From Terebella lapidaria (taxonomy: Eukaryota > Annelida > Polychaeta > Terebellida > Terebellidae): 64,000 nt of DNA. The notes under the pieces are model-generated. The model ran no database searches. It was not told the DNA's origin and was given only the letters and a program-made list of their open reading frames with translations. The position numbers and the translations under genes are program-made. The stretch is taken from NCBI GenBank assembly GCA_949152475.1, contig OX424569.1, positions 33,401,950 through 33,465,949 on the forward strand, written 5' to 3'. Position 1 is the stretch's first letter; every line of letters starts with the position of its first letter. Positions 1 through 64,000 of the stretch are shown here, piece by piece.

Positions 1-946
1 TTTGTGTTGCACCACCAAGGGGAAGTACACTAGTTTGCAAGAATTTTTCACATTCAATCTCAGAGAAATTTCACACCTTGATCTACTTAAATACATTGTA
101 GGAAAATAGAACTGCATACTCCTGGTTTGATTTTTTTTTCTCAATAATAGAATCTAGACCAAAAGGGATGAAATTGTAACTTTGTTATCTTTGATAATCC
201 TGGAAATTCAAGATCATGAACATGTAGTGTGTAGTAATTAATTCCTAGTTGATATCCAGTATACATAAACCAAAACTACTGTCATCCTATACACCCATTC
301 TTGCTATATACATGTACACACTATCATGATACCAGTTGGCAGTTACCATAGTTACCTTACCATGTAACAGTACCAGTACATAATTCGCATCGTTTCCAAG
401 TATCGTTAGCCCCAGACAATAGATTGATACTTTGCAAGGGGACCACTCTGTTATACATAGAGACTGGTGCCCACGTGATTGTATGAAGACTTGTATAGAC
501 ATAGTGCTTTCTAAAGGTACAGGAAATGTAGGAACCAGCACAGCACATGTTTTATATGTACCCTCACTACTGACTGGCTTATCACTCACTGTGCATGCTT
601 ATTACAGGATGTTTGTCCATAGAAGCAGAAAGGAAAAATGATGTTATGTATAGATTATACAATGTAGGAATTATGTAAGTTTGTTTGACTGTCCTAACAA
701 TAAGTTCGCAAATGTGAATACTACGTCATGTTCGTAAAATAATACGCTACATGGAATATAAACTTATGAAATATAAAACTACATGGAATATGTAAAATAA
801 AATTACATGGCATATAGAAATTGTGAACCGCGTGGATGAGATTACATCAGGTGCCAGACAACAAACTACAGAAAACAAAAACCTGGAAACATGTATAATA
901 TTGCGTGGTCATTTGGGAAAACGGATATACATTATATACCCCAGTA
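1..946. other. Non-coding stretch, upstream flank or intron
   Basis: No exon with a homologue or good splice sites is seen. The DNA is AT-rich. Short imperfect copies of an 'acatggaatat' phrase lie near 750-815. It probably lies upstream of, or in an early intron of, the ZNF385-like gene whose first visible exon is at 7286. Confidence 0.5.
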
Positions 947-1576
947 CATGTAGAGTAAACCATACAGTTTTTGGACACTTAAGGTGAAATCTCAATAATG
1001 ACTGTAGAGTAAAATACCAGATGATTTATTTTACATGCAACGGCATATGCACGTAAATGTGGTAAAAGTTATAAATTCGTATGGAAATATTATTTTGTCC
1101 CGACTTCGATATTGGTGAATTATGAACTGTGTTTTCAAGTGACAGTAATCGGACACCCCAGACAGAAATCGGACACCTTCTGTGTCTTTAAGAATAAAAA
1201 CTATATCATTATAATTTTAGGCTATATACATGAAGCTGTCAATCGGTAGTTGTTGCAAGGCTAAAGATCAGTTATGAAAGAAAATTAAGCAGCCCTGAGG
1301 ACAGGAAAATCATATAGAGTATTTCATATAGAGTAGACAGTTTTCAGACACTAATTCTAACAGGGAAGCTAACATTGTGGAACTTATTGAACTAGATACC
1401 TCTGCTAACACTTCGCAGAAATTTCTTCAAACCAGCAAAGACCACAGACACTTGGCTTGTTTCAGTGCTTGAGAAAATTTGTTTGCGACATAATAACTGA
1501 CATAGAAAATTGGTGGTAAATCATGAAGTGTCCGATTTCTGGTGGTGTCCGAAAATAGGCTGGATTACTCTACTGA
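947..1576. mobile_element. Inverted-repeat element (MITE-like, possibly TA-targeting)
   Basis: The left end carries GTAGAGTAAACCA followed by TTTTTGGACAC. The right end, read on the other strand, carries GTAGAGTAATCCA followed by TTTTCGGACAC, so about 30 bp match as diverged terminal inverted repeats. A TA dinucleotide sits next to each end, which would suit a Tc1/mariner-type target site. The inside has further 'ggacac' phrases but no transposase frame. Exact ends are uncertain by a few bases. Confidence 0.55.
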
Positions 1577-2504
1577 TAAAAATAAAATCTCAGTTTAGAA
1601 AATATAAATTATTATTCAAGATTGTCAATTATTTCTGAGTTGCTATCACAGCTTAAATTTTAATATTAAAAATACCCCAAACAATCCTGATACCGGTAAT
1701 TCATGAAATCTGTACTGGTAATTGTGTAAATGGAAAAAGAACATAACAAAGTATTGTACTATAGAGGAGATAATGGGTTTGGTCTGTGAAGAGTGGGAGA
1801 AAGAATGTGATATATTATTGTTGTAATGTAATCTGTTACAGTCCAGAACAGACAAGATTACTCCACATAATGTCAGGTACCCCCCCCCCCCTCCACACCC
1901 CCAGACATATAGATTAACCGGGCCGTCCATAAAACAATTTGTGGATGAACTGTCGGTGCAGGGTTCCCGCCAGTCTAATATCGAATACCAGGCTGTCAGA
2001 ATTTGACCTTTGACTTGAGTGAGCCCTTGAAAAATGACCTTGACCTTGACCAATTCTAGGAATTATTAGCGTGGGAGCTGTGATACACGTCCGTGTCCAT
2101 GCAGTACTAGGTCAAAATAGTGATTCCGGGTTCAGCGGGCAAACAGTGGAATGTAGTGGGCAAAAACAATGTTTCTCTTAGGTCTGTGAATGTACATGTT
2201 CCCTGGCAGTTTGACTTCTCCAGGAATGTGAACTTTCAAACTGTTCCCATGGCTCTGTGGAGTGTTAATAATATATACGATTATTGAATGGGCAGCATGC
2301 GATGGCACTAGCTGATTTTTGGTCTAGAGTACCCACAAAATCAGCATGCTCCTACTTGATTGCCTTATAAAAGTGATAATGACTTCCCACCTTGCCAATA
2401 ATATCTCTATTCTGCCTATATCACAGCCGTGAGGACATCTGATGCTATAATTTATCAGCAATAGGTGTTTGTGGAAGGGTGACTATTATAGCTGAGCCCT
2501 GCTG
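1577..2504. other. Non-coding stretch
   Basis: AT-rich DNA with a C run at about 1880-1891. The minus-strand frame across 1646-2053 is low-complexity and matches no family I know. Confidence 0.45.
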
Positions 2505-3012
2505 AGTTATATCTGTGAATGGCAGGGGAGATATAGAGTTATATCTGTGAATGGCAGGGGAGATATAGAGTTATATCTGTGAATGGCAGAGGAGATATAG
2601 AGTTATATCTGTGAATGGCAGGGGAGATATAGAGTTATATCTGTGAATGGCAGAGGAGATATAGAGTTATATCTGTGAATGGCAGGGGAGATATAGAGTT
2701 ATATCTGTGAATGGCAGAGGAGATATAGAGTTATATCTGTGAATGGCAGGGGAGATATAGAGTTACGTATATCTGTGAATGGCAGAGGAGATATAGAGTT
2801 ATATCTGTGAATGGCAGAGGAGATATAGTTATATCTGTGAATGGCAGAGGAGATATAGAGTTATATCTGTGAATGGCAGGGGAGATATAGAGTTATATCT
2901 GTGAATGGCAGAGGAGATATAGAGTTATATCTGTGAATGGCAGGGGAGATATAGAGTTATATCTGTGAATGGCAGAGGAGATATAGAGTTATATCTGTGA
3001 ATGGCAGGGGAG
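2505..3012 (+). repeat. 32-bp minisatellite, about 16 copies
   Basis: The unit reads agttatatctgtgaatggca followed by GGGGAGATATAG or GAGGAGATATAG. The G and A variants alternate over most of the array, giving a 64-bp higher-order unit, with one break near the middle (three A-type units in a row, one of them 2 bp shorter, next to a unit carrying a small insertion). It lies upstream of the first visible ZNF385-like exon. Confidence 0.95.
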
Positions 3013-6000
3013 GGAACTGAATATAAATCCAGATACATTGGAACACTCTAGCTTGGACTGGGAAGAGGCGAGGTGTAAATGCTGTAGTTTGGTGTGTGTC
3101 TATCACTCATATCTCTAGCCGGTGGAAAATTTACTGTGCTTTTGAGTGGGCTGCATCACAAATTAAATATTTGTGTACCAACATTCCCTCAGCATTGCCT
3201 TTATCCTATCACATGTATCATGTAATGTTGCTCCTCCTGATTGTTAATCAATGTGTGAAAACTGTGATACTAGTATAATGATGTCATGTCAAATATTTTT
3301 TTTACTAATTATAGGGATTTAGAATGAATACCCATTATCATGTATACACGTATGCACCAGGTGTCTGATCATCAGCACAAAAAAACCTACAGGGAAATTT
3401 GTCTTGCATGGATACTTGTTCATCTACCATGTACCACGTACAGGGCCAATGTAGTTAGCTAGCGTGAAATATTTGGCAATCTGTTGCGAGATTTTTTGGA
3501 CATGTGCTGTTTAGAGATTTTTCCGTGGCATACTGGCAGTCCGATGCCTTTCAGCTTCTACCGTTTGCAAATCATGTACGTAAAATGGTGCAACAGTTGC
3601 CAAAAAACTCACAAACAAATTGCACAATTGCTGTGTGCATTTAGAAAAATCAATGTAAGCAGAAAGCTGTAACACTGTTTCCGCTGTCAATATTCTGATA
3701 GTGCGAGGGTGAATGATGTCCTACAGTTGTGCAGCATCTTGTAAAATACAATATACAGATACAAACATTAATTGACCTTTCAGTTTATTGTATGAATCAT
3801 GAATTGAGAAAGTAAAATTCCCAAATGTATCTTGATATTCAAAGTACTGATTATCGTATTCATTATCAAAATTTTCATAGTTCTATTTAGCAGGTATGTT
3901 ACGAGACTCCTAGACACCTACATCTAACTTGTAATCACTTCATCCTCATTATATTCATATGGACACAAAAATACTTCAGTTTACTTCAGAAATCTCAATA
4001 CTTCATTGCAAAGGAAGTGCCCTTCATGCAGAAAGTCTGCCAATGTGGCTTCAAACTTCAAGTCCTTGACCTTGTAAGTTTTTTTTAATATATTTATCAC
4101 AGAGTCTGTTGACCTTGTCAAGTGCCCGCTTTCATCTTTTTTGTTCAAATGTCTGTTAGATTTCAAAGATACCAGTACGTGATTGAATTTATCTAAGATT
4201 TTCTGAAATTATCTTCTCAAATAAATTTTTATAATTATTTGCTCAAAATATCAATTTCTTTGAAGTTAGATACAAGATATATATGGTAAGCAGTGTATTC
4301 TGAGACAGGTATTAGAGAATAATCAGAAAATGTTATTCTGGTCTCAATATTCCAAACTGTTGATGGTGTTTTCAGAAAGAACCTTGAGCAAGTTTAGACG
4401 AGAAATAAGGCTCACAACAGACGAGTCTACTCTTTGAACAGGGGAATGAAAATTCTTCTACATTAATGAGCGCTCTTCAATGTTCAAGGATGCAATAACA
4501 AGGGGAACAAGTGCATGTACACTGCCTAAAATACACATTTTTTTTGAGAGCCTGCTGGAGTTTCATTTTTCTTTCTCTGAAGTAAAAGTACATTGTACTT
4601 ATACATCCCATGATTAGCCTCATATTGACTCGCACTAGCATTTTCTCTGCCTCGGTAATGATTAAACGAAGCATCGCGAGTCCATATAGACCACTTATTT
4701 GAACAGGAAAATATCGGTTGCTCAATGACAATCATATCGATTTATCGATGACAACATCATCACTTAAGGACTTGTAATCCCATGTTTGTTTGTTGTCTTC
4801 CCTTCTTGTCCCCCCCTCCCTCGGCCCCCCCTGCCTCTGCCCCCCTTGCCCCCCCCCCCCTCAAATAGTCTGGACTAATCACATCACTCATCACAGGGCA
4901 AGAGTGGTCAATTCATCTCAAGTATTTACTTTGTAAACAAGGCTGTGATTGGCTCAAGTATTGACAAATGAGATCCAAGGTTTTATAGCGGCTATGTATA
5001 TGTGGACTAGGACGTGATATATGACGGGAACAAGGGGAAGATATTTCCTGCGATGTTTTGAGGGTATTGAATCAGGCGCAGTGATCTACTGGTGATTGAT
5101 TTTTGCCTCAGAAATTAATTTTCAGGACAAACTGACGTGAAAAATATCTGTTTGCTTCTGAAATTGATATTTTCTGTGGAGTAATTTTTCTGAACCAGAA
5201 CACCTTGGAAAGCAATTTACGTGTAGTATCAATTCTGATATTGGCATCATCATGATCATACTGCATTATGAACAAGCTGTGGTCTTGTTTGGAAGACACT
5301 GGACTATTAAATATATTGTACATTATTTTTGAAAACTTTTATTTCTACCTGGCACATTAATATTCATTTTTGTTCTCGTTAAAAATGACCTTGGGCTTTT
5401 ACAACAAAAATTATCCTTTTTTGCAAGTTCTACAATTAGTCTATTAAATCAAATATTGTTCTTAGTTTTCATCTCGCGAACTGCAGTAAAAAAACGCATT
5501 TATATCCCCCATGTGACCACTAAATTTCATCAATTTTCCCACCATTTCCCCACTCTTTTTGCTTCTGAAAATCATCAAGCCACATCAGATGTTTTCCATG
5601 CACACCGCGGGGTTTATTTAGGTAAAGATGCCGCATGGAACAAAGGCATAACCGGTCTTCTGGTTAGTCTCTGTAAGTCGAGTCCTTCTGTTGGTATAAG
5701 TTTGTTTTGATAACTGCTCGTAGCTTGGTGGCTCCGTGGCGTGAGCAGAGCTTACAAATTTCATCGAGTGTTGTCCAAAGCTGTGGGGATATCGCAGGGT
5801 TTAGTTATAGAAATATTAGCGTTCATGTCGGACAGCAGATCAGCAGAAACTCTTAAGGGTTTTAGATTTCTTATCAATTTTGATATTATTGAACAGCACA
5901 ATGTACATGTTAAATTGAATGCATATTTATTATAGAATAAAGTAGTGCCGTAGTACTAATTCAAAAATGTGCTGCATGATATTTCAGATGTACTGGTGCC

Positions 6001-7285
6001 CAATGGTAACCATGTAATCTCGTGTATGGTGCACTTTTGCTCTTTGGAGAGTTTCATTCAAGTTTGTTGGCCATTAAGTGTAGAGATGATCGCAGTGATC
6101 TACAGCAGGATTTATTTGTCACCCGAGACCTTTCACCTGGAAAAAACCCACCCGGAATTTTGACGTGGCTGGATATCTTAGATCTATCAAATACCCTATA
6201 GTGTTCTGGTTATTATAAGACTCTCTGTCTTTCTTGACATTTGTATATTGAAACATTGACTGCTTGTTCACCTTCTCGTGGCTCACAGAAATAAAAACTT
6301 TAACTGTGAATCAGGTGAAAGCACCTTTGGGAAATCACTGGTTAGGCTCAAGACTTGTGACAATACAATTCAATAAGTTTGTTTCAACATCAACACTGAA
6401 AAGTCTAATTTCCTGTTGAAGATTGTGGATGCATTCCAGTATGCTAATAATTACAAATTATGCAAATTGTACTGCAAGCTGTGCAATTTACATTTCAGTT
6501 TTACAAGCATAATTTACATGTGAAATACTAGTGAATGCATTTTAGTAATTTGAATAATTCCTGATATCGGAATACTGCATATACAATCCATGTGATTTTG
6601 TTGTTGATTAGCATTTTCTTGAAAATTATACATTTATTATCCTGATTATTATGGTGCTGATAGGCTTGTCTGTAATTGGAAACTAACTAGGCTGCGAGAG
6701 GAAAGAATAATGATTGTTTGTAGGGAAAAATAGAAAACACAAACCGGATAATAATTATTGTCACATTTTCATAAAAATAAAAACATGTTACTCCGCGAGA
6801 AGCGCTGTATCACTCAGAGCTGTAGTGTTGTAACCCTCAGTCGATTATAATAATGCGTCTTAGAGAGGCACAGGTGGTCTCCTTCTCACAGTGGATTCAT
6901 CCTTGAAATTGTCGCATTCATGAGTCGGTGATTACACAAATTACATTCTGCACATGTATGTACTTGATGCACACATGAATCTTACCGTTCCATGAATATT
7001 TCCTGCTAAAGAATATAAGTAAATTTTGGTAACAGGCAATCAGGAGAAACAAGGACATTGTCCATCTACATTTATCATGGTTGTTTTGATTGTTATCAGA
7101 ATATATGTAGATCTTGTTTGTGTGCATTGAAAAATATTTACACCATGATTAATCTAAATATTGTTTTTCAATACCAGGGCCATGGTGATTACTTCTGCAT
7201 CATTAATATTGCACAATGAAATTACATGTTGCCAGTTATTATTTTGCTGATCAATAATTTCCCATCGCTATTTTGTGTTTTCCAG
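3013..7285. other. Non-coding stretch, probably intron
   Basis: No exon or clear repeat is recognised. A C-rich run lies at 4809-4860. Frames of 60-85 codons here show no domain, no codon bias and no convincing splice sites. Confidence 0.45.
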
Positions 7286-7421
7286 TTTAGAAACAGGATG
7301 GATAAGGGACTGAAAGTAAATAAGGCGGTAAAATGTGAACTGTGCTCGATCACTCTGAACTCCGAGCAGCAGGCTCAGCAACACTACAGTGGGAAAAGTC
7401 ATCTGAAAAAACTCAGACAAG
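7286..7421 (+). CDS. ZNF385-like: ZNF385-like zinc-finger protein, first visible coding exon (finger 1)
   Basis: This exon opens a protein of the ZNF385 family: C2H2 fingers of the U1-like/JAZ type that bind RNA or structured nucleic acid. In vertebrates the family includes ZNF385A (Hzf), linked to p53 target choice and mRNA localisation, and ZNF385B. An acceptor (ttttccag) precedes 7286. An in-frame ATG lies at 7298. Counting from it, finger 1 has Cys13, Cys16, His29 and His35, spacing C-X2-C-X12-H-X5-H. It ends in a basic stretch, and a donor (caag|gtcagt) at 7421/7422 leaves phase 1, which fits the exon at 27119. The frame is open upstream of the acceptor, so the ATG may be internal and earlier exons may lie outside the window. 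The five visible exons together encode about 854 residues. Nuclear location is inferred from the family. Confidence 0.85.
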
Positions 7422-7768
7422 GTCAGTCCGCGTTCTTGCTCAGTATTGCCATAACTGGCGTTTTACAGAATGAAAATATGTAAATGATATTGAATAATCC
7501 ATGTATGTGTAAGTATTTGTAACATTTCAATATATGACAAAATTCAGTGTAAATACAATAAGATATATTTCTATAAAAAAAAGTTTTTGTAAAATATATT
7601 AACAAGTAGGCAGTGGTTTATACAATTATGACTGTCAATTATGAAACCATGTAAAGTTACAAATGTACATGTATTATCACAGGGTATATACATTGTAATG
7701 TTTTCAGATCATTCTCAATTCTATTTCAAGGTTAATAAGCATTTTCAAGTATACCTTCATCAATAATT

Positions 7769-10618
7769 AGGGCATTTCGGCCCGAAATGCCCTTATGGTT
7801 TTGTCTGTTTTTTTTTTGTTTTTTTTTTTCTTCTTTTTTTAGGTTACCGGACCTTTGGTCCGATAACCTATTGGCATGGCGTTGCGTCCGTCGTCCGTCC
7901 GTCCGGCGTTAACATTTTTATCTTTAAAGTTAACGATCGAATCTTTCTGAAATTTTGCACAAAAATGCCTAAAAATATTTTGAGAAGGAGGTATTTTTTT
8001 GTTTTTTGATTTTCGCATTTTTTTCAAAATGGCGGCCGTTTTTGTCGAAAAACGCTCAATTTTGGACTTTGACGGCCATTTTCTCAAAAACTGTCTGATC
8101 AGTTTTGAGTTTTTGGTTTCAAAAGATTCCCCTCATATACCTCTGTGATATGTATAAGTTTGGTTGCCCTAAATCTGCCGGTTTCCGTGTGGCGGCCATT
8201 TTGAATTTTTGGCGGGTCGGCGAAAAAAAATTTTTTCGCCCCAAATCGCATTACTATCCATTTTGAGCCATTTCTAGGGCAAAAAAAATTTTTTCACCCT
8301 TTGAAAAAAATTTTGGACTTGGAAAATTTTCGGCACTTTTTCCCTTCATAATGGGAGCTGTCCGGACTGTACTCATAGAATGCTTGAAGATAGAGCTTAG
8401 AAATTGGCACTTTCAAATGGGAAGTCATATATGGCGACTTGTGTGGTGACCTTGAATTTGACCTTGGATGACCTTGAAAGGTCAAAACAGCCATTTTTGG
8501 GTCGAAAAACGCTCATATTTGCACATGGTCTGTATTTTCTCAAAAACTCTCTGATCAGTTTTGAGATTTTTGCTTTAAAAGATTCCTCTTATATACCTCT
8601 GTGACGTGTATAAGTTTTGTTGCCGTTGAATCGCCGATCTCAGTGTGGCGGCCATTTTGAATTTTTGACGAGTCAGCGAAAAAAATTTTTTTCGCCCCAA
8701 ATAACATTACTATCCATTTTGGGCCATTTCTAGGCAAAAAAAATTTTCATCCTTTAAAAAAAATTTTGGACTTGGAAAATTTTCGGCACTTTTTTCCTTC
8801 ATAATGGGAGCTGTCAGGACTGTACTCATAGAACGCTTGAAGATAGAGCTTAGAAATTGGCACTTTCGAATGGGAAGTCATATATGGCGACTTGTGTGGT
8901 GACCTTGAATTTGACCTTGGATGACCTTGAAAGGTCAAAACAGCCATTTTGGGGTCAAAAAATGCCCAGATTTGCCTTTGTAGATGAAATGCTTGCAGAT
9001 AGAGCTCATGTTTGCATTATGAACATATAGGAAGACATATATGGCACAACTAATGGTGGCCTTGAACTTGACGTCAGATGACCTTGAGTGCCAAATGTCT
9101 GACTTGGAATGTGTAAATTGACCTGAGCGGCCTAAACGATTCCACCCAACATATAGAATATCAAATGCCGCACACATACATGTAATGGTTACATCGAAAT
9201 TCATACGGATGACCTTGATTGGTAAATCCCAAGGTCATATGTTTACACTGCGAACCTTGATTGGTAAATCTCAAGGTCTGTTACCTGCCAATGCTACCAT
9301 GGCCAAACCAAAATTGTCCGGTAACCTATCTTAGCCTTTGGGCTAATTTTTTTACTTTCCGCCATTTTGGTTTCCGATCAATAACTCGGGAACGCCTGAA
9401 TGGATCTTGTCCAAATTTACACCACTGGTCAGAAATATTACATGGAAGACCCCTATTGTTTTGGAGGCGGCTCCGGGGTCCATGAGGTCCGTGAGGATGA
9501 AATCAAGGTTTATTTTGAGACTTGGTTTCCGATCAATAACTCAAAAAGTATTCATGCAATGGCAAGTATTCTATGCATGGGAGTTCATATCCCACCAGGG
9601 AAGAACCCTATTGATTTTGGGATCAATCCGTCGAACGACCTCTGACCTAGAACTCGGAAGAATTTTTGCTGATTCATCCTTGAGGCTTTCATGCATATCT
9701 CGGAAACGGTGCGTCGTAGAGCAAAACGGAGCTCAATTTCGGCCTCCTGGCACTAGACAAACTAGTCTAGGGGGTATCTTGGGTCGAAACGACACCTGGT
9801 GTCAATTTTTTTTTCGCCGACTCGGAACTTCCTGTTTGGCCGTATCTCGGAAACGGTGCGTCGTAGAGCGAAACGGACTCAATTCCGGCCTTCTGGTACT
9901 AGACAAACAAGTCTAGGGGGTATTTTGGGTCGAGACGACCCCTGGTGTTGAATTTATTTTCGCCGACTCGGCACTTCCTGTTGGGCCGTATCTCGGAAAG
10001 GGTGCGTCGTAGAGCGAAACGGAGCTCAATTCCGGCCTTCTGGCACTAGACAAACTAGTCTAGTGGGTATTTTGGGTCGAGACGACCCCTGGTGTCGAAT
10101 TTATTTTCGCCGACTCGGCACTTCCTGTTCGACCGTATCTCGGAAACGGTGCGTCGTAGAGCGAAATGGAGCTCAATTTCGGCCTCCTGGCACTAGTCAA
10201 ACTAGTCTTGAGGGTATCTTGGGTCGAGACGACTTCTGGTGTCGAATTTGTTTTTTTCACCGACTCGGCACTTTCTGTTTGGTTGTATGTCGGAAACGAT
10301 GCGTCGTACAGCGAAACGGAGCTTAATTTCAGCCTCCTGGCACTAGACTAACTAGTCTTGAGGGTATCTTGGGTCGAGACGACTTCTGGTGTCGAATTTT
10401 TTTTCACCGACTCAGCACTTCCTGTTTGCCGTATCTCAGAAACGGTCCGTCGTAGAGCGAAACGCAAAGATGCCTTAGGGTGGGGTATGTCGCTTAAACT
10501 TTGACCACGGACAGTTTCAGAGTCATCATGGTTCTGGACACGGTCTCTTAGGTATATGTTAGCTAGGAATAGAACTCACACGAAATGCCCCAAGGCATCT
10601 TCAGGCCTTGACGTCCAG
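7769..10618 (+). mobile_element. Family 4 Helentron-like element, copy a, interrupted by a family 1 element
   Basis: The 5' end is a hairpin at 7769-7793: AGGGCATTTCG, loop GCC, CGAAATGCCCT. The 13 bases TCAATAATTAGGG are shared with copy b at 53365, so the true start may be a few bases earlier. A T-rich stretch follows and is split by a family 1 element. The core (about 9650-10450) is a ~147-bp tandem repeat carrying 'tctcggaaacggtgcgtcgtag'-type phrases. The 3' end has CGAAATGCCC (complement of the 5' arm), then a CAAGGC...GCCTTG hairpin, then ACGTCCAG before TT. No protein is encoded. Confidence 0.75.
7841..9350 (+). mobile_element. Family 1 Helentron-like element nested in family 4
   Basis: It begins with the 29-base hairpin AGGTTACCGGACC-TTT-GGTCCGATAACCT and a CGTC-rich tract. 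It ends with GTCCGGTAACCT and the hairpin TTAGCCTTTGGGCTAA followed by T's. The inside holds two ~450-bp units with 'gatgaccttgaaaggtc' and 'ttcataatgggagctgt' phrases. The host family 4 sequence resumes at the T run after 9346, so the insertion went into a T tract with no clear target duplication. Confidence 0.8.
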
Positions 10619-12111
10619 TTATTAAACATGAATATATTTTCATTGCACACAGTAGCAGAACCAATTTGATTTTTTTCTACATGTATCAAATTATGGATCT
10701 CTGCGTTGTACTGTCCGAATAATGTCCACACTGTTAATACAAGTGATTGTCGTTGTTGATGTGATCAAGATGTTCAAATAAGAACTTACTCGAAGACTAT
10801 GTTAGTGTACATATATTGATATAAAATGTTATCTCAAGCTTATAAGGTCATGCCTATAGTCTGATCTAAACTAGAAACAATGTTTGGACCTTACCTGCTC
10901 ATACTGAAATGTTTCTGGAATTCACCGTCAAAAATACACACACAAAAACTGAGAAATTACTGATGCAAGGTGTTGAAGTATCGCCAAAGAAAACAATTTC
11001 CATTGTTTTAGCAGAGTTCCTGAGTAGAGGAATTGGAGTCCAAGCAGAAATTTTACACTTGTTGTGCTGAGTTCACTTGGTGGCTTCTGTTTCCGGATCT
11101 CGGAGCATTTTGTTTTTGTTCTTCGCCGTTAAACTCCAGGATGATTCTGTAACATCTTCTCGAGCTTGGCTCAAAACAAAGGAATTCTGTTTGAATAAAA
11201 TATGTCTTAAAATTTGTGACCTACTAATACACATTTTAGCCTTAACAAGTTATGAGGATGCAAATTGAATAAAAATTAGTGATACAGTAGTCTAGAATTT
11301 AGGGAAATTTTAAACAATGTAATCAAATAATTGCTTCACCATTATCGTCTCGACCAATATTCATAATGGCCTCGTGTATTTCCATCAAACTATATTCCAT
11401 CAAATTGTTTTGGCACTTTATGGAATTGTCCTCGTACTGACATTAGCAAGAATGAATGTTGTCCCTCTGATATCAAACACTGGTGATGTGTTTGTTGGTT
11501 CTATTCACCTGCTCAGGTATGTTATTATCTCTCAACAGGAATGATGTGTTTTATTATGATTACAGGCTTAGTTGTCTAGTATTTCTCATCAAATTTTCTT
11601 TTCGGAAAATTATGAAAATGACTGACTGTTATAGCCTGCCATTCGCAGCGTCTCACTGGTTCGTGTATTTATGTCAAAAAGTAGTGTATTTACCTGGTTT
11701 TGACCTGTGTGTCAGTTGAGATAATGTGTTTACATATTTCGGTTATTTTGATTCAAATGCTTCCTATAGAAATATAAACACAAGAAAGCCTTAGATTTGG
11801 TGATATTTTTCTAACCTTTCACACCTGCTGAATCCCAGGTAAAAAAAATCCCAATGTACAAGGGAGATTTCTCCTCAACTGATAATTGAACATCAGAAAG
11901 TATTTTCAATTGCCAACCAAAATATGACCAAAAACTATGACAACATATTTTAAAGACTGTTTCACAAAGATTAATATTTATGTCTTTATGTCCTGGCCCT
12001 CAAACATGTACATGTATACAAATTGTATTATGCTAGTATCGGTACTTGATAATGCAGGGATTTAAGTTTGCAGTTTTACCATGAATAAGTTCACACTAAA
12101 GTCAAGTTCAT
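10619..12111. other. Non-coding intron DNA
   Basis: No exon or repeat is recognised in this AT-rich stretch of the large ZNF385-like intron between 7421 and 27119. Confidence 0.5.
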
Positions 12112-12638
12112 CTGTCAGTGGAACACGCTTTTTGGCCATAGTTTTGTTTTGAATAATCGGATCAACTTGAAATTTGGTATGTCTTAATTGGGTTTCATCC
12201 CGCAATTTTTCAAAAAAATTCAGAATTCTATCTGAAAAAATGAACCAGTTGGCAATCTACCCCAAAATTAAATTTCAGTACAAAACGAAATCAAATAAAT
12301 TCCATCAAATTCAGGAATTTTTTTGCCTGTACTGAATGAACCTATTGCTTTGATTTGGAGTCGGAAGGCACAGTCGGTGTATATTAAGTAAATATGTTTG
12401 TTTTGAAGCAATACATCAAACATCGAATAAAAGTCTTTTTTTTTTTAAAACTCTGAAATTCCATGTTGGGGCTGGAATTTTACATTGGGGTAGATTGCCA
12501 ACTTTTTCATTTCTTGAGATAGAATTCTGAAACTTGGTGAAAAATTGCGGTATGACACCCAATTAAGACACACAAAATTTCAAGATAATATGATGATCCA
12601 AAATGAAAGTACGGCCAAAAATCGTGTTACACTGACAG
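12112..12638. mobile_element. Fold-back element with long terminal inverted repeats
   Basis: Left arm about 12112-12265 and right arm about 12480-12638 are inverted copies roughly 150 bp long and about 80% alike by eye. Shared blocks include CTGTCAGTG, TGTCTTAATTGGGT, CAGAATTCTATCT and GTTGGCAATCTACCCCAA. The short middle has no coding frame. A clear target duplication is not seen, so the exact ends and superfamily stay open. Confidence 0.75.
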
Positions 12639-13496
12639 ACAGTAGTTATTAAATAATCCAAATCTATGCACAAATTGCTCTGGTCTGATGAAGCCTTTAA
12701 AGATGTAAATCACCTGGAGCACAGGACCATGGAAGTCATTAAGTCAGAAAGATTGACATCAGCCTTAACACAGAGATTCAGTTTAATGTATGTTTTGTGT
12801 AGGGAGCTTTCAGGGAGTGATTATTTCTCTCGTCCTCGGTCAGTCTACAAATAATGACAATAGTATCTCCCCGTCTGGTCGGGTCTGGTCCTCTCAAAGG
12901 TCTATTGTCCACCATCATGCTGATCTCTGTAATTGCCAGCGAACTTTTCTAATGAAACAACAAGCAGCGGAGGACATTTTGTATGTCTGAGAGCTATCTA
13001 TTAACATCAGCACAATATCTATTGTTTATGTGATGACTTCGTCATTTTCTGCTCGAAAAAGAGACCTCTTTGCTCGTGAATATTTTGTTACTGCTGACTT
13101 TGCATCCCGTCCCAAACATTGTTTGAGAATTATAGTTTTATCCTCTGACATAATCACCCTGATTACCAGACAAGGTGAATCTGTAATTGTATATGAGAGG
13201 CGTTACTCTGGGAAGGTTATGTCTTTGAACACCTCGCTGCCTATATTAGCTATGCTTGTGATTTCGTGGCAGGCGACTGGGGCAACATTGGCCACCAGAA
13301 TGACATTTAGGATAACGTGGGAGAATTCAATATTGGAAGTGGTCATTTGTTGTACCTTAATAAGAATTAAGTGTATTGCTGTGTCCTGTAGACTTTGCAG
13401 ACAACCAGGTATTTTGCCATAATTTCACTAAATCCATGAATGAACACATGATGAAGGGATTTAGGTATAAGTCGTGGTATGATAAAGATGGATGTA
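12639..13496. other. Non-coding intron DNA
   Basis: A 130-codon open frame at 13030-13422 has no recognisable domain and no homologue I know, so it is not called as a gene. Nothing else is seen. Confidence 0.4.
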
Positions 13497-13585
13497 CACA
13501 CACACACACACGCACACGCACACGCACACGCACACACGCACACGCACGCGCACGCACACGCACACGCACACACACACACACACAC
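13497..13585. repeat. CA / CGCACA microsatellite
   Basis: Alternating purine-pyrimidine repeat of (CA) and (CGCACA) units, about 90 bp. Such sequence can adopt Z-DNA. It creates artificial open frames on both strands. Confidence 0.95.
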
Positions 13586-15646
13586 GTCTGTGGGCGAACA
13601 CTCACCAAGACTCAGTCCGGTCTCAGTTCCTTGAATTCCAGTTCACAATTTATGTTCGGTGTAGGAAGTGAGGATGGAAAAAACAGTTTGTATTTTATGG
13701 GTGCCCATTAACCTGGGAGTGCTAAATGGTTATAAAATGTGGAAGGAAACCTCCGATAAATTCATAATGATATACTACCTTGGGTTATGGGACAAAAGGT
13801 TGAACAAGGTTTATTGCACCGGTGTAATACTTTGTGAGATCATAATGACCCTACAAACACATTGATTAGGTCATATGCTTGATGTGGTAGAACATGTATC
13901 CAGGTGCGTGATGGGGTATTCAAAAATATACTGCGTGGATTTAGGAGCAAGTCCTGTTGGACTTGATAGCTGATGACTTTGGTGTTTTGGTAGCAAAAAT
14001 TTAGCAGGCAGTGACTGAAACAGAAAATTTTCAACTTCGATTGAAAATGAAACCGTAACAAAACCTTGAAATTGCAATCAATCAAATATAATTCCCATTT
14101 GCTTATCATCCTTGTATAATCCTGGGATACATACGGGAAATGCATGTTCACGATGCATATAAAATTTCAGTATTGATCACTAAAATGTACTACTGTTTAC
14201 CACTGATTATCGTAAGGCCACGGTTTCTTGATTAATAGGTTTACGGATTTTTTTCCACCCATTTTCAGGATCGGAGGAGGGAATAAAAAATTAAAAAGTG
14301 AGTTCTACTTTTCTTTCATTCTGAAGTTTTATGACAGAAAACAAAATAATGCTCCAATTTTTTCCAAACATAGGTCAGAGGGGAGAAAATGCTTCAAACT
14401 TGAGTATTTAACCCTAAATTAATCTTGTTGTGCCATGTACGTGTAGACTTTACAAAAATTAATAATAAAAAAAAGAGTTTCTTTTTTTTTGGGGGGGGGG
14501 GGGGGGGGAGTTCGCAAAAGTATTAATAAAACTTGTGTCCTAAATGTCTTACAAGCTAGAAATCTGCTTCAAACTTGATGTATTTAGAACAGGTCTTGTC
14601 AGAAATTTTGAAAATTTTGTGAAATATCGGCACAGAACTAACCGGGTGGTGTTCTAGTTGTAAATTAGTTTGTGTGAGGGCGAGACACAACATCCTGCTC
14701 AGCGGATTTGGCCTGTAACAAGAACGTAAATCACCAGGCAAATGGCACAGTTTTTTCGAAAGTATTCCAGCTAACAACGTAGCCATATACCACAATATCC
14801 CTCGGATATGCTGACGTTTTCATGACGTTGTTTCCCCGGGATATCTTGCGAGAGCTGCACACTTCGTCTTACTCACCGTGGTCAAGTGCATCTTTGCCGT
14901 GTTTGACATTCGACAAGATGAGGAATAATTGCGTCCAATTTGTAGGTAGCTCAATGCACGAGTCTCATACAAGTGGTCATGATTTCTTTTTGAGATTTGT
15001 GACTAAACTCTTCTCTATCCTAGTTTCACTTTTGACTAAAAATAGGTACTTTGCTTTTCTCTTTTGACTAAAAATAGGTACTTCGCTTTGACATACAGTA
15101 GTGTTCACTGGCAAGCTAATTCCACACCAATATCAAGGTAATGATGGTAAATGTGATTGATCTTCAGCAGGCTTACTGCTGGTTTGACCCAGTGAATCCT
15201 GTGCTAGTCGTTCCACAATACAGAGATGATATAGAAGACAGCTTGTGTTGGGTGGTTTGCGAAGTGTCAGACTTATCGAAGTTTGCTGTGTCATAGAACA
15301 GCGATTTTATGTATCACCAAAAGTGGCAGATGATCCAGGATCTGAAATGTTAGAAATTTGACTTGAATCTTCAAGGAGACGGCAGGAATGATGCCTATTG
15401 AAGACAAATGAGCTGAGATGTTAGACATATAAGACATTAGATACTTAGTATAGGAAGCCCCGTAGATTGAGAACTGGGTGGCTCTTTATATATATTTATA
15501 TAAAGGTGACATTTTGAATGACATAGCGACGAGGAGATGAATCCTGCCTATGACGAGGCTTACAGTAGCCTCTACGGCTTCTGCCCAAGCTCACCTGGCT
15601 GTCTCTCCACATCTGTGCAAATTGCCTGCCTTGGAAAATGTTTTTT
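13586..15646. other. Non-coding intron DNA
   Basis: A G run sits at about 14490-14509. Two adjacent 'ttttgactaaaaataggtactt' phrases occur near 15031-15082. No exon is recognised. Confidence 0.45.
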
Positions 15647-17681
15647 AGGTTACCGGACCTTTGGTCCGTAACCTATTGGCATGGCGATGCGTCCAGCGTC
15701 GTCGTCCGTCGTCGTCGTCGTCGTCCATCAACAATTTTATCTTTAAAGTTTACGATCGAATTTTTCTGAAATTTTGCACAAAAATGCCTAAAAATATTTC
15801 GAGAGGGAGGTATTTTTTAGTTTTTTGATTTTCGCATTTTTTTCAAAATGGCGGCCGTTTTCTACGAAAAATGCCTAATTTTGGACTTTGGCGGCCATTT
15901 TCTCAAAATCTGTTCAGTAACTTTTTTTTCTTATTGATGAAAAACACTCCTCATATGTACCCCTGTGACATGTATAAATTTCGTTGCGCTTGAATCGCTT
16001 GAAGTGGGCCATTTTGGGCCCAAACTCGGCCCAAATGTGACTTTCCCATGTTAAATTTTCCTATGCTTTATAATGGCACACATTAAGCCTAATATCTCAC
16101 TTAATATTGAAATTAGAGACTAGGAATGAATTGTGGACATATAGGAAATGATATATGCTGAATATTCTCGTGACCTTGAATTTGACTTTTGACCTCATTT
16201 TCAAGGTCACAGGACAAAATGGCTAATATCTCGCTTATTATCGACTTTACAGCTTAGGAATCAGTTGTGAACATATAGGAAATGATATATGCTGAATATT
16301 CTTGTGACCTTGAATTTGACCTTTGACCTCATTTTCAAGGTCACATGACAAAATGGCTGATATCTCGCTTATTATCGACTTTACAGTTTAGGAATCAATT
16401 GTGAACATGTAGGAAATGATATATGCTGAATATTTTCGTGACCTTGAATTTGACCTTTGACCTCATTTCCAAGGTCGCAGGACAAAATTGCTAATATCTC
16501 GCTTATTATCGACTTTACAGCTTAGGAATCAATTGTGAACATATAGGAAATGATATATGCTGAATATTCTCGTGGCCTTGAATTTGAGCTTTGACCTCAT
16601 TTTCAAGGTCACAGGACAAAATGGCCAATATCTTGCTTATTAGGGACTTTACAGCTTAGGAATCGATTGTGAACATATAGGAAATGATATATGCTGAAAA
16701 TTCTCGTGACCTTGAATTTGACCTTTGACCTCATTTTCAAGGTCACAGGACAAAACGGCCAATATCTTGCTTATTAGCGACTTTACAGCTTAGGAATCAA
16801 TTGTGAACATATAGGAAATGATATATGCTGAAAATTCTCATGACCTTGAATTTGACCTTTGACCTCATTTTCAAGGTCACATGACAAAATGGCTACCGGT
16901 AATATCTCGCTTATTATCGACTTTACAGCTTAGGAATCAATTGTGAACATATAGGAAATGATATATGCTGAATATTCTCATGACCTTGAATTGACCTTTG
17001 ACCTCATTTCCAAGGTCACAGGACAAAATTGCTAATATCTCGCTTATTATCGACTTTACAGCTTAGGAATCAATTGTGAACATATAGGAAATGATATATG
17101 CTGAATATTCTCATGACCTTGAATTTGACCTTTGACCTCATTTTCAAGGTCACAGGACAAAATGGCCAATATCTTGCTTATTAGCGCCTTTACAGCTTAG
17201 AAATCAATTGTGAACATATAGGAAATGATATATGCTGAATATTCTAGTGACCTTGAATTTGACTTTTGACCTCATTTTCAAGGTCAACAGGACAAAATGG
17301 CTAATATCTCGCTTATTATCGACTTTACAGCTTAGGAATCAATTGTGAACATATAGGAAATGATATATTCTGAATATTTTAATGATATTGAATTTGACCT
17401 TTGACCTAAATTTCAAGGTCAGTCATTTTATTTTCAAAGTCAGATTACAAAATGGCTTATATCTCGCTTATTATCAAATTTACAGCTTAGGGGTCCATAG
17501 TGAACATATAGGAAATGATGTATGCTGAATAGTTTGGTGATCTAGAATTTAACCTTTGATCCCATTTTCAAGGTTAGAGATATGGCGATTTCAGTGGTCA
17601 CCTTGAATTTGACCTTCAACTTTCTCGGCTTAACTCTGTATATTTCTCCGGTAAGCTTTCTAGCCCATTGGTCTAATTTTT
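15647..17681 (+). mobile_element. Family 1 Helentron-like element, copy A
   Basis: The 5' hairpin here lacks one base of the usual right arm (GGTCCG-TAACCT), leaving C7 bulged. A GTC-rich tract follows. About ten ~133-bp tandem units (16085-17400) each carry TGACCTTGA, TGACCTTTGACCT and TCAAGGTCA, and then 'gcttaggaatcaattgtgaa'. The 3' end has CCGGTAAGCTT, TAGCCCATTGGTCTA and TTTTT, and the next element starts on the very next base. Confidence 0.85.
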
Positions 17682-17755
17682 AGGTTACCGGACCTATGGT
17701 CCGATAACCTATTGGCATGGCGTTGCGTCCGTCGTCCGGCGTCCGTCGTCGTCGT

Positions 17756-17787
<32 letters not shown>

Positions 17788-19646
17788 CACATTTTTATCT
17801 TTTTTGTTTACGGGCGAATTTTTCTAAAATTTCGCAGAAAAATACTTAAAAATAATTCAAGAAGGAATTATTTTTTAGTTTTTAGGTTACCGGACCTTTG
17901 GTCCGATAACCTATTGCCGTGGCGTTGCGTCCGTCGTCCGTCGTCCGTCGTCCGTCGTCCGTCCACATTTTTATCATTAAAGTTTACAGTCGAATATTTC
18001 TGAAATTTTGCACAAAAATACCTAAAAATATTTCCAGGAAAGGCTTTTTTTAGTTTTTTGATTTTCGCATTTTTTTCAAAATGGCGGCCGTTTTCGTCGA
18101 AAAATGACCAATTTTGGACTTTGACGGTTGTTTTCTCAAAATCTGTTCAGTAACTTTTTTTCTTATTGATACATGACACTCCTCCTATGTACCCCTGTGA
18201 CATGTATAAGTTTCGTTGCCCTTGAATCGCTCGAAGTGGGCCATTTTGGGCCCAAACTCGGCCCAAATGGGACTTTCCCATGTTAAATTCTCCTATGCTT
18301 TATAATGGGACACATTAAGCCTAATATCTCACTTAAAATTGAAATTGGAGACTAAGAATCAATTGTGGACATATAGGAAATGATATATGCTGAATATTCT
18401 CGTGACCTTGAATTTGACCTCTGACCTCGGTTTCAAGGTTAGAGCGGCCATTTTCGTCTAAAAATGGCCAATTTTGGACTTTGATGGTCGTTTTCTCAAA
18501 ACCTGTTCAGTAACTTTTTTTCTTATTAATGCATAACACTCCTCATATGTACCCCTGTGACATGTATAAATTTCCTTGCTCTTGAATCGCTCGAAGTTGG
18601 CCATTTCGGGCCCAAACTCGGCCCAAATGTGACTTTCCCATGTTAAACATTAAGCCTAATATCTCACTTAATATTGAGGTTAGAGACTAGGAATCAATTG
18701 TGGACATATAGGAAATGATATATGCTTGATATTCTCGTGACCTTGAATTTGACCTCTGACCTCGGTTTCAAGGTCAGAGCACAAAATGGCTAATATCTCG
18801 TTCATTATCGACTTTACAGCTTAGGAATCAATTGTGGACATATAGGAAATGATATATGCTGAATATTCTGATAACCTTGAATTTGACCTTTGACCTCATT
18901 TTCAAGGTCACAGGACAAAATGGCTAATATCTCGCTTATTATCGACTTTACAGCTTAGAAATCAATTGTGAACATATAGGGAATGATATATGCTGAATAT
19001 TCCCAAGACCTTGAATTTGACCTTTGACCTCATTTTCAAGGTCACAGGACAAAATGGCTAATATCTCGCTTATTATTGACTTTACAGCTTAGGAATCTAT
19101 TGTGAACATATAGGAAATGATATATGCTGAATATTCTCGTGACCTTGAATTTGACCTTTGGCCTCATTTCCAAGGTCACAGGACAAAATTGCTAATATCT
19201 CGCTTATTATCGACTTTACGGCTTAGGAATCAATTGTGAACATATAGGAAATGATGTATGCTGAATATTCTCGTGACCTTGAATTTGACCTTTGGCCTCA
19301 TTTCCAAGGTCACAGGACAAAATGGCCAATATCTTGCTTATTAGCGACTTTGCTGCTTAGGAATCAATTGTGAACATATAGGAAATGATACATGCTGAAT
19401 ATTCTAGTGACCTTGAATTTGACCCTTGACCTAAGTTTCAAGGTTAGTCATTTTATTTTCAAGGTCAGAATACAAAATGGCTTAGATCTCGCTTATTATC
19501 AAATTTACAGCTTAGGGGTCCATAGTGAACATATAGGAAATGATGTATGCTGAATATTTTGGTGATCTAGAATTTGACCTTTGATCTCATTTTCAAGGTC
19601 AGAGAACAAAATGGCTAATATATCGCTTATTATCATCTTTACATCT

Positions 19647-19693
19647 GCCCCTGATGACGCCAGTGTGTCTTTGGATAAACTATTTGGTCGGGC
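19647..19693 (+). ncRNA. Hammerhead-like motif, left copy
   Basis: Stem I is GCCC paired with GGGC at the two ends. The core strand CTGATGA fits CUGANGA. A stem II can form from GCCA and TTGG. The second core strand reads GATAA rather than GAAA, so it is off consensus. A short stem III ACT/GGT then leads to GTC before GGGC, the expected cleavage position. This is type I topology, probably weakened or inactive. Confidence 0.45.
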
Positions 19694-20010
19694 TTTGTTT
19701 CTATTGCAAAATGTTGTATTTTACGTTTCTTATTGGCATCATCAAAATTTGATTGTATTGGTGGTAATAGATTGATACTTACATTTATACCACTGAGTCG
19801 GTGTCACTGCTGGCGGACGTTGAATCTGTCCCCGAGGATACCATCAACTCAGTAGCCTTCGGGCTTGTGATTGGGTACTTTTGTACTTGTCATGTATCTA
19901 TTCCATGGGGTTAGATTCGGATTTCTAAATTATTTTCATAGGTTGTTGGGCAGTTGTATACTAATTCCATCTGGTGTACAGTAGAAACAACTACATTTAG
20001 CACATTGTCT

Positions 20011-20057
20011 GCCCCTGAAGACGCCAGTGTGTCTTTGGATAAACTGTTTGGTCGGGC
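20011..20057 (+). ncRNA. Hammerhead-like motif, right copy
   Basis: Same layout as the left copy, with CTGAAGA as the core (still CUGANGA), stem I GCCC/GGGC and GTC at the predicted cleavage point. The distance between the two predicted cleavage points is 364 nt. Confidence 0.45.
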
Positions 20058-21782
20058 TTTGTTTGTTTCTATTGCAAAATGTAGTATTTTACGTTTCTTA
20101 TTGGCATCATCAAAATCTGATTGAATTGGTGGTAATAGATTGATACTTACATTTACAGCATAGGAATCAATTGCGAATATAGAGGAATGATATATACTGA
20201 ATATTTTCATGACCTTGAACTTGAACTTTGATCTCATTTTCAAGGTCACATCACAGAATGGCTAATGTCTCACTTATTATCGACTTTACAGCTTAGGAAT
20301 TTATTGTGGACATACTAGAAGTGATATATTTGTTGAAAATTTCATGGCCTTGAATTTATCAGTGACTTTATTTTCAAGGTCAGTGGACGAAAGGCTAATA
20401 TCTAAAATGTATATTGTCCGGTAACCTTTCTTAGCCCTTGGGCTAATTTTTGATTTTCGCTTTTCCTTCAAAATGGCGGCCATTTTCGACGAAAAAGGCC
20501 TGATTTTGGACTTTGGCGGCCATTTTCTCAAAATCTGTTCAGTAACTTTTCTTCTTTTTGATACATAAGACTCCTCATATGTACTTCTATGATGTCTATA
20601 AATTTCGTTGCGCTTGAATCGCTCGAAGTGGGCCATTTTGGCCCAAACTCAGCCCAAATAGGACTTTCCCATGTTAAATTCTCCTATGCTTTATAATGGG
20701 ACACATTATGCCTAATATCTCACTTGATATTGAAATTAGAGACTAGGAATCAATTGTGGACATATAGGAAATGATATATGCTGAATATTCTCGTGACCTT
20801 GAATTTGACCTCTGACCTCAGTTTCAAGGTCAGAGCACAAAATGGCTTATATCTCGCTTATTATCGACTCTACAGCTTAGGAATCAATTGTGGACATATA
20901 GGAAATAATATATGCTGAATATTCTCGTGACCTTGAATTTGACCTCTGACCTCAGTTTCAAGGTCAGAGCACAAAATGGCTTATATCTCGCTTATTATCG
21001 ACTCTACAGCTTAGGAATCAATTGTGGAGATATAGGAAATGATATATGCTGAATATTCTGATGACCTTGAATTTGACCTTCGAACTCATTTTCAAGGTCA
21101 CAGGACAAAATGGCTAATATCTCGCTTGTTATCGACTTTACAGCTTAGCAATCAATTATGAACATATAGGAAATGATATATGCTGAATATTCTCGTGACC
21201 TTGAATTTGACCCTTGACCTAAATTTCAAGTTTAGTCATTTTATTTTCAAGGTCAGAATACAAAATGGCTTATATCTCGCTTATTATCAAATTTACAGCT
21301 TAGGGGTCCATAGTGAACATATAGGAAATGATATATGCTGAATATTCTAGTGACCTTGAATTTGACTTTTGACCTCCTTTTCATGCTCAACAGGACAAAA
21401 TGGCTAATATCTTGCTTATTATCGACTTTACAGCTTAGGAATCAATTGTGAACATATAGGAAATGAGATATTCTGAATATTTTAATGATATTGAGTTTGA
21501 CCTTTGACCTAAATTTCAAGGTGTCATTTTATTTTCAAAGTCAGATTACAAAATGGCTTATATCTCGCTTATTATCAAATTTACAGCTCAATGGTCCATA
21601 GTGAACATATAGGAAATGATGTATGCTGAATAGTTTGGTGATCTAGAATTTAACCTTTGATCCCATTTTCAAGGTTAGAGATATAGCGATTTCAGTGGTC
21701 ACCTTGAATTTGACCAACAACTTTCTCGGCTTAACTCTGTATATTTCTCCGGTAACCTTTCTAGCCCATTGGGCTAATTTTT

Positions 21783-24700
21783 GCAATTTAATTTCACCTT
21801 TTTTTCCTTCTATCCAATATTATCAAATCCATTTCAACTGGATAAAGACTGATGTTTGTGCCTTTTTTCTGGCCTCCGCGTGATCGAAATAATTATCAGT
21901 CACTGATAATGGTTCACAGTTACTGTGAAATAATAACATACATACAATGTACCAGACTACCAGTTCCTGTTAATCAAATGAGCTAAATTTTGTGATATAT
22001 GTCAAATATAAATATTAGATGAATATGATATAAGTTGTCCTCAAATTCTCATGATTTTCCCGTCAGGTGTTATACTCTGTGCGAAGCTCTGAACATAAAT
22101 GTGGGTGGAGGGCGTCACAGGTAGGGGCTCGTGATCAGAAGAATACTGTTGACATTTACAGAGGGGTTCTGTAATAGCTGATCATGAGGTGAAATGTGAG
22201 AAACCTCTGCAGGTACATGTTCGCTTAGCCAAGTACACTTCTACTCAGGGAAAAAAAGCAAAACCCGGCAAAAATACAGCTAACTTTCTGATCCCAGGAT
22301 GCTACATCTTCCAGAAGTTTGCCAGGTTTTCAATCTATTTTATGTGCATACTTTTCCACAAATAAAACTGCCCTAAAATGGATAAAAAGGAGGTGCACTG
22401 GCAGTAGCTGACACTGTGTGTAACTTGCACAATACGCTTTTTATGAATGTTCTAAAAAAGACGGACCATCGCTTTCCTCGTAATGATGGTGTAACAGCAA
22501 GTTACGATCGCAAGCCACCAACCTTCCTTGGAAACTCATAAAACTGATGTAAAAATTGGTGGTCTACTATCATTGGAAGACTACTCCATGGAATGCCCGG
22601 ACAAGGACGGAACTGGGGAATGTTTGGGTGAATTATCGGCCAGTGGGATCCTTGCGGTGTCTTGGACGATGATTTACGTTGTTTGGGTGCCTACATGTAA
22701 TATTTTCCATCAAGTCGCGGAGATGAAAGATGACGGTGCTTGGTTTGGGAGAGGTGGAAATTATTTTGTAAGAGATGCGTTTGTGTGGGATGGGTAAAGG
22801 GGGGGGGTCTATTTGAGGCAAGGTCAGGTATGTTATTGGTGATCGGTGAGTGATGTGATTTGGAATGGTTACCTTGGTAGCGTGGGGGTTCTCCTGGTGT
22901 GGATAGGTTTCGTTTGGGTTCCAGAATATTTCAGAGCTCCTGAGAGTTTGACAGCTGGCCCATGGAACGGTACATTTATTCTCGCGGGAAATTCCGCTGT
23001 ATTGAGTGCAGTTCAATATCTTTATGTAGGAAGTACTCTTGATCGCTGAAATGTAAGATGTGATTTAAGCGATGATTATTGTCCACGCAATGACCCAGAT
23101 GAAAAACGAGATGAACTTTTGGTCATCCTCAACAAAAAAAACCCGGGAAAACATATCTGTTTTCATGGTTCCAAAGACTGGAATGCTGACTGGGTTGAGT
23201 GGGTTGTGAATCAAGTTTTCATTCCAGCAATGATCAATTATTGCTGAATACATTGCTAAGCACTGGCAGCAAGATCAATACAGTAGGAAACAAATGGGGA
23301 TCAGTTTGTGCTTTATTGTGTGCTGATTTTAACATACAAGTGTAATTCAAGGCATGCAGGCTACGTGTATTCAATTATTGGCTATGGTTACGCATGATTA
23401 CCGTCAAAATAATATATTTTGCAAACCTGAGTATGCTTTTGCAGAGCAACCCCACTTTATTTTGGTTTTTATGAGACAAAAATTCATCAAAGCTCAATAA
23501 CAATAAGACAATATTGAGAAAAAAACTCATGTCGTGGAACCTCTCGAATATTTAGAAAGAGAAAAAATGTGTAACTATACAAATAATGATAAATCCCCTG
23601 TAATACAAACATTGACAATTTTGACATTCACTCTGTGTTTCTCTGCTTTCATCCTTGCCACGATGCCAGTCGTCTATCAATTATTCATCTGGCGCAGATT
23701 TATTCCTCGTCCGTGTCCTAACAAGGACAGATGTCTGGGATTTTCCCTCAGGAATTCCCCCATCTAATCAGTGCCAAGAAGCTAGGAGCACGCTCATTCT
23801 CCCCATCAAAACAAGTCGGGTTCTTGGTTTGTCATCTGTGCTACAGCACCATATATTAGGATTTGTGAGCAGTCTTTTATATCAAGACTTTCTGAACTGC
23901 TCTTGTAGTAGTCTGAGAAAACACGGAACATTTCCATGGAATGTTTCCAACTGGAATACGTTGATATATCGAATGTTGTCGTGTCAGGCAAACACTGGCA
24001 AAGCTAGGGACGAGACTTGAATGATTAACTGTTATGTTTGATGTATGGCCACATTCCAGCAGAGCTCACAGTTTGTAGTTTCACCTGTACAAGAGGTACA
24101 AGAGGCAGAGAGTCAGGGAGCTGTCTGGGTAATGGTATCGCTCATGTGGGAAATCCTCATGTCCCCACAAGTACTCGGATGGGAGTACATCATACCCGGA
24201 CCCACTGTGAAATTTTCATTGCTGACAGCGGTAGTTTAGTAAGTAATATACATGTACATTTTGATTTTAACATCACACAAAGAAAAGGCCGGGTGAATAC
24301 AACAATGCCCTACATGTATGGAATATCCAGATTCATCCCAGAACGACACCGCTGTAAACCTCAGGTCAATAGTGACCTTGACCTTGCATCTATCCGCACT
24401 AACAGTATCTCCCTCAACAGGTGACGATCGGTAAGAAATTCTCCTCATGATCGTGGAAAAAACATGATTCCTGCGGAAACATAACCCTGATCGCTGGCCG
24501 GAATACCAACGAGCTTTAATTGATTCCACTAGAGACCGGGAGGCGTGAGACTAGCATATATCACCACGGCAACGGACATATAATATCATTTAGTAGTCTA
24601 GGGACTTGGATACTGTGAGGTTGAGGTGAGGGGATGTGAGGAGCTGGTAACAAAAAATTACCGAGTTATGGGGAAGAAACGTGGTTAAACGCCAGGGAGT

Positions 24701-27118
24701 GATGTATTGTGATACATCGTGAATTATTTAAATAATCCACATGTGTATTAAGTTATTATTGAGAGGAGTAATTTCATTCAGAAAATGTTTGGTCTTCTTT
24801 GTCAAAATAGGTGGTTCATCCTTCATCTCGGCTACATGGAATGGCTAGAAATTGATACTTGAGCAGACAAGCAAACCTTTACTCTTTCGTCTGGACTTGA
24901 TCATTTGGAATGACCTACTGGACATGCAGCATTGTTAACTATATGATTCATTCAGCTGTTTGGGTGGGCAGTTCAGGAATACAAAAAGTATTCCAATATT
25001 TGTAATTTGTGACCAAAAATTACTGCCAAATGTGTAAGCTAATAAATATTTTTTAGTTGACTAGATAAATTGTTTGGCCAAACAGGATTTGAGTTTTAAT
25101 GTACAAGTAAAGTTTTTGACTACCATATTGTAAATAAATGTAAAAATCAGGGATGAAAAACAGAACTGCAATTAAATTAGAGAAACCTGTAAGCAGTTTT
25201 GCACACATGCATGCTCAAATTAAATCTAATGAGGTTTTTTTAAATGTATATAGAACAGCACGGATTCACCCCACTACACATAAATAAGCAGTTCTTTAAA
25301 CACATGTTAAAGTGTTCAGTTTGGTTGATACTCAGTGAATCTTCACTGGGCATGGCAGGAACTCCTCACTAACTGGTCATGCTCGGTCTCCTCAATGTCA
25401 TACTGTTTTGAACACAACAACAAAGTTAGTCAGGTAGTTTGAAGTAATTGCCGGGTATTTCCATTGTGTTGGAGGGATGGAGGGCTTTTCAAAGTGAACA
25501 ATAATTGTAATCCCTCATTAAAATGTTGAATTTAACCTTGCCTAAGATCCTCGCTAATGATCATGTCTGTCTGTTCGTCTAAAAGTAAATCCAGACTGCA
25601 CAAATTAGTGCAAATATAGGTGAAAATATTGAGAAAGATTAAACTATATCGTATTACCGGTAATGTCCTTCAAAATATCTTGGCTGAAAGTTCAGTTTAT
25701 CAAAAGAATATAGTTTGTGAATATTACCATCAAATTTGTGGCCTACATCTACAGGTGTATGTATATCAGAAATTAGAACTGAATAAATCCAACAAGTTTG
25801 CTGAAAAGTCGGCACAACTGTCCATAAATAACAACACTGGAAACGTTGAGGCGTCTGTTTGATTATCAGACAGAAAGTATGTTTTCCCATGGCTTGTGAT
25901 GTGGTAATCTCCAACGATTTGTATTTTTGGAGCAAAAATGATCAACAAACGATTTCTAGTTGGGATGGTGGGCTCGAGTTTCAACACGTGGCTGGGTCGA
26001 GGTCCCGAGATTGTGGGGCAGCCGAATAAAAAATCACTAATTAAATATACGCCAAATTTCTAGCACTGTCTTAAATAAATATTTTGCTTGGATCTGCCCA
26101 AAGTGCATGAAAATAAGTACTAGTACATGTGCCAGTAGAATGACTGGTTATAGAGGAACAAGGATAGGATGTGAAATGATGTCAGAATTACTGAATACCA
26201 GTATGATTCCCCAAAATAGTGAATATTGTATGTGTACAATGAGTATTCCAGAAAAAATCTTCATAATGATTCTGACATGCAGGTTATATTTTCCTGTTCA
26301 GTATGGTAGTTTGTAAGCGGTGCATCAATATTTCTACATTCTTGGATTTGACCATGATCACTGATCAGATGATAATGAACAGATCATGATTTTTTGACAA
26401 GCTCATATGTCATGAGATTTCCACGAGCATGTTCATGACATTTGTGACATTTTTCTGCTGATTAAAGAACAGCACGTGATGTCAACAGCTGATTGCTTTC
26501 CACCCTCATTACAGTTTGAAGGATGCTGTTGTCCTGTCTGTGAATTTGATAGAAATACATCTCTTCAATTGGTGTTATTCCATGTGGTAACTTATGATTT
26601 AACACAAGAGGGAATGGCAGAAATTCGAGATTCACTGTGTTTATTGGTATCATCCTGTGGTACATGAAGCTATCAGGATCTGTTGGTTCCCCGCCTGGTC
26701 AATCTACGGCTCATCAGGTCCTATACCGGTGCTTTATAATATGTCATCAGGTTCTATAAATGGGTTCCTTATGATCTGTCATAATGTTACCGTGTCAGCA
26801 GTCAAGATTACTACCAGTTTCCCAGTTCCATGCCAGCAGAACTACACTAGATCTAGGTCTTGTGTATTTTTGATTTCAGTCGATGGTGCGTGATGGCTCT
26901 GGACAATATGGCAATTAGTGATGTCGATTGCATTCTGTGATTGATTCCTAGTATTCACCATGTACGTCATCATGATCATGTGTATTAACAGTTAGTGCAT
27001 CATTTTTTACAGGTTGTCTCAGTGCTCATCATGATTTAGGGAGAAAGAAACCATTCATTACATCAGAATATACAACCTATATGCATATATTCATTATTTC
27101 CCATTCTGTATTTTTCAG
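21783..27118. other. Non-coding intron DNA
   Basis: This is the last part of the ZNF385-like intron. Several 60-130 codon frames occur (for example 22528-22797, 24038-24424) but none shows a domain, paired splice sites or plausible composition. No repeat element is recognised. Confidence 0.45.
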
Positions 27119-29263
27119 GTAAGAAAAAAGATGGTGAGTCAGACAAGGACTCTGATCGGAGGCGGTCGAAAGATCGAGGGAAATCCCGGGATAAAAATCT
27201 GAGCAAAGACAAAGAAGGTGGCGAAGATGAAGATGAAGAGTCGAAGGACGAAGATGAGAGTTCACGCAAAGCCGAGTCTGATTCAAAGTCAGAAAAAGAC
27301 GAGGCGGAACTGGAGGATGATCAAAATGATGAAGACGACACCAGTAGTTCCAAGGACAATGATCTGTGTAGTGATGATGTTATAGAGGATAAACTAGACA
27401 ATGATCATTCGCAAGAAATGAGTCCCAAAGAAAGTGACTTTAAGGACATGAGTTGTGATGACCTTGAAAGGTCTGAGACGTGTGTCTCGAGTAGTGACCT
27501 TGAGAGGTCAAAGGTCATTTGTCAAAATATAGATAAAAGCCAAAACGAAACCCAGGACGGTGATTGGTTGAGCACGACCGATAGCCTCACTGAAAATGTG
27601 CTTGAGAATGATGAGATAAATTGTGAAAGGATAAGTGATTCTATCAAAACAAGTCAGGATCCCCAGCCTGGCACTGTTGTTAGCACAGAAGACATGAATG
27701 AGTTGTTTGCAGTCAAAGACGACAGCTTGGAAGCCACTGATCTTTCTGAGGACCGCCCTCCTTCCCATCTATCTGATAGCTCATCTTCTCTCTCCAGTTC
27801 AAGGACATCCAGTCTTGATACCAGTGTTGCCGTAGTTACTTCCAGTCAGGTTCTGTGTTCCTCCGAGGTTCCGTTGACATCAGACGGTGCCAAGCAGTCT
27901 GAGTGTCCTTCCTCTTGTGATAGTGCTAAGCAGACACATCCGTGTGGCTCCCTGCCTACGTCAGGGTTAGGTACCATTCAGGCTTGCAGGACAGGAAGTC
28001 TTTCCGTCACCCTGCCCACTCCCAGTTCAACAACTTCCTCCATTCGTTCTTCGAGGTCATCCTCATCATTTTCTAGCATGTCTTTCTCTGGGACCTCAAG
28101 CAGTGATTCTCTCCGGAACTCCCGACCCTTGAAACGTCCCTATGAATCGCTGTCCCGAACCACATATCAGTCTAGCAGTCTTTCATCTGGCCTCCATTCG
28201 ACATCCACAACCATCGCTTCCACTCTAATACCCCGCAAGAAACCCCACACATCATACCTAAACAGTGGAGCACTAGATCTTCGATCCCAGGCACTACTTG
28301 CGTCTCCACATCTTGCCTTAACTCCCAATAGCATTCCAGCGTACAACTCTCTCCGAGCTGCTTCCTCCAGACATATTAGTGATCCCACGGTACAGAGCCC
28401 CGGACTAATGCGCCCACTGGGGTCCACCCTCGCATCGCCCCTGACAACCTACTCCACCCCACAGTATGGATCCCCACTGCAAGGCTCCTTGACACCGAGT
28501 GCCTATCCACTCTCCTACCAGCCTGAACTCGGGTCCACGGCCGTACCCCGCGGACTTCTGAACCAATACTTCCCCCAGTCCACCCCCACAGCCACTCCCC
28601 AGACCCCGGCCATGCTTCAGACTCCAGAGGCTCTGAGTCTCGACCAGAACCTCCTAAACACTGAGCTCATGTCCTCGCCCGTGGTCGGCCAGCAGGTCAC
28701 CCTGAAGTACGCTAGTGCGGTTCCTACCACCACCTCCATGCCCTACCAATACGGCACAAGTTTCCAAGCTATCTCGATCCAGGCTCTTGGTAACGACCCG
28801 GGGTCGTCGGCTATGTTTCCCAGTGGCTTCAGTTCCAACACATCACCGCAGTATCTCTCGTTTTCAGATTTGCCAGGAGGTGGTAGCACCAGTGCCATCA
28901 CTAGTGGCGCCACCACACAGCAAGTGCAAACACCAGTGCCAGGTTGGGCTCCCGCGAACCCGGCCCGAGTCCCAGCGACCTTGACCCAGCAGCAAGGTCA
29001 AGGTCAAGGACACTCTCATGGTCAAAGTTACCAGAACGTTGTCAAGCCTCAAGCGGGCACCGCACAGAAAACCCCAGGAAAACTCGACCCAGTATCACAG
29101 GCAGTCTACGATAATGTTCTTGGCAACCTGCCAACAAAAAGGAAACGGGAAATTCCGTGTCAAGTCTGTGACTTGGTGTTTAATTCCGAGGGGCAAGCCA
29201 ACGCCCACTTTGCCGGGACCAAGCACATAAAGAAGCAGAAGGTACAGGACATATCAACTGAAG
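27119..29263 (+). CDS. ZNF385-like: ZNF385-like, large exon (acidic and Ser-rich region, finger 2)
   Basis: A 2145-bp exon runs from acceptor tttttcag to donor ctgaag|gtgaga. Two bases complete the phase-1 codon left by 7421, and it ends in phase 1. It encodes a Lys/Glu/Asp-rich start (KKKDGESDKD...), a long Ser/Thr/Pro-rich disordered part, and then PVSQAVYDNV followed by finger 2: C-QV-C, 12 residues, H-FAGTK-H. Human ZNF385A/B carry the matching phrase DPVQKAV just before their corresponding finger, as I recall. Their linkers are much shorter, so most of this exon is an invertebrate or lineage expansion. If the donor is not used, the frame runs on to a stop at 29310. A KHIKK basic tail after the finger fits the family. 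Confidence 0.88.
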
Positions 29264-30621
29264 GTGAGAATGTTCTAGGTGGATACACAGGTTATTACAT
29301 GGTTAAATAACAGGTCATGATCCAGTTTGTGATCCAGCATATCATCTTTGTGTTAGATTTGTCAAAGTCAAAAACAACCATTTCAAGTTTTCGGTGTCCC
29401 GATACGGTTTGTCCCATGTTTTACAGAAACTTAGTACATGATGAGCATTGTTACTATGGTTACCAAGTAGACTGTATTACCCTACTCACTGTGTTGTTGC
29501 TATGGTTACCAGTTATGACTCACTGCATAACCCAAGACTTTGATCAGACTTGGAACAGGAAGCTTTGATGAATATTGAATGTGAGGATGAATTGAGCCGC
29601 TTTTCAATTTCATTCAATTATAAATAACCTTGTTAATTGACTATATACTGACAGCTTTTCAATTTGCACTTACTGCTAACCTTGAAATTCACAATATAAA
29701 GTAACTAAAAATTAAATAGATTTAGGGTATTTCAATAGACATTTGCAGCAAGATTTCAAGAGGGGGGTGATTTTGTTTGCTTTGTGTTTGGGGCCATTCC
29801 ACAGGCTATCAGGGTCCAGCTTTGTACGATAGAGCGCAAGGTATCGTGAAATCTCTCAATGTCAGGGGTTTGTCTGCATGGTAGCGACATACTAGTATCC
29901 TTAGCAAGTGGTTGCCTTAATGTGGATTCAATTATGGTTTATGATTGCCTAATACTTTCCCGTAAGTTATGACGTTGTTTTGCCAAAATACATCTAGTTT
30001 GATTTAGATGAGTTAGTTTTTGACATGTGCTGGCCATGATTTATGTTTCATGTGATTGTGTTGTTAATGTATAAATCAAGAGACAGTTGTCATTTGAGTG
30101 CTTTCACCAGCAGAAGAAAGGTAAAAGTCCTGACTAAGTCTGGTTCTATGGTTGTTCTTTGGACTTTGGTGCTTGTTTTTTTATGCACTTAAGCTTAAGT
30201 AAGAATAAACTTTTCACGCTTTGTTTTACTTTGCAATGTGGATCATTTGGGTTGTGTTTGAATCATTTCCACTCAGTAAATGGAACAGAAAATATATTGC
30301 AAGTTCATTTATTGGCAGATGAACTTTTTGCAGTGTTTGCCAGAGTTTCACAATCATAATGCATTCGGCACTCAATAGACACATTCGGTGTCATAATGCG
30401 AACATGTAGACAGAAGTTGATGTCAGTGCATGGAGTGTGGATATTTGGTTGTTTGTATTTCTGATCAAATCACTAAAATGAAATTGTATGTGACTTTCTA
30501 GGTTTAGCATTTTGTTGTACATAATATATTGTTAATGAGCCAAGGCAGTGATTAAAAATATTACCCTAATACCATGAAGACAGTGTAAATGTTGAAAGAC
30601 TTATATTCCTCAGTATGATTC
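29264..30621. other. Non-coding intron DNA
   Basis: No exon is seen. Near 29450-29510 there are isolated phrases like 'ttgctatggttacc', imperfect relatives of the X-box repeat that begins at 30622. Confidence 0.45.
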
Positions 30622-31048
30622 GTAACCATGGTAACAGTCTGTTTCAGTTACCGTGGTAACAGTCTGGTTCAGTCTGGTCCAGTAACCATGGCAACAGTCT
30701 GGCTCAGTAACCATGGCAACAGTCTGGTTCAGTAACCATGGCAACAGTCTGGTTCAGTAACCATGACAACAGTCTGGACCAGTAACCGTGGTAACAGTCT
30801 GGTTCAGTAACCATGGTAACAGTCTGGTTCAGTAACCATGGCATCGGTTTGGTTCAGTAACCATGGTAACAGTCTGGTTCAGTAACCGTGGCAACAGTCT
30901 GGTTCAAAAACCATGATAACAGTCTGGTTCAGTAACCGTGGCAACAGCCTGGTTCAGTAACCATGGTAACAGCCTGGTTCAGTACCCATGGTAACAGTCT
31001 GGTTTAGTAACCATGGCAATGGTCTGGTTCAGTAACCATAGTAACAGT
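30622..31048 (+). repeat. 25-bp minisatellite of X-box-like motifs
   Basis: The unit is about ggttcagtaaccatggcaac plus agtct, repeated roughly 17 times. Most units contain GTAACCATGGYAAC or GTAACCGTGGYAAC, which fits the RFX X-box consensus GTNRCC-N(0-3)-RGYAAC exactly. It lies in the intron between the large exon and the finger-3 exon. Confidence 0.9.
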
Positions 31049-31982
31049 TTGAGTAGTGCAGGACAAATTGGTGGCTTTCTATAGCAGCTAAACTGCATCT
31101 GGGTGCTTGAAGCAGATTCCCGTGTGGATTTGCACCCATGTCGATGTAAACATTGGGGACAAAAAATAGTTGGGAAACAACACTGACTATGCAAACCCCA
31201 ACCTTGGAAAATGTCAGTAAATTTAATGTTTTGTTTGATTGTGTAACGATTAGTAATATGTATGTGTACATAAACATATGTATTTAGAATCAGTTGCAAT
31301 AAATTGTATGACTATTATGTTCGAGTTTATTTCTTTGGTTGAAATGAATAAAGATAAAGGTCATGATCAAAGCTAACACCTCAAAGTACATCATACAGGT
31401 AGATGTCTCTTTGGTCTGCTACATTATACAAATATGAACTTTTGCAGAGGTGAATATGTGAAAATATGTACATCTTGTCAATGATGTATTCACCAAGCTT
31501 GCGCGATAATATGTCATTTGAGGTAGGGAATGATATTACAATGTATTCACCAACAACAAAGGTAAATATTTGTTTTATTACATACTTATATCATAGACCT
31601 CTATGTTCTACACTGTCTGGTATGTTATGTTCGTTCTGTCCGCCATAAATGGCACTCCGCATGCACAAAAAATACCATTTGGATTTTTAAGACATTGTTA
31701 AAAATTATAAAGTTTATATCATTGCAAATTCTATGAAAGTAAGTCCATGTAAATGTGGTAAAGTAGATATTGACAGCAGGTGAATATCGTAAAAAATGTT
31801 GACCGCCAATATTCATGATATTCAGAACGCATGGAAATATCACATGCCACATGATAATTTAATATCCAATCAGGTGTCTCTATTTTGCTGATGTGTCTTC
31901 AGGTATATAATAGTATAGTATATAACACATGGCTATCTTTTAACCAATGACAACTTTGGAATTCTTGGTGGTATATATTTTT
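31049..31982. other. Non-coding intron DNA
   Basis: No exon or repeat recognised. Confidence 0.45.
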
Positions 31983-33658
31983 AGGAAGAGCAGAGCTCTT
32001 CCTCTATGATGTTGGTTTTTTTTTGGATTTTGGAGAATTTTCCTTTGTTTACATTTCTGAAAGTCCGACTTGGAGCCAGAGCAGACCATTCAATTGTGGC
32101 TAATTATGAGGGCCCGGGGCCAGTTGGAAAGAATATGACACCCGCGTACCCAAGTATGGTTACTGTAATAAGTTATAAGCAATAATAGCCACAGGAGACG
32201 TGTGTTCCGACCGTTTATTTTTTTTGTGTGTCACCGTTTCATCACCCATCACCACTCCCGTTTTGATCTTCTCTGAAACAGGGCTTTCTTGTATCAGATG
32301 CACTCAAAATTTTGCATAAACATTCCACACTACATAGATAGTACATAAGCTATTGCAAAAATGGAAAAACGCTTGATACGGCAACATAATAATTGAAAAC
32401 TTGTGGCAAGTGCTGGTATGTCCAGTAGGCCAAATGCAAATGAGAGTGGCCCCCTCCTAGTGGTTGTTCGCGAGGCAGCCAGCCACACTCGACCCGCTTC
32501 ATCCCCATTCCGCACCACCTCTGCCCCCCCTCCCATCCGACTACAACCCAATCGTGATAAATGAAAGCTGGCCCGCACCCGGGTAAAAATCAGGTCTGCT
32601 GAATGGTCCGATGAGTTTTCTGACTTTTCTCGCATGAATATATCGCTAGGCCTAAACTATCTGCAAGATCGCAATCGGCGATTACTGATGCATTTCAGAA
32701 ATAAGATCCACCTCGAGAGATCATATATGCCGATGACAACAAGTTCACTTTCTTCAATATGCCTCCCCCTCCTCTTCCACCTAAACATCGCTGTTCGTTG
32801 GGTGAGCGTGCCTCATAGCCTAATGAATAATTAATGAGATGACATCACGAGATACTAGCTGTTAATACAAAAATAAATAAATTGATCATAGCTTATCAAT
32901 CATCTTTTAAAATCGATGATTTGTTGGTTGAGTCATGTTTCAATTGCTCGATTATTTTGTTCATGATAGGTTACTAGTAATTGGAATCGTACACAAATGA
33001 TCAAAGCAAGAATCGCCAGTCGAGTTCTCATCATAATGCACCGCACATCTTGCCTGTAGGGGCCTACTGCATGCTTCAAGAGCGCCATCTGTTTAATGTC
33101 ACGTATGATCAGATAGATTGTTGTGTATACACCACTATTATTGGTTGCATGGGAATCGTGATGTGGCATTCTGAGCTGTGACATTGTTTAGACAATTGTT
33201 AGACAATTAACAAGACATATAACATGTCTACTGATGGAGATAAAAAATAAACCGATGGGTAAATACTAATTAGGTCTATCATTGACCACAGTAAATTTAA
33301 TTAAGACATAAAACATTTATTATTGGGCACAATAAGGTAAAGGTTCTGTCCACTACATAGTTTGCGGGGGGGGGGGGGGGGGTGATAGGGCTACGGGAGA
33401 TACACTTCAGCAGTCGTCAGCGACTGGAGAACATCTAGTTTGGAAGATGGGACTAGATGGAATCAGTACCTTAATAATGGTATCAATCAATTTATATTAG
33501 GCCAAATCAACAATAGCAAATGATTGGCCAGTACAATATCATGGGCTACAGTTACAAAATGGCCACAACATATATGTACCGAATAGGATGCGAATAGGTT
33601 TTGAACTAGTTCTGTGCAAACATTTTCAAAGCTCTTCCTATGAGGCCAGTGGCCCTTG
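31983..33658 (+). mobile_element. Family 5 Helentron-like element
   Basis: The 5' end after a T run is a perfect hairpin AGGAAGAGC-AGA-GCTCTTCCT at 31983-32003. Near the 3' end GCTCTTCCTA (33631-33640) is the complement of the first ten bases counting one T outside, followed by the hairpin GGCC-AGT-GGCC and CTTGTT. This is the same plan as families 1-4 with unrelated sequence. Only one copy is in the window. The body is not repetitive and contains a family 2 remnant. Confidence 0.6.
33250..33438 (+). mobile_element. Truncated family 2 element (3' part)
   Basis: It matches the family 2 core phrase 'attgaccaca...taagaca...tttattattgggc' and its 3' end: GATAGGGCTACGGGAGATAC, then a hairpin CAGTCG-TCAG-CGACTG, then CATCTAG before TT. 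A G run (33365-33383) lies between core and end. The hairpin stem differs from the intact copies but still pairs, which supports its importance. Confidence 0.7.
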
Positions 33659-34399
33659 TTGAAAATTAAATATATTCATATAATAATCTCATATTCTTGG
33701 AAAACATTCAAATTATATGGTATGTGAAAATTCATTTTCTCATATTACCATTAAAGTTGGAATCAATTTTAAAATCAGCCAAATTTAGCGATATTGATTG
33801 TCACCCAAATTTGAAACTACATCTCGAGAGAGTCAGGAAAATATAGGAAATAGGCACAGTTCGGCAACAGATACTCAGAAAATTGCCGTTAATCGTGCAT
33901 GAAAACAGTGGATAGAGAATGATCGGCCTGCCTACATTGCCGGTTGCCACAGTATCTACACAAATACCAATGACGTCACGAGACTGTGTGTAGAAATCGC
34001 TCGCAAGGCGGGCCGCTTTGAGGAAAAAATGATTTGAATCTTGATTTGACAACTCAATTTAGGCACGCAATACACATTTTCAGACCCAAATTTGTACGAT
34101 ATCTCATTCTATAGACAAAATAAAGCTACCGCAGAATGAATAAATTTTGTCAATTCTAAAAGTGATTATAGCTTTAACGGTAGGCTTCATTACCAACTTC
34201 GCTCTGTGCTCCCAGTTATCTATACACCACTTAGTCTTTGATATGCACATGAATATCAAAAAGAAAAATATTTTGTGACAAAAACATGCATTCGGTACAA
34301 ATTTGCATCTTCACTGTCGGAACCCGACTACCATAACGTCACGTTACGGTAGTCATGAAGATGGCGCAAGGTTAATCGATTCATTTAATCGATTCAGTG
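33659..34399. other. Non-coding intron DNA
   Basis: No exon or repeat recognised. Confidence 0.45.
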
Positions 34400-34536
34400 T
34401 GAACATATGACCTTGATATGATTGGTAAATCTCAAGGTCATATGTTCATACTGCGAACATTGATTGTTACCTGCCAATGCTGCCATGGCCAAACCAAAAT
34501 TGTCCGGTAACCTATCTTAGCCTTTGGGCTAATTTT
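34400..34536 (+). mobile_element. 5'-truncated family 1 element
   Basis: Only the last ~135 bases remain. They match 9220-9350 ('gccatggccaaaccaaaattg') and end in GTCCGGTAACCT, TTAGCCTTTGGGCTAA and TTTT. Confidence 0.75.
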
Positions 34537-35231
34537 GGTTTTTTGTTTGTCATGATTTTTCCAAAATGGCTGCCAATCTTAATTTTGAATTTTGGCGGCC
34601 ATTTTCTCAAAATCTGTTCAGTAACTTTTTTTCTTTTCGATGCATAACGCTCCTCATATAACTTATACATATCCCCCTGTGTATTTTAAGTTTCGTTGCC
34701 CTTGAATCACTCGAAGTGGGCGATTTGGCCCAAACTCAGCCCAAATGTGACTTTCCCATGTTAAAATATCCTATACTTCATAATGGGACATATTATGCCT
34801 AATATCTCACTTAATATTGAGATTAGAGACTAGGAATCAATTGTGGACATATGGGAAATGCTGAATATTCTTTTGACCTCGAATTTGACCTCTGACCTCA
34901 GTTTCAAGGTTAGAGCACAAAATGGCTAATATATCGCTTATTATCAACTTTACAGCTTAGGAATCAATTGTGGACATATAGGAAATGATATATGCCAAAT
35001 ATTCTGATGACCTTGAATTTGACCTTTGACCTCATTCTCAAGTCACAGGACAAAAGGGCTGAAAATCTTGCTTCGTATCAACTTTACAGCTTAAGAATCA
35101 ATTATGAACATACTAGAAATGATATATATGCTGAACATTCTCATGACCTTGAATTGACCAATGACCTTATTTTCAAGGTCACGGGACAAAAGGCTAATAT
35201 TTAAAATATATTTGTCTGGTAACCGTTTTTT
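34537..35231 (+). mobile_element. Family 1 element lacking both terminal hairpins
   Basis: It starts inside the 5' module ('ccaaaatggctgcc') and ends at CTGGTAACCG just before the next element's 5' hairpin. Four core units are present with the usual TGACCTTGA phrases. Confidence 0.7.
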
Positions 35232-37209
35232 AGGTTACCGGACCTATGGTCCGATAACCTATTGGCATGGCGTTGCGTCCGTCGTCCGTCGTCCGTCGTC
35301 CGTCCGTCCGTCGTCCGTCCGTTCACATTTTTATCTTTAAAGTATATGGTCCGATCTTTCTGAAATTTTGCACAAAAATACCTAAAAATATTTCCAGGAA
35401 AGGTTTTTTTTAGTTTTCTGATTTCCGCATTTTTTTCAAAATGGCGGCCATTTTCGACGAAAAATGCCTGATTTTGGACTTTGGCGGCCATTCTCTCAAA
35501 ATCTGTTCAGTAACTTTTTTTCTTTTTGATACATAACACTCCTCATATGTACCCCTGTGACATGTATAAATTTCGTTGCGCTTGAATCGCTCGAAGTGGG
35601 CCATTTTGGCCCAAACTCGGCCCAAAGGGGACTTTCCCATGTTAAATTCTCCTATGCTTTATAATGGGACAAATTAAGCCTAATATCTCACTTAATATTT
35701 AGATTAGAGACTAGGAATCAATTGTGGACATATAGGAAATGATGTATGCTGAATATTCTCATGACCTTGAATTTGACCTCTGACCTCGGTTTCAAGGTCA
35801 GAGCACAAAATGTCTAATATCTTGCTTATTATCGACTTTACAGCTTAGGAATCAATTGTGGACATATAGGAAATGATAAATGCCGAATATTCTGATGACC
35901 TTGAATTTGACCTTTGACCTCATTTTCAAGGTCACAGGACAAAATGGCTAATATCTCACTTATTATCGATTTTACAGCTTAGGGATCAATTGTGGACATA
36001 TAGGAAATGATATATGCTGAATATTCTCGTGACCTTGAATTTGACCTCTGACCTCAGTTTCAAGGTCAGAGCACAAAATGGCTTATATCTCGCTTATTAT
36101 CGACTCTACAGCTTAGGAATCAATTGTGGACATATAGGAAATGATATATGCTGAATATTCTCATGACCTTGAATTTGACCTCTGACCTCGGTTTCAAGGT
36201 CAGAGCACAAAATGTCTAATATCTTGCTTATTATCGACTTTACAGCTTAGGAATCAATTGTGGACATATAGGAAATGATAAATGCCGAATATTCTGATGA
36301 CCTTGAATTTGACCTTTGACCTCATTTTCAAGGTCACAGGACAAAATGGCTAATATCTCACTTATTATCGATTTTACAGCTTAGGGATCAATTGTGGACA
36401 TATAGGAAATGATATATGCTGAATATTCTCGTGACCTTGAATTTGACCTCTGACCTCAGTTTCAAGGTCAGAGCACAAAATGGCTTATATCTCGCTTATT
36501 ATCGACTCTACAGCTTAGGAATCAATTGTGGACATATAGGAAATGATATATGCTGAATATTCTGATGACCTTGGATTTGACCTTCGACCTCATTTTCAAG
36601 GTCACAGGACAAAATGGTTAATATCTCGCTTGTTATCGACTTTACAGCTTAGCAATCAATTATGAACATATAGGAAATGATATATGCAGATTATTGTCAT
36701 GACCTTGAATTTGACCTTTGACCTCATTTTCAAGGTCACAGGACAAAATGGCTAATATCTCACTTATTATCGATTTTACAGCTTAGGAATCAATTGTGGA
36801 CATATAGGAAATGATATATGCTGAATATTCTCGTGACCTTGAATTTGACCTCTGACCTCATTTCCAAGGTCCAAGGACAAACTGGCTCATATCTTGCTCC
36901 TCTATTGACTGTATGGCTTGGGAATCAATTGTGGACATGATATACATGATATAGAAAATGATATACACTGAATATTTTGATGACCTTGAATTTGACCTTT
37001 GCCCCTTCATTTTCAAGGCTACAGCATAAAATTGCTAATATCTCTCTGATTATTGAACTTACAGCTTAGCAATCAACTGTGGACATGATATATGCTTAAT
37101 ATTATATATGCTGAATATTCTCTTGACCTTGAATTTAACCAGTGACCTGGCTAACATCTAAAATATTAAACATTGTCCGGTAACCTATCTTTGGCCCTTG
37201 GCCTAATTT
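35232..37209 (+). mobile_element. Family 1 element, copy E
   Basis: It has the 5' hairpin AGGTTACCGGACCTATGG and a CGTC tract. About ten core units follow, including a duplicated block of roughly 400 bp (about 35740-36110 and 36150-36520 are nearly identical). The 3' end is GTCCGGTAACCT with a GGCC-CTT-GGCC hairpin. The near-identical block suggests recent unequal exchange or replication slippage inside the element. Confidence 0.8.
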
Positions 37210-37767
37210 CTTAAATTTGACCTCAAGTTTGATCTCATTAGGCCTTTCTACTATCAGAAGGAATACGTTAACACGCTTAACAATGTAGCTATGCAAGGTA
37301 ATTTTACAGTGCATGTGGTTCAATATTTGACACCAAAATTTAGAACATTAAATCGGAAAATTTGCAGAAAATGTTATTACCGTATTGGTCCCAATACTGG
37401 CACGTGCCCTAATAGTAGACTGCCCCCCTCTTTCGCACAAAAATGTTCGATTTTTGTAACCTTATAATTCACTTCATATCTTTCTAATAAGATCTTGGAG
37501 TGTTCCAATCCACACAGTTATGTTATTTGCATCATAATGAAGGGGGTTAAAGGCTATAGGTATACTATCCAGTGATTTTCGTAAATTTGACCTCAAGTTT
37601 TACTTCATTTTTGCGTGCTTCGGCTGGCCATGCTACTAATGGGGTACCTGCTGATGCCATGTGCTTTTGGGGCTCTAAAACAGTCTACTTCGCCCAAGAA
37701 GTACAAAAAACGTGATGTCCAGTGCATTATGCAAAAACAAACTAACAAAAATTTAATGTAAAATTTT
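37210..37767. other. Non-coding intron DNA
   Basis: No exon or repeat recognised. Confidence 0.45.
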
Positions 37768-38403
37768 AGGTTACCGGACCTATGGTCCGTAACCTATTGG
37801 CATGGCGATGCATCCGGCGTCGTCGTCGTCCGTCGTCGTCCGTCAACAATTTTATCTTTAAAGTTTACGATCGATTTTTTCTGAAATTTTGCACAAAAAT
37901 GCCTAAAAATATTTCGAGAGGGAGGTATTTTTTAGTTTTTTGATTTTCGCATTTTTTTCAAAATGGCGGTCGTTTTCGTCGAAAAATGGCCAATTTTGGA
38001 CTTTGGCGGTCGTTTTCTCAAAATCTGTTCAGTAACTTTTTTTTTTATTGATGCATAACACTCCTCATATGTACCCCTGTGACATGTATAAATTTCGTTG
38101 CCCTTGAATCGCTCGAAGTGGGCCATTTTGGGCCCAAAATCGGCCCAAATGGGACTTTCCCATGTTAAATTCTCCTATGCTTTATAATGGGACACATTAA
38201 AGCCTAATATCTCACTTAATATTGAGATTAGAGACTAGGAATCAATTGTGGACATATAGGAAATGATATATGCTGAATATTGTCGTGACCTTGAATTTGA
38301 CCTCTGACCTTGGTTTCAAGGTCAGAGCGACCGTTTTCGTCGAAAAATGGCCAATTTTGGACTATGACGGTCGTTTTCTCAAAATCTGTTCAGTAACTTT
38401 TTT
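37768..38403 (+). mobile_element. Family 1 element, copy F (5' part only)
   Basis: It starts with the 5' hairpin (with the one-base-shorter right arm) and a CGTC tract. It runs through the 5' module and part of a second copy of it, and stops at 'gtaactttttt', where copy G begins. The remainder is not found after copy G, so F is truncated. Confidence 0.75.
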
Positions 38404-40028
38404 AGGTTACCGGACCTTTGGTCCGATAACCTATTGCCGTGGCGTTGCGTCCGTCGTCGTCGTCCGTCGTCGTCCGTCGTCGTCCGTCTACATTTTTATC
38501 TTTAAATTTTACAATCGAATCTTTCTGAAATTTTGCACAAAAATGCCTAAAAATATTTCGAGAGGGAGGTATTTTTTATTTTTTTGATTTTCGCAATTAT
38601 TTCAAAATGGCGGCTGTTTTCGTCGAAAAATGGCCAATTTTGGACTTTGGCTGTCGTTTTCTCAAAATCTGTTCAGTAACTTTTTTTCTTATTCATGCAT
38701 AACACTCCTCATATGTACCTCTGTGACATGTATAAATTTCGTTGCCCTTGAATCGCTCGAAGTGGGCCATTTTGGGCCCAAACTCGGCCCAAATGGGACT
38801 TTCCCATGTTAAATTCTCCTATGCTTTATAATGGGACACATTAAGCCTAATATCTCACTTAATATTGAGATTAGAGACTAGGAATCAATTGTGGACATAT
38901 AGGAAATGATATATGCTGAATATTGTCGTGACCTTGAATTTGACCTCTGACCTCATTTTCAAGGTCACAGGACAAAATGGCTAATATCTCGCTTATTATC
39001 GACTTTACAGCTTAGAATTCAATTGTGAACATATAGGAAATGATATATGCTGAATATTCTCATGACCTTGAATTTGACCTTTGAACTCATTTTCAAGGTC
39101 ACATGACAAAATGGCTAATATCTCGCTTATTATCGACTTTACAGCTTAGGAATCAATTGTGAACATATAGGAAATGATATATGCTGAAAATTCTCGTGAC
39201 CTTGAATTTGACCTTTGACCTCATTTTCAAGGTCACAGGACAAAATGGCCAATATCTTGCTTATTAGCGACTTTACAGCTTAGGAATCAATTGTGAACAT
39301 ATAGGAAATGATATATGCTGAATATTTTTGTGACCTTGAATTTGACCTTTGACCTCATTTTCAAGGTCACAGGACAAAATGGCCAATATCTTGCTTATTA
39401 GTGACTTTACGCCTTATGAATCAATTGTGAACATATAGGAAATGATATATGCTGAATATTCTCATGACCTTGAATTTGACCTTTGAACTCATTTTCAAGT
39501 TCACATGACAAAATGGCTAATATCTCGCTTATTATCGACTTTACAGCTTAGGAATCAATTGTGAACATATAGGAAATGATATATGCTGAAAATTCTCGTG
39601 ACCTTGAATTTGACCTTTGACCTCATTTTCAAGGTCACAGGACAAAATGGCTAATATCTTGCTTATTATCGACTTTACAGTTTAGGAATCAATTGTGAAC
39701 ATATAGGAAATGATATATTCTGAATATTTTAATGATATTGAATTTGACCTTTGACCTAAATTTCAAGGTCAGTCATTTTATTTTCAAAGTCAGATTACAA
39801 AATGGCTTATATCTCACTTATTATCAAATTTACAGCTTAGGGGTCCATAGTGAACATATAGGAAATGATGTATGCTGAATAGTTTGGTGATCTAGAATTT
39901 AACCTTTGATCTCATTTTCAAGGTTAGAGATATGGCGATTTCAGTGGTCACCTTGAATTTGACCAACTTTCTCGGCTCAACTCTGTATATTTCTCCGGTA
40001 ACCTTTCTAGCCCATTGGGCTAATTTTT
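38404..40028 (+). mobile_element. Family 1 element, copy G
   Basis: It has a complete 5' hairpin, a CGTC tract, the 5' module, about eight core units and the 3' end CTCCGGTAACCT plus TAGCCCATTGGGCTA and T's. It is inserted in, or abuts, the T run of copy F. Confidence 0.8.
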
Positions 40029-41243
40029 AAGTTTTTGTATGCATTTGGCACAGTAGACTGTTTCTATGGTTTATCTATACCGGAATCACATGGTGGCGAT
40101 CCTGGTGGCAAAAAGGAACCTCATAGGACCAATACGGTACTCTTATGTAAATAATAATAGTAGTATTCGAACATCATGACACCACAGTGAAAACAAACCA
40201 TGTTGAAAATTTGTCTAGTGAAGAATAAATTTGTACAACATGTACTGTACACTACATAAATGTCTTATTGCGATTATACGTATAACTCAGTGTTTGAGAA
40301 CACTACAGTTTACAGTGGCCCCAGTAAAATTAGACTTCACTATCCACAAACATGATAAAGACTTTTCTTCCAATGACCAATTCTGCATGTGAATGAACCT
40401 GTGGAATGATATTGCTTATAATACCACTTTTACCTGTTTACATGAGCAATTCACGTAATGGTTCTATCCATTCTGATATCCGTATCCTGTATCTGTATTG
40501 TGTTGTAAGACCTGATTATATTGTGTATTATACATAAGAAAGATGTCTCGGATACATGGAAGGAAGAAGCTTGTAACGGCGTACACCAAGAACTACGGAA
40601 TATCATCTTGTGTTCTGCTACAGATACACTTTAGAAAATACAAAGCAGGGTTTTAGGGGTATGTGGAATATACATAAGCAATAGATTGACACGGAATGTA
40701 CAATTATCTCGGGAAGCTCTCATTGCTTTTCCATCTTTTATTCCATTCCTTGATGTCAGTATTTTTCTCAGAATAGCTGTTGTGCTTCAAAATTCTATTG
40801 AGAAGCCAATTGTCAATATTTTTCAAATCATTTTGTAATTCAACATAATGGCACAACATTTTAGAAAATTCTTGGTACGAAAGTTGCATGCCACATTGTC
40901 ACAAGCTACATTTTGCCTCAAATAGAAATGGAAGAGAATGGAAACAATAGATTTTTCAGCAGCATAATTTTGGTTCTGTGTTCATCCATTGTGGATTATG
41001 TATATTCCTGTATTTTCGCAGTACACTTGGATCTTTTTATACAATATGTGTGAAAATTATGTTGAATATTTATGTCAATTGATCAAAATTTCAATTTTGT
41101 TGAAAAGCATACAGACAGTCAGAAGTAAATAAATATTTTCATGAATTTAGTATAAGAGATAATTCGAAATATTAAGTTCATGATGTATCAACAACTGGTA
41201 AAATTTTGATATTTTCTCTGTATTTTCAATTTTCCCCTGGCAG
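40029..41243. other. Non-coding intron DNA
   Basis: No exon is seen up to the polypyrimidine tract and acceptor (tttcccctggcag) at 41243. Confidence 0.5.
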
Positions 41244-41348
41244 AGTTAGGTAAGGGGGTGTCACGCAGGCCGACAGGCGTCCCATTCTACTGCCAGATTT
41301 GTCGTGTGTCCCTCAACTCCCAACAACAGCTGGACCAGCACAAGGCTG
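41244..41348 (+). CDS. ZNF385-like: ZNF385-like, exon with first half of finger 3
   Basis: The acceptor is cccctggcag and the donor aggctg|gtgtgt. Two leading bases complete the phase-1 codon from 29263. The exon encodes GKGVSRRPTGVPFYCQICRV and continues to the first His of the finger, ending in phase 1 within a Gly codon. The finger is Cys-X2-Cys-X12-His, with its last His in the next exon. This split inside the finger is typical of intron placement rather than an error. Confidence 0.85.
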
Positions 41349-41586
41349 GTGTGTACATGTATGGTATAGGGCAGGGAGTGTTGGGGGGGGGGGGGGAGCG
41401 GTGTACATGGTACAGGACATTTAAATCACTTGTGCCAAATATGTGTTGGGAAATTAAAAAAAACTTTCTTTTTTTTTAAATAGCGCAGTTGTATAAAACT
41501 GAATAGATTACCATAATCGAGTCAAAAGGACCAATCACCTCAGACCTATGAATGACATTATCTCTTGATTGATGTGCAATGTGCAG

Positions 41587-41726
41587 GCCAACAGCATCGT
41601 AACAAGGAGGGCTCGGAGGTCACCAAGTACTCCAGCGCCTGGAATGAGGTCCAAGGTAACCGCCCCGGCTGGTTCTACTGTGCAACCTGCGACATCAGCG
41701 TTCCCACGGCGATGACTCTACAACAG
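41587..41726 (+). CDS. ZNF385-like: ZNF385-like, exon joining fingers 3 and 4
   Basis: The acceptor is tgtgcag and the first two bases complete the Gly codon. It encodes QQH (the last His of finger 3), a short linker, and GWFYCATCDISV up to the final Gln before finger 4's first His. It ends in phase 0 at the donor cag|gtaacc. The donor itself lies in GTAACCATGGCAAC, a perfect X-box-type palindrome. Confidence 0.85.
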
Positions 41727-42016
41727 GTAACCATGGCAACAGGAGGGACACGCAGGGCAATGGTGTTGTTATGGCGACATGATTGTAAAGATGGCAGCAG
41801 GGATTTATCTACTATTCGAAGATAGCAGTAGGGTTTCAATAACAAAGCTTCATCTCATGACATTGTGTAGTTGCAAACACCAATAGCCTAGGGAAGAAAT
41901 AATGCAAGTAATCATGCAACTTTGTATGTATGTGTGGATCTAAGTGCAAACAACTTTAAGAATTGAATCATAGGTATGGATGATTTTTAACTGATATGTT
42001 GTGTTTCATTTTACAG

Positions 42017-42067
42017 CACACAAAAGGAAAATTGCACAAAGAAACAGCAGGATCTGATGCCGAGTGA
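42017..42067 (+). CDS. ZNF385-like: ZNF385-like, last coding exon (end of finger 4)
   Basis: The acceptor is tttttacag-like (attttacag). It encodes HTKGKLHKETAGSDAE and a TGA. His1 and His7 finish finger 4 with X5 spacing, so fingers 3 and 4 have the same C-X2-C-X12-H-X5-H pattern as 1 and 2. The protein stops nine residues after the last His. Vertebrate members have a longer Ala/Pro-rich tail, so the tail is absent here or lies in an unseen alternative exon. Confidence 0.82.
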   Translation, partial: HTKGKLHKETAGSDAE

Positions 42068-42152
42068 CTAAGTGTGGAGGTGTGGGGTTGGAATCTGTCT
42101 CATACATGTATGATCTATATACACAAGGTTTTTTTACCAAGATTCTTGACAA

Positions 42153-42158
42153 AATAAA
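42153..42158 (+). terminator. Polyadenylation signal AATAAA of the ZNF385-like gene
   Basis: AATAAA lies 86 bases after the stop codon in a T-rich, AT-rich stretch. A family 2 element begins 36 bases further on, so the cleavage site would fall just before or at the insertion. Confidence 0.6.
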
Positions 42159-42193
42159 ATATATTCTGTTGAATGACTAAGTAATATCTTATT

Positions 42194-45039
42194 GTATCCC
42201 CCGAACAAAGTTCGGCGGATACTATGGATTTGGCTTCGTCGTCCGCGTCCGCGTCCGCGTCCGCGCCCGCGTCCGCGTCCGCGTCCGTGTCCGCGTCCGT
42301 GTCCGCGTCCGCAGAGATTTTCTTGTGAACGCGCTACAGGCCGCAATTCTCATCCGATCACCATTATTTTTTGCAGGCACATATATAATGGTAAGATCCC
42401 GACACCAATCGATTTTGGTTGCCGTGGCAACTGAATTGGTCGTTTGGGGACACATTTTGCATTGAAAACAGCCTGTTTGAGACACATGGCTTGTGAACGC
42501 GCTATAGGCCGCAATTCTCACCCGATCACCATTATTTTTCGCAGGCACATATATTATGGTAAGATCCCGACACCAATCGATTTTGGTTGCCGTGGCAACT
42601 GAATTGGTCGTTTGGGGACACGTTTTGCATTGAAAACAGCCTGTTTGAGACACATGGCTTGTGAACGCTCTACAGATGGCAATTTTTGACGAATCTCGAT
42701 AATATTTGGAAGTGTTGTTGGGAAGGGCTGTCACACGAAACCAATCGTTTTTTAGAATGATCATATACATATTAATATGTTAACAGCCTAACTTATTACA
42801 GAATTTTGAAATATCCATTTTGACATGTACGATCATTCCAATAGCCTGTACAGTGGAAGGTAATGACACTGGTTTCTTGTTCAGAATGGAGAATTGAAGT
42901 TTCCAGTGAAAACAGGACAATATTACTGAATAAGTTAACATTAGTTCTATTAGTTAAGTCTATTATTGTCCACAATAAAAATAGTTAAGACGAGAAACGT
43001 TTATTATTAAGCTCAACAAGGTAAAGGTTTTGTCCAGTACAAATTTCATGGGTGTAACTGAATAAGTTAACATTATTTTTAATAGTTAAGTCTATTATTG
43101 ACCACAATAAAAATAGTTAAGACAAGAAATATTTATTATTAACCTCAACAAGGTAAATGTTTTGTCCAGTACAAATTTCATTGGTGTAACTGAATAAGTT
43201 AACATTATTTTCACTAGTTAAGTCTATTATTGACCACAATAAAAATAGTTAAGTCTATTATTGACCACAATAAAAATAGTTAAGATGAGAAATATTTATT
43301 ATTAAGCTCAACAAGGTGAAAGTATGTCCAGTACAGATTTCATGGGTGTACTGAATAAGTTAACATTATTTTTACTAGTTTAGTCTATTATTGACTACAA
43401 TAAAAATAGTTAAGACAAGAAATATTTATCATTGGGCTCAACAAGGTAAAGATTCTGTCCAGTAGACATTTTATGTCTGTAACCAAATAAGTTAACATTT
43501 TTTTTGCTAGTTAAGTCTATTATTGACCTCAATAAAAATAGTTAAGATGAGAAACAATTATTATTGAGCTCAACAAGGTTAAGGTTTTGTCCGGTAGAAA
43601 TTTCTGGGTGTAACCGAATAAGTTAACTTTATTTTTACATGTTAAGTCTATAAGTGACGACAATGAAAATAGTTAAGACAAGAAATATTTATTATTGGGC
43701 TCAACAAGGTGAAGGCTTTGTCCAGTAGAGATTTTATGGCTGTGACCAAATAAGTCAACATTATTTTTTTGCTAGTTAAGTCTATTATTGATCACAATAG
43801 CTTTTTATGAAAACATTGATCAACTTTTACTTTGAATTTCAACTTGAGACCATGTTTGGCTCAAATTATGAGTTAAAATATAACTTATGGTGAAAAATTC
43901 GATCTGGCTCCAATTTTGTCATCTTGAAATGCAGTTTTGGTCAACTTTTACTTTGAATTTCAACTTGAAAGCATGTTTGGCACATATTATGAGTCGAAAT
44001 ATAACTTATGGTGAAAAGTTCGATTTGGCTCCATTTTCGTCATCTTGAAATGCAGTTTTGGTCAATTTTTAGTTTGAATTTCAACTTGAAACCAAGTTTG
44101 GCACATATTATGAGTTAAAATATAACTTATGATGGAAAGTTCGATCTGGCTCCAATTTCTTCATCTTGAAATGCAGTTTTGGTAAACTTTTAGCTTGAAT
44201 TTCAACTTGAAACCAAGTTTGGCACATATTATGAGTTAAAATATAACTTATGACGAAAAGTTCTATCTGGCTCCAATTTCGTCATCTTGAAATGCAGTTT
44301 TGGTCAACTTTTACATTGAATTTCAACTTAATACCAAGTTTGGCACATATTATGAGTTGAAATATAACTCATGGCGAAAAGTTTGATCTGGGTCCAATTT
44401 CGTCATCTTAAAATGCAGTTTTGGTAAACTTTTAGTTTGAATTTCAACTTGAAATCAAGTTGGGCAGGTATTATGAGTTAAAATATAGCTCATGACGAAA
44501 AGTTTGATCTGGCTCCAATTTTGTCATCTTGAAATGCAGTTTTGATTACCTTTTACTTTGAATTTCAACTTGAAACCATGTTTGGCACATACATGTATTA
44601 TGGATCGAAATATAACTTATGGTGAGAAGTTCAATCTAGCTCCAATTTTGTCATCTTGAAATGCATTTTTGGTCAAATTTTACTTTGAATTTCAACTTGG
44701 AACCAAGTTTGTAAAATATTCTGAGTTGAAATATAAATAGGTGAAAAGATTGATCTATCTGTATTTTCGTTATTTTATCAAACATGTCGAATGGAAATTC
44801 ATATAAAGAGATTTCAGTGGTGATTTTGAATTCGACCTTCAATAACCTCGGAAAATCAGTGCAGCAATTTTGGTGGGGAAAAGAAAACAGTTGTGACTTG
44901 AGATTTAACATTTCTCTGGTAATCTTTTTTAGCCCTTACTCTAGTTTTTCACAATTGACAGTGATATATTTGGGGCAACAGAGATGATAGGGCTACGGGG
45001 GATACACCCAAGCGGTCGTAGGCGACCGGAAGCGTCTAG
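42194..45039 (+). mobile_element. Family 2 Helentron-like element, copy 1
   Basis: The 5' hairpin is GTATCCCCCGAAC-AAA-GTTCGGCGGATAC (42194-42222), followed by a CCGCGT tract (42234-42314). A ~180-bp unit is duplicated (about 42310-42660). Two tandem arrays follow: about 42920-43800 (period near 130, 'aataagttaacatta') and 43805-44790 (period near 120, 'tttgaatttcaacttgaaac'). The 3' end has CGGGGGATAC, the hairpin CGGTCG-TAGG-CGACCG, and GTCTAG before TT. The layout resembles bivalve elements with tandem-repeat cores. No protein is encoded. Confidence 0.82.
44810..44946 (+). mobile_element. Family 1-like 3' end fragment inside family 2 copy 1
   Basis: The phrase 'acatttctctggtaatctttttt' followed by 'tagccctt' resembles the family 1 3' end ('tatttctccggtaacctttctagccc'). 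Family 2 copy 2 lacks it at the matching place (about 60340). It looks like a captured or remnant end. Confidence 0.5.
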
Positions 45040-45545
45040 TTGTTATTGAATCATGTGACATATTTGATGAAATCCAGATCGATTCATTTCGATGTATGTC
45101 TGTAATAAAGTCCTATTTGCATCAATCTCTCGTTGATCAGACGCAATGTCTGCGCTTTGAAAATCGGTGAGGTGCTGAGTCATTAAGGGATTGGATCTTG
45201 CTGCTTTTTGTACTTTATTAAATTTGAAACACTCCCTAGAAAATAACAACATATTTTAGATAACTTAATTAAATGCAATATGTGTAAATAATTGAGATTC
45301 ACACATAACATACAATCAAGACATCCTGCAGAGTTCACCTGTCCGTTTAAGGTGTGGTATGGGCACATTTGTGAGCTATAGTATATTTGAGTTGGTGCTA
45401 GGGGCCTGTCTAGCCAATGACATGAGGTGGGGTTAGATCACCATGGTGAAAGTCAAATACCGCATAGCAAACAGCCTTTGCAATAACCACTTGCGATTTT
45501 ACTTTTGTTCAAGTTTAGAGTTATATACCTTAATCATATTATATA

Positions 45546-45662
45546 AATACAACCCTGTATGTATATTGGTATAGTGTAGTATTCCCCGAGGGAGAGATTA
45601 CAGCCCAAGGCGTTAGCCGAGGGGAATAATCCGTGGTGCCAATATACATACAGGGTTGTATT
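45546..45662. repeat. 117-bp imperfect palindrome with perfect 24-bp arms
   Basis: The arms 45546-45569 and 45639-45662 are exact inverted copies (outer part AATACAACCCTGTATG). An inner pair ATTCCCC/GGGGAAT forms a second stem. It may be a small fold-back element. It lies in the spacer between the two genes. Confidence 0.85.
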
Positions 45663-45869
45663 AGGCCTAATTAAATTATGCCGAAAGTCTGATTTGATAA
45701 AACGTCATTGGCGAATGATGCTGCCGGTTAGTACCGGGTATATCAAATTACCAACCGGTCAGTATATCGTTTATTGCAGTCGGCTCCAGCAGAGCGAATT
45801 ACTTCATGTGTATTAACCAATCACAGAGCGTGATTCTTACATGAAGTAAAATATATTAGAGTTTAGTAG

Positions 45870-46818
45870 ACCCTGTGGATTTGCTGCCGCTGCATCCACA
45901 GACACATTGCTGCAAGTGCTTTACAGGTTACTTTTCTCATCTGATTCTGAAAATTTTTTGTGTGAGGACAGATTATGGCTAGACCATAACACCTATCGAT
46001 TTTGGTTTCCACGATTATTTTACAGTTATCGCTGAGTGTCTGTGATCATTCCATTTTGTTGTATTTTGAAAACAAATCATACTGATTGTGTGTGCAAATG
46101 TATAGCTGAAGGTTTTGTGCAAAACAGATTACTATTACTCAGTAAGTTAACATGACTTTTGCTAGTTAAGTCTATTGCTGCTCACAATAAAAATAGTTAA
46201 GGTGAGAAACATACATCATGGACTGAACAATCAAAGCTTTTGAGTTTATAGCTATATTACTGATATTCATTAGTTAATATTGTTAACCGCCTACAAATTG
46301 CAACAATTATGACATAAAGGTATTCATTATCAGCAAATGTAAACATTGGAATCACTCATTTTACTTCAATAAATGTCGGGTATTGAGCAAGGATTCATAT
46401 TATATTCTTTTGACAAGCGTTCTGGAAAGAATTTTGCATGGAATAATAAGTTGATGAAATTTTAGTTGTCAAGAGTATTACTTCCTGGAATAAAAAATAG
46501 TTCAGGCTTGGATCTTTATTACTGACATCAATGAAACACAATGACCCAACAGTAATGATATTTGTCTGAATTAACATACTTCGGGCAATAGGGACGATAG
46601 GGCATCAGCCATCAGGGGGATACAACCACGCAATAATGATATTTGGTCTGAATAATCAGTAAAGACCACAAAGATGATAGGGTATCAGGGGCAGAGGCAG
46701 ATTTAGAGGGGGCGGCCGCTCCCCCCCCCCCCCCCACCGCCTCTGAAAAAATCCTAGATCCGCCCCTGATCAGCAGGATACACCCACTCTGTCGTCGCCG
46801 ACCGGGGAGAGTCTAATT
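45870..46818 (+). mobile_element. Degraded family 2 element(s)
   Basis: Family 2 phrases are recognisable: 'acctatcgattttggtt' near 45990, 'gttaagtct...caataaaaatagttaag' near 46165, and two eroded 3' ends ('gatagggcatcagcca...gggggatac' near 46590 and 'ggatacaccc...gtcgtcgccgac...gtctaat' near 46785). It is an old copy, perhaps two. The second end is interrupted by a small inverted-repeat element. Confidence 0.6.
46686..46768. mobile_element. 83-bp mini inverted-repeat element
   Basis: It starts CAGGGGCAGAGGCAGATTTA and ends, on the other strand, CAGGGGCGGATCTAGGATTT, with a G/C-rich middle including a 15-base C run. The dinucleotide AT flanks it on both sides. The inverted repeats are diverged and no superfamily is assigned. 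Confidence 0.5.
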
Positions 46819-47166
46819 CATCCTGGATTAAAATACAAACTCAGCTTGATGTAAACAGGTTATTCTTAAATGCATTTCAATTTGAAAGATAATTGGATTT
46901 TTTTATCACTTGGTCAGAAATTGCAAACACACCGACATTAGAGATTTTATAGGCCTACTGGTGGCAAACGATTTTTTCTGGTGATATTGGTGACAAATTC
47001 TACATTTTCCCATTTTTCCAGGAATCATAATTAGGTCTTACTGATGAAAGGTAATGAGATTATTCAAATTCTTGTAGTGCAGTACACTGCAGTGACAGTA
47101 CGATGGGTCTACTAAAATCCTTTTATAGTGTGAGTGTAAGTATACACGTGGATTGGATGGAAAACA

Positions 47167-47375
47167 TTTGGCGGGAAACTTACGTCTTTGACTGCCATCT
47201 GGCGAATACAACTTATGTTAATTCACCCCGAGATGAGTAACCAATCGGAGACCTCTCAGATCAGGACGTCACACTTTGCATAATTTATTCAACAACGGGC
47301 TGTTTCGCAATCAAAACAGAAAACCAAAACAAGGACTAAATATCGTAATTTATTGGAGGTTGTACATCGCTTCAT
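47167..47375 (+). promoter_or_regulatory. Probable upstream promoter of the CREBL2-like gene
   Basis: Within 210 bases upstream of the exon 1 ATG are TTTGGCGGGAAA (E2F-like, 47167-47178), CCAAT (47241-47245) and GACGTCAC (CRE-like, 47265-47272). No TATA box is obvious. Motif matches alone do not prove use. Confidence 0.45.
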
Positions 47376-47441
47376 ATGACAGAGAGTGAATCAAAAGATA
47401 GTGGTATATTGCAAGAAGAGACAGGAACTGAAGGCAAAGCG
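47376..47441 (+). CDS. CREBL2-like: CREBL2/REPTOR-BP-like bZIP protein, exon 1
   Basis: ATG at 47376 begins MTESESKDSGILQEETGTEG and the exon ends after 22 codons at a strong donor (gcg|gtaagt), phase 0. The next exons (48961 or 49722) also start in phase 0. CREBL2 and its fly relative REPTOR-BP are small nuclear bZIP proteins; the fly protein works with REPTOR downstream of TORC1. This exon itself has no domain and is called by its good start, donor, phase and position. Isoforms predicted from the visible exons are 133 residues (short end, no cassette) to 419 residues (long end, with cassette). Confidence 0.7.
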
Positions 47442-47486
47442 GTAAGTTCCGTGTCTTCTGAATATATGCCCTTTTCCTGTGACAGG

Positions 47487-47647
47487 CTTTTGTTTACAAA
47501 AGCTGTCGAAGGCACGTGATGTTGTTTTGTTTCCAGCCTTCTCCAGAGTGAACCAGAATGTCTAAAAATAGACCAATTCCACGTATCTAAGGCTACCCCG
47601 TGACGTCATGGAAGGTACCCCCTTATATAAAGATGTTTGTAAACAAA
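47487..47647 (+). promoter_or_regulatory. Candidate internal promoter in intron 1 (FOX, E-box, CRE, TATA)
   Basis: In order: CTTTTGTTTACAAAAG (47487-47502, FOX-like near-palindrome), CACGTG (47513-47518), a perfect CRE TGACGTCA (47601-47608), a TATA box TATATAA (47624-47630) and TGTTTGTAAACAAA (47634-47647, FOX-like). CRE and TATA are 15 bases apart, a classic arrangement. A transcript from here would give a protein starting at the ATG in the bZIP exon (49743). Confidence 0.5.
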
Positions 47648-48960
47648 AGCATGTCAAGATGGCAGACCAACGTTCAAAAGCTACCAGCGTGAATTGAAAT
47701 GTCGGAATTTGAATTCTGATGACTCGGAGGAATTAATTGATCCATCAACAACAAGTTCAGGTTTGTTTCGAGCCATGACACCGACGGCGACGCATGTCAT
47801 GTAGTTCCACATCGCCTAATTTGACGTCGACACACTGTGCTGGCCTTGCATCACCATGAAGCATGACTGTCAAATATAGGACATACTATTATAGAAATTG
47901 TTGTCAGTGGGCCGTCGACGGTGACACATACACATAACGTCGCTGTGTCATAGTTCAATATAAATACAACTGCATAGGTTACAAAACTTTAAATATTCAA
48001 AATCTGTGTGTTTCAAATGCTGCATGTGAATCACTCGCACTAGACACGCACCAAGTCTTGCTGTCATCTGGATCAGCTCTAATTCTGAGTACTTTGGAGG
48101 GTGAATGAAACACAATATTGGTTGTTTTACGGGAAAGTTTTCCAAGACCGTTGACATGCTGTCTGAAGCCCACTGCACTGCATGGTTTGCATTCTAAACA
48201 TCTACTAAGTCCACGGTATATCAGGTTATAGCTTTGTGGTTGCGTCATCTGATGAAATTCCATGATTCATACCAATTGAAGTTTTGTTGTTAGTATGTTG
48301 TAATCATATATTTGCTTTTTTCCCAAGAGATTTTAATCCATATGCCTCTGGCTACTATTTTGCCATCACTCCTATGTGATTTGACCACTCAATCTTGTAT
48401 GTGGGTTGGTTGGTTGATTGAACCGACACTTATTGTACTAAACCCCTTCGAAGAATGCTGATTGGACAAATATTCAAGTGACACCAGCGTTATATATAGC
48501 GGATGATTTTGCAATAGTTGGCAGAAGTTTTGTCACTGTAGACAGCATCACTATACATGACATTGACGCTGTGGCTTTATTGCTGCATATAAGCAGTCAC
48601 ACCTATTACTGAAGCTGAGCTAGTGGTTCTGTCATGCAATTGAATACATGTTTCAGTTTCATTTTCTCATCTAAGTTCTAACCACAGATCAGCTGACTAT
48701 TTCCTTGTTTCATTTCCTCCTCCTATGGTTTCTGTGGTTTAATTCTGTGTCAAGTATACCACAAGAATTTATATCTGGGAAAGTGCAGCAAAATTAGAGT
48801 TGCTTAAATGTGACACAGATAAGTGGTTCTCAACAGTTGACAGATGTGCTCAGGATAAATCAACTTGTATTGTTCCTCAACTGCTCAGGATTACAAGAAG
48901 ACCAGATATTCTACATGTTACAATAAACAACCTGGAATCTCCGGACCATCATTTTCATAG

Positions 48961-49143
48961 CCTCCGTTGGAGACAAAACCATCTTTCACAAGAAAGAAGA
49001 CCAAACCACTGCAAGAACAAGAATCTACTGCCAGGAACAAAGGAGAAAACAGATTTCCAGCATCTCCACTTGTGGCCGAAACCATGGCCATCCCAGGAAC
49101 CGGTCCGAACCCCGGACTTATTCCTGTCATTCCGACTGTAGTC
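48961..49143 (+). CDS. CREBL2-like: CREBL2-like, probable in-frame cassette exon
   Basis: It is bounded by acceptor ttttcatag and the strong donor gtc|gtaagt. Its 183 bases are 61 codons with no stop, in phase 0 at both ends, exactly as needed between exon 1 and the bZIP exon. It encodes PPLETKPSFTRKKTKPLQEQ and then a Pro/Gly-rich end (...GTGPNPGLIPVIPTVV). I know no homologue of this segment in vertebrate CREBL2. It is low-complexity, and could be constitutive, skipped or spurious. Confidence 0.55.
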
Positions 49144-49721
49144 GTAAGTGAATTAATGGTAATCATGGCAGGAGGACACTGCCACCATTCGAAAATAAAA
49201 AAAATAATGATTAAAATGATTGAAATCACACTGAAATTTTGTTTGAAAAAACATGAGTTTAGATCTGAAACAGCAGAAAACAATCAACTTTATTATATAG
49301 AGCTGGAATATGGTGAGGCGTCATGACCTTAGCCAGCATGAAGACATGTAGATGTTCATGTACATGTGGACATGATTCTGATTGGTACACACAGATCGGA
49401 CAAAGTGGTAGCTCACAGATCTTGTTGTTACTGACGATGATCGAGTAGCGATGTATTGTGTCTGTGACAACTGCCCCTGAGACAGCTGCTCGTGTGCCAT
49501 AGACATGATCATTTTCATATTTAATGTACATGTATGTTAAATAATAACCCATCATTATAAGTCTCTATGTATACAGATGAATTTTCCAAATTAGTTTCCA
49601 TCAGTAACTGGTTAACATGCCATGGTTGAAAAGCAAATAGACTACAATGTAATATCCAGTGGAAATTTTTTACCCATCTTCATATACATTTCAATTCCAT
49701 ATTTTTTTCACCTGTGTTTAG

Positions 49722-49934
49722 ACTGCGAAGGCGAGTGGGAAAATGACGACGAGTAGACGTTCTGGCAAGCGGGGCCGAAAACCGGCCAAGATCGATGTCA
49801 AGGCCAAGTTAGAGCGCAGTCGGCAAAGCGCTAGGGAATGTCGGGCTCGCAAGAAACTCCGCTACCAATACCTGGAGGAACTGGTCAGCAGTCGTGAGAA
49901 GGCCATCTTCGCGCTCAGACACGAGCTGGAGTCG
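49722..49934 (+). CDS. CREBL2-like: CREBL2-like, bZIP exon
   Basis: This 71-codon exon runs from acceptor ctgtgtttag to donor tcg|gtacgt, phase 0 both ends. It encodes KRGRKPAKIDVKAKLERSRQ followed by SARECRARKKLRYQYLEELV and SSREKAIFALRHELES. That is the basic region and first heptads of the CREBL2 zipper, nearly identical to human CREBL2 as I recall it. The basic motif RxxARxxRxRKK is complete. The final heptads come from the next exon. An ATG at 49743 could start an N-terminally shorter isoform. Confidence 0.93.
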
Positions 49935-50380
49935 GTACGTAGCTCTTTTGAGAATCAATAAAATAAATACCGAACAAAGACATATTTCAAACAAAACGGA
50001 CTTGAGTCTCCCATTTTCACATAATGTTTAATGTTTACATAATATTTAAAAACAGGATGGATGTGTATTTTGATTAATGGAAACCGTGATTTCACGTGCG
50101 TGTGCACAGAAATTGTTTTGAATTCCTTGTTCATCAATACCAGACCATTGTCCAAAAAGTATCAGTATTTAGGGTAATAGTTGATACTGTCATGAGTATT
50201 TTACCAGTATTCTTCCGTTGATCTTCATCAGAAATGAACTACACGTGAAGGTTTGATGTACAACAAAATACATGTACTGTCAAACGCAAAAAAAAACTTT
50301 CAGTACAACGGGTCTATTTTCTTCTTTTGTATGTGCCCGGTTTTCCAACGGCGCGTTTTCCACGCTTACCATGGTTAAAG

Positions 50381-51178
50381 TTAAAACAAGCTTGTGTGAC
50401 GCTGGACAAAGGTAAAATCCCGGCCGAGCTGTACCAGCGCCTCGTCATAGAAGGGAAGAGCGGGGTCCTGGACGACAGCGTGACAGTCCCACGCACAAAG
50501 GACTGGTGTGAAGTTGTCTCCGATACAAGTGACGAATCCCAGGACTCCATGGGAGACAGCGATCAGGACCTGCCAGACGATCTCGAGCCGGAATACGAAC
50601 GATCCATGCCGCTGTCGTTGACGACTGCGAAAGGGAAGGGAGTCGGAAAGTCCAGCGTTAGAGTTCCCGTGTCATCTGTGGGTGGACAGTCGGAGAGTGT
50701 TGACGTAACAGAAGCCACATCAGAGAATCGTACGAGAAATCTACTCCGGCTACTTGGAGCCAGCGACGAACAGCTGAGGCAACTCAGCGGCGGTGACGGT
50801 GGTAACCAACAGCAACCGGATGATGGATCGGCTGTCCCTGGGCAGTCCATCACTGGTTCTGATGTGCTGCCGATGCCCACAACGTGTGCCCTCCCGAAGG
50901 TTGCCCTGGTAACAGATCCATTCCGCCCCTCGGGCAGTGATGTACTCTCAAGGCAAACGGCGTCGCTGCCTGCGCAAAGTGTTCAGTCTACTTCTGAAGT
51001 TGCCATGACAACAGACAGCTCCTCTCCCTCTGGCATTTCGTTTGTGAGACCTGGAGAGTCCGAGGCTTCGGCTCAGCTGCAACTCGGAAATTTCCCTGCG
51101 AACTTTTCCGAAGAGGATATTCATGATTTGATGGATATAATAATTCAGAGCGCTAGTGCAAGTGGCACTCCTCAGTAG
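50381..51178 (+). CDS. CREBL2-like: CREBL2-like, long terminal exon (isoform L)
   Basis: The acceptor is atggttaaag and the phase is 0. It starts LKQACVTLDKGKIPAEL, matching the conserved CREBL2 segment after the zipper (human about YKQWCMAMDQGKIPSEI, from memory). It then continues for nearly 250 residues not present in the ~120-residue vertebrate protein. This part is acidic and Ser-rich (DTSDESQDS, DQDLPDDLEPEYE), likely disordered with possible casein kinase 2 sites. It ends with a short acidic/hydrophobic helix, NFSEEDIHDLMDIIIQ, that looks like an activation motif. The stop is TAG at 51176. Confidence 0.88.
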   Translation, partial: LKQACVTLDKGKIPAELYQRLVIEGKSGVLDDSVTVPRTKDWCEVVSDTSDESQDSMGDSDQDLPDDLEPEYERSMPLSLTTAKGKGVGKSSVRVPVSSVGGQSESVDVTEATSENRTRNLLRLLGASDEQLRQLSGGDGGNQQQPDDGSAVPGQSITGSDVLPMPTTCALPKVALVTDPFRPSGSDVLSRQTASLPAQSVQSTSEVAMTTDSSSPSGISFVRPGESEASAQLQLGNFPANFSEEDIHDLMDIIIQSASASGTPQ

Positions 51179-53364
51179 TGATCCTGCAAACTTGTGATGT
51201 GGATATGTATGTACAGAGATATCATAAACAGAATGTGTTGGATGGACTTAAGCGGATTGTGATATGTGCGACGTATTTGGATATAATTGGAGACAGTTTA
51301 TAGTTCACCAAAGACTTGAAGGCATTTATTTGTATCGTCTGTGACGAGATTCGTGGCTAAGTTTCTTCGTGCTATCGCCTGTGTTGCGACCCCAGGATGT
51401 ATTCATGGAATCCAGACTGCAGACTGTATTGATTGTAAACGGATTATTTTCCTAATGTACCTTGTATATAATATTGGTGGTACGTGTATACATGTAAGCT
51501 GTGATAGGTTTTTTTTTTTTGAAATTCAATACAGTATCATAGTTTTATGCACAATCCTACATATGATTATCCAAGCTACCTTCACATTGGAACACTTTTC
51601 TATTTTCTCAATCTTGGCTCAAATCATAGACCTGTTCAAAGGGCATTCCTCCTTGTAAATATATATACAAAGTTTATTATACACGTATAACTATTTATGT
51701 ATATATTAGTTTAGTTTGCAAAATGATAAATTTCAAAAGATTTCCGTGTTCAGTCATGTATATATGTTATGTTTGTTGTTATTGATTTACATGTGAGTTA
51801 ATTCTTCTTGGCTATCTCTACAAATGGTTGTGAAAAAAATCTCACATTTGGCACCTTCCTTCTACATGTGACTGTCTTATCAGTCATGTTAATTGTATGT
51901 ATAACATTTATGTACATGACATATTGCATTTGTATTTGATCATGATATATTGTTACTTACAAGTGCAATATAATGGATTCTTTATGTGGATAGAAAAAAT
52001 AAATATCCATATAATGATACTTTATACTATTCAAATAATATATAAATATACATGTACATATAGATCTACATGTTACATTGTCCCATGTTAAGAATCTGGA
52101 CGAAAGCTGAAACGACTGAATTGAGCCTGAAGTTTTCAGAACTTGATTTGTTTGATGTCATTGGCATGGCTCCAGAAAAGTTGTTTCTCCAAGCTGTGTG
52201 CTGATTGTGTCCACCAAAATTGTGTTCTCGAGTTATTTTTTGATAGGTTCTGTCAATATTTTCCTGCTGTCCCAGCTACCATACATATAGTGTGTGTGAC
52301 GTTATGATTGGTACTGGCTATACGGTGGATCATAATGTACCCAAGAATTTAGTTCAACAACTGTTTGAACATGTTCAATCTTTTCAGTCACCATGCATAT
52401 ATTGTAAAGGCTATCTACATCTTTGCATACATTAAATGAAAAGTGTATTCCCCATGTGTAGATTCTTACCAATGATTCATGAATGTATGACAGTGAAATG
52501 TTCAATACAGTACATGTAAATAATCAAAGTTCTTTGTGTAATGTATGACACACCATATCAATGGCCAGTAGCAGCTGAAGTTTTAGATGAAGCTATTTCA
52601 TTCGCCTGTATTTGGAGCACATAAAAAGGCATACAGGAAGACAATTAATACCATGTAAAACTTCAAGTTTTGAAGTTCACAATCCGCTAAGTACTGTTGA
52701 AAGTTCTACGAGCAGTGCACATGTTTCTCTCGGGTTGGTGTGTAGTACATGTATGTAGCAATTGTTCTGTTTTGGCTAGTACTTTTGACGTCCCGATACC
52801 AGTACGTTTGTGATAAATTCAAGACACAAATTAGATAGTTTAGGTTTGCTGTGTGTACTGTGTACATACAACTTATACTGTAAAGCCCTTCTATATGTGG
52901 ATGTTGATGTTTGCTTTTTGCAAGTTAGACATTTCCGCAGACAAGTTTCGGGAATACTAGGTTATATTTAGGTGCTCATGGTTAATTTATTTTGGAGCAT
53001 TTTTTAGGCATTCAATTTTTCTACCAGGTCTAAATGAGTGTGCACTAAAGTCTGCCATCAATTTAAGGGGCTTCACAGTATCACAAAACATGTTGGTATT
53101 CTGATCTAAACCTTACATTCAGTTCAGTCTGATAGTCTGCAATTATTCCAGTGTTTTTGGGTGAAATGACATGACACCTTTGTTTTAGATTACTAATTTT
53201 GTATCCACTTGTGCACCTGCATGTGTACAAGAAGTTTCCAGTACATGTACCAGTATGATGAAAATTGCACGGTTTATTTGAACATGTTGGACCATTTCAT
53301 TAGATCAGGCTATGTATCAAATCTTTACTATCATGTTTTTAAAATCTTGAAAGTTTCAATAATT
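51179..53364 (+). other. Likely 3' untranslated region and intron DNA
   Basis: AT-rich DNA after the long-isoform stop. A possible AATAAA lies at 51998-52003. The same stretch would be intronic for the short isoform. No other exon is seen. Confidence 0.45.
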
Positions 53365-54703
53365 AGGGCATTTCGGCACGAAATGTCCTTATGGTTTTGT
53401 CAGAATTTTTTTTTTTCTTTTTTTTTTTTCATTTTTTTTTTTTTTTTTTTTTCACTTTTCGGTTTCCGGACGATAACTTAAGAACGCCTTGACGAATCTT
53501 CGAGAAATTTTCACCAGTTATCACATATATAACATAGATGAACCCTATTGTTTTGGAGCCGGCTTCGAGGTCCGGTTAGTCCGTGAGGATGAATTTTGAG
53601 TCAAATGGTTTCCGGATGATAACTCGAAAAGTACTTGTGCTACCATTCTGAAACTTGACATATATGTTGATATAGTGTCGCAGAGGAGCCCTATCGATTA
53701 CGGGGTCAATACCTTGAACGACCTTTGACCCAGGGGCCAAAAACAATTTTGATGAGTCATCCTTGAGGCTCATTGCATATCTCGGAAACGGTGCGTCGTA
53801 GAGCGAAACGGACGTTATTTTCGGACTCGTCGACCTAGACAAACATGTCTTAGGGGTATTATGGATGAACTTTGACCTTGACCCAAATTTTTTTCGCTGA
53901 GTCGGCATTTTTCGTTTTCTTCGATATCTCGGAAATGGTGTGTCGTAGAGCGAAACGGACGTCATTTTCGGACTCGTCGACCTAGACAAACATGTCTTAA
54001 GGGTATTACAGATGACCTTTGACCTTGACCTTGAATTTTTCTGCCGAGTCGGCATTTTTCGTTTTCGTCGATATCTCGGAAACGGTGCGTCGTAGAGTGA
54101 ATCGGACGTTATTTTCGGACTCGTCGACTTTGACCTTGACCCGAGTTTTTTTTGCCGAGTCGGCATTTTTCGTTTTCTTCAATATCTTGGAAACGGTGTG
54201 TCGTAGAGCGAAACGGACGTTATTTTCGGACTCATCACCCCAGACAAACATGTCTGAAGGGTATTATGGATGAACTTTGACCTTGACCCGAAATTTTTTT
54301 GCCGAGTCAGCATTTTTCGTTTTCTTGGATATCTCGGAAACGGTGCGTCGTAGACCGAAACGGACATTATTTTCGGACTCGTCGACCTAGACAAACATGT
54401 CTTAAGGGTATTAGGGATGACCTTTTACCTTGACCTTGAATTTTTCTGCTGAGTCGGCATTTTTCGTTTTCTTCGATATCTCGGAAACGGTTTGTCATAG
54501 AGCGAAACGGTCGTTATTTTCGGACTCTTACACTAGGCAAATATGTCTTAGGGGTATGTTGAGTCAGCTTGATCCGTCGTCTTGGATTGAAATGGATGTA
54601 TCTACATAATCATTTTGGCTGCAGAGTTGTCAGTAATAAACAGTTCACCTGTGATTGTGCTGTGTATCGAAATGCCCCAAGGCCTCTAGGCCTTCACGTC
54701 TAG
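53365..54703 (+). mobile_element. Family 4 Helentron-like element, copy b
   Basis: The 5' hairpin is AGGGCATTTCG-GCA-CGAAATGTCCT (53365-53389), followed by a long T tract. The core is a ~120-150-bp tandem repeat ('atctcggaaacggtgcgtcg', 'cctagacaaacatgtctta') at about 53770-54560. The 3' end is CGAAATGCCCC, an AAGGCC-TCTA-GGCCTT hairpin and ACGTCTAG before TT. Unlike copy a it is not interrupted. The minus-strand open frames across it come from the repeat period. Confidence 0.78.
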
Positions 54704-54984
54704 TTCTTTTTGTGATTCTTATATTGGTTCTCTATGAAAGAGATGCAATCTTTGTACCACTTCCCAAATGAAATTGTTTGATTAAAAATGCAAATGTCAA
54801 TTCCTGAATAAATTCGTTTTATGGACATGATGTTGTTCTTGATGATGTCTGTCTTGTAGTTTGCTGGAGTGACACATTGCAATGTAAGCTTAGAATGTTG
54901 CAGGTAATGTTCATTTCCCCTCCATGTATTATATAAATCAACATGACTAAAGTAGATAGACAGAAAAAAAATTAATCCAAAAAA

Positions 54985-55715
54985 AATTAAGGGCTAAGAT
55001 AGGTCACCGGACATTTTTGGTTTTAAGCATTGTAGGGGACATATGACCTTGAGATTTACCAATCAAAGTCATTCAATGTCACCATTAGGTGTGCACCGTG
55101 TGCTGCTATTTTGACCTTTCAACATGTTCAAGGTCATCGAAGGTCAAATTCAAGGTCACCACACAAATTGCCATATATGACTTCCTATTTGAAAGTGCCA
55201 ATATCTAAGCTCTATTTTCAGGTATTCTATGAGCAGTTGTGGCAGCTCTCATTATGAAGGGGAAAAGTCCCAAAAAATTCTCAAAGGGTGAAAAAAATTT
55301 TTGCCTAGAGATGACCTAAAATGGATAGTACTTTTAATGAGATTTGGGGCAAACAAAAATTTTTCACTCACCTGGCAAAAAATAAAAATGGCCGCCACAC
55401 GCAGACCAGTGATTCAAGGGTAACGAAACTTATACATATCATAAAGGTACTTAAGGGGAAGCTTTTGAAACAAAAATCTCAAACTGATCAGACTGTTTTT
55501 GAGAAAACGGCTACCACAGTCCAAAATTGACCATTTTTCATCAAAAATGGCTGCCATTTTGGAAAAAAAAAGCAAAAAAAAAGCATTTTTGTGCAAAATT
55601 TCAGAAGAATCTGCCTGTAAACTTCAAAGATAAAAATATGATTGGATGATGGAAGGATGACGGACGCAACACCACGACAATAGGTTATCGGACGGTACCA
55701 TAGGTCCGGTAACCT
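54985..55715 (-). mobile_element. Family 1 Helentron-like element in reverse orientation
   Basis: Read on the minus strand it starts with AGGTTACCGGACC at 55715 and ends with GTCCGGTGACCT and TTAGCCCTTAATTTTT near 54985. It is short (about 730 bp) with one 5' module and no tandem core. Flanking A runs are the T runs of the minus strand. Confidence 0.75.
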
Positions 55716-55985
55716 AAAAAATCATAATAAAGCCATTGGCTATAAGTACTGACCAAGATATCTGGTGGCTTTTGAAATTTTGACTATTAAGCTACACAAC
55801 ACGTGGACCAATGTCCTTGCAAACATGGTGTGTATATAACAGCATCAGCATTACACTTTGTCATGAATAGCAGAATTAGTGGAAACAATCGTTCGCCAAA
55901 TTATACAACATGTGGAACAAACAAATTGTAGATTAAAAAATTGTAAACCTCAGAAAGTTACACTCCTGAATGATGATTTGGAGAC

Positions 55986-56343
55986 TTGATACACCTGACA
56001 CATGTGATACACCTGACACATGTGATACACCTGACACATGTGATACACCTGACGCACGTGATACACCTGATACACGTGATACACCTGACACACGTGATAC
56101 ACATGTGATACACCTGACACACGTGATACACCTGACACACGTGATACACCTGACACACGTGATACACCTGACACACGTGATACACCTGACACACGTGATA
56201 CACCTGACACACATGATACACCTGACACACATGATACACGTGATACACCTGACACACGTGATACACATGTGATACACCTGACACACGTGATACACCTGAC
56301 ACACGTGATACACCTGACACATGTGATACACCTGACACATGTT
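55986..56343 (+). repeat. 18-bp minisatellite rich in CACGTG
   Basis: The unit is gatacacctgacacacgt, about 19 copies, some shortened. Each unit junction gives CACGTG or CATGTG. It lies about 450 bases upstream of the alternative CREBL2-like last exon. All frames are open because 18 is a multiple of three, so the long frames on both strands here are artefacts. Confidence 0.93.
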
Positions 56344-56501
56344 TCTTAGTTAGAGCTTGTGTTGTAAGGTTTTACTCATTACCATTGTCAATGTAATGAC
56401 GGACATCTTGATAACATTTCTGTATCTCCTAACCCAATCCTGGCAGTATGTGTCGTGTGGTAAATTGTAGTGGATTATTGCTAGAATACTGGTGATGGCT
56501 T

Positions 56502-56526
56502 GTTGTTGTTGTTGTTGTTGTTGTTA
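56502..56526. repeat. TTG trinucleotide run
   Basis: Eight tandem TTG units in the same intron, about 270 bases before the alternative last exon. Confidence 0.9.
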
Positions 56527-56794
56527 AATATTTCAGTTGAGAACTGTGTACATCAAACTAAAGTGATTGATAAATTGGTTGTGGTAATATCGTGTATACA
56601 TATATTGGATATTGAACTTCGTGCATATCATGGTTTGATATTCCAGGACTAAGATTACTGAGTACCAAATAGTGAATGATCCTAATTAAGGAATCGACTC
56701 ACACATTCAGTTGAAGACGTGTTTGTAGTGAACATGTAAGCAGTGAACACACAGATTGCTGTAATGGTTTTATGTTGTGCACTGATCCTTACAG

Positions 56795-56917
56795 CTGAAG
56801 AAGTACACCGGAGAGCTGGACGCGGGAACTCTGCCGCCCGACCTGCCGTCGATTCTGGCCGAGTGGCTGGAGGAGGAATGTGGCGAGGAGTTCACGCACT
56901 CCGACCAAAACATGTGA
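56795..56917 (+). CDS. CREBL2-like: CREBL2-like, alternative short terminal exon (isoform S)
   Basis: The acceptor gatccttacag is strong and the phase is 0, as required after 49934. It encodes LKKYTGELDAGTLPPDL, then PSILAEWLEEECGEEFTHSD, then QNM and a TGA, 40 residues. The first 17 residues align without gaps to the start of the long terminal exon (LKQACVTLDKGKIPAEL; 7 identical and several similar), so the two are homologous alternative ends that finish the zipper differently. With exon 1 and the bZIP exon it gives a 133-residue protein, close to vertebrate CREBL2 in size. No standard poly(A) signal is seen nearby before the family 3 element. Confidence 0.8.
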   Translation: MKKYTGELDAGTLPPDLPSILAEWLEEECGEEFTHSDQNM

Positions 56918-57456
56918 GAGCACACCGCGGTCCTGGCAGAAACCGAATTGTTCCTGGAACTCGTGGCTGATCATTGATACAAAAGACTGGTGGTTTGACT
57001 TCGTGAACACTCAACGTGCCGAGCAGTGTACGAGCTGGTGCGTGTTATTTCATATTTCAGGTACCATATATGGTATTCCATACATTTATTAATCAGGAGT
57101 TGTGTATTGGTGATAAACTCTATATGAGTGCATTACCTGTTACCATGGTGACTGCGAATGTGACAGTTTGTCATGTTTATGTAAATGGTTACTATTACAT
57201 TGTTATTATATTGAATGTGTATAATAAGCTAATGTTATGTTTTATTGTTTGCATTTGGTCTGTTTGTTTCACAATACCAGCAAGCAGAGTAATATGAGAA
57301 TGATTTAAGTGTTACTGGTACATTGATACATTGCAAACAGTACCTTCAAATCCCTCTGTATCTCTTTTGTGGCCCTGAAAACAAGGCAAAGCAGGTGTAC
57401 GTGCTTCAAATGTTTTTTTTGCACAGGGCTATCTCTGTTGTGGTTAACCGATTTTT
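56918..57456. other. Likely 3' untranslated region or intergenic DNA
   Basis: AT-rich with no exon. A 'gttaccatggtgac' phrase near 57139 is an imperfect X-box-like palindrome. Confidence 0.4.
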
Positions 57457-60400
57457 AGCTTACCGGCCCTTTGGGCCGATAAGCTATTGTCGTGGTATTT
57501 CGTCCGTCGTCCGTCCGTCGTCCGTCCGGGTCTGTAACTTTTTTTTGACATGATGAATTTCCCCATAAATTTGTCAGAACATACCTTGGGCCAGTATCTA
57601 AAGACGTTTTTTTAATTTTTTTGATTGAATCGTTTTTGCCTATTTGGCGGCCATTTTTGACGAAAAATTGCCAATTTTGGACTTTGGAGGCCATTTTCTC
57701 CAAAACTGTCTGATCAGTTTTGAGATTTTTGTTTCAAAACACTCCTCTCATGTACCTTTATGACGTGTATAAGTTTCGTTGCCCTTGAATCGCCGGTCTG
57801 CTTGTGGTGGCCATTTTGATTTTTTGACGGGTCGGCGAAAAAAAAATTTTTTGTCCCAAATCAAGTCACTATTCGTTTTGAGCCATTTCCAGCAAAAAAA
57901 AAAAAAAATTTTTTTTGGGCCATTGAAAAATTTTTCGGACTTAGAAAATTTCACCCAATTTTCCTTCATAATGGGAGCTGTGCAGAGTAAACTCATAGAA
58001 CACTTGAAGATAGAGCCTAAGTATTGGCACATTCAAATGGGAAATCATATATTGCGGTTTGAGTGATGACCTTGAATTTGACCTTCAATGACCTTGGAAG
58101 GTCAAAACGACGTTTTTTGTCAAAAAATGGCTAATTTTGGATTTTTTATGGCCATTTTCTCAAAAACTGTGTGATCAGTTTTGAGATTTTTGTTTCAAAA
58201 CATTCCACTCATGTACCTTTATGACGTGTATAAGTTTCGTTGCCCTTGAATCGCCGGTCTGCTTGTGGCGGCCATTTTGATTTTTTGACGAGTCGGCAAA
58301 AAAAAAATTGTTTGTCCCAAATCAAGTCACTATTCGTTTTGAGCCATTTCCAGAAAAAAAAAAAATTAATTTTTTTTTGGCCATTGAAAATTTTTTGGAC
58401 TTAGAAAATTTCACCCAATTTTCCTTCATAATGGGAGCTGTGCAGAGTAAACTCATAGAACACTTGAAGATAGAGCCTAAGTATTGGCACATTCAAATGG
58501 GAAATCATATATTGCGGTTTGAGTGATGACCTTGAATTTGACCTTCAATGACCTTGGAAGGTCAAAACGACGTTTTTTGTCAAAAAATGGCCAATTTTGG
58601 ATTTTTGATGGCCATTTTCTCAAAAACTGTCTGATCAGTTTTGAGATTTTTGTTTTAAAACATTCCCTTCATGTACCTCTTTGATGTGTATGAGTTTCGT
58701 TGCCCTTGAATTGCCTGTCTGCGTGTGGCGGACATTTTGATTTTTTGACGGGTCAGCAAAAAAATTTTTTTTTGGTCCAAAATCAAGTCACTATTCGTTT
58801 TGAGCCATTTCCAGCAAAAAAAAACGAATTTTTTGTATCCCCCGAACAAAGTTCGGCGGATACTATGGATTTACGATCGTCGCGCCGCCGCCGCCGCCGC
58901 CGCCGCGTCCGCGTCCGCAGACACTTTCTTGTGAACGCGCTACAGCTTACAAATCTGAACCGATTTTGATAATATTTTATATGGACATGACTTATGGTGA
59001 GATCTCAACACCTATCGATTTTGGTTGCCATAGCAACCAAAATAGCCGATTGGGGTAACATTTTGTGCTCAAATTAGCCTGTTTAACACACATGGGTTGT
59101 GAACGGTCTACGGGTGGGAGTTTTCGATGAATGATGATGAAATCGCACAGGCTCAATGAGAAAGACCATCACACGAAACCTATTGTTTTTCAGAATGATC
59201 GAATAAATATTAATAAGTTTGAGAGGTTAACTTATTACAACAATTAAAATGCCTACTTTGACATGTGTGATCACTCCAATAACCTGTACTATGAAAGCAA
59301 ATTGCACTGGATTCTTGTTCAGAATACAGAACTGATGTTTTTGGTGAAAACAGAACAATATTACTGAATAAGTTAACATTGGTTTTACTAGTTAAGTCTA
59401 TTATTGACCACAATAAAAATAGTTAAGATGAGAAACATTTATTATTGAACTCAACAAGGTAAAGGTTTTGTCCAGTAGAGATTTCACAGGTGTAACCAAA
59501 TAAGTTAACATTATTTTCACTAGTTAAGACTATTATTGACCACAATAAAAATAGTTAAGACAAGAAACATTTATTATTGGGCTCAACAAGGTAAAGCTTC
59601 TGTGCAGTAGAGATTTCATGGCTGTAGCCGAATAAGTTAACATCATTTTTACTAGTTAAGTCTATTATTGACCTCAAGAAAAATAGTTAAGACAAGAAAC
59701 ATTTATTATTGAGCTCAACAATTTAAAAGTTTTGTCCAGTAGAGATTTCATGGGTGTAACTGGATAAGTTAACATTATTTTTACCATTAAAGTCAATTTT
59801 TACTTCGAATTTCAACTCGAAACCAAGTTTGGCACATATTATGAATTAAAATATAATTTATGGTGAAAAAATCGATCTGGCTCCAATTTCGTCATCGTGA
59901 AATGCAGTTTTGGTAAACTTTTACTTGAATTTCAGCTTGAAACCAAGTTTGGCACATAATTATTATGAATTAAAATTTAAATTATGGTGAAAAGTTTGAT
60001 CTGGCTCCTATTTCGTCATCTTGAAATGTAGTTTTGGTCAACTTTTACTTTGAATTTCAACTTGGAACCAAGTTTGGCACATAGTAGGAGTTGAAATATA
60101 ATTTATGGTGAAAAGTTCGATCTGGCTCCAATTTAGTCATCTTGAAATGCAGTTTTTGTCAACTTTTGCTTGAATTTCAACTTGGAACCAAGTTTGTCAA
60201 ATATTCTGAGTTGAAGTATAACTTTAAGTGAAAACTTTTATCTGGCTGTAATTTCGTTATTTTATCGAACATGTCGAAATGGAAATTCGTATGCAGTGAT
60301 TTTAGTGGTGATCTTGAATTCGACCTTCAATAAGCTTGAAAGGTTTCACACTCACAATGTACATCAGTGATATATTTGGGGCAACAGGGATGATAGGGCT

Positions 60401-60910
60401 ACGGGGGATACACCCAAGCGGTCGTAGGCGACCGGAAGCGTCTAGTTTTTTTGGCCATTGAAAAATTTTTTGGACTTAGAAAATTTCGCCCAATTTTTCC
60501 TTCATAATGGGAGCTGTGTGGAGTAAACTCATAGAAGACTTCAAAATAGAGCCTCAGTATTGGCACATTCAAATGGGAAATATATTGCAGTTTGAGTGAT
60601 GACCTTGAATTTGACCTTCAATGACCTTGAAAGGTCAAAAACGATGAATTTTGTCTTTGGTGGCCATTTTGTCAAAGTCTATTCAGACAGTTTTTCTCAA
60701 AATAATGTATATGATTCTCTTTATCTACCTTTGTGATGTGTTATTTGATTTCGTATTATAGTCCATGCAGAAAATGTGTTTCCAGCAACATTTACGAACA
60801 TGTTTTGACATTTAGAGTTCAAGATCAGTGTAACAATTTATATGTTGGAAAATCAATACTCTGCGTTTCTCATGATTGCCGGTAAGCTACAGCACCCTTG
60901 GTGCTATGTT
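57457..60910 (+). mobile_element. Family 3 Helentron-like element interrupted by a family 2 element
   Basis: The 5' hairpin is AGCTTACCGGCCC-TTT-GGGCCGATAAGCT (57457-57485), followed by a GTCC tract. The body is a ~445-bp unit repeated about three times ('actgtctgatcagttttgag', 'gaccttcaatgaccttg'). It is closely related to the body of family 1. The 3' end is GCCGGTAAGCT with hairpin AGCACC-CTT-GGTGCT (60891-60905). A family 2 copy splits the last unit at a T run. Confidence 0.8.
58835..60445 (+). mobile_element. Family 2 Helentron-like element, copy 2, nested in family 3
   Basis: The same 5' hairpin and 3' end as copy 1 are present: GTATCCCCCGAAC...GGATAC, a CCGCCG/CCGCGT tract, two tandem arrays (about 59360-59790 and 59795-60250), CGGGGGATAC, the CGGTCG-TAGG-CGACCG hairpin and GTCTAG. 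It lies between T runs of the host unit, which resumes as 'ttttttggccattgaaaaa'. It is shorter than copy 1 because the arrays have fewer units. Confidence 0.85.
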
Positions 60911-62270
60911 TGGTTTTATGGACCAAGTCACATTTCAGGCAGATCGTAATGTTTGAAACTTAAGTTTAACAAATGCACACCAAATTTCAGTGGTGTTAGA
61001 AATCTGGACTGGACTGGTTACATACTCAAAATTCCCTGGAAATCAATAAAATGGCCTGTAATTTCATTCAAAAGGTGCTAAAATAATCATGTATATATAT
61101 GTGTGTGTGTGGGTGTGTGTATGTATGTGTGTGCTTTCGGTATCGAAAAGAACACATTGATCCATTTGTTATGTCACATGAGAAATCTTGTTGTTTTTAA
61201 CAATATGGTAGATTGAATCTTGTTCTGTGTACTATTGTTATGATTACACCCTACATGTACATTTATGTAGTTGCGAAATGTGAATTCTTCCTCACGATTC
61301 TTTTTCTTTTCCTTCCATGTTAACAACTTGTTGATAAATTTTCAAAACAATTAAACGCGGACAAGAATGTGTCGTGAGCTCTCAAATCATGTTACTACAA
61401 GCCAACAAACTGGTTACTGTTTATAAATATTAAATTATATAATTTCAACCTTTTAACAATTGAAATGCATCGTATTTATGCCAACTACAAGTATATAGTA
61501 CTTGTTTTCTGTTGCTAATTTACATCGTATTGAGGATATGGATTAATTTCTGTTTTCGACAATAAATCATTGGCATTTACTTGCTTTGCTGTACCAGGAT
61601 GTTGATCGTGTTGATACCGGTAAAAACATTATTTCGAAAAACCCTCAAAATTTGAATAAACATCATTTTATTTTGGGATTATCAAAGTACTAGTATAATG
61701 ATTGCATGTGTAGTTGACAGGTCTTCAAATTATGATCTCAGATCAACCTGCACATAAAATGTTTATAAGTTGTTGTGGATATGTAAAAATCGCTGTTTCA
61801 TGTGAACTGATTACTGGGAGATGTGATATTGTTATGATGTCGATATTGATGTGATTTACATGTACGTGTAACATGTTGTATCATTTCCGATACACTGATA
61901 ATATTGTATTGTTTTGTTTGTGTCATCAATAAAATGTAAGGAAACTGACATTTTGTTCTATATTTTTGTTGAAACGATATACTTACATACACACAAGAAA
62001 GTTACTATACAATTTAGATCTGGATATGTTGCATTCAGTACCACTGTGGAAAAACTTCCCCAAAGATACGGATCTGGTACTTCTCAGTAACTTATCATCT
62101 GTGTTTAGTCAACTAATCACTAAAAGTCTGAAATTTGGTGAAAAAAATCTGATTTTTCGCCAAACAGAAACATAATTTTTCGAAATGATCTGACAAAGTT
62201 ACAGTGTATACATGCCCAAAAGTCATTCGTGGTCTGTGTTGCAGTTGACTTTTTGCAATGAAAATATGCT
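60911..62270. other. Non-coding stretch with a TG microsatellite
   Basis: A TG/TATG repeat lies at about 61098-61132. AATAAA occurs at 61928-61933. No exon is recognised. Confidence 0.45.
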
Positions 62271-62276
62271 ATATTC

Positions 62277-63216
62277 TACGGAAGCTCATATTCGCCACAT
62301 AGAGGAACGCAAATTTTTTTTTAGAGCGTTATAACGCTCTAATTACAGTGTAATAACACTGTAATAACACAGTGTAATAACACTGTAATACAGCGTTATA
62401 ACGCTCTGATTTACAGCGTTATAACGCTCTAATTTAGAGCGTTATTACGCTCTAAATTAAACCGTTCACCTTCTCATCATATTTCCAATGTCTTGATTTA
62501 TAATAAACATATCTAGATCAGAGTAATTTTGAGATTTCCCTACAAATGATTGAGCTGATGAACCAGCAGGTCCTATGATGTCTCTGGCAGTGTAAATTAG
62601 AGCGTTATTACGCTGTAATTTAGAGCGTTATTACACTGTATTAGAGCGTTATAACGCTGTGAATTAGAGCGTAATAACGCTGTAAATTACAGCGTTATAA
62701 CGCTATAATACAGCGTAATTACACTTAAATTACAGCGTTATAACGCTCTAATACAGCGTAATAACGCTGTAATTAAAGCGTAGTTACGCTCTAATTTACA
62801 GCATAATAACGCTCTAATTACAGCGTAATAACGCTCTAATACAGCGTAATAACGCTCTAAATTACAGCGTAATTACGCTTAAATTACAGCGTAATAACGC
62901 TCTAATACAGTGTATTAACGCTGTAATTAGAGCGTAATTACGCTGTAAATTAGAGCATAATTACGCTATAAATTAGAGCGTTATAACGCTGTAATAGAGC
63001 GTAATAACGCTCAAATTTACAGCATAATTACGCTCTAATTTACATCGTTAATACGCTGTATTACAGCGTTATAACGCTGTAAATTAGAGCGTTATTACGC
63101 TGTAAATTTGAGCGTTATTACGCTGTAAATTAGAGCGTTATTACACTGTATTACAGCGTTATAACGCTGTAAAGAAAAATGTGCATTGCTCCATCTGGCG
63201 AATATGAGCCACCGTA
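62277..63216. mobile_element. Inverted-repeat transposon packed with 14-bp palindromes
   Basis: Left end TACGGAAGCTCATATTCGCC and right end (other strand) TACGGTGGCTCATATTCGCC form terminal inverted repeats of about 40 bp, continuing with GAG, GCA and ATTTTT blocks. The 6-bp ATATTC is duplicated directly outside (62271-62276 and 63217-63222). Inside, 62322-62457 and 62595-63172 are arrays of short palindromes such as AGCGTTATAACGCT, joined by TAA/TTA steps with C or G flanks. About 137 bp of ordinary sequence separates the two arrays. No transposase is encoded. Confidence 0.85.
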
Positions 63217-63469
63217 ATATTCATCAGACATGTTGTTGCAATAGGAACTTTTCTTTAACAGTTCGGGACAAACTGCATGTTGTGCGAAAATGACCAAATT
63301 TACTAGTCATCTTCAGTCAATGAATGGTTGTGGTGTCATAAACTGATATCGGTTTATACAATCGCTAGATGGCAGCACTATACTGTCCAACATCATGACT
63401 GGCTTTAGTGGTCATGTTAGTAACACCATGTATTCACAGATGCGTCTTCGACCTCATTCAAATATTCGA

Positions 63470-64000
63470 TAACAGATTGGCGTTCCGTCCGTCATCGTCG
63501 TCCACAATTGTTTTTCTTTAAATATTCCAAGAGGGAGGTTTTTTTTTCTTGTTTTTCGATTTTTACAATTTTTTAAAATGACGGCCATTCTCAAAGAAAA
63601 ACAGCCAATTTCTGACTTTCCAATTATCTGAGATTATTTATTTCAAGATACCATTATTGTCACTTTTTTTCGATTGGACAGTTTCATCCACTTTTTCCTT
63701 CATAATCGAAGCTGTATGAAGTACAATGTAAACTCCTAGAACACTTCAAGGTAGAATAAATATAAATAATATTAGCACATTCAAACGGGAATCATATATT
63801 GTGGTTTCAGTGGTGACCCTAAATTCGACGTTCAATGACCTTGAAAGGTATAAACCACCTTTTTTGTCAAAAAAACCCCGATGAATTTCGAACTTAGACG
63901 GCCTCTTCTCGATTTCTTAAACATAACTTTTCTCATTCAGGTATAAGGATAAGTAATATCTATACATGTGGCGACCATTTTGATTTTTCCAACTGATTGG
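63470..64000 (+). mobile_element. Degraded family 1/3 element running off the window
   Basis: It lacks the 5' hairpin but keeps 'ggcgttccgtccgtcatcgt', 'ccaagagggaggt', 'aaaatgacggccatt' and 'tcaatgaccttgaaaggt' phrases. Divergence is higher than in other copies, so it is older. The 3' end is outside the window. Confidence 0.65.

What the first reader, a model, noticed from the sequence alone, without database searches (positions are those of the whole stretch)
7769..60910. Five sequence-distinct element families share one terminal design
Families 1-5 start with a hairpin of 9-13-base arms and a three-base loop, and carry near the 3' end a ~10-base exact complement of the 5' start. A separate 3' hairpin follows, and they end at TT or a T run. 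Families 2 and 4 also share a ...CGTC(T/C)AG|TT end. Helentron/Helitron2 elements are known for a 5' terminal repeat matched by a 3' subterminal one, a 3' hairpin and T-T targets, so this suggests one transposition machinery mobilising many unrelated cargoes. The local 5' hairpin is a part I do not recall being described.
Basis: partly seen in the sequence, partly recalled or inferred. Interest (0 to 1): 0.8.

Follow-up and report, generated by a model that had tools for sequence, protein, structure and literature searches.

The report
Five non-autonomous Helentron (Helitron2-type) families
The window holds five families of passenger mobile DNA that share the already described end structure of rolling-circle transposons called Helentrons, so the design is ordinary, though one conserved flaw in the starting hairpin may hint at how their copying stops.

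Summary
Five terminal-sequence classes (A-E) start with a hairpin of 9-13-base arms and a three-base loop, carry a 9-10-base complement of that start near the 3' end, then a second hairpin, and end at TT or a T run. By my reading 13 of 17 copies in the window have both ends. Genome-wide the 5' hairpins number about 12,400 (A), 1,188 (B), 917 (C), 5,620 (D) and 562 (E); reversed patterns gave none. Insertions examined fall in T runs and add only T's. The genome has Helentrons with Rep, helicase and endonuclease domains.

These are new families of a known kind. No Rep element with the same ends was found, so 'one machinery' is unproven.

Possibly new: in A, C and D the hairpin is broken at arm position 7 of 13, while the 3' copy has the pairing base in 96-99 of 100 listed sites. 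This could bias the switch that ends replication.

The parts
7769..10620 (+). Family B copy 1 (AGGGCATTTCG-GCC-CGAAATGCCCT start; ends GACGTCCAG|TT), interrupted by an A element at 7841-9350
7841..9350 (+). Family A copy carrying a 453-bp tandem repeat, nested in B copy 1; both ends
15647..17681 (+). Family A copy with the 134-bp array; hairpin has a one-base bulge; 3' repeat with one mismatch
17682..21782 (+). Family A copy interrupted by another A copy at 17884-20449; both ends
17884..20449 (+). Family A copy nested in the previous one; both ends
31983..33660 (+). Family E (9-base arms AGGAAGAGC, loop AGA; 3' GCTCTTCCT + weak hairpin + CTTG|TT); contains an old D-type 3' end near 33395-33440
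34504..34535 (+). Lone family A 3' end
34536..35231 (+). Partial family A element with degenerate 3' end
35232..37208 (+). Family A copy with the 134-bp array; both ends
37768..38403 (+). Family A 5' end only (bulged hairpin), interrupted by the next copy
38404..40026 (+). Family A copy with the 134-bp array; both ends
42194..45041 (+). Family D copy 1 (microsatellite, 168-, 132- and 121-bp arrays); an A-like 3' end remnant lies inside near 44907-44950
53365..54705 (+). Family B copy 2 with 147-bp array; ends CACGTCTAG|TT
54985..55715 (-). Worn family A copy on the minus strand; 5' hairpin with an insertion, 3' repeat with one mismatch, 3' hairpin not intact
57457..60911 (+). Family C copy with 460-bp array, interrupted by D copy 2; ends GTGCTATG|TTT
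58835..60447 (+). Family D copy 2 nested in C; sister 460-bp units give the empty site

Best explanation
A-E are five families of non-autonomous Helentron/Helitron2-type rolling-circle elements (HINEs), most carrying tandem arrays between short terminal modules. The Rep nuclease of a resident Helentron is thought to cut at the T|5' end, the helicase peels off the strand, and replication ends when the 3' subterminal repeat and hairpin are reached. There the 3' repeat can pair with the 5' arm, which otherwise sits in the 5' hairpin, and the freed strand is joined into a T-rich target. Shown here: the anatomy, copy numbers, co-occurrence of both ends, the target, the absence of duplication beyond T's in the cases examined, and Helentrons with Rep, helicase and endonuclease domains in the genome. 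Inferred: that those Helentrons move A-E, and every biochemical step.
For: Design present in five sequence classes, 0 rows in 10 Markov controls. Genome counts with 0 for reversed patterns: A 12,412 rows, B 2,376 rows (palindrome, 1,188 sites; one mismatch allowed), C 917, D 5,620 (one mismatch allowed), E 1,124 rows (562 sites); 3' ends A 8,059, C 1,525, D 2,282, E 698 with three mismatches allowed. Ends co-occur in the right order and strand. D 5' flanks: TT in 30 of 30, T at -5 in 29 of 30, A at -3 in 26 of 30. Filled/empty pair for B inside 99.9% identical segments: GAGTAATT[element of 3,460 bases]TTTGAAC against GAGTAATTTGAAC, i.e. plus two T's only. Nested D-in-C and A-in-A have unfilled sister copies. 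Rep domain: 150 scored hits of 234 candidates, 0 in 14 control genomes, many in frames above 2,000 aa; OTU, Helitron_like_N, PIF1 and Exo_endo_phos domains. A and C differ by a three-way change: arm position 3, its hairpin partner and its 3'-repeat partner all change together (sequences).
Against: No autonomous element with A-E ends was found; flanks of three Rep elements gave no convincing end pair, and two further copies of one lineage were followed without reaching an end. The A, B and D sequence found near Rep genes looks like separate insertions. Three of the five 3' ends (A CTAA, D CTAG, and B CTAG in most copies seen) also fit the CTRR rule of canonical Helitron1, although starts and target do not. 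The joined flanks of A-in-A differ from the empty site by four T's, so a short T duplication cannot be told from T's carried by the element. E's 3' hairpin has only 4 bp.
Confidence: 0.9

Rival explanations
1. They are foldback or MITE-type DDE elements whose terminal inverted repeats only look Helentron-like.
For: Short inverted repeats near both ends; bivalve Pearl elements were first called MITEs, as stated in PMC7492417 (passage).
Against: The inverted repeat is terminal at 5' and subterminal at 3', a 3' hairpin follows, and the B filled/empty pair adds only TT. PF14214 Rep elements are abundant. I did not search the genome for DDE transposases.
Confidence: 0.04
2. Several independent Helentron lineages, each with its own end sequences, mobilise A/C, B/D and E separately, rather than one machinery for all.
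For: Four Rep clusters at 80% identity among 30 of the 150 Rep loci, 44-74% identical to each other. A/C share end sequence, B/D share GTCTAG|TT.
Against: No Rep lineage has been tied to any end set; the shared design, loop length and TT target allow one machinery.
Confidence: 0.55
3. The mismatch at arm position 7 of 13 is only a founder effect, or a way to avoid unstable perfect palindromes, and has no role in ending replication.
For: All copies of a family descend from few masters. B (11 bp) and E (9 bp) hairpins are perfect but shorter, as palindrome avoidance would predict. In the folding model the two local hairpins stay the best fold in the linear arrangement for all five families.
Against: The position is free to change among unpaired states (A: 90 A, 6 deletion, 2 C and 2 rows of one G site in 100 rows; D: 91 C, 7 A, 2 T, 0 G in 100), yet the paired state stays rare; and it recurs in D, which is unrelated in sequence to A/C. 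The copies are not independent, so this is suggestive only.
Confidence: 0.6

Closest known systems
Helitron2 (Bao & Jurka 2013, PMC3627910; passages read)
   Same: 5' asymmetric terminal repeat forming a 5' hairpin, 3' repeat about 20-30 bp from the end upstream of a 3' hairpin, T targets without duplication in Helitron-1N1_CRe, compensatory changes, and the proposal that repeat pairing destroys the 5' hairpin to set the end point.
   Different: The resident Rep proteins here carry an endonuclease domain, which Helitron2 lacks according to PMC4067079. A fixed hairpin defect is not mentioned in the passages I read; figures and supplements were not seen. The paper also reports Helitron2 elements with duplications of 7-19 bp, not seen here.
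HINE / DINE-1 (Thomas et al. 2014, PMC4067079; passages read)
   Same: Sub-terminal inverted repeats, paired or palindromic 5' repeat, 3' palindrome, central tandem repeats or microsatellite, TT insertion with variable terminal T's.
   Different: There autonomous partners with matching ends were found; here none was.
Cg_HINE of the Pacific oyster (Vojvoda Zeljko et al. 2020, PMC7492417; passages read)
   Same: Eleven elements with their own ends and satellite-like central arrays, 5' repeat + complementary inverted repeat + microsatellite (GTCC-type in several), 3' repeat + palindrome, TT sites, no duplication; autonomous partners also not identified.
   Different: Arms of 7-12 bp with spacers of 1-12 there, 9-13 bp with loops of 3 here. 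They report one mismatch between the 5' and 3' repeats as the predominant state in most elements; here the 3' repeat letter at position 7 fits the 5' arm in 96-99 of 100 rows and the hairpin carries the mismatch. No sequence comparison with Cg_HINE was possible.

Membership tests
Helitron2/Helentron-type non-autonomous elements (HINE) | 5' terminal repeat paired in a local 5' hairpin | tested here: met
   genome counts
Helitron2/Helentron-type non-autonomous elements (HINE) | 3' subterminal inverted copy of the 5' repeat, upstream of a 3' hairpin | tested here: met
   all five classes; E's hairpin is weak; genome counts for A, C, D, E; B 3' ends seen at 4 places only
Helitron2/Helentron-type non-autonomous elements (HINE) | Insertion in TT / T-rich sites, no target duplication beyond T's | tested here: met
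   D 5' flanks in 30 loci; one B filled/empty pair; nested A and D copies against sister sequence. C and E not tested by empty sites
Helitron2/Helentron-type non-autonomous elements (HINE) | Autonomous partner with the same ends encoding Rep-helicase(-endonuclease) | tested here: inconclusive
   Helentron proteins present, but no end match found in the flanks read, a handful of 150 Rep loci
Helentron (autonomous, in this genome) | Rep/helicase fused to an AP-type endonuclease, sometimes with an OTU domain | tested here: met
   Six pieces of three elements scanned: Rep and OTU in the C8 element, PIF1 and Exo_endo_phos in C8, C9 and C7; C9's endonuclease lies in an overlapping second frame
Canonical Helitron1 | 5' TC end | tested here: not met
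   elements start AGG, GTA or AGC after T's
Canonical Helitron1 | 3' CTRR end | tested here: inconclusive
   A (CTAA), D (CTAG) and B copy 2 and two B copies elsewhere (CTAG) fit; B copy 1 (CCAG), C (TATG) and E (CTTG) do not
Canonical Helitron1 | Insertion between A and T | tested here: not met
   D sites have TT in 30 of 30; the B pair is TT

The most novel reading that the evidence does not exclude
The 5' hairpin is held weaker than the 5'-3' repeat duplex so that strand exchange with the 3' repeat is favoured and marks the end of replication. In families with long arms (A, C, D) this is done by a fixed defect at arm position 7 of 13, which the 3' copy does not have; in families with short arms (B, E) by length. 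Model energies: hairpin -9.6, -11.6, -11.2, -8.8, -8.1 against arm:3'-repeat duplex -12.9, -13.9, -13.0, -14.1, -11.5 kcal/mol for A-E; a paired base would bring A, C and D to -14.4, -16.0 and -13.9.
Probability: 0.25. Interest if true: 0.55.

Novelty: new member of a known kind. Interest (0 to 1): 0.32.

Why it matters
It shows a genome in which more than 20,000 5' ends of five such families (sum) spread tandem repeats under one end design, as in oysters. If the hairpin defect matters, it would turn a published but, as far as I saw, untested idea about how Helitron2-type elements know where to stop into a one-base experiment.

Tried and rejected
Looking for the autonomous partner: the scan of the flanks of three Rep elements gave no convincing end pair. 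In the same call exact A-D end motifs (not E) were sought in 36 fetched stretches around Rep genes; two hits came up, a D 3' end upstream and an A 3' end 7 kb downstream of the C9 gene. Comparing two copies of the 2,310-aa Helentron to find its ends failed because they match over all that I fetched, well over 10 kb, so they may be a very long element or a segmental duplication; the first break point turned out to be a B insertion. Three C9-type Helentrons have a D-like 3' end and D-type 121-bp repeats upstream of the Rep frame; I read this as an old nested insertion, not as proof of partnership. A search for further families with the same design in 361 kb of held sequence (A-E motifs excluded) gave only the minisatellite. 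Folding of the head-to-tail junction kept the local hairpins in A, B and D and switched to repeat-repeat pairing in C and E only; the linear arrangement switched in none, which weakens a purely thermodynamic switch. Rep clustering was faulty (one strand only) and was redone.

Counts of the letter at arm position 7 are read by eye from the first 100 rows listed per search, from contigs C1-C3, and are not independent copies. 3' repeat letter: G in 99 (A), 98 (D) and 96 (C) of 100 rows; the rest are 1 T (A), 1 A and 1 T (D), 3 A and 1 T (C). Hairpin letter in family C: A in 100 of 100. Among non-A rows of family A (326 in all, 100 listed): 77 C, 1 T and 22 rows of 11 palindromic G sites; so G, the pairing base, does occur. 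In one search I used 71 of 100 listed C starts, 100 of 100 C ends, 100 of 100 D starts and 88 of 100 D ends, cut to the stretch that both lists cover; for E the first 7 of 100 listed ends and 35 of 50 listed start sites. In one search an ungapped comparison of the left flanks gave 2,272 of 2,996 because of a shift; the gapped figure (99.9%) is.
Full report
What was claimed.

Setting. The window is part of a 761.6-Mb assembly of 438 contigs (G000:C16:33401950-33465949). It has no Rfam hit at the gathering threshold and no tRNA and many tandem arrays. The GTCC-type microsatellite next to the 5' hairpin in A, C and D resembles that of oyster HINEs, so I infer a bivalve, without a test.

The observation. 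Classes A-E start with a hairpin with a three-base loop, and carry a 9-10-base complement of the start close to the 3' end, a further hairpin, and TT or a T run. A scan for the full design gave 60 rows in the window and none in 10 Markov controls; rows outside A-D were one short motif inside A and a minisatellite at 62.3-63.2 kb. E and one B copy were missed by that scan. I count 13 of 17 copies with both ends, one of them worn. Nested copies (A in B, A in A, D in C) explain the crowding.

Genome-wide. The 5' hairpins have 12,412 rows (A), 2,376 (B, palindrome rows, 1,188 sites, one mismatch allowed), 917 (C), 5,620 (D, one mismatch allowed) and 1,124 rows (E, 562 sites); 3' ends number 8,059 (A), 2,282 (D), 1,525 (C) and 698 (E, three mismatches allowed). 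The reversed control patterns gave 0 in these calls. On contig C1, 48 of 71 C starts and 64 of 100 D starts have a 3' end on the same strand within 7 kb downstream, against 0.5 and 1.4 by chance; a 3' end upstream on the same strand occurs for 4 and 7, on the other strand for 1 and 0.

Target. Thirty D starts are preceded by TT in 30, with T at -5 in 29 and A at -3 in 26. A 3,460-base B element is present in one and absent from the other of two 99.9% identical segments; the filled site has two more T's than the empty one and no other duplication. D in C and A in A have unfilled sister sequences in the same arrays, differing in T-run length and small changes; A in B has only a loosely alignable sister.

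Machinery. The Rep domain PF14214 gave 150 scored hits of 234 candidates, with 0 in 14 control genomes; many lie in frames above 2,000 aa. The C8 element has OTU, Rep, PIF1 and Exo_endo_phos domains; helicase and endonuclease were also seen in the C9 and C7 elements. The thirty top-scoring loci form four clusters 44-74% identical, and each cluster's representative has an HAH motif. These are Helentrons by domain content. I did not find one with A-E ends. The oyster study reports the same gap.

Mixed 3' ends. A ends CTAA|T, D CTAG|T, and B CTAG|T in three of four copies seen, all of which fit the CTRR 3' end of canonical Helitrons (rule quoted); C and E do not. The 5' ends and the TT target are of the Helitron2/Helentron kind. 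I take this as a shared ancestral feature of the 3' end, not as membership in Helitron1.

Comparison with the literature. Bao & Jurka 2013 describe this pair of features for Helitron2, including the 5' hairpin formed by the 5' repeat, compensatory changes, and the idea that pairing of the two repeats destroys the hairpin and sets the end point. Thomas 2014 and Vojvoda Zeljko 2020 describe it in HINEs, and the Fusarium study (PMC5148889) repeats the definition. I read passages of these four papers, not their figures or supplements.

What may be new. A, C and D hairpins have 13-base arms broken at position 7; the letter varies (A, C, deletion in A; C, A, T in D) but the pairing base G is rare: one site in 100 rows for A, 0 of 100 for D and for C; 11 G sites appear among 100 rows chosen for not having A. 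The same position in the 3' copy is G in 99, 98 and 96 of 100 rows for A, D and C. Model energies put every natural hairpin below its arm:3'-repeat duplex in stability, while a paired base would lift A and C above it and D about level with it. Against this: B and E have no defect, founder effects can fix a letter, A and C are kin, and the folded junction keeps local hairpins except in C and E. I searched the paper library for Helentron with mismatch, hairpin and termination (listing only) and saw no title on this, which is weak evidence of novelty.

Covariation. Between A and C, arm position 3 changes G to C together with both its hairpin partner and its 3'-repeat partner, and position 11 changes with its hairpin partner only, as expected if both pairings are used (sequences).

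Verdict. A confirmed observation, correctly placed in a known superfamily; five new families of a known kind, with one possibly informative structural detail.

Noticed in passing
G000:C1:22848668-22851541: Four D 3' ends spaced exactly 947 bp apart, suggesting a head-to-tail array of whole elements or long units.
   Followed up: no
L053 and L057, around position 1500: D elements inserted directly after another D 3' end and exactly at an A-like 3' end (GGGCTAATT|GTATCC): A ends offer the TWATT target that D prefers.
   Followed up: partly
L041 1-300, L084 2290-2501, L085 2160-2501: Three Helentron copies share a D-like 3' end followed by D-type 121-bp repeats just upstream of the Rep frame.
   Followed up: partly
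window 9340-9347, 45030-45041, 54690-54705: The 3' ends of A, D and B read CTAA or CTAG before the T's and so fit the canonical Helitron CTRR rule although the 5' ends are Helitron2-like.
   Followed up: partly
window 44907-44950: An A-like 3' end remnant lies about 90 bases before the true 3' end of D copy 1, as if D arose by read-through past an older end.
   Followed up: no
window 62320-63173: Palindromic minisatellite of 22-23-bp units (ACAGCGTAATAACGCTGT type) with many internal inverted repeats.
   Followed up: no
window 12111-12639: Inverted repeat with 168-nt arms, 83% complementary, possibly a foldback or MITE-like element.
   Followed up: no
window 27418-29310: 630-aa open frame with a zf-met zinc finger match, perhaps a host gene exon.
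   Followed up: no
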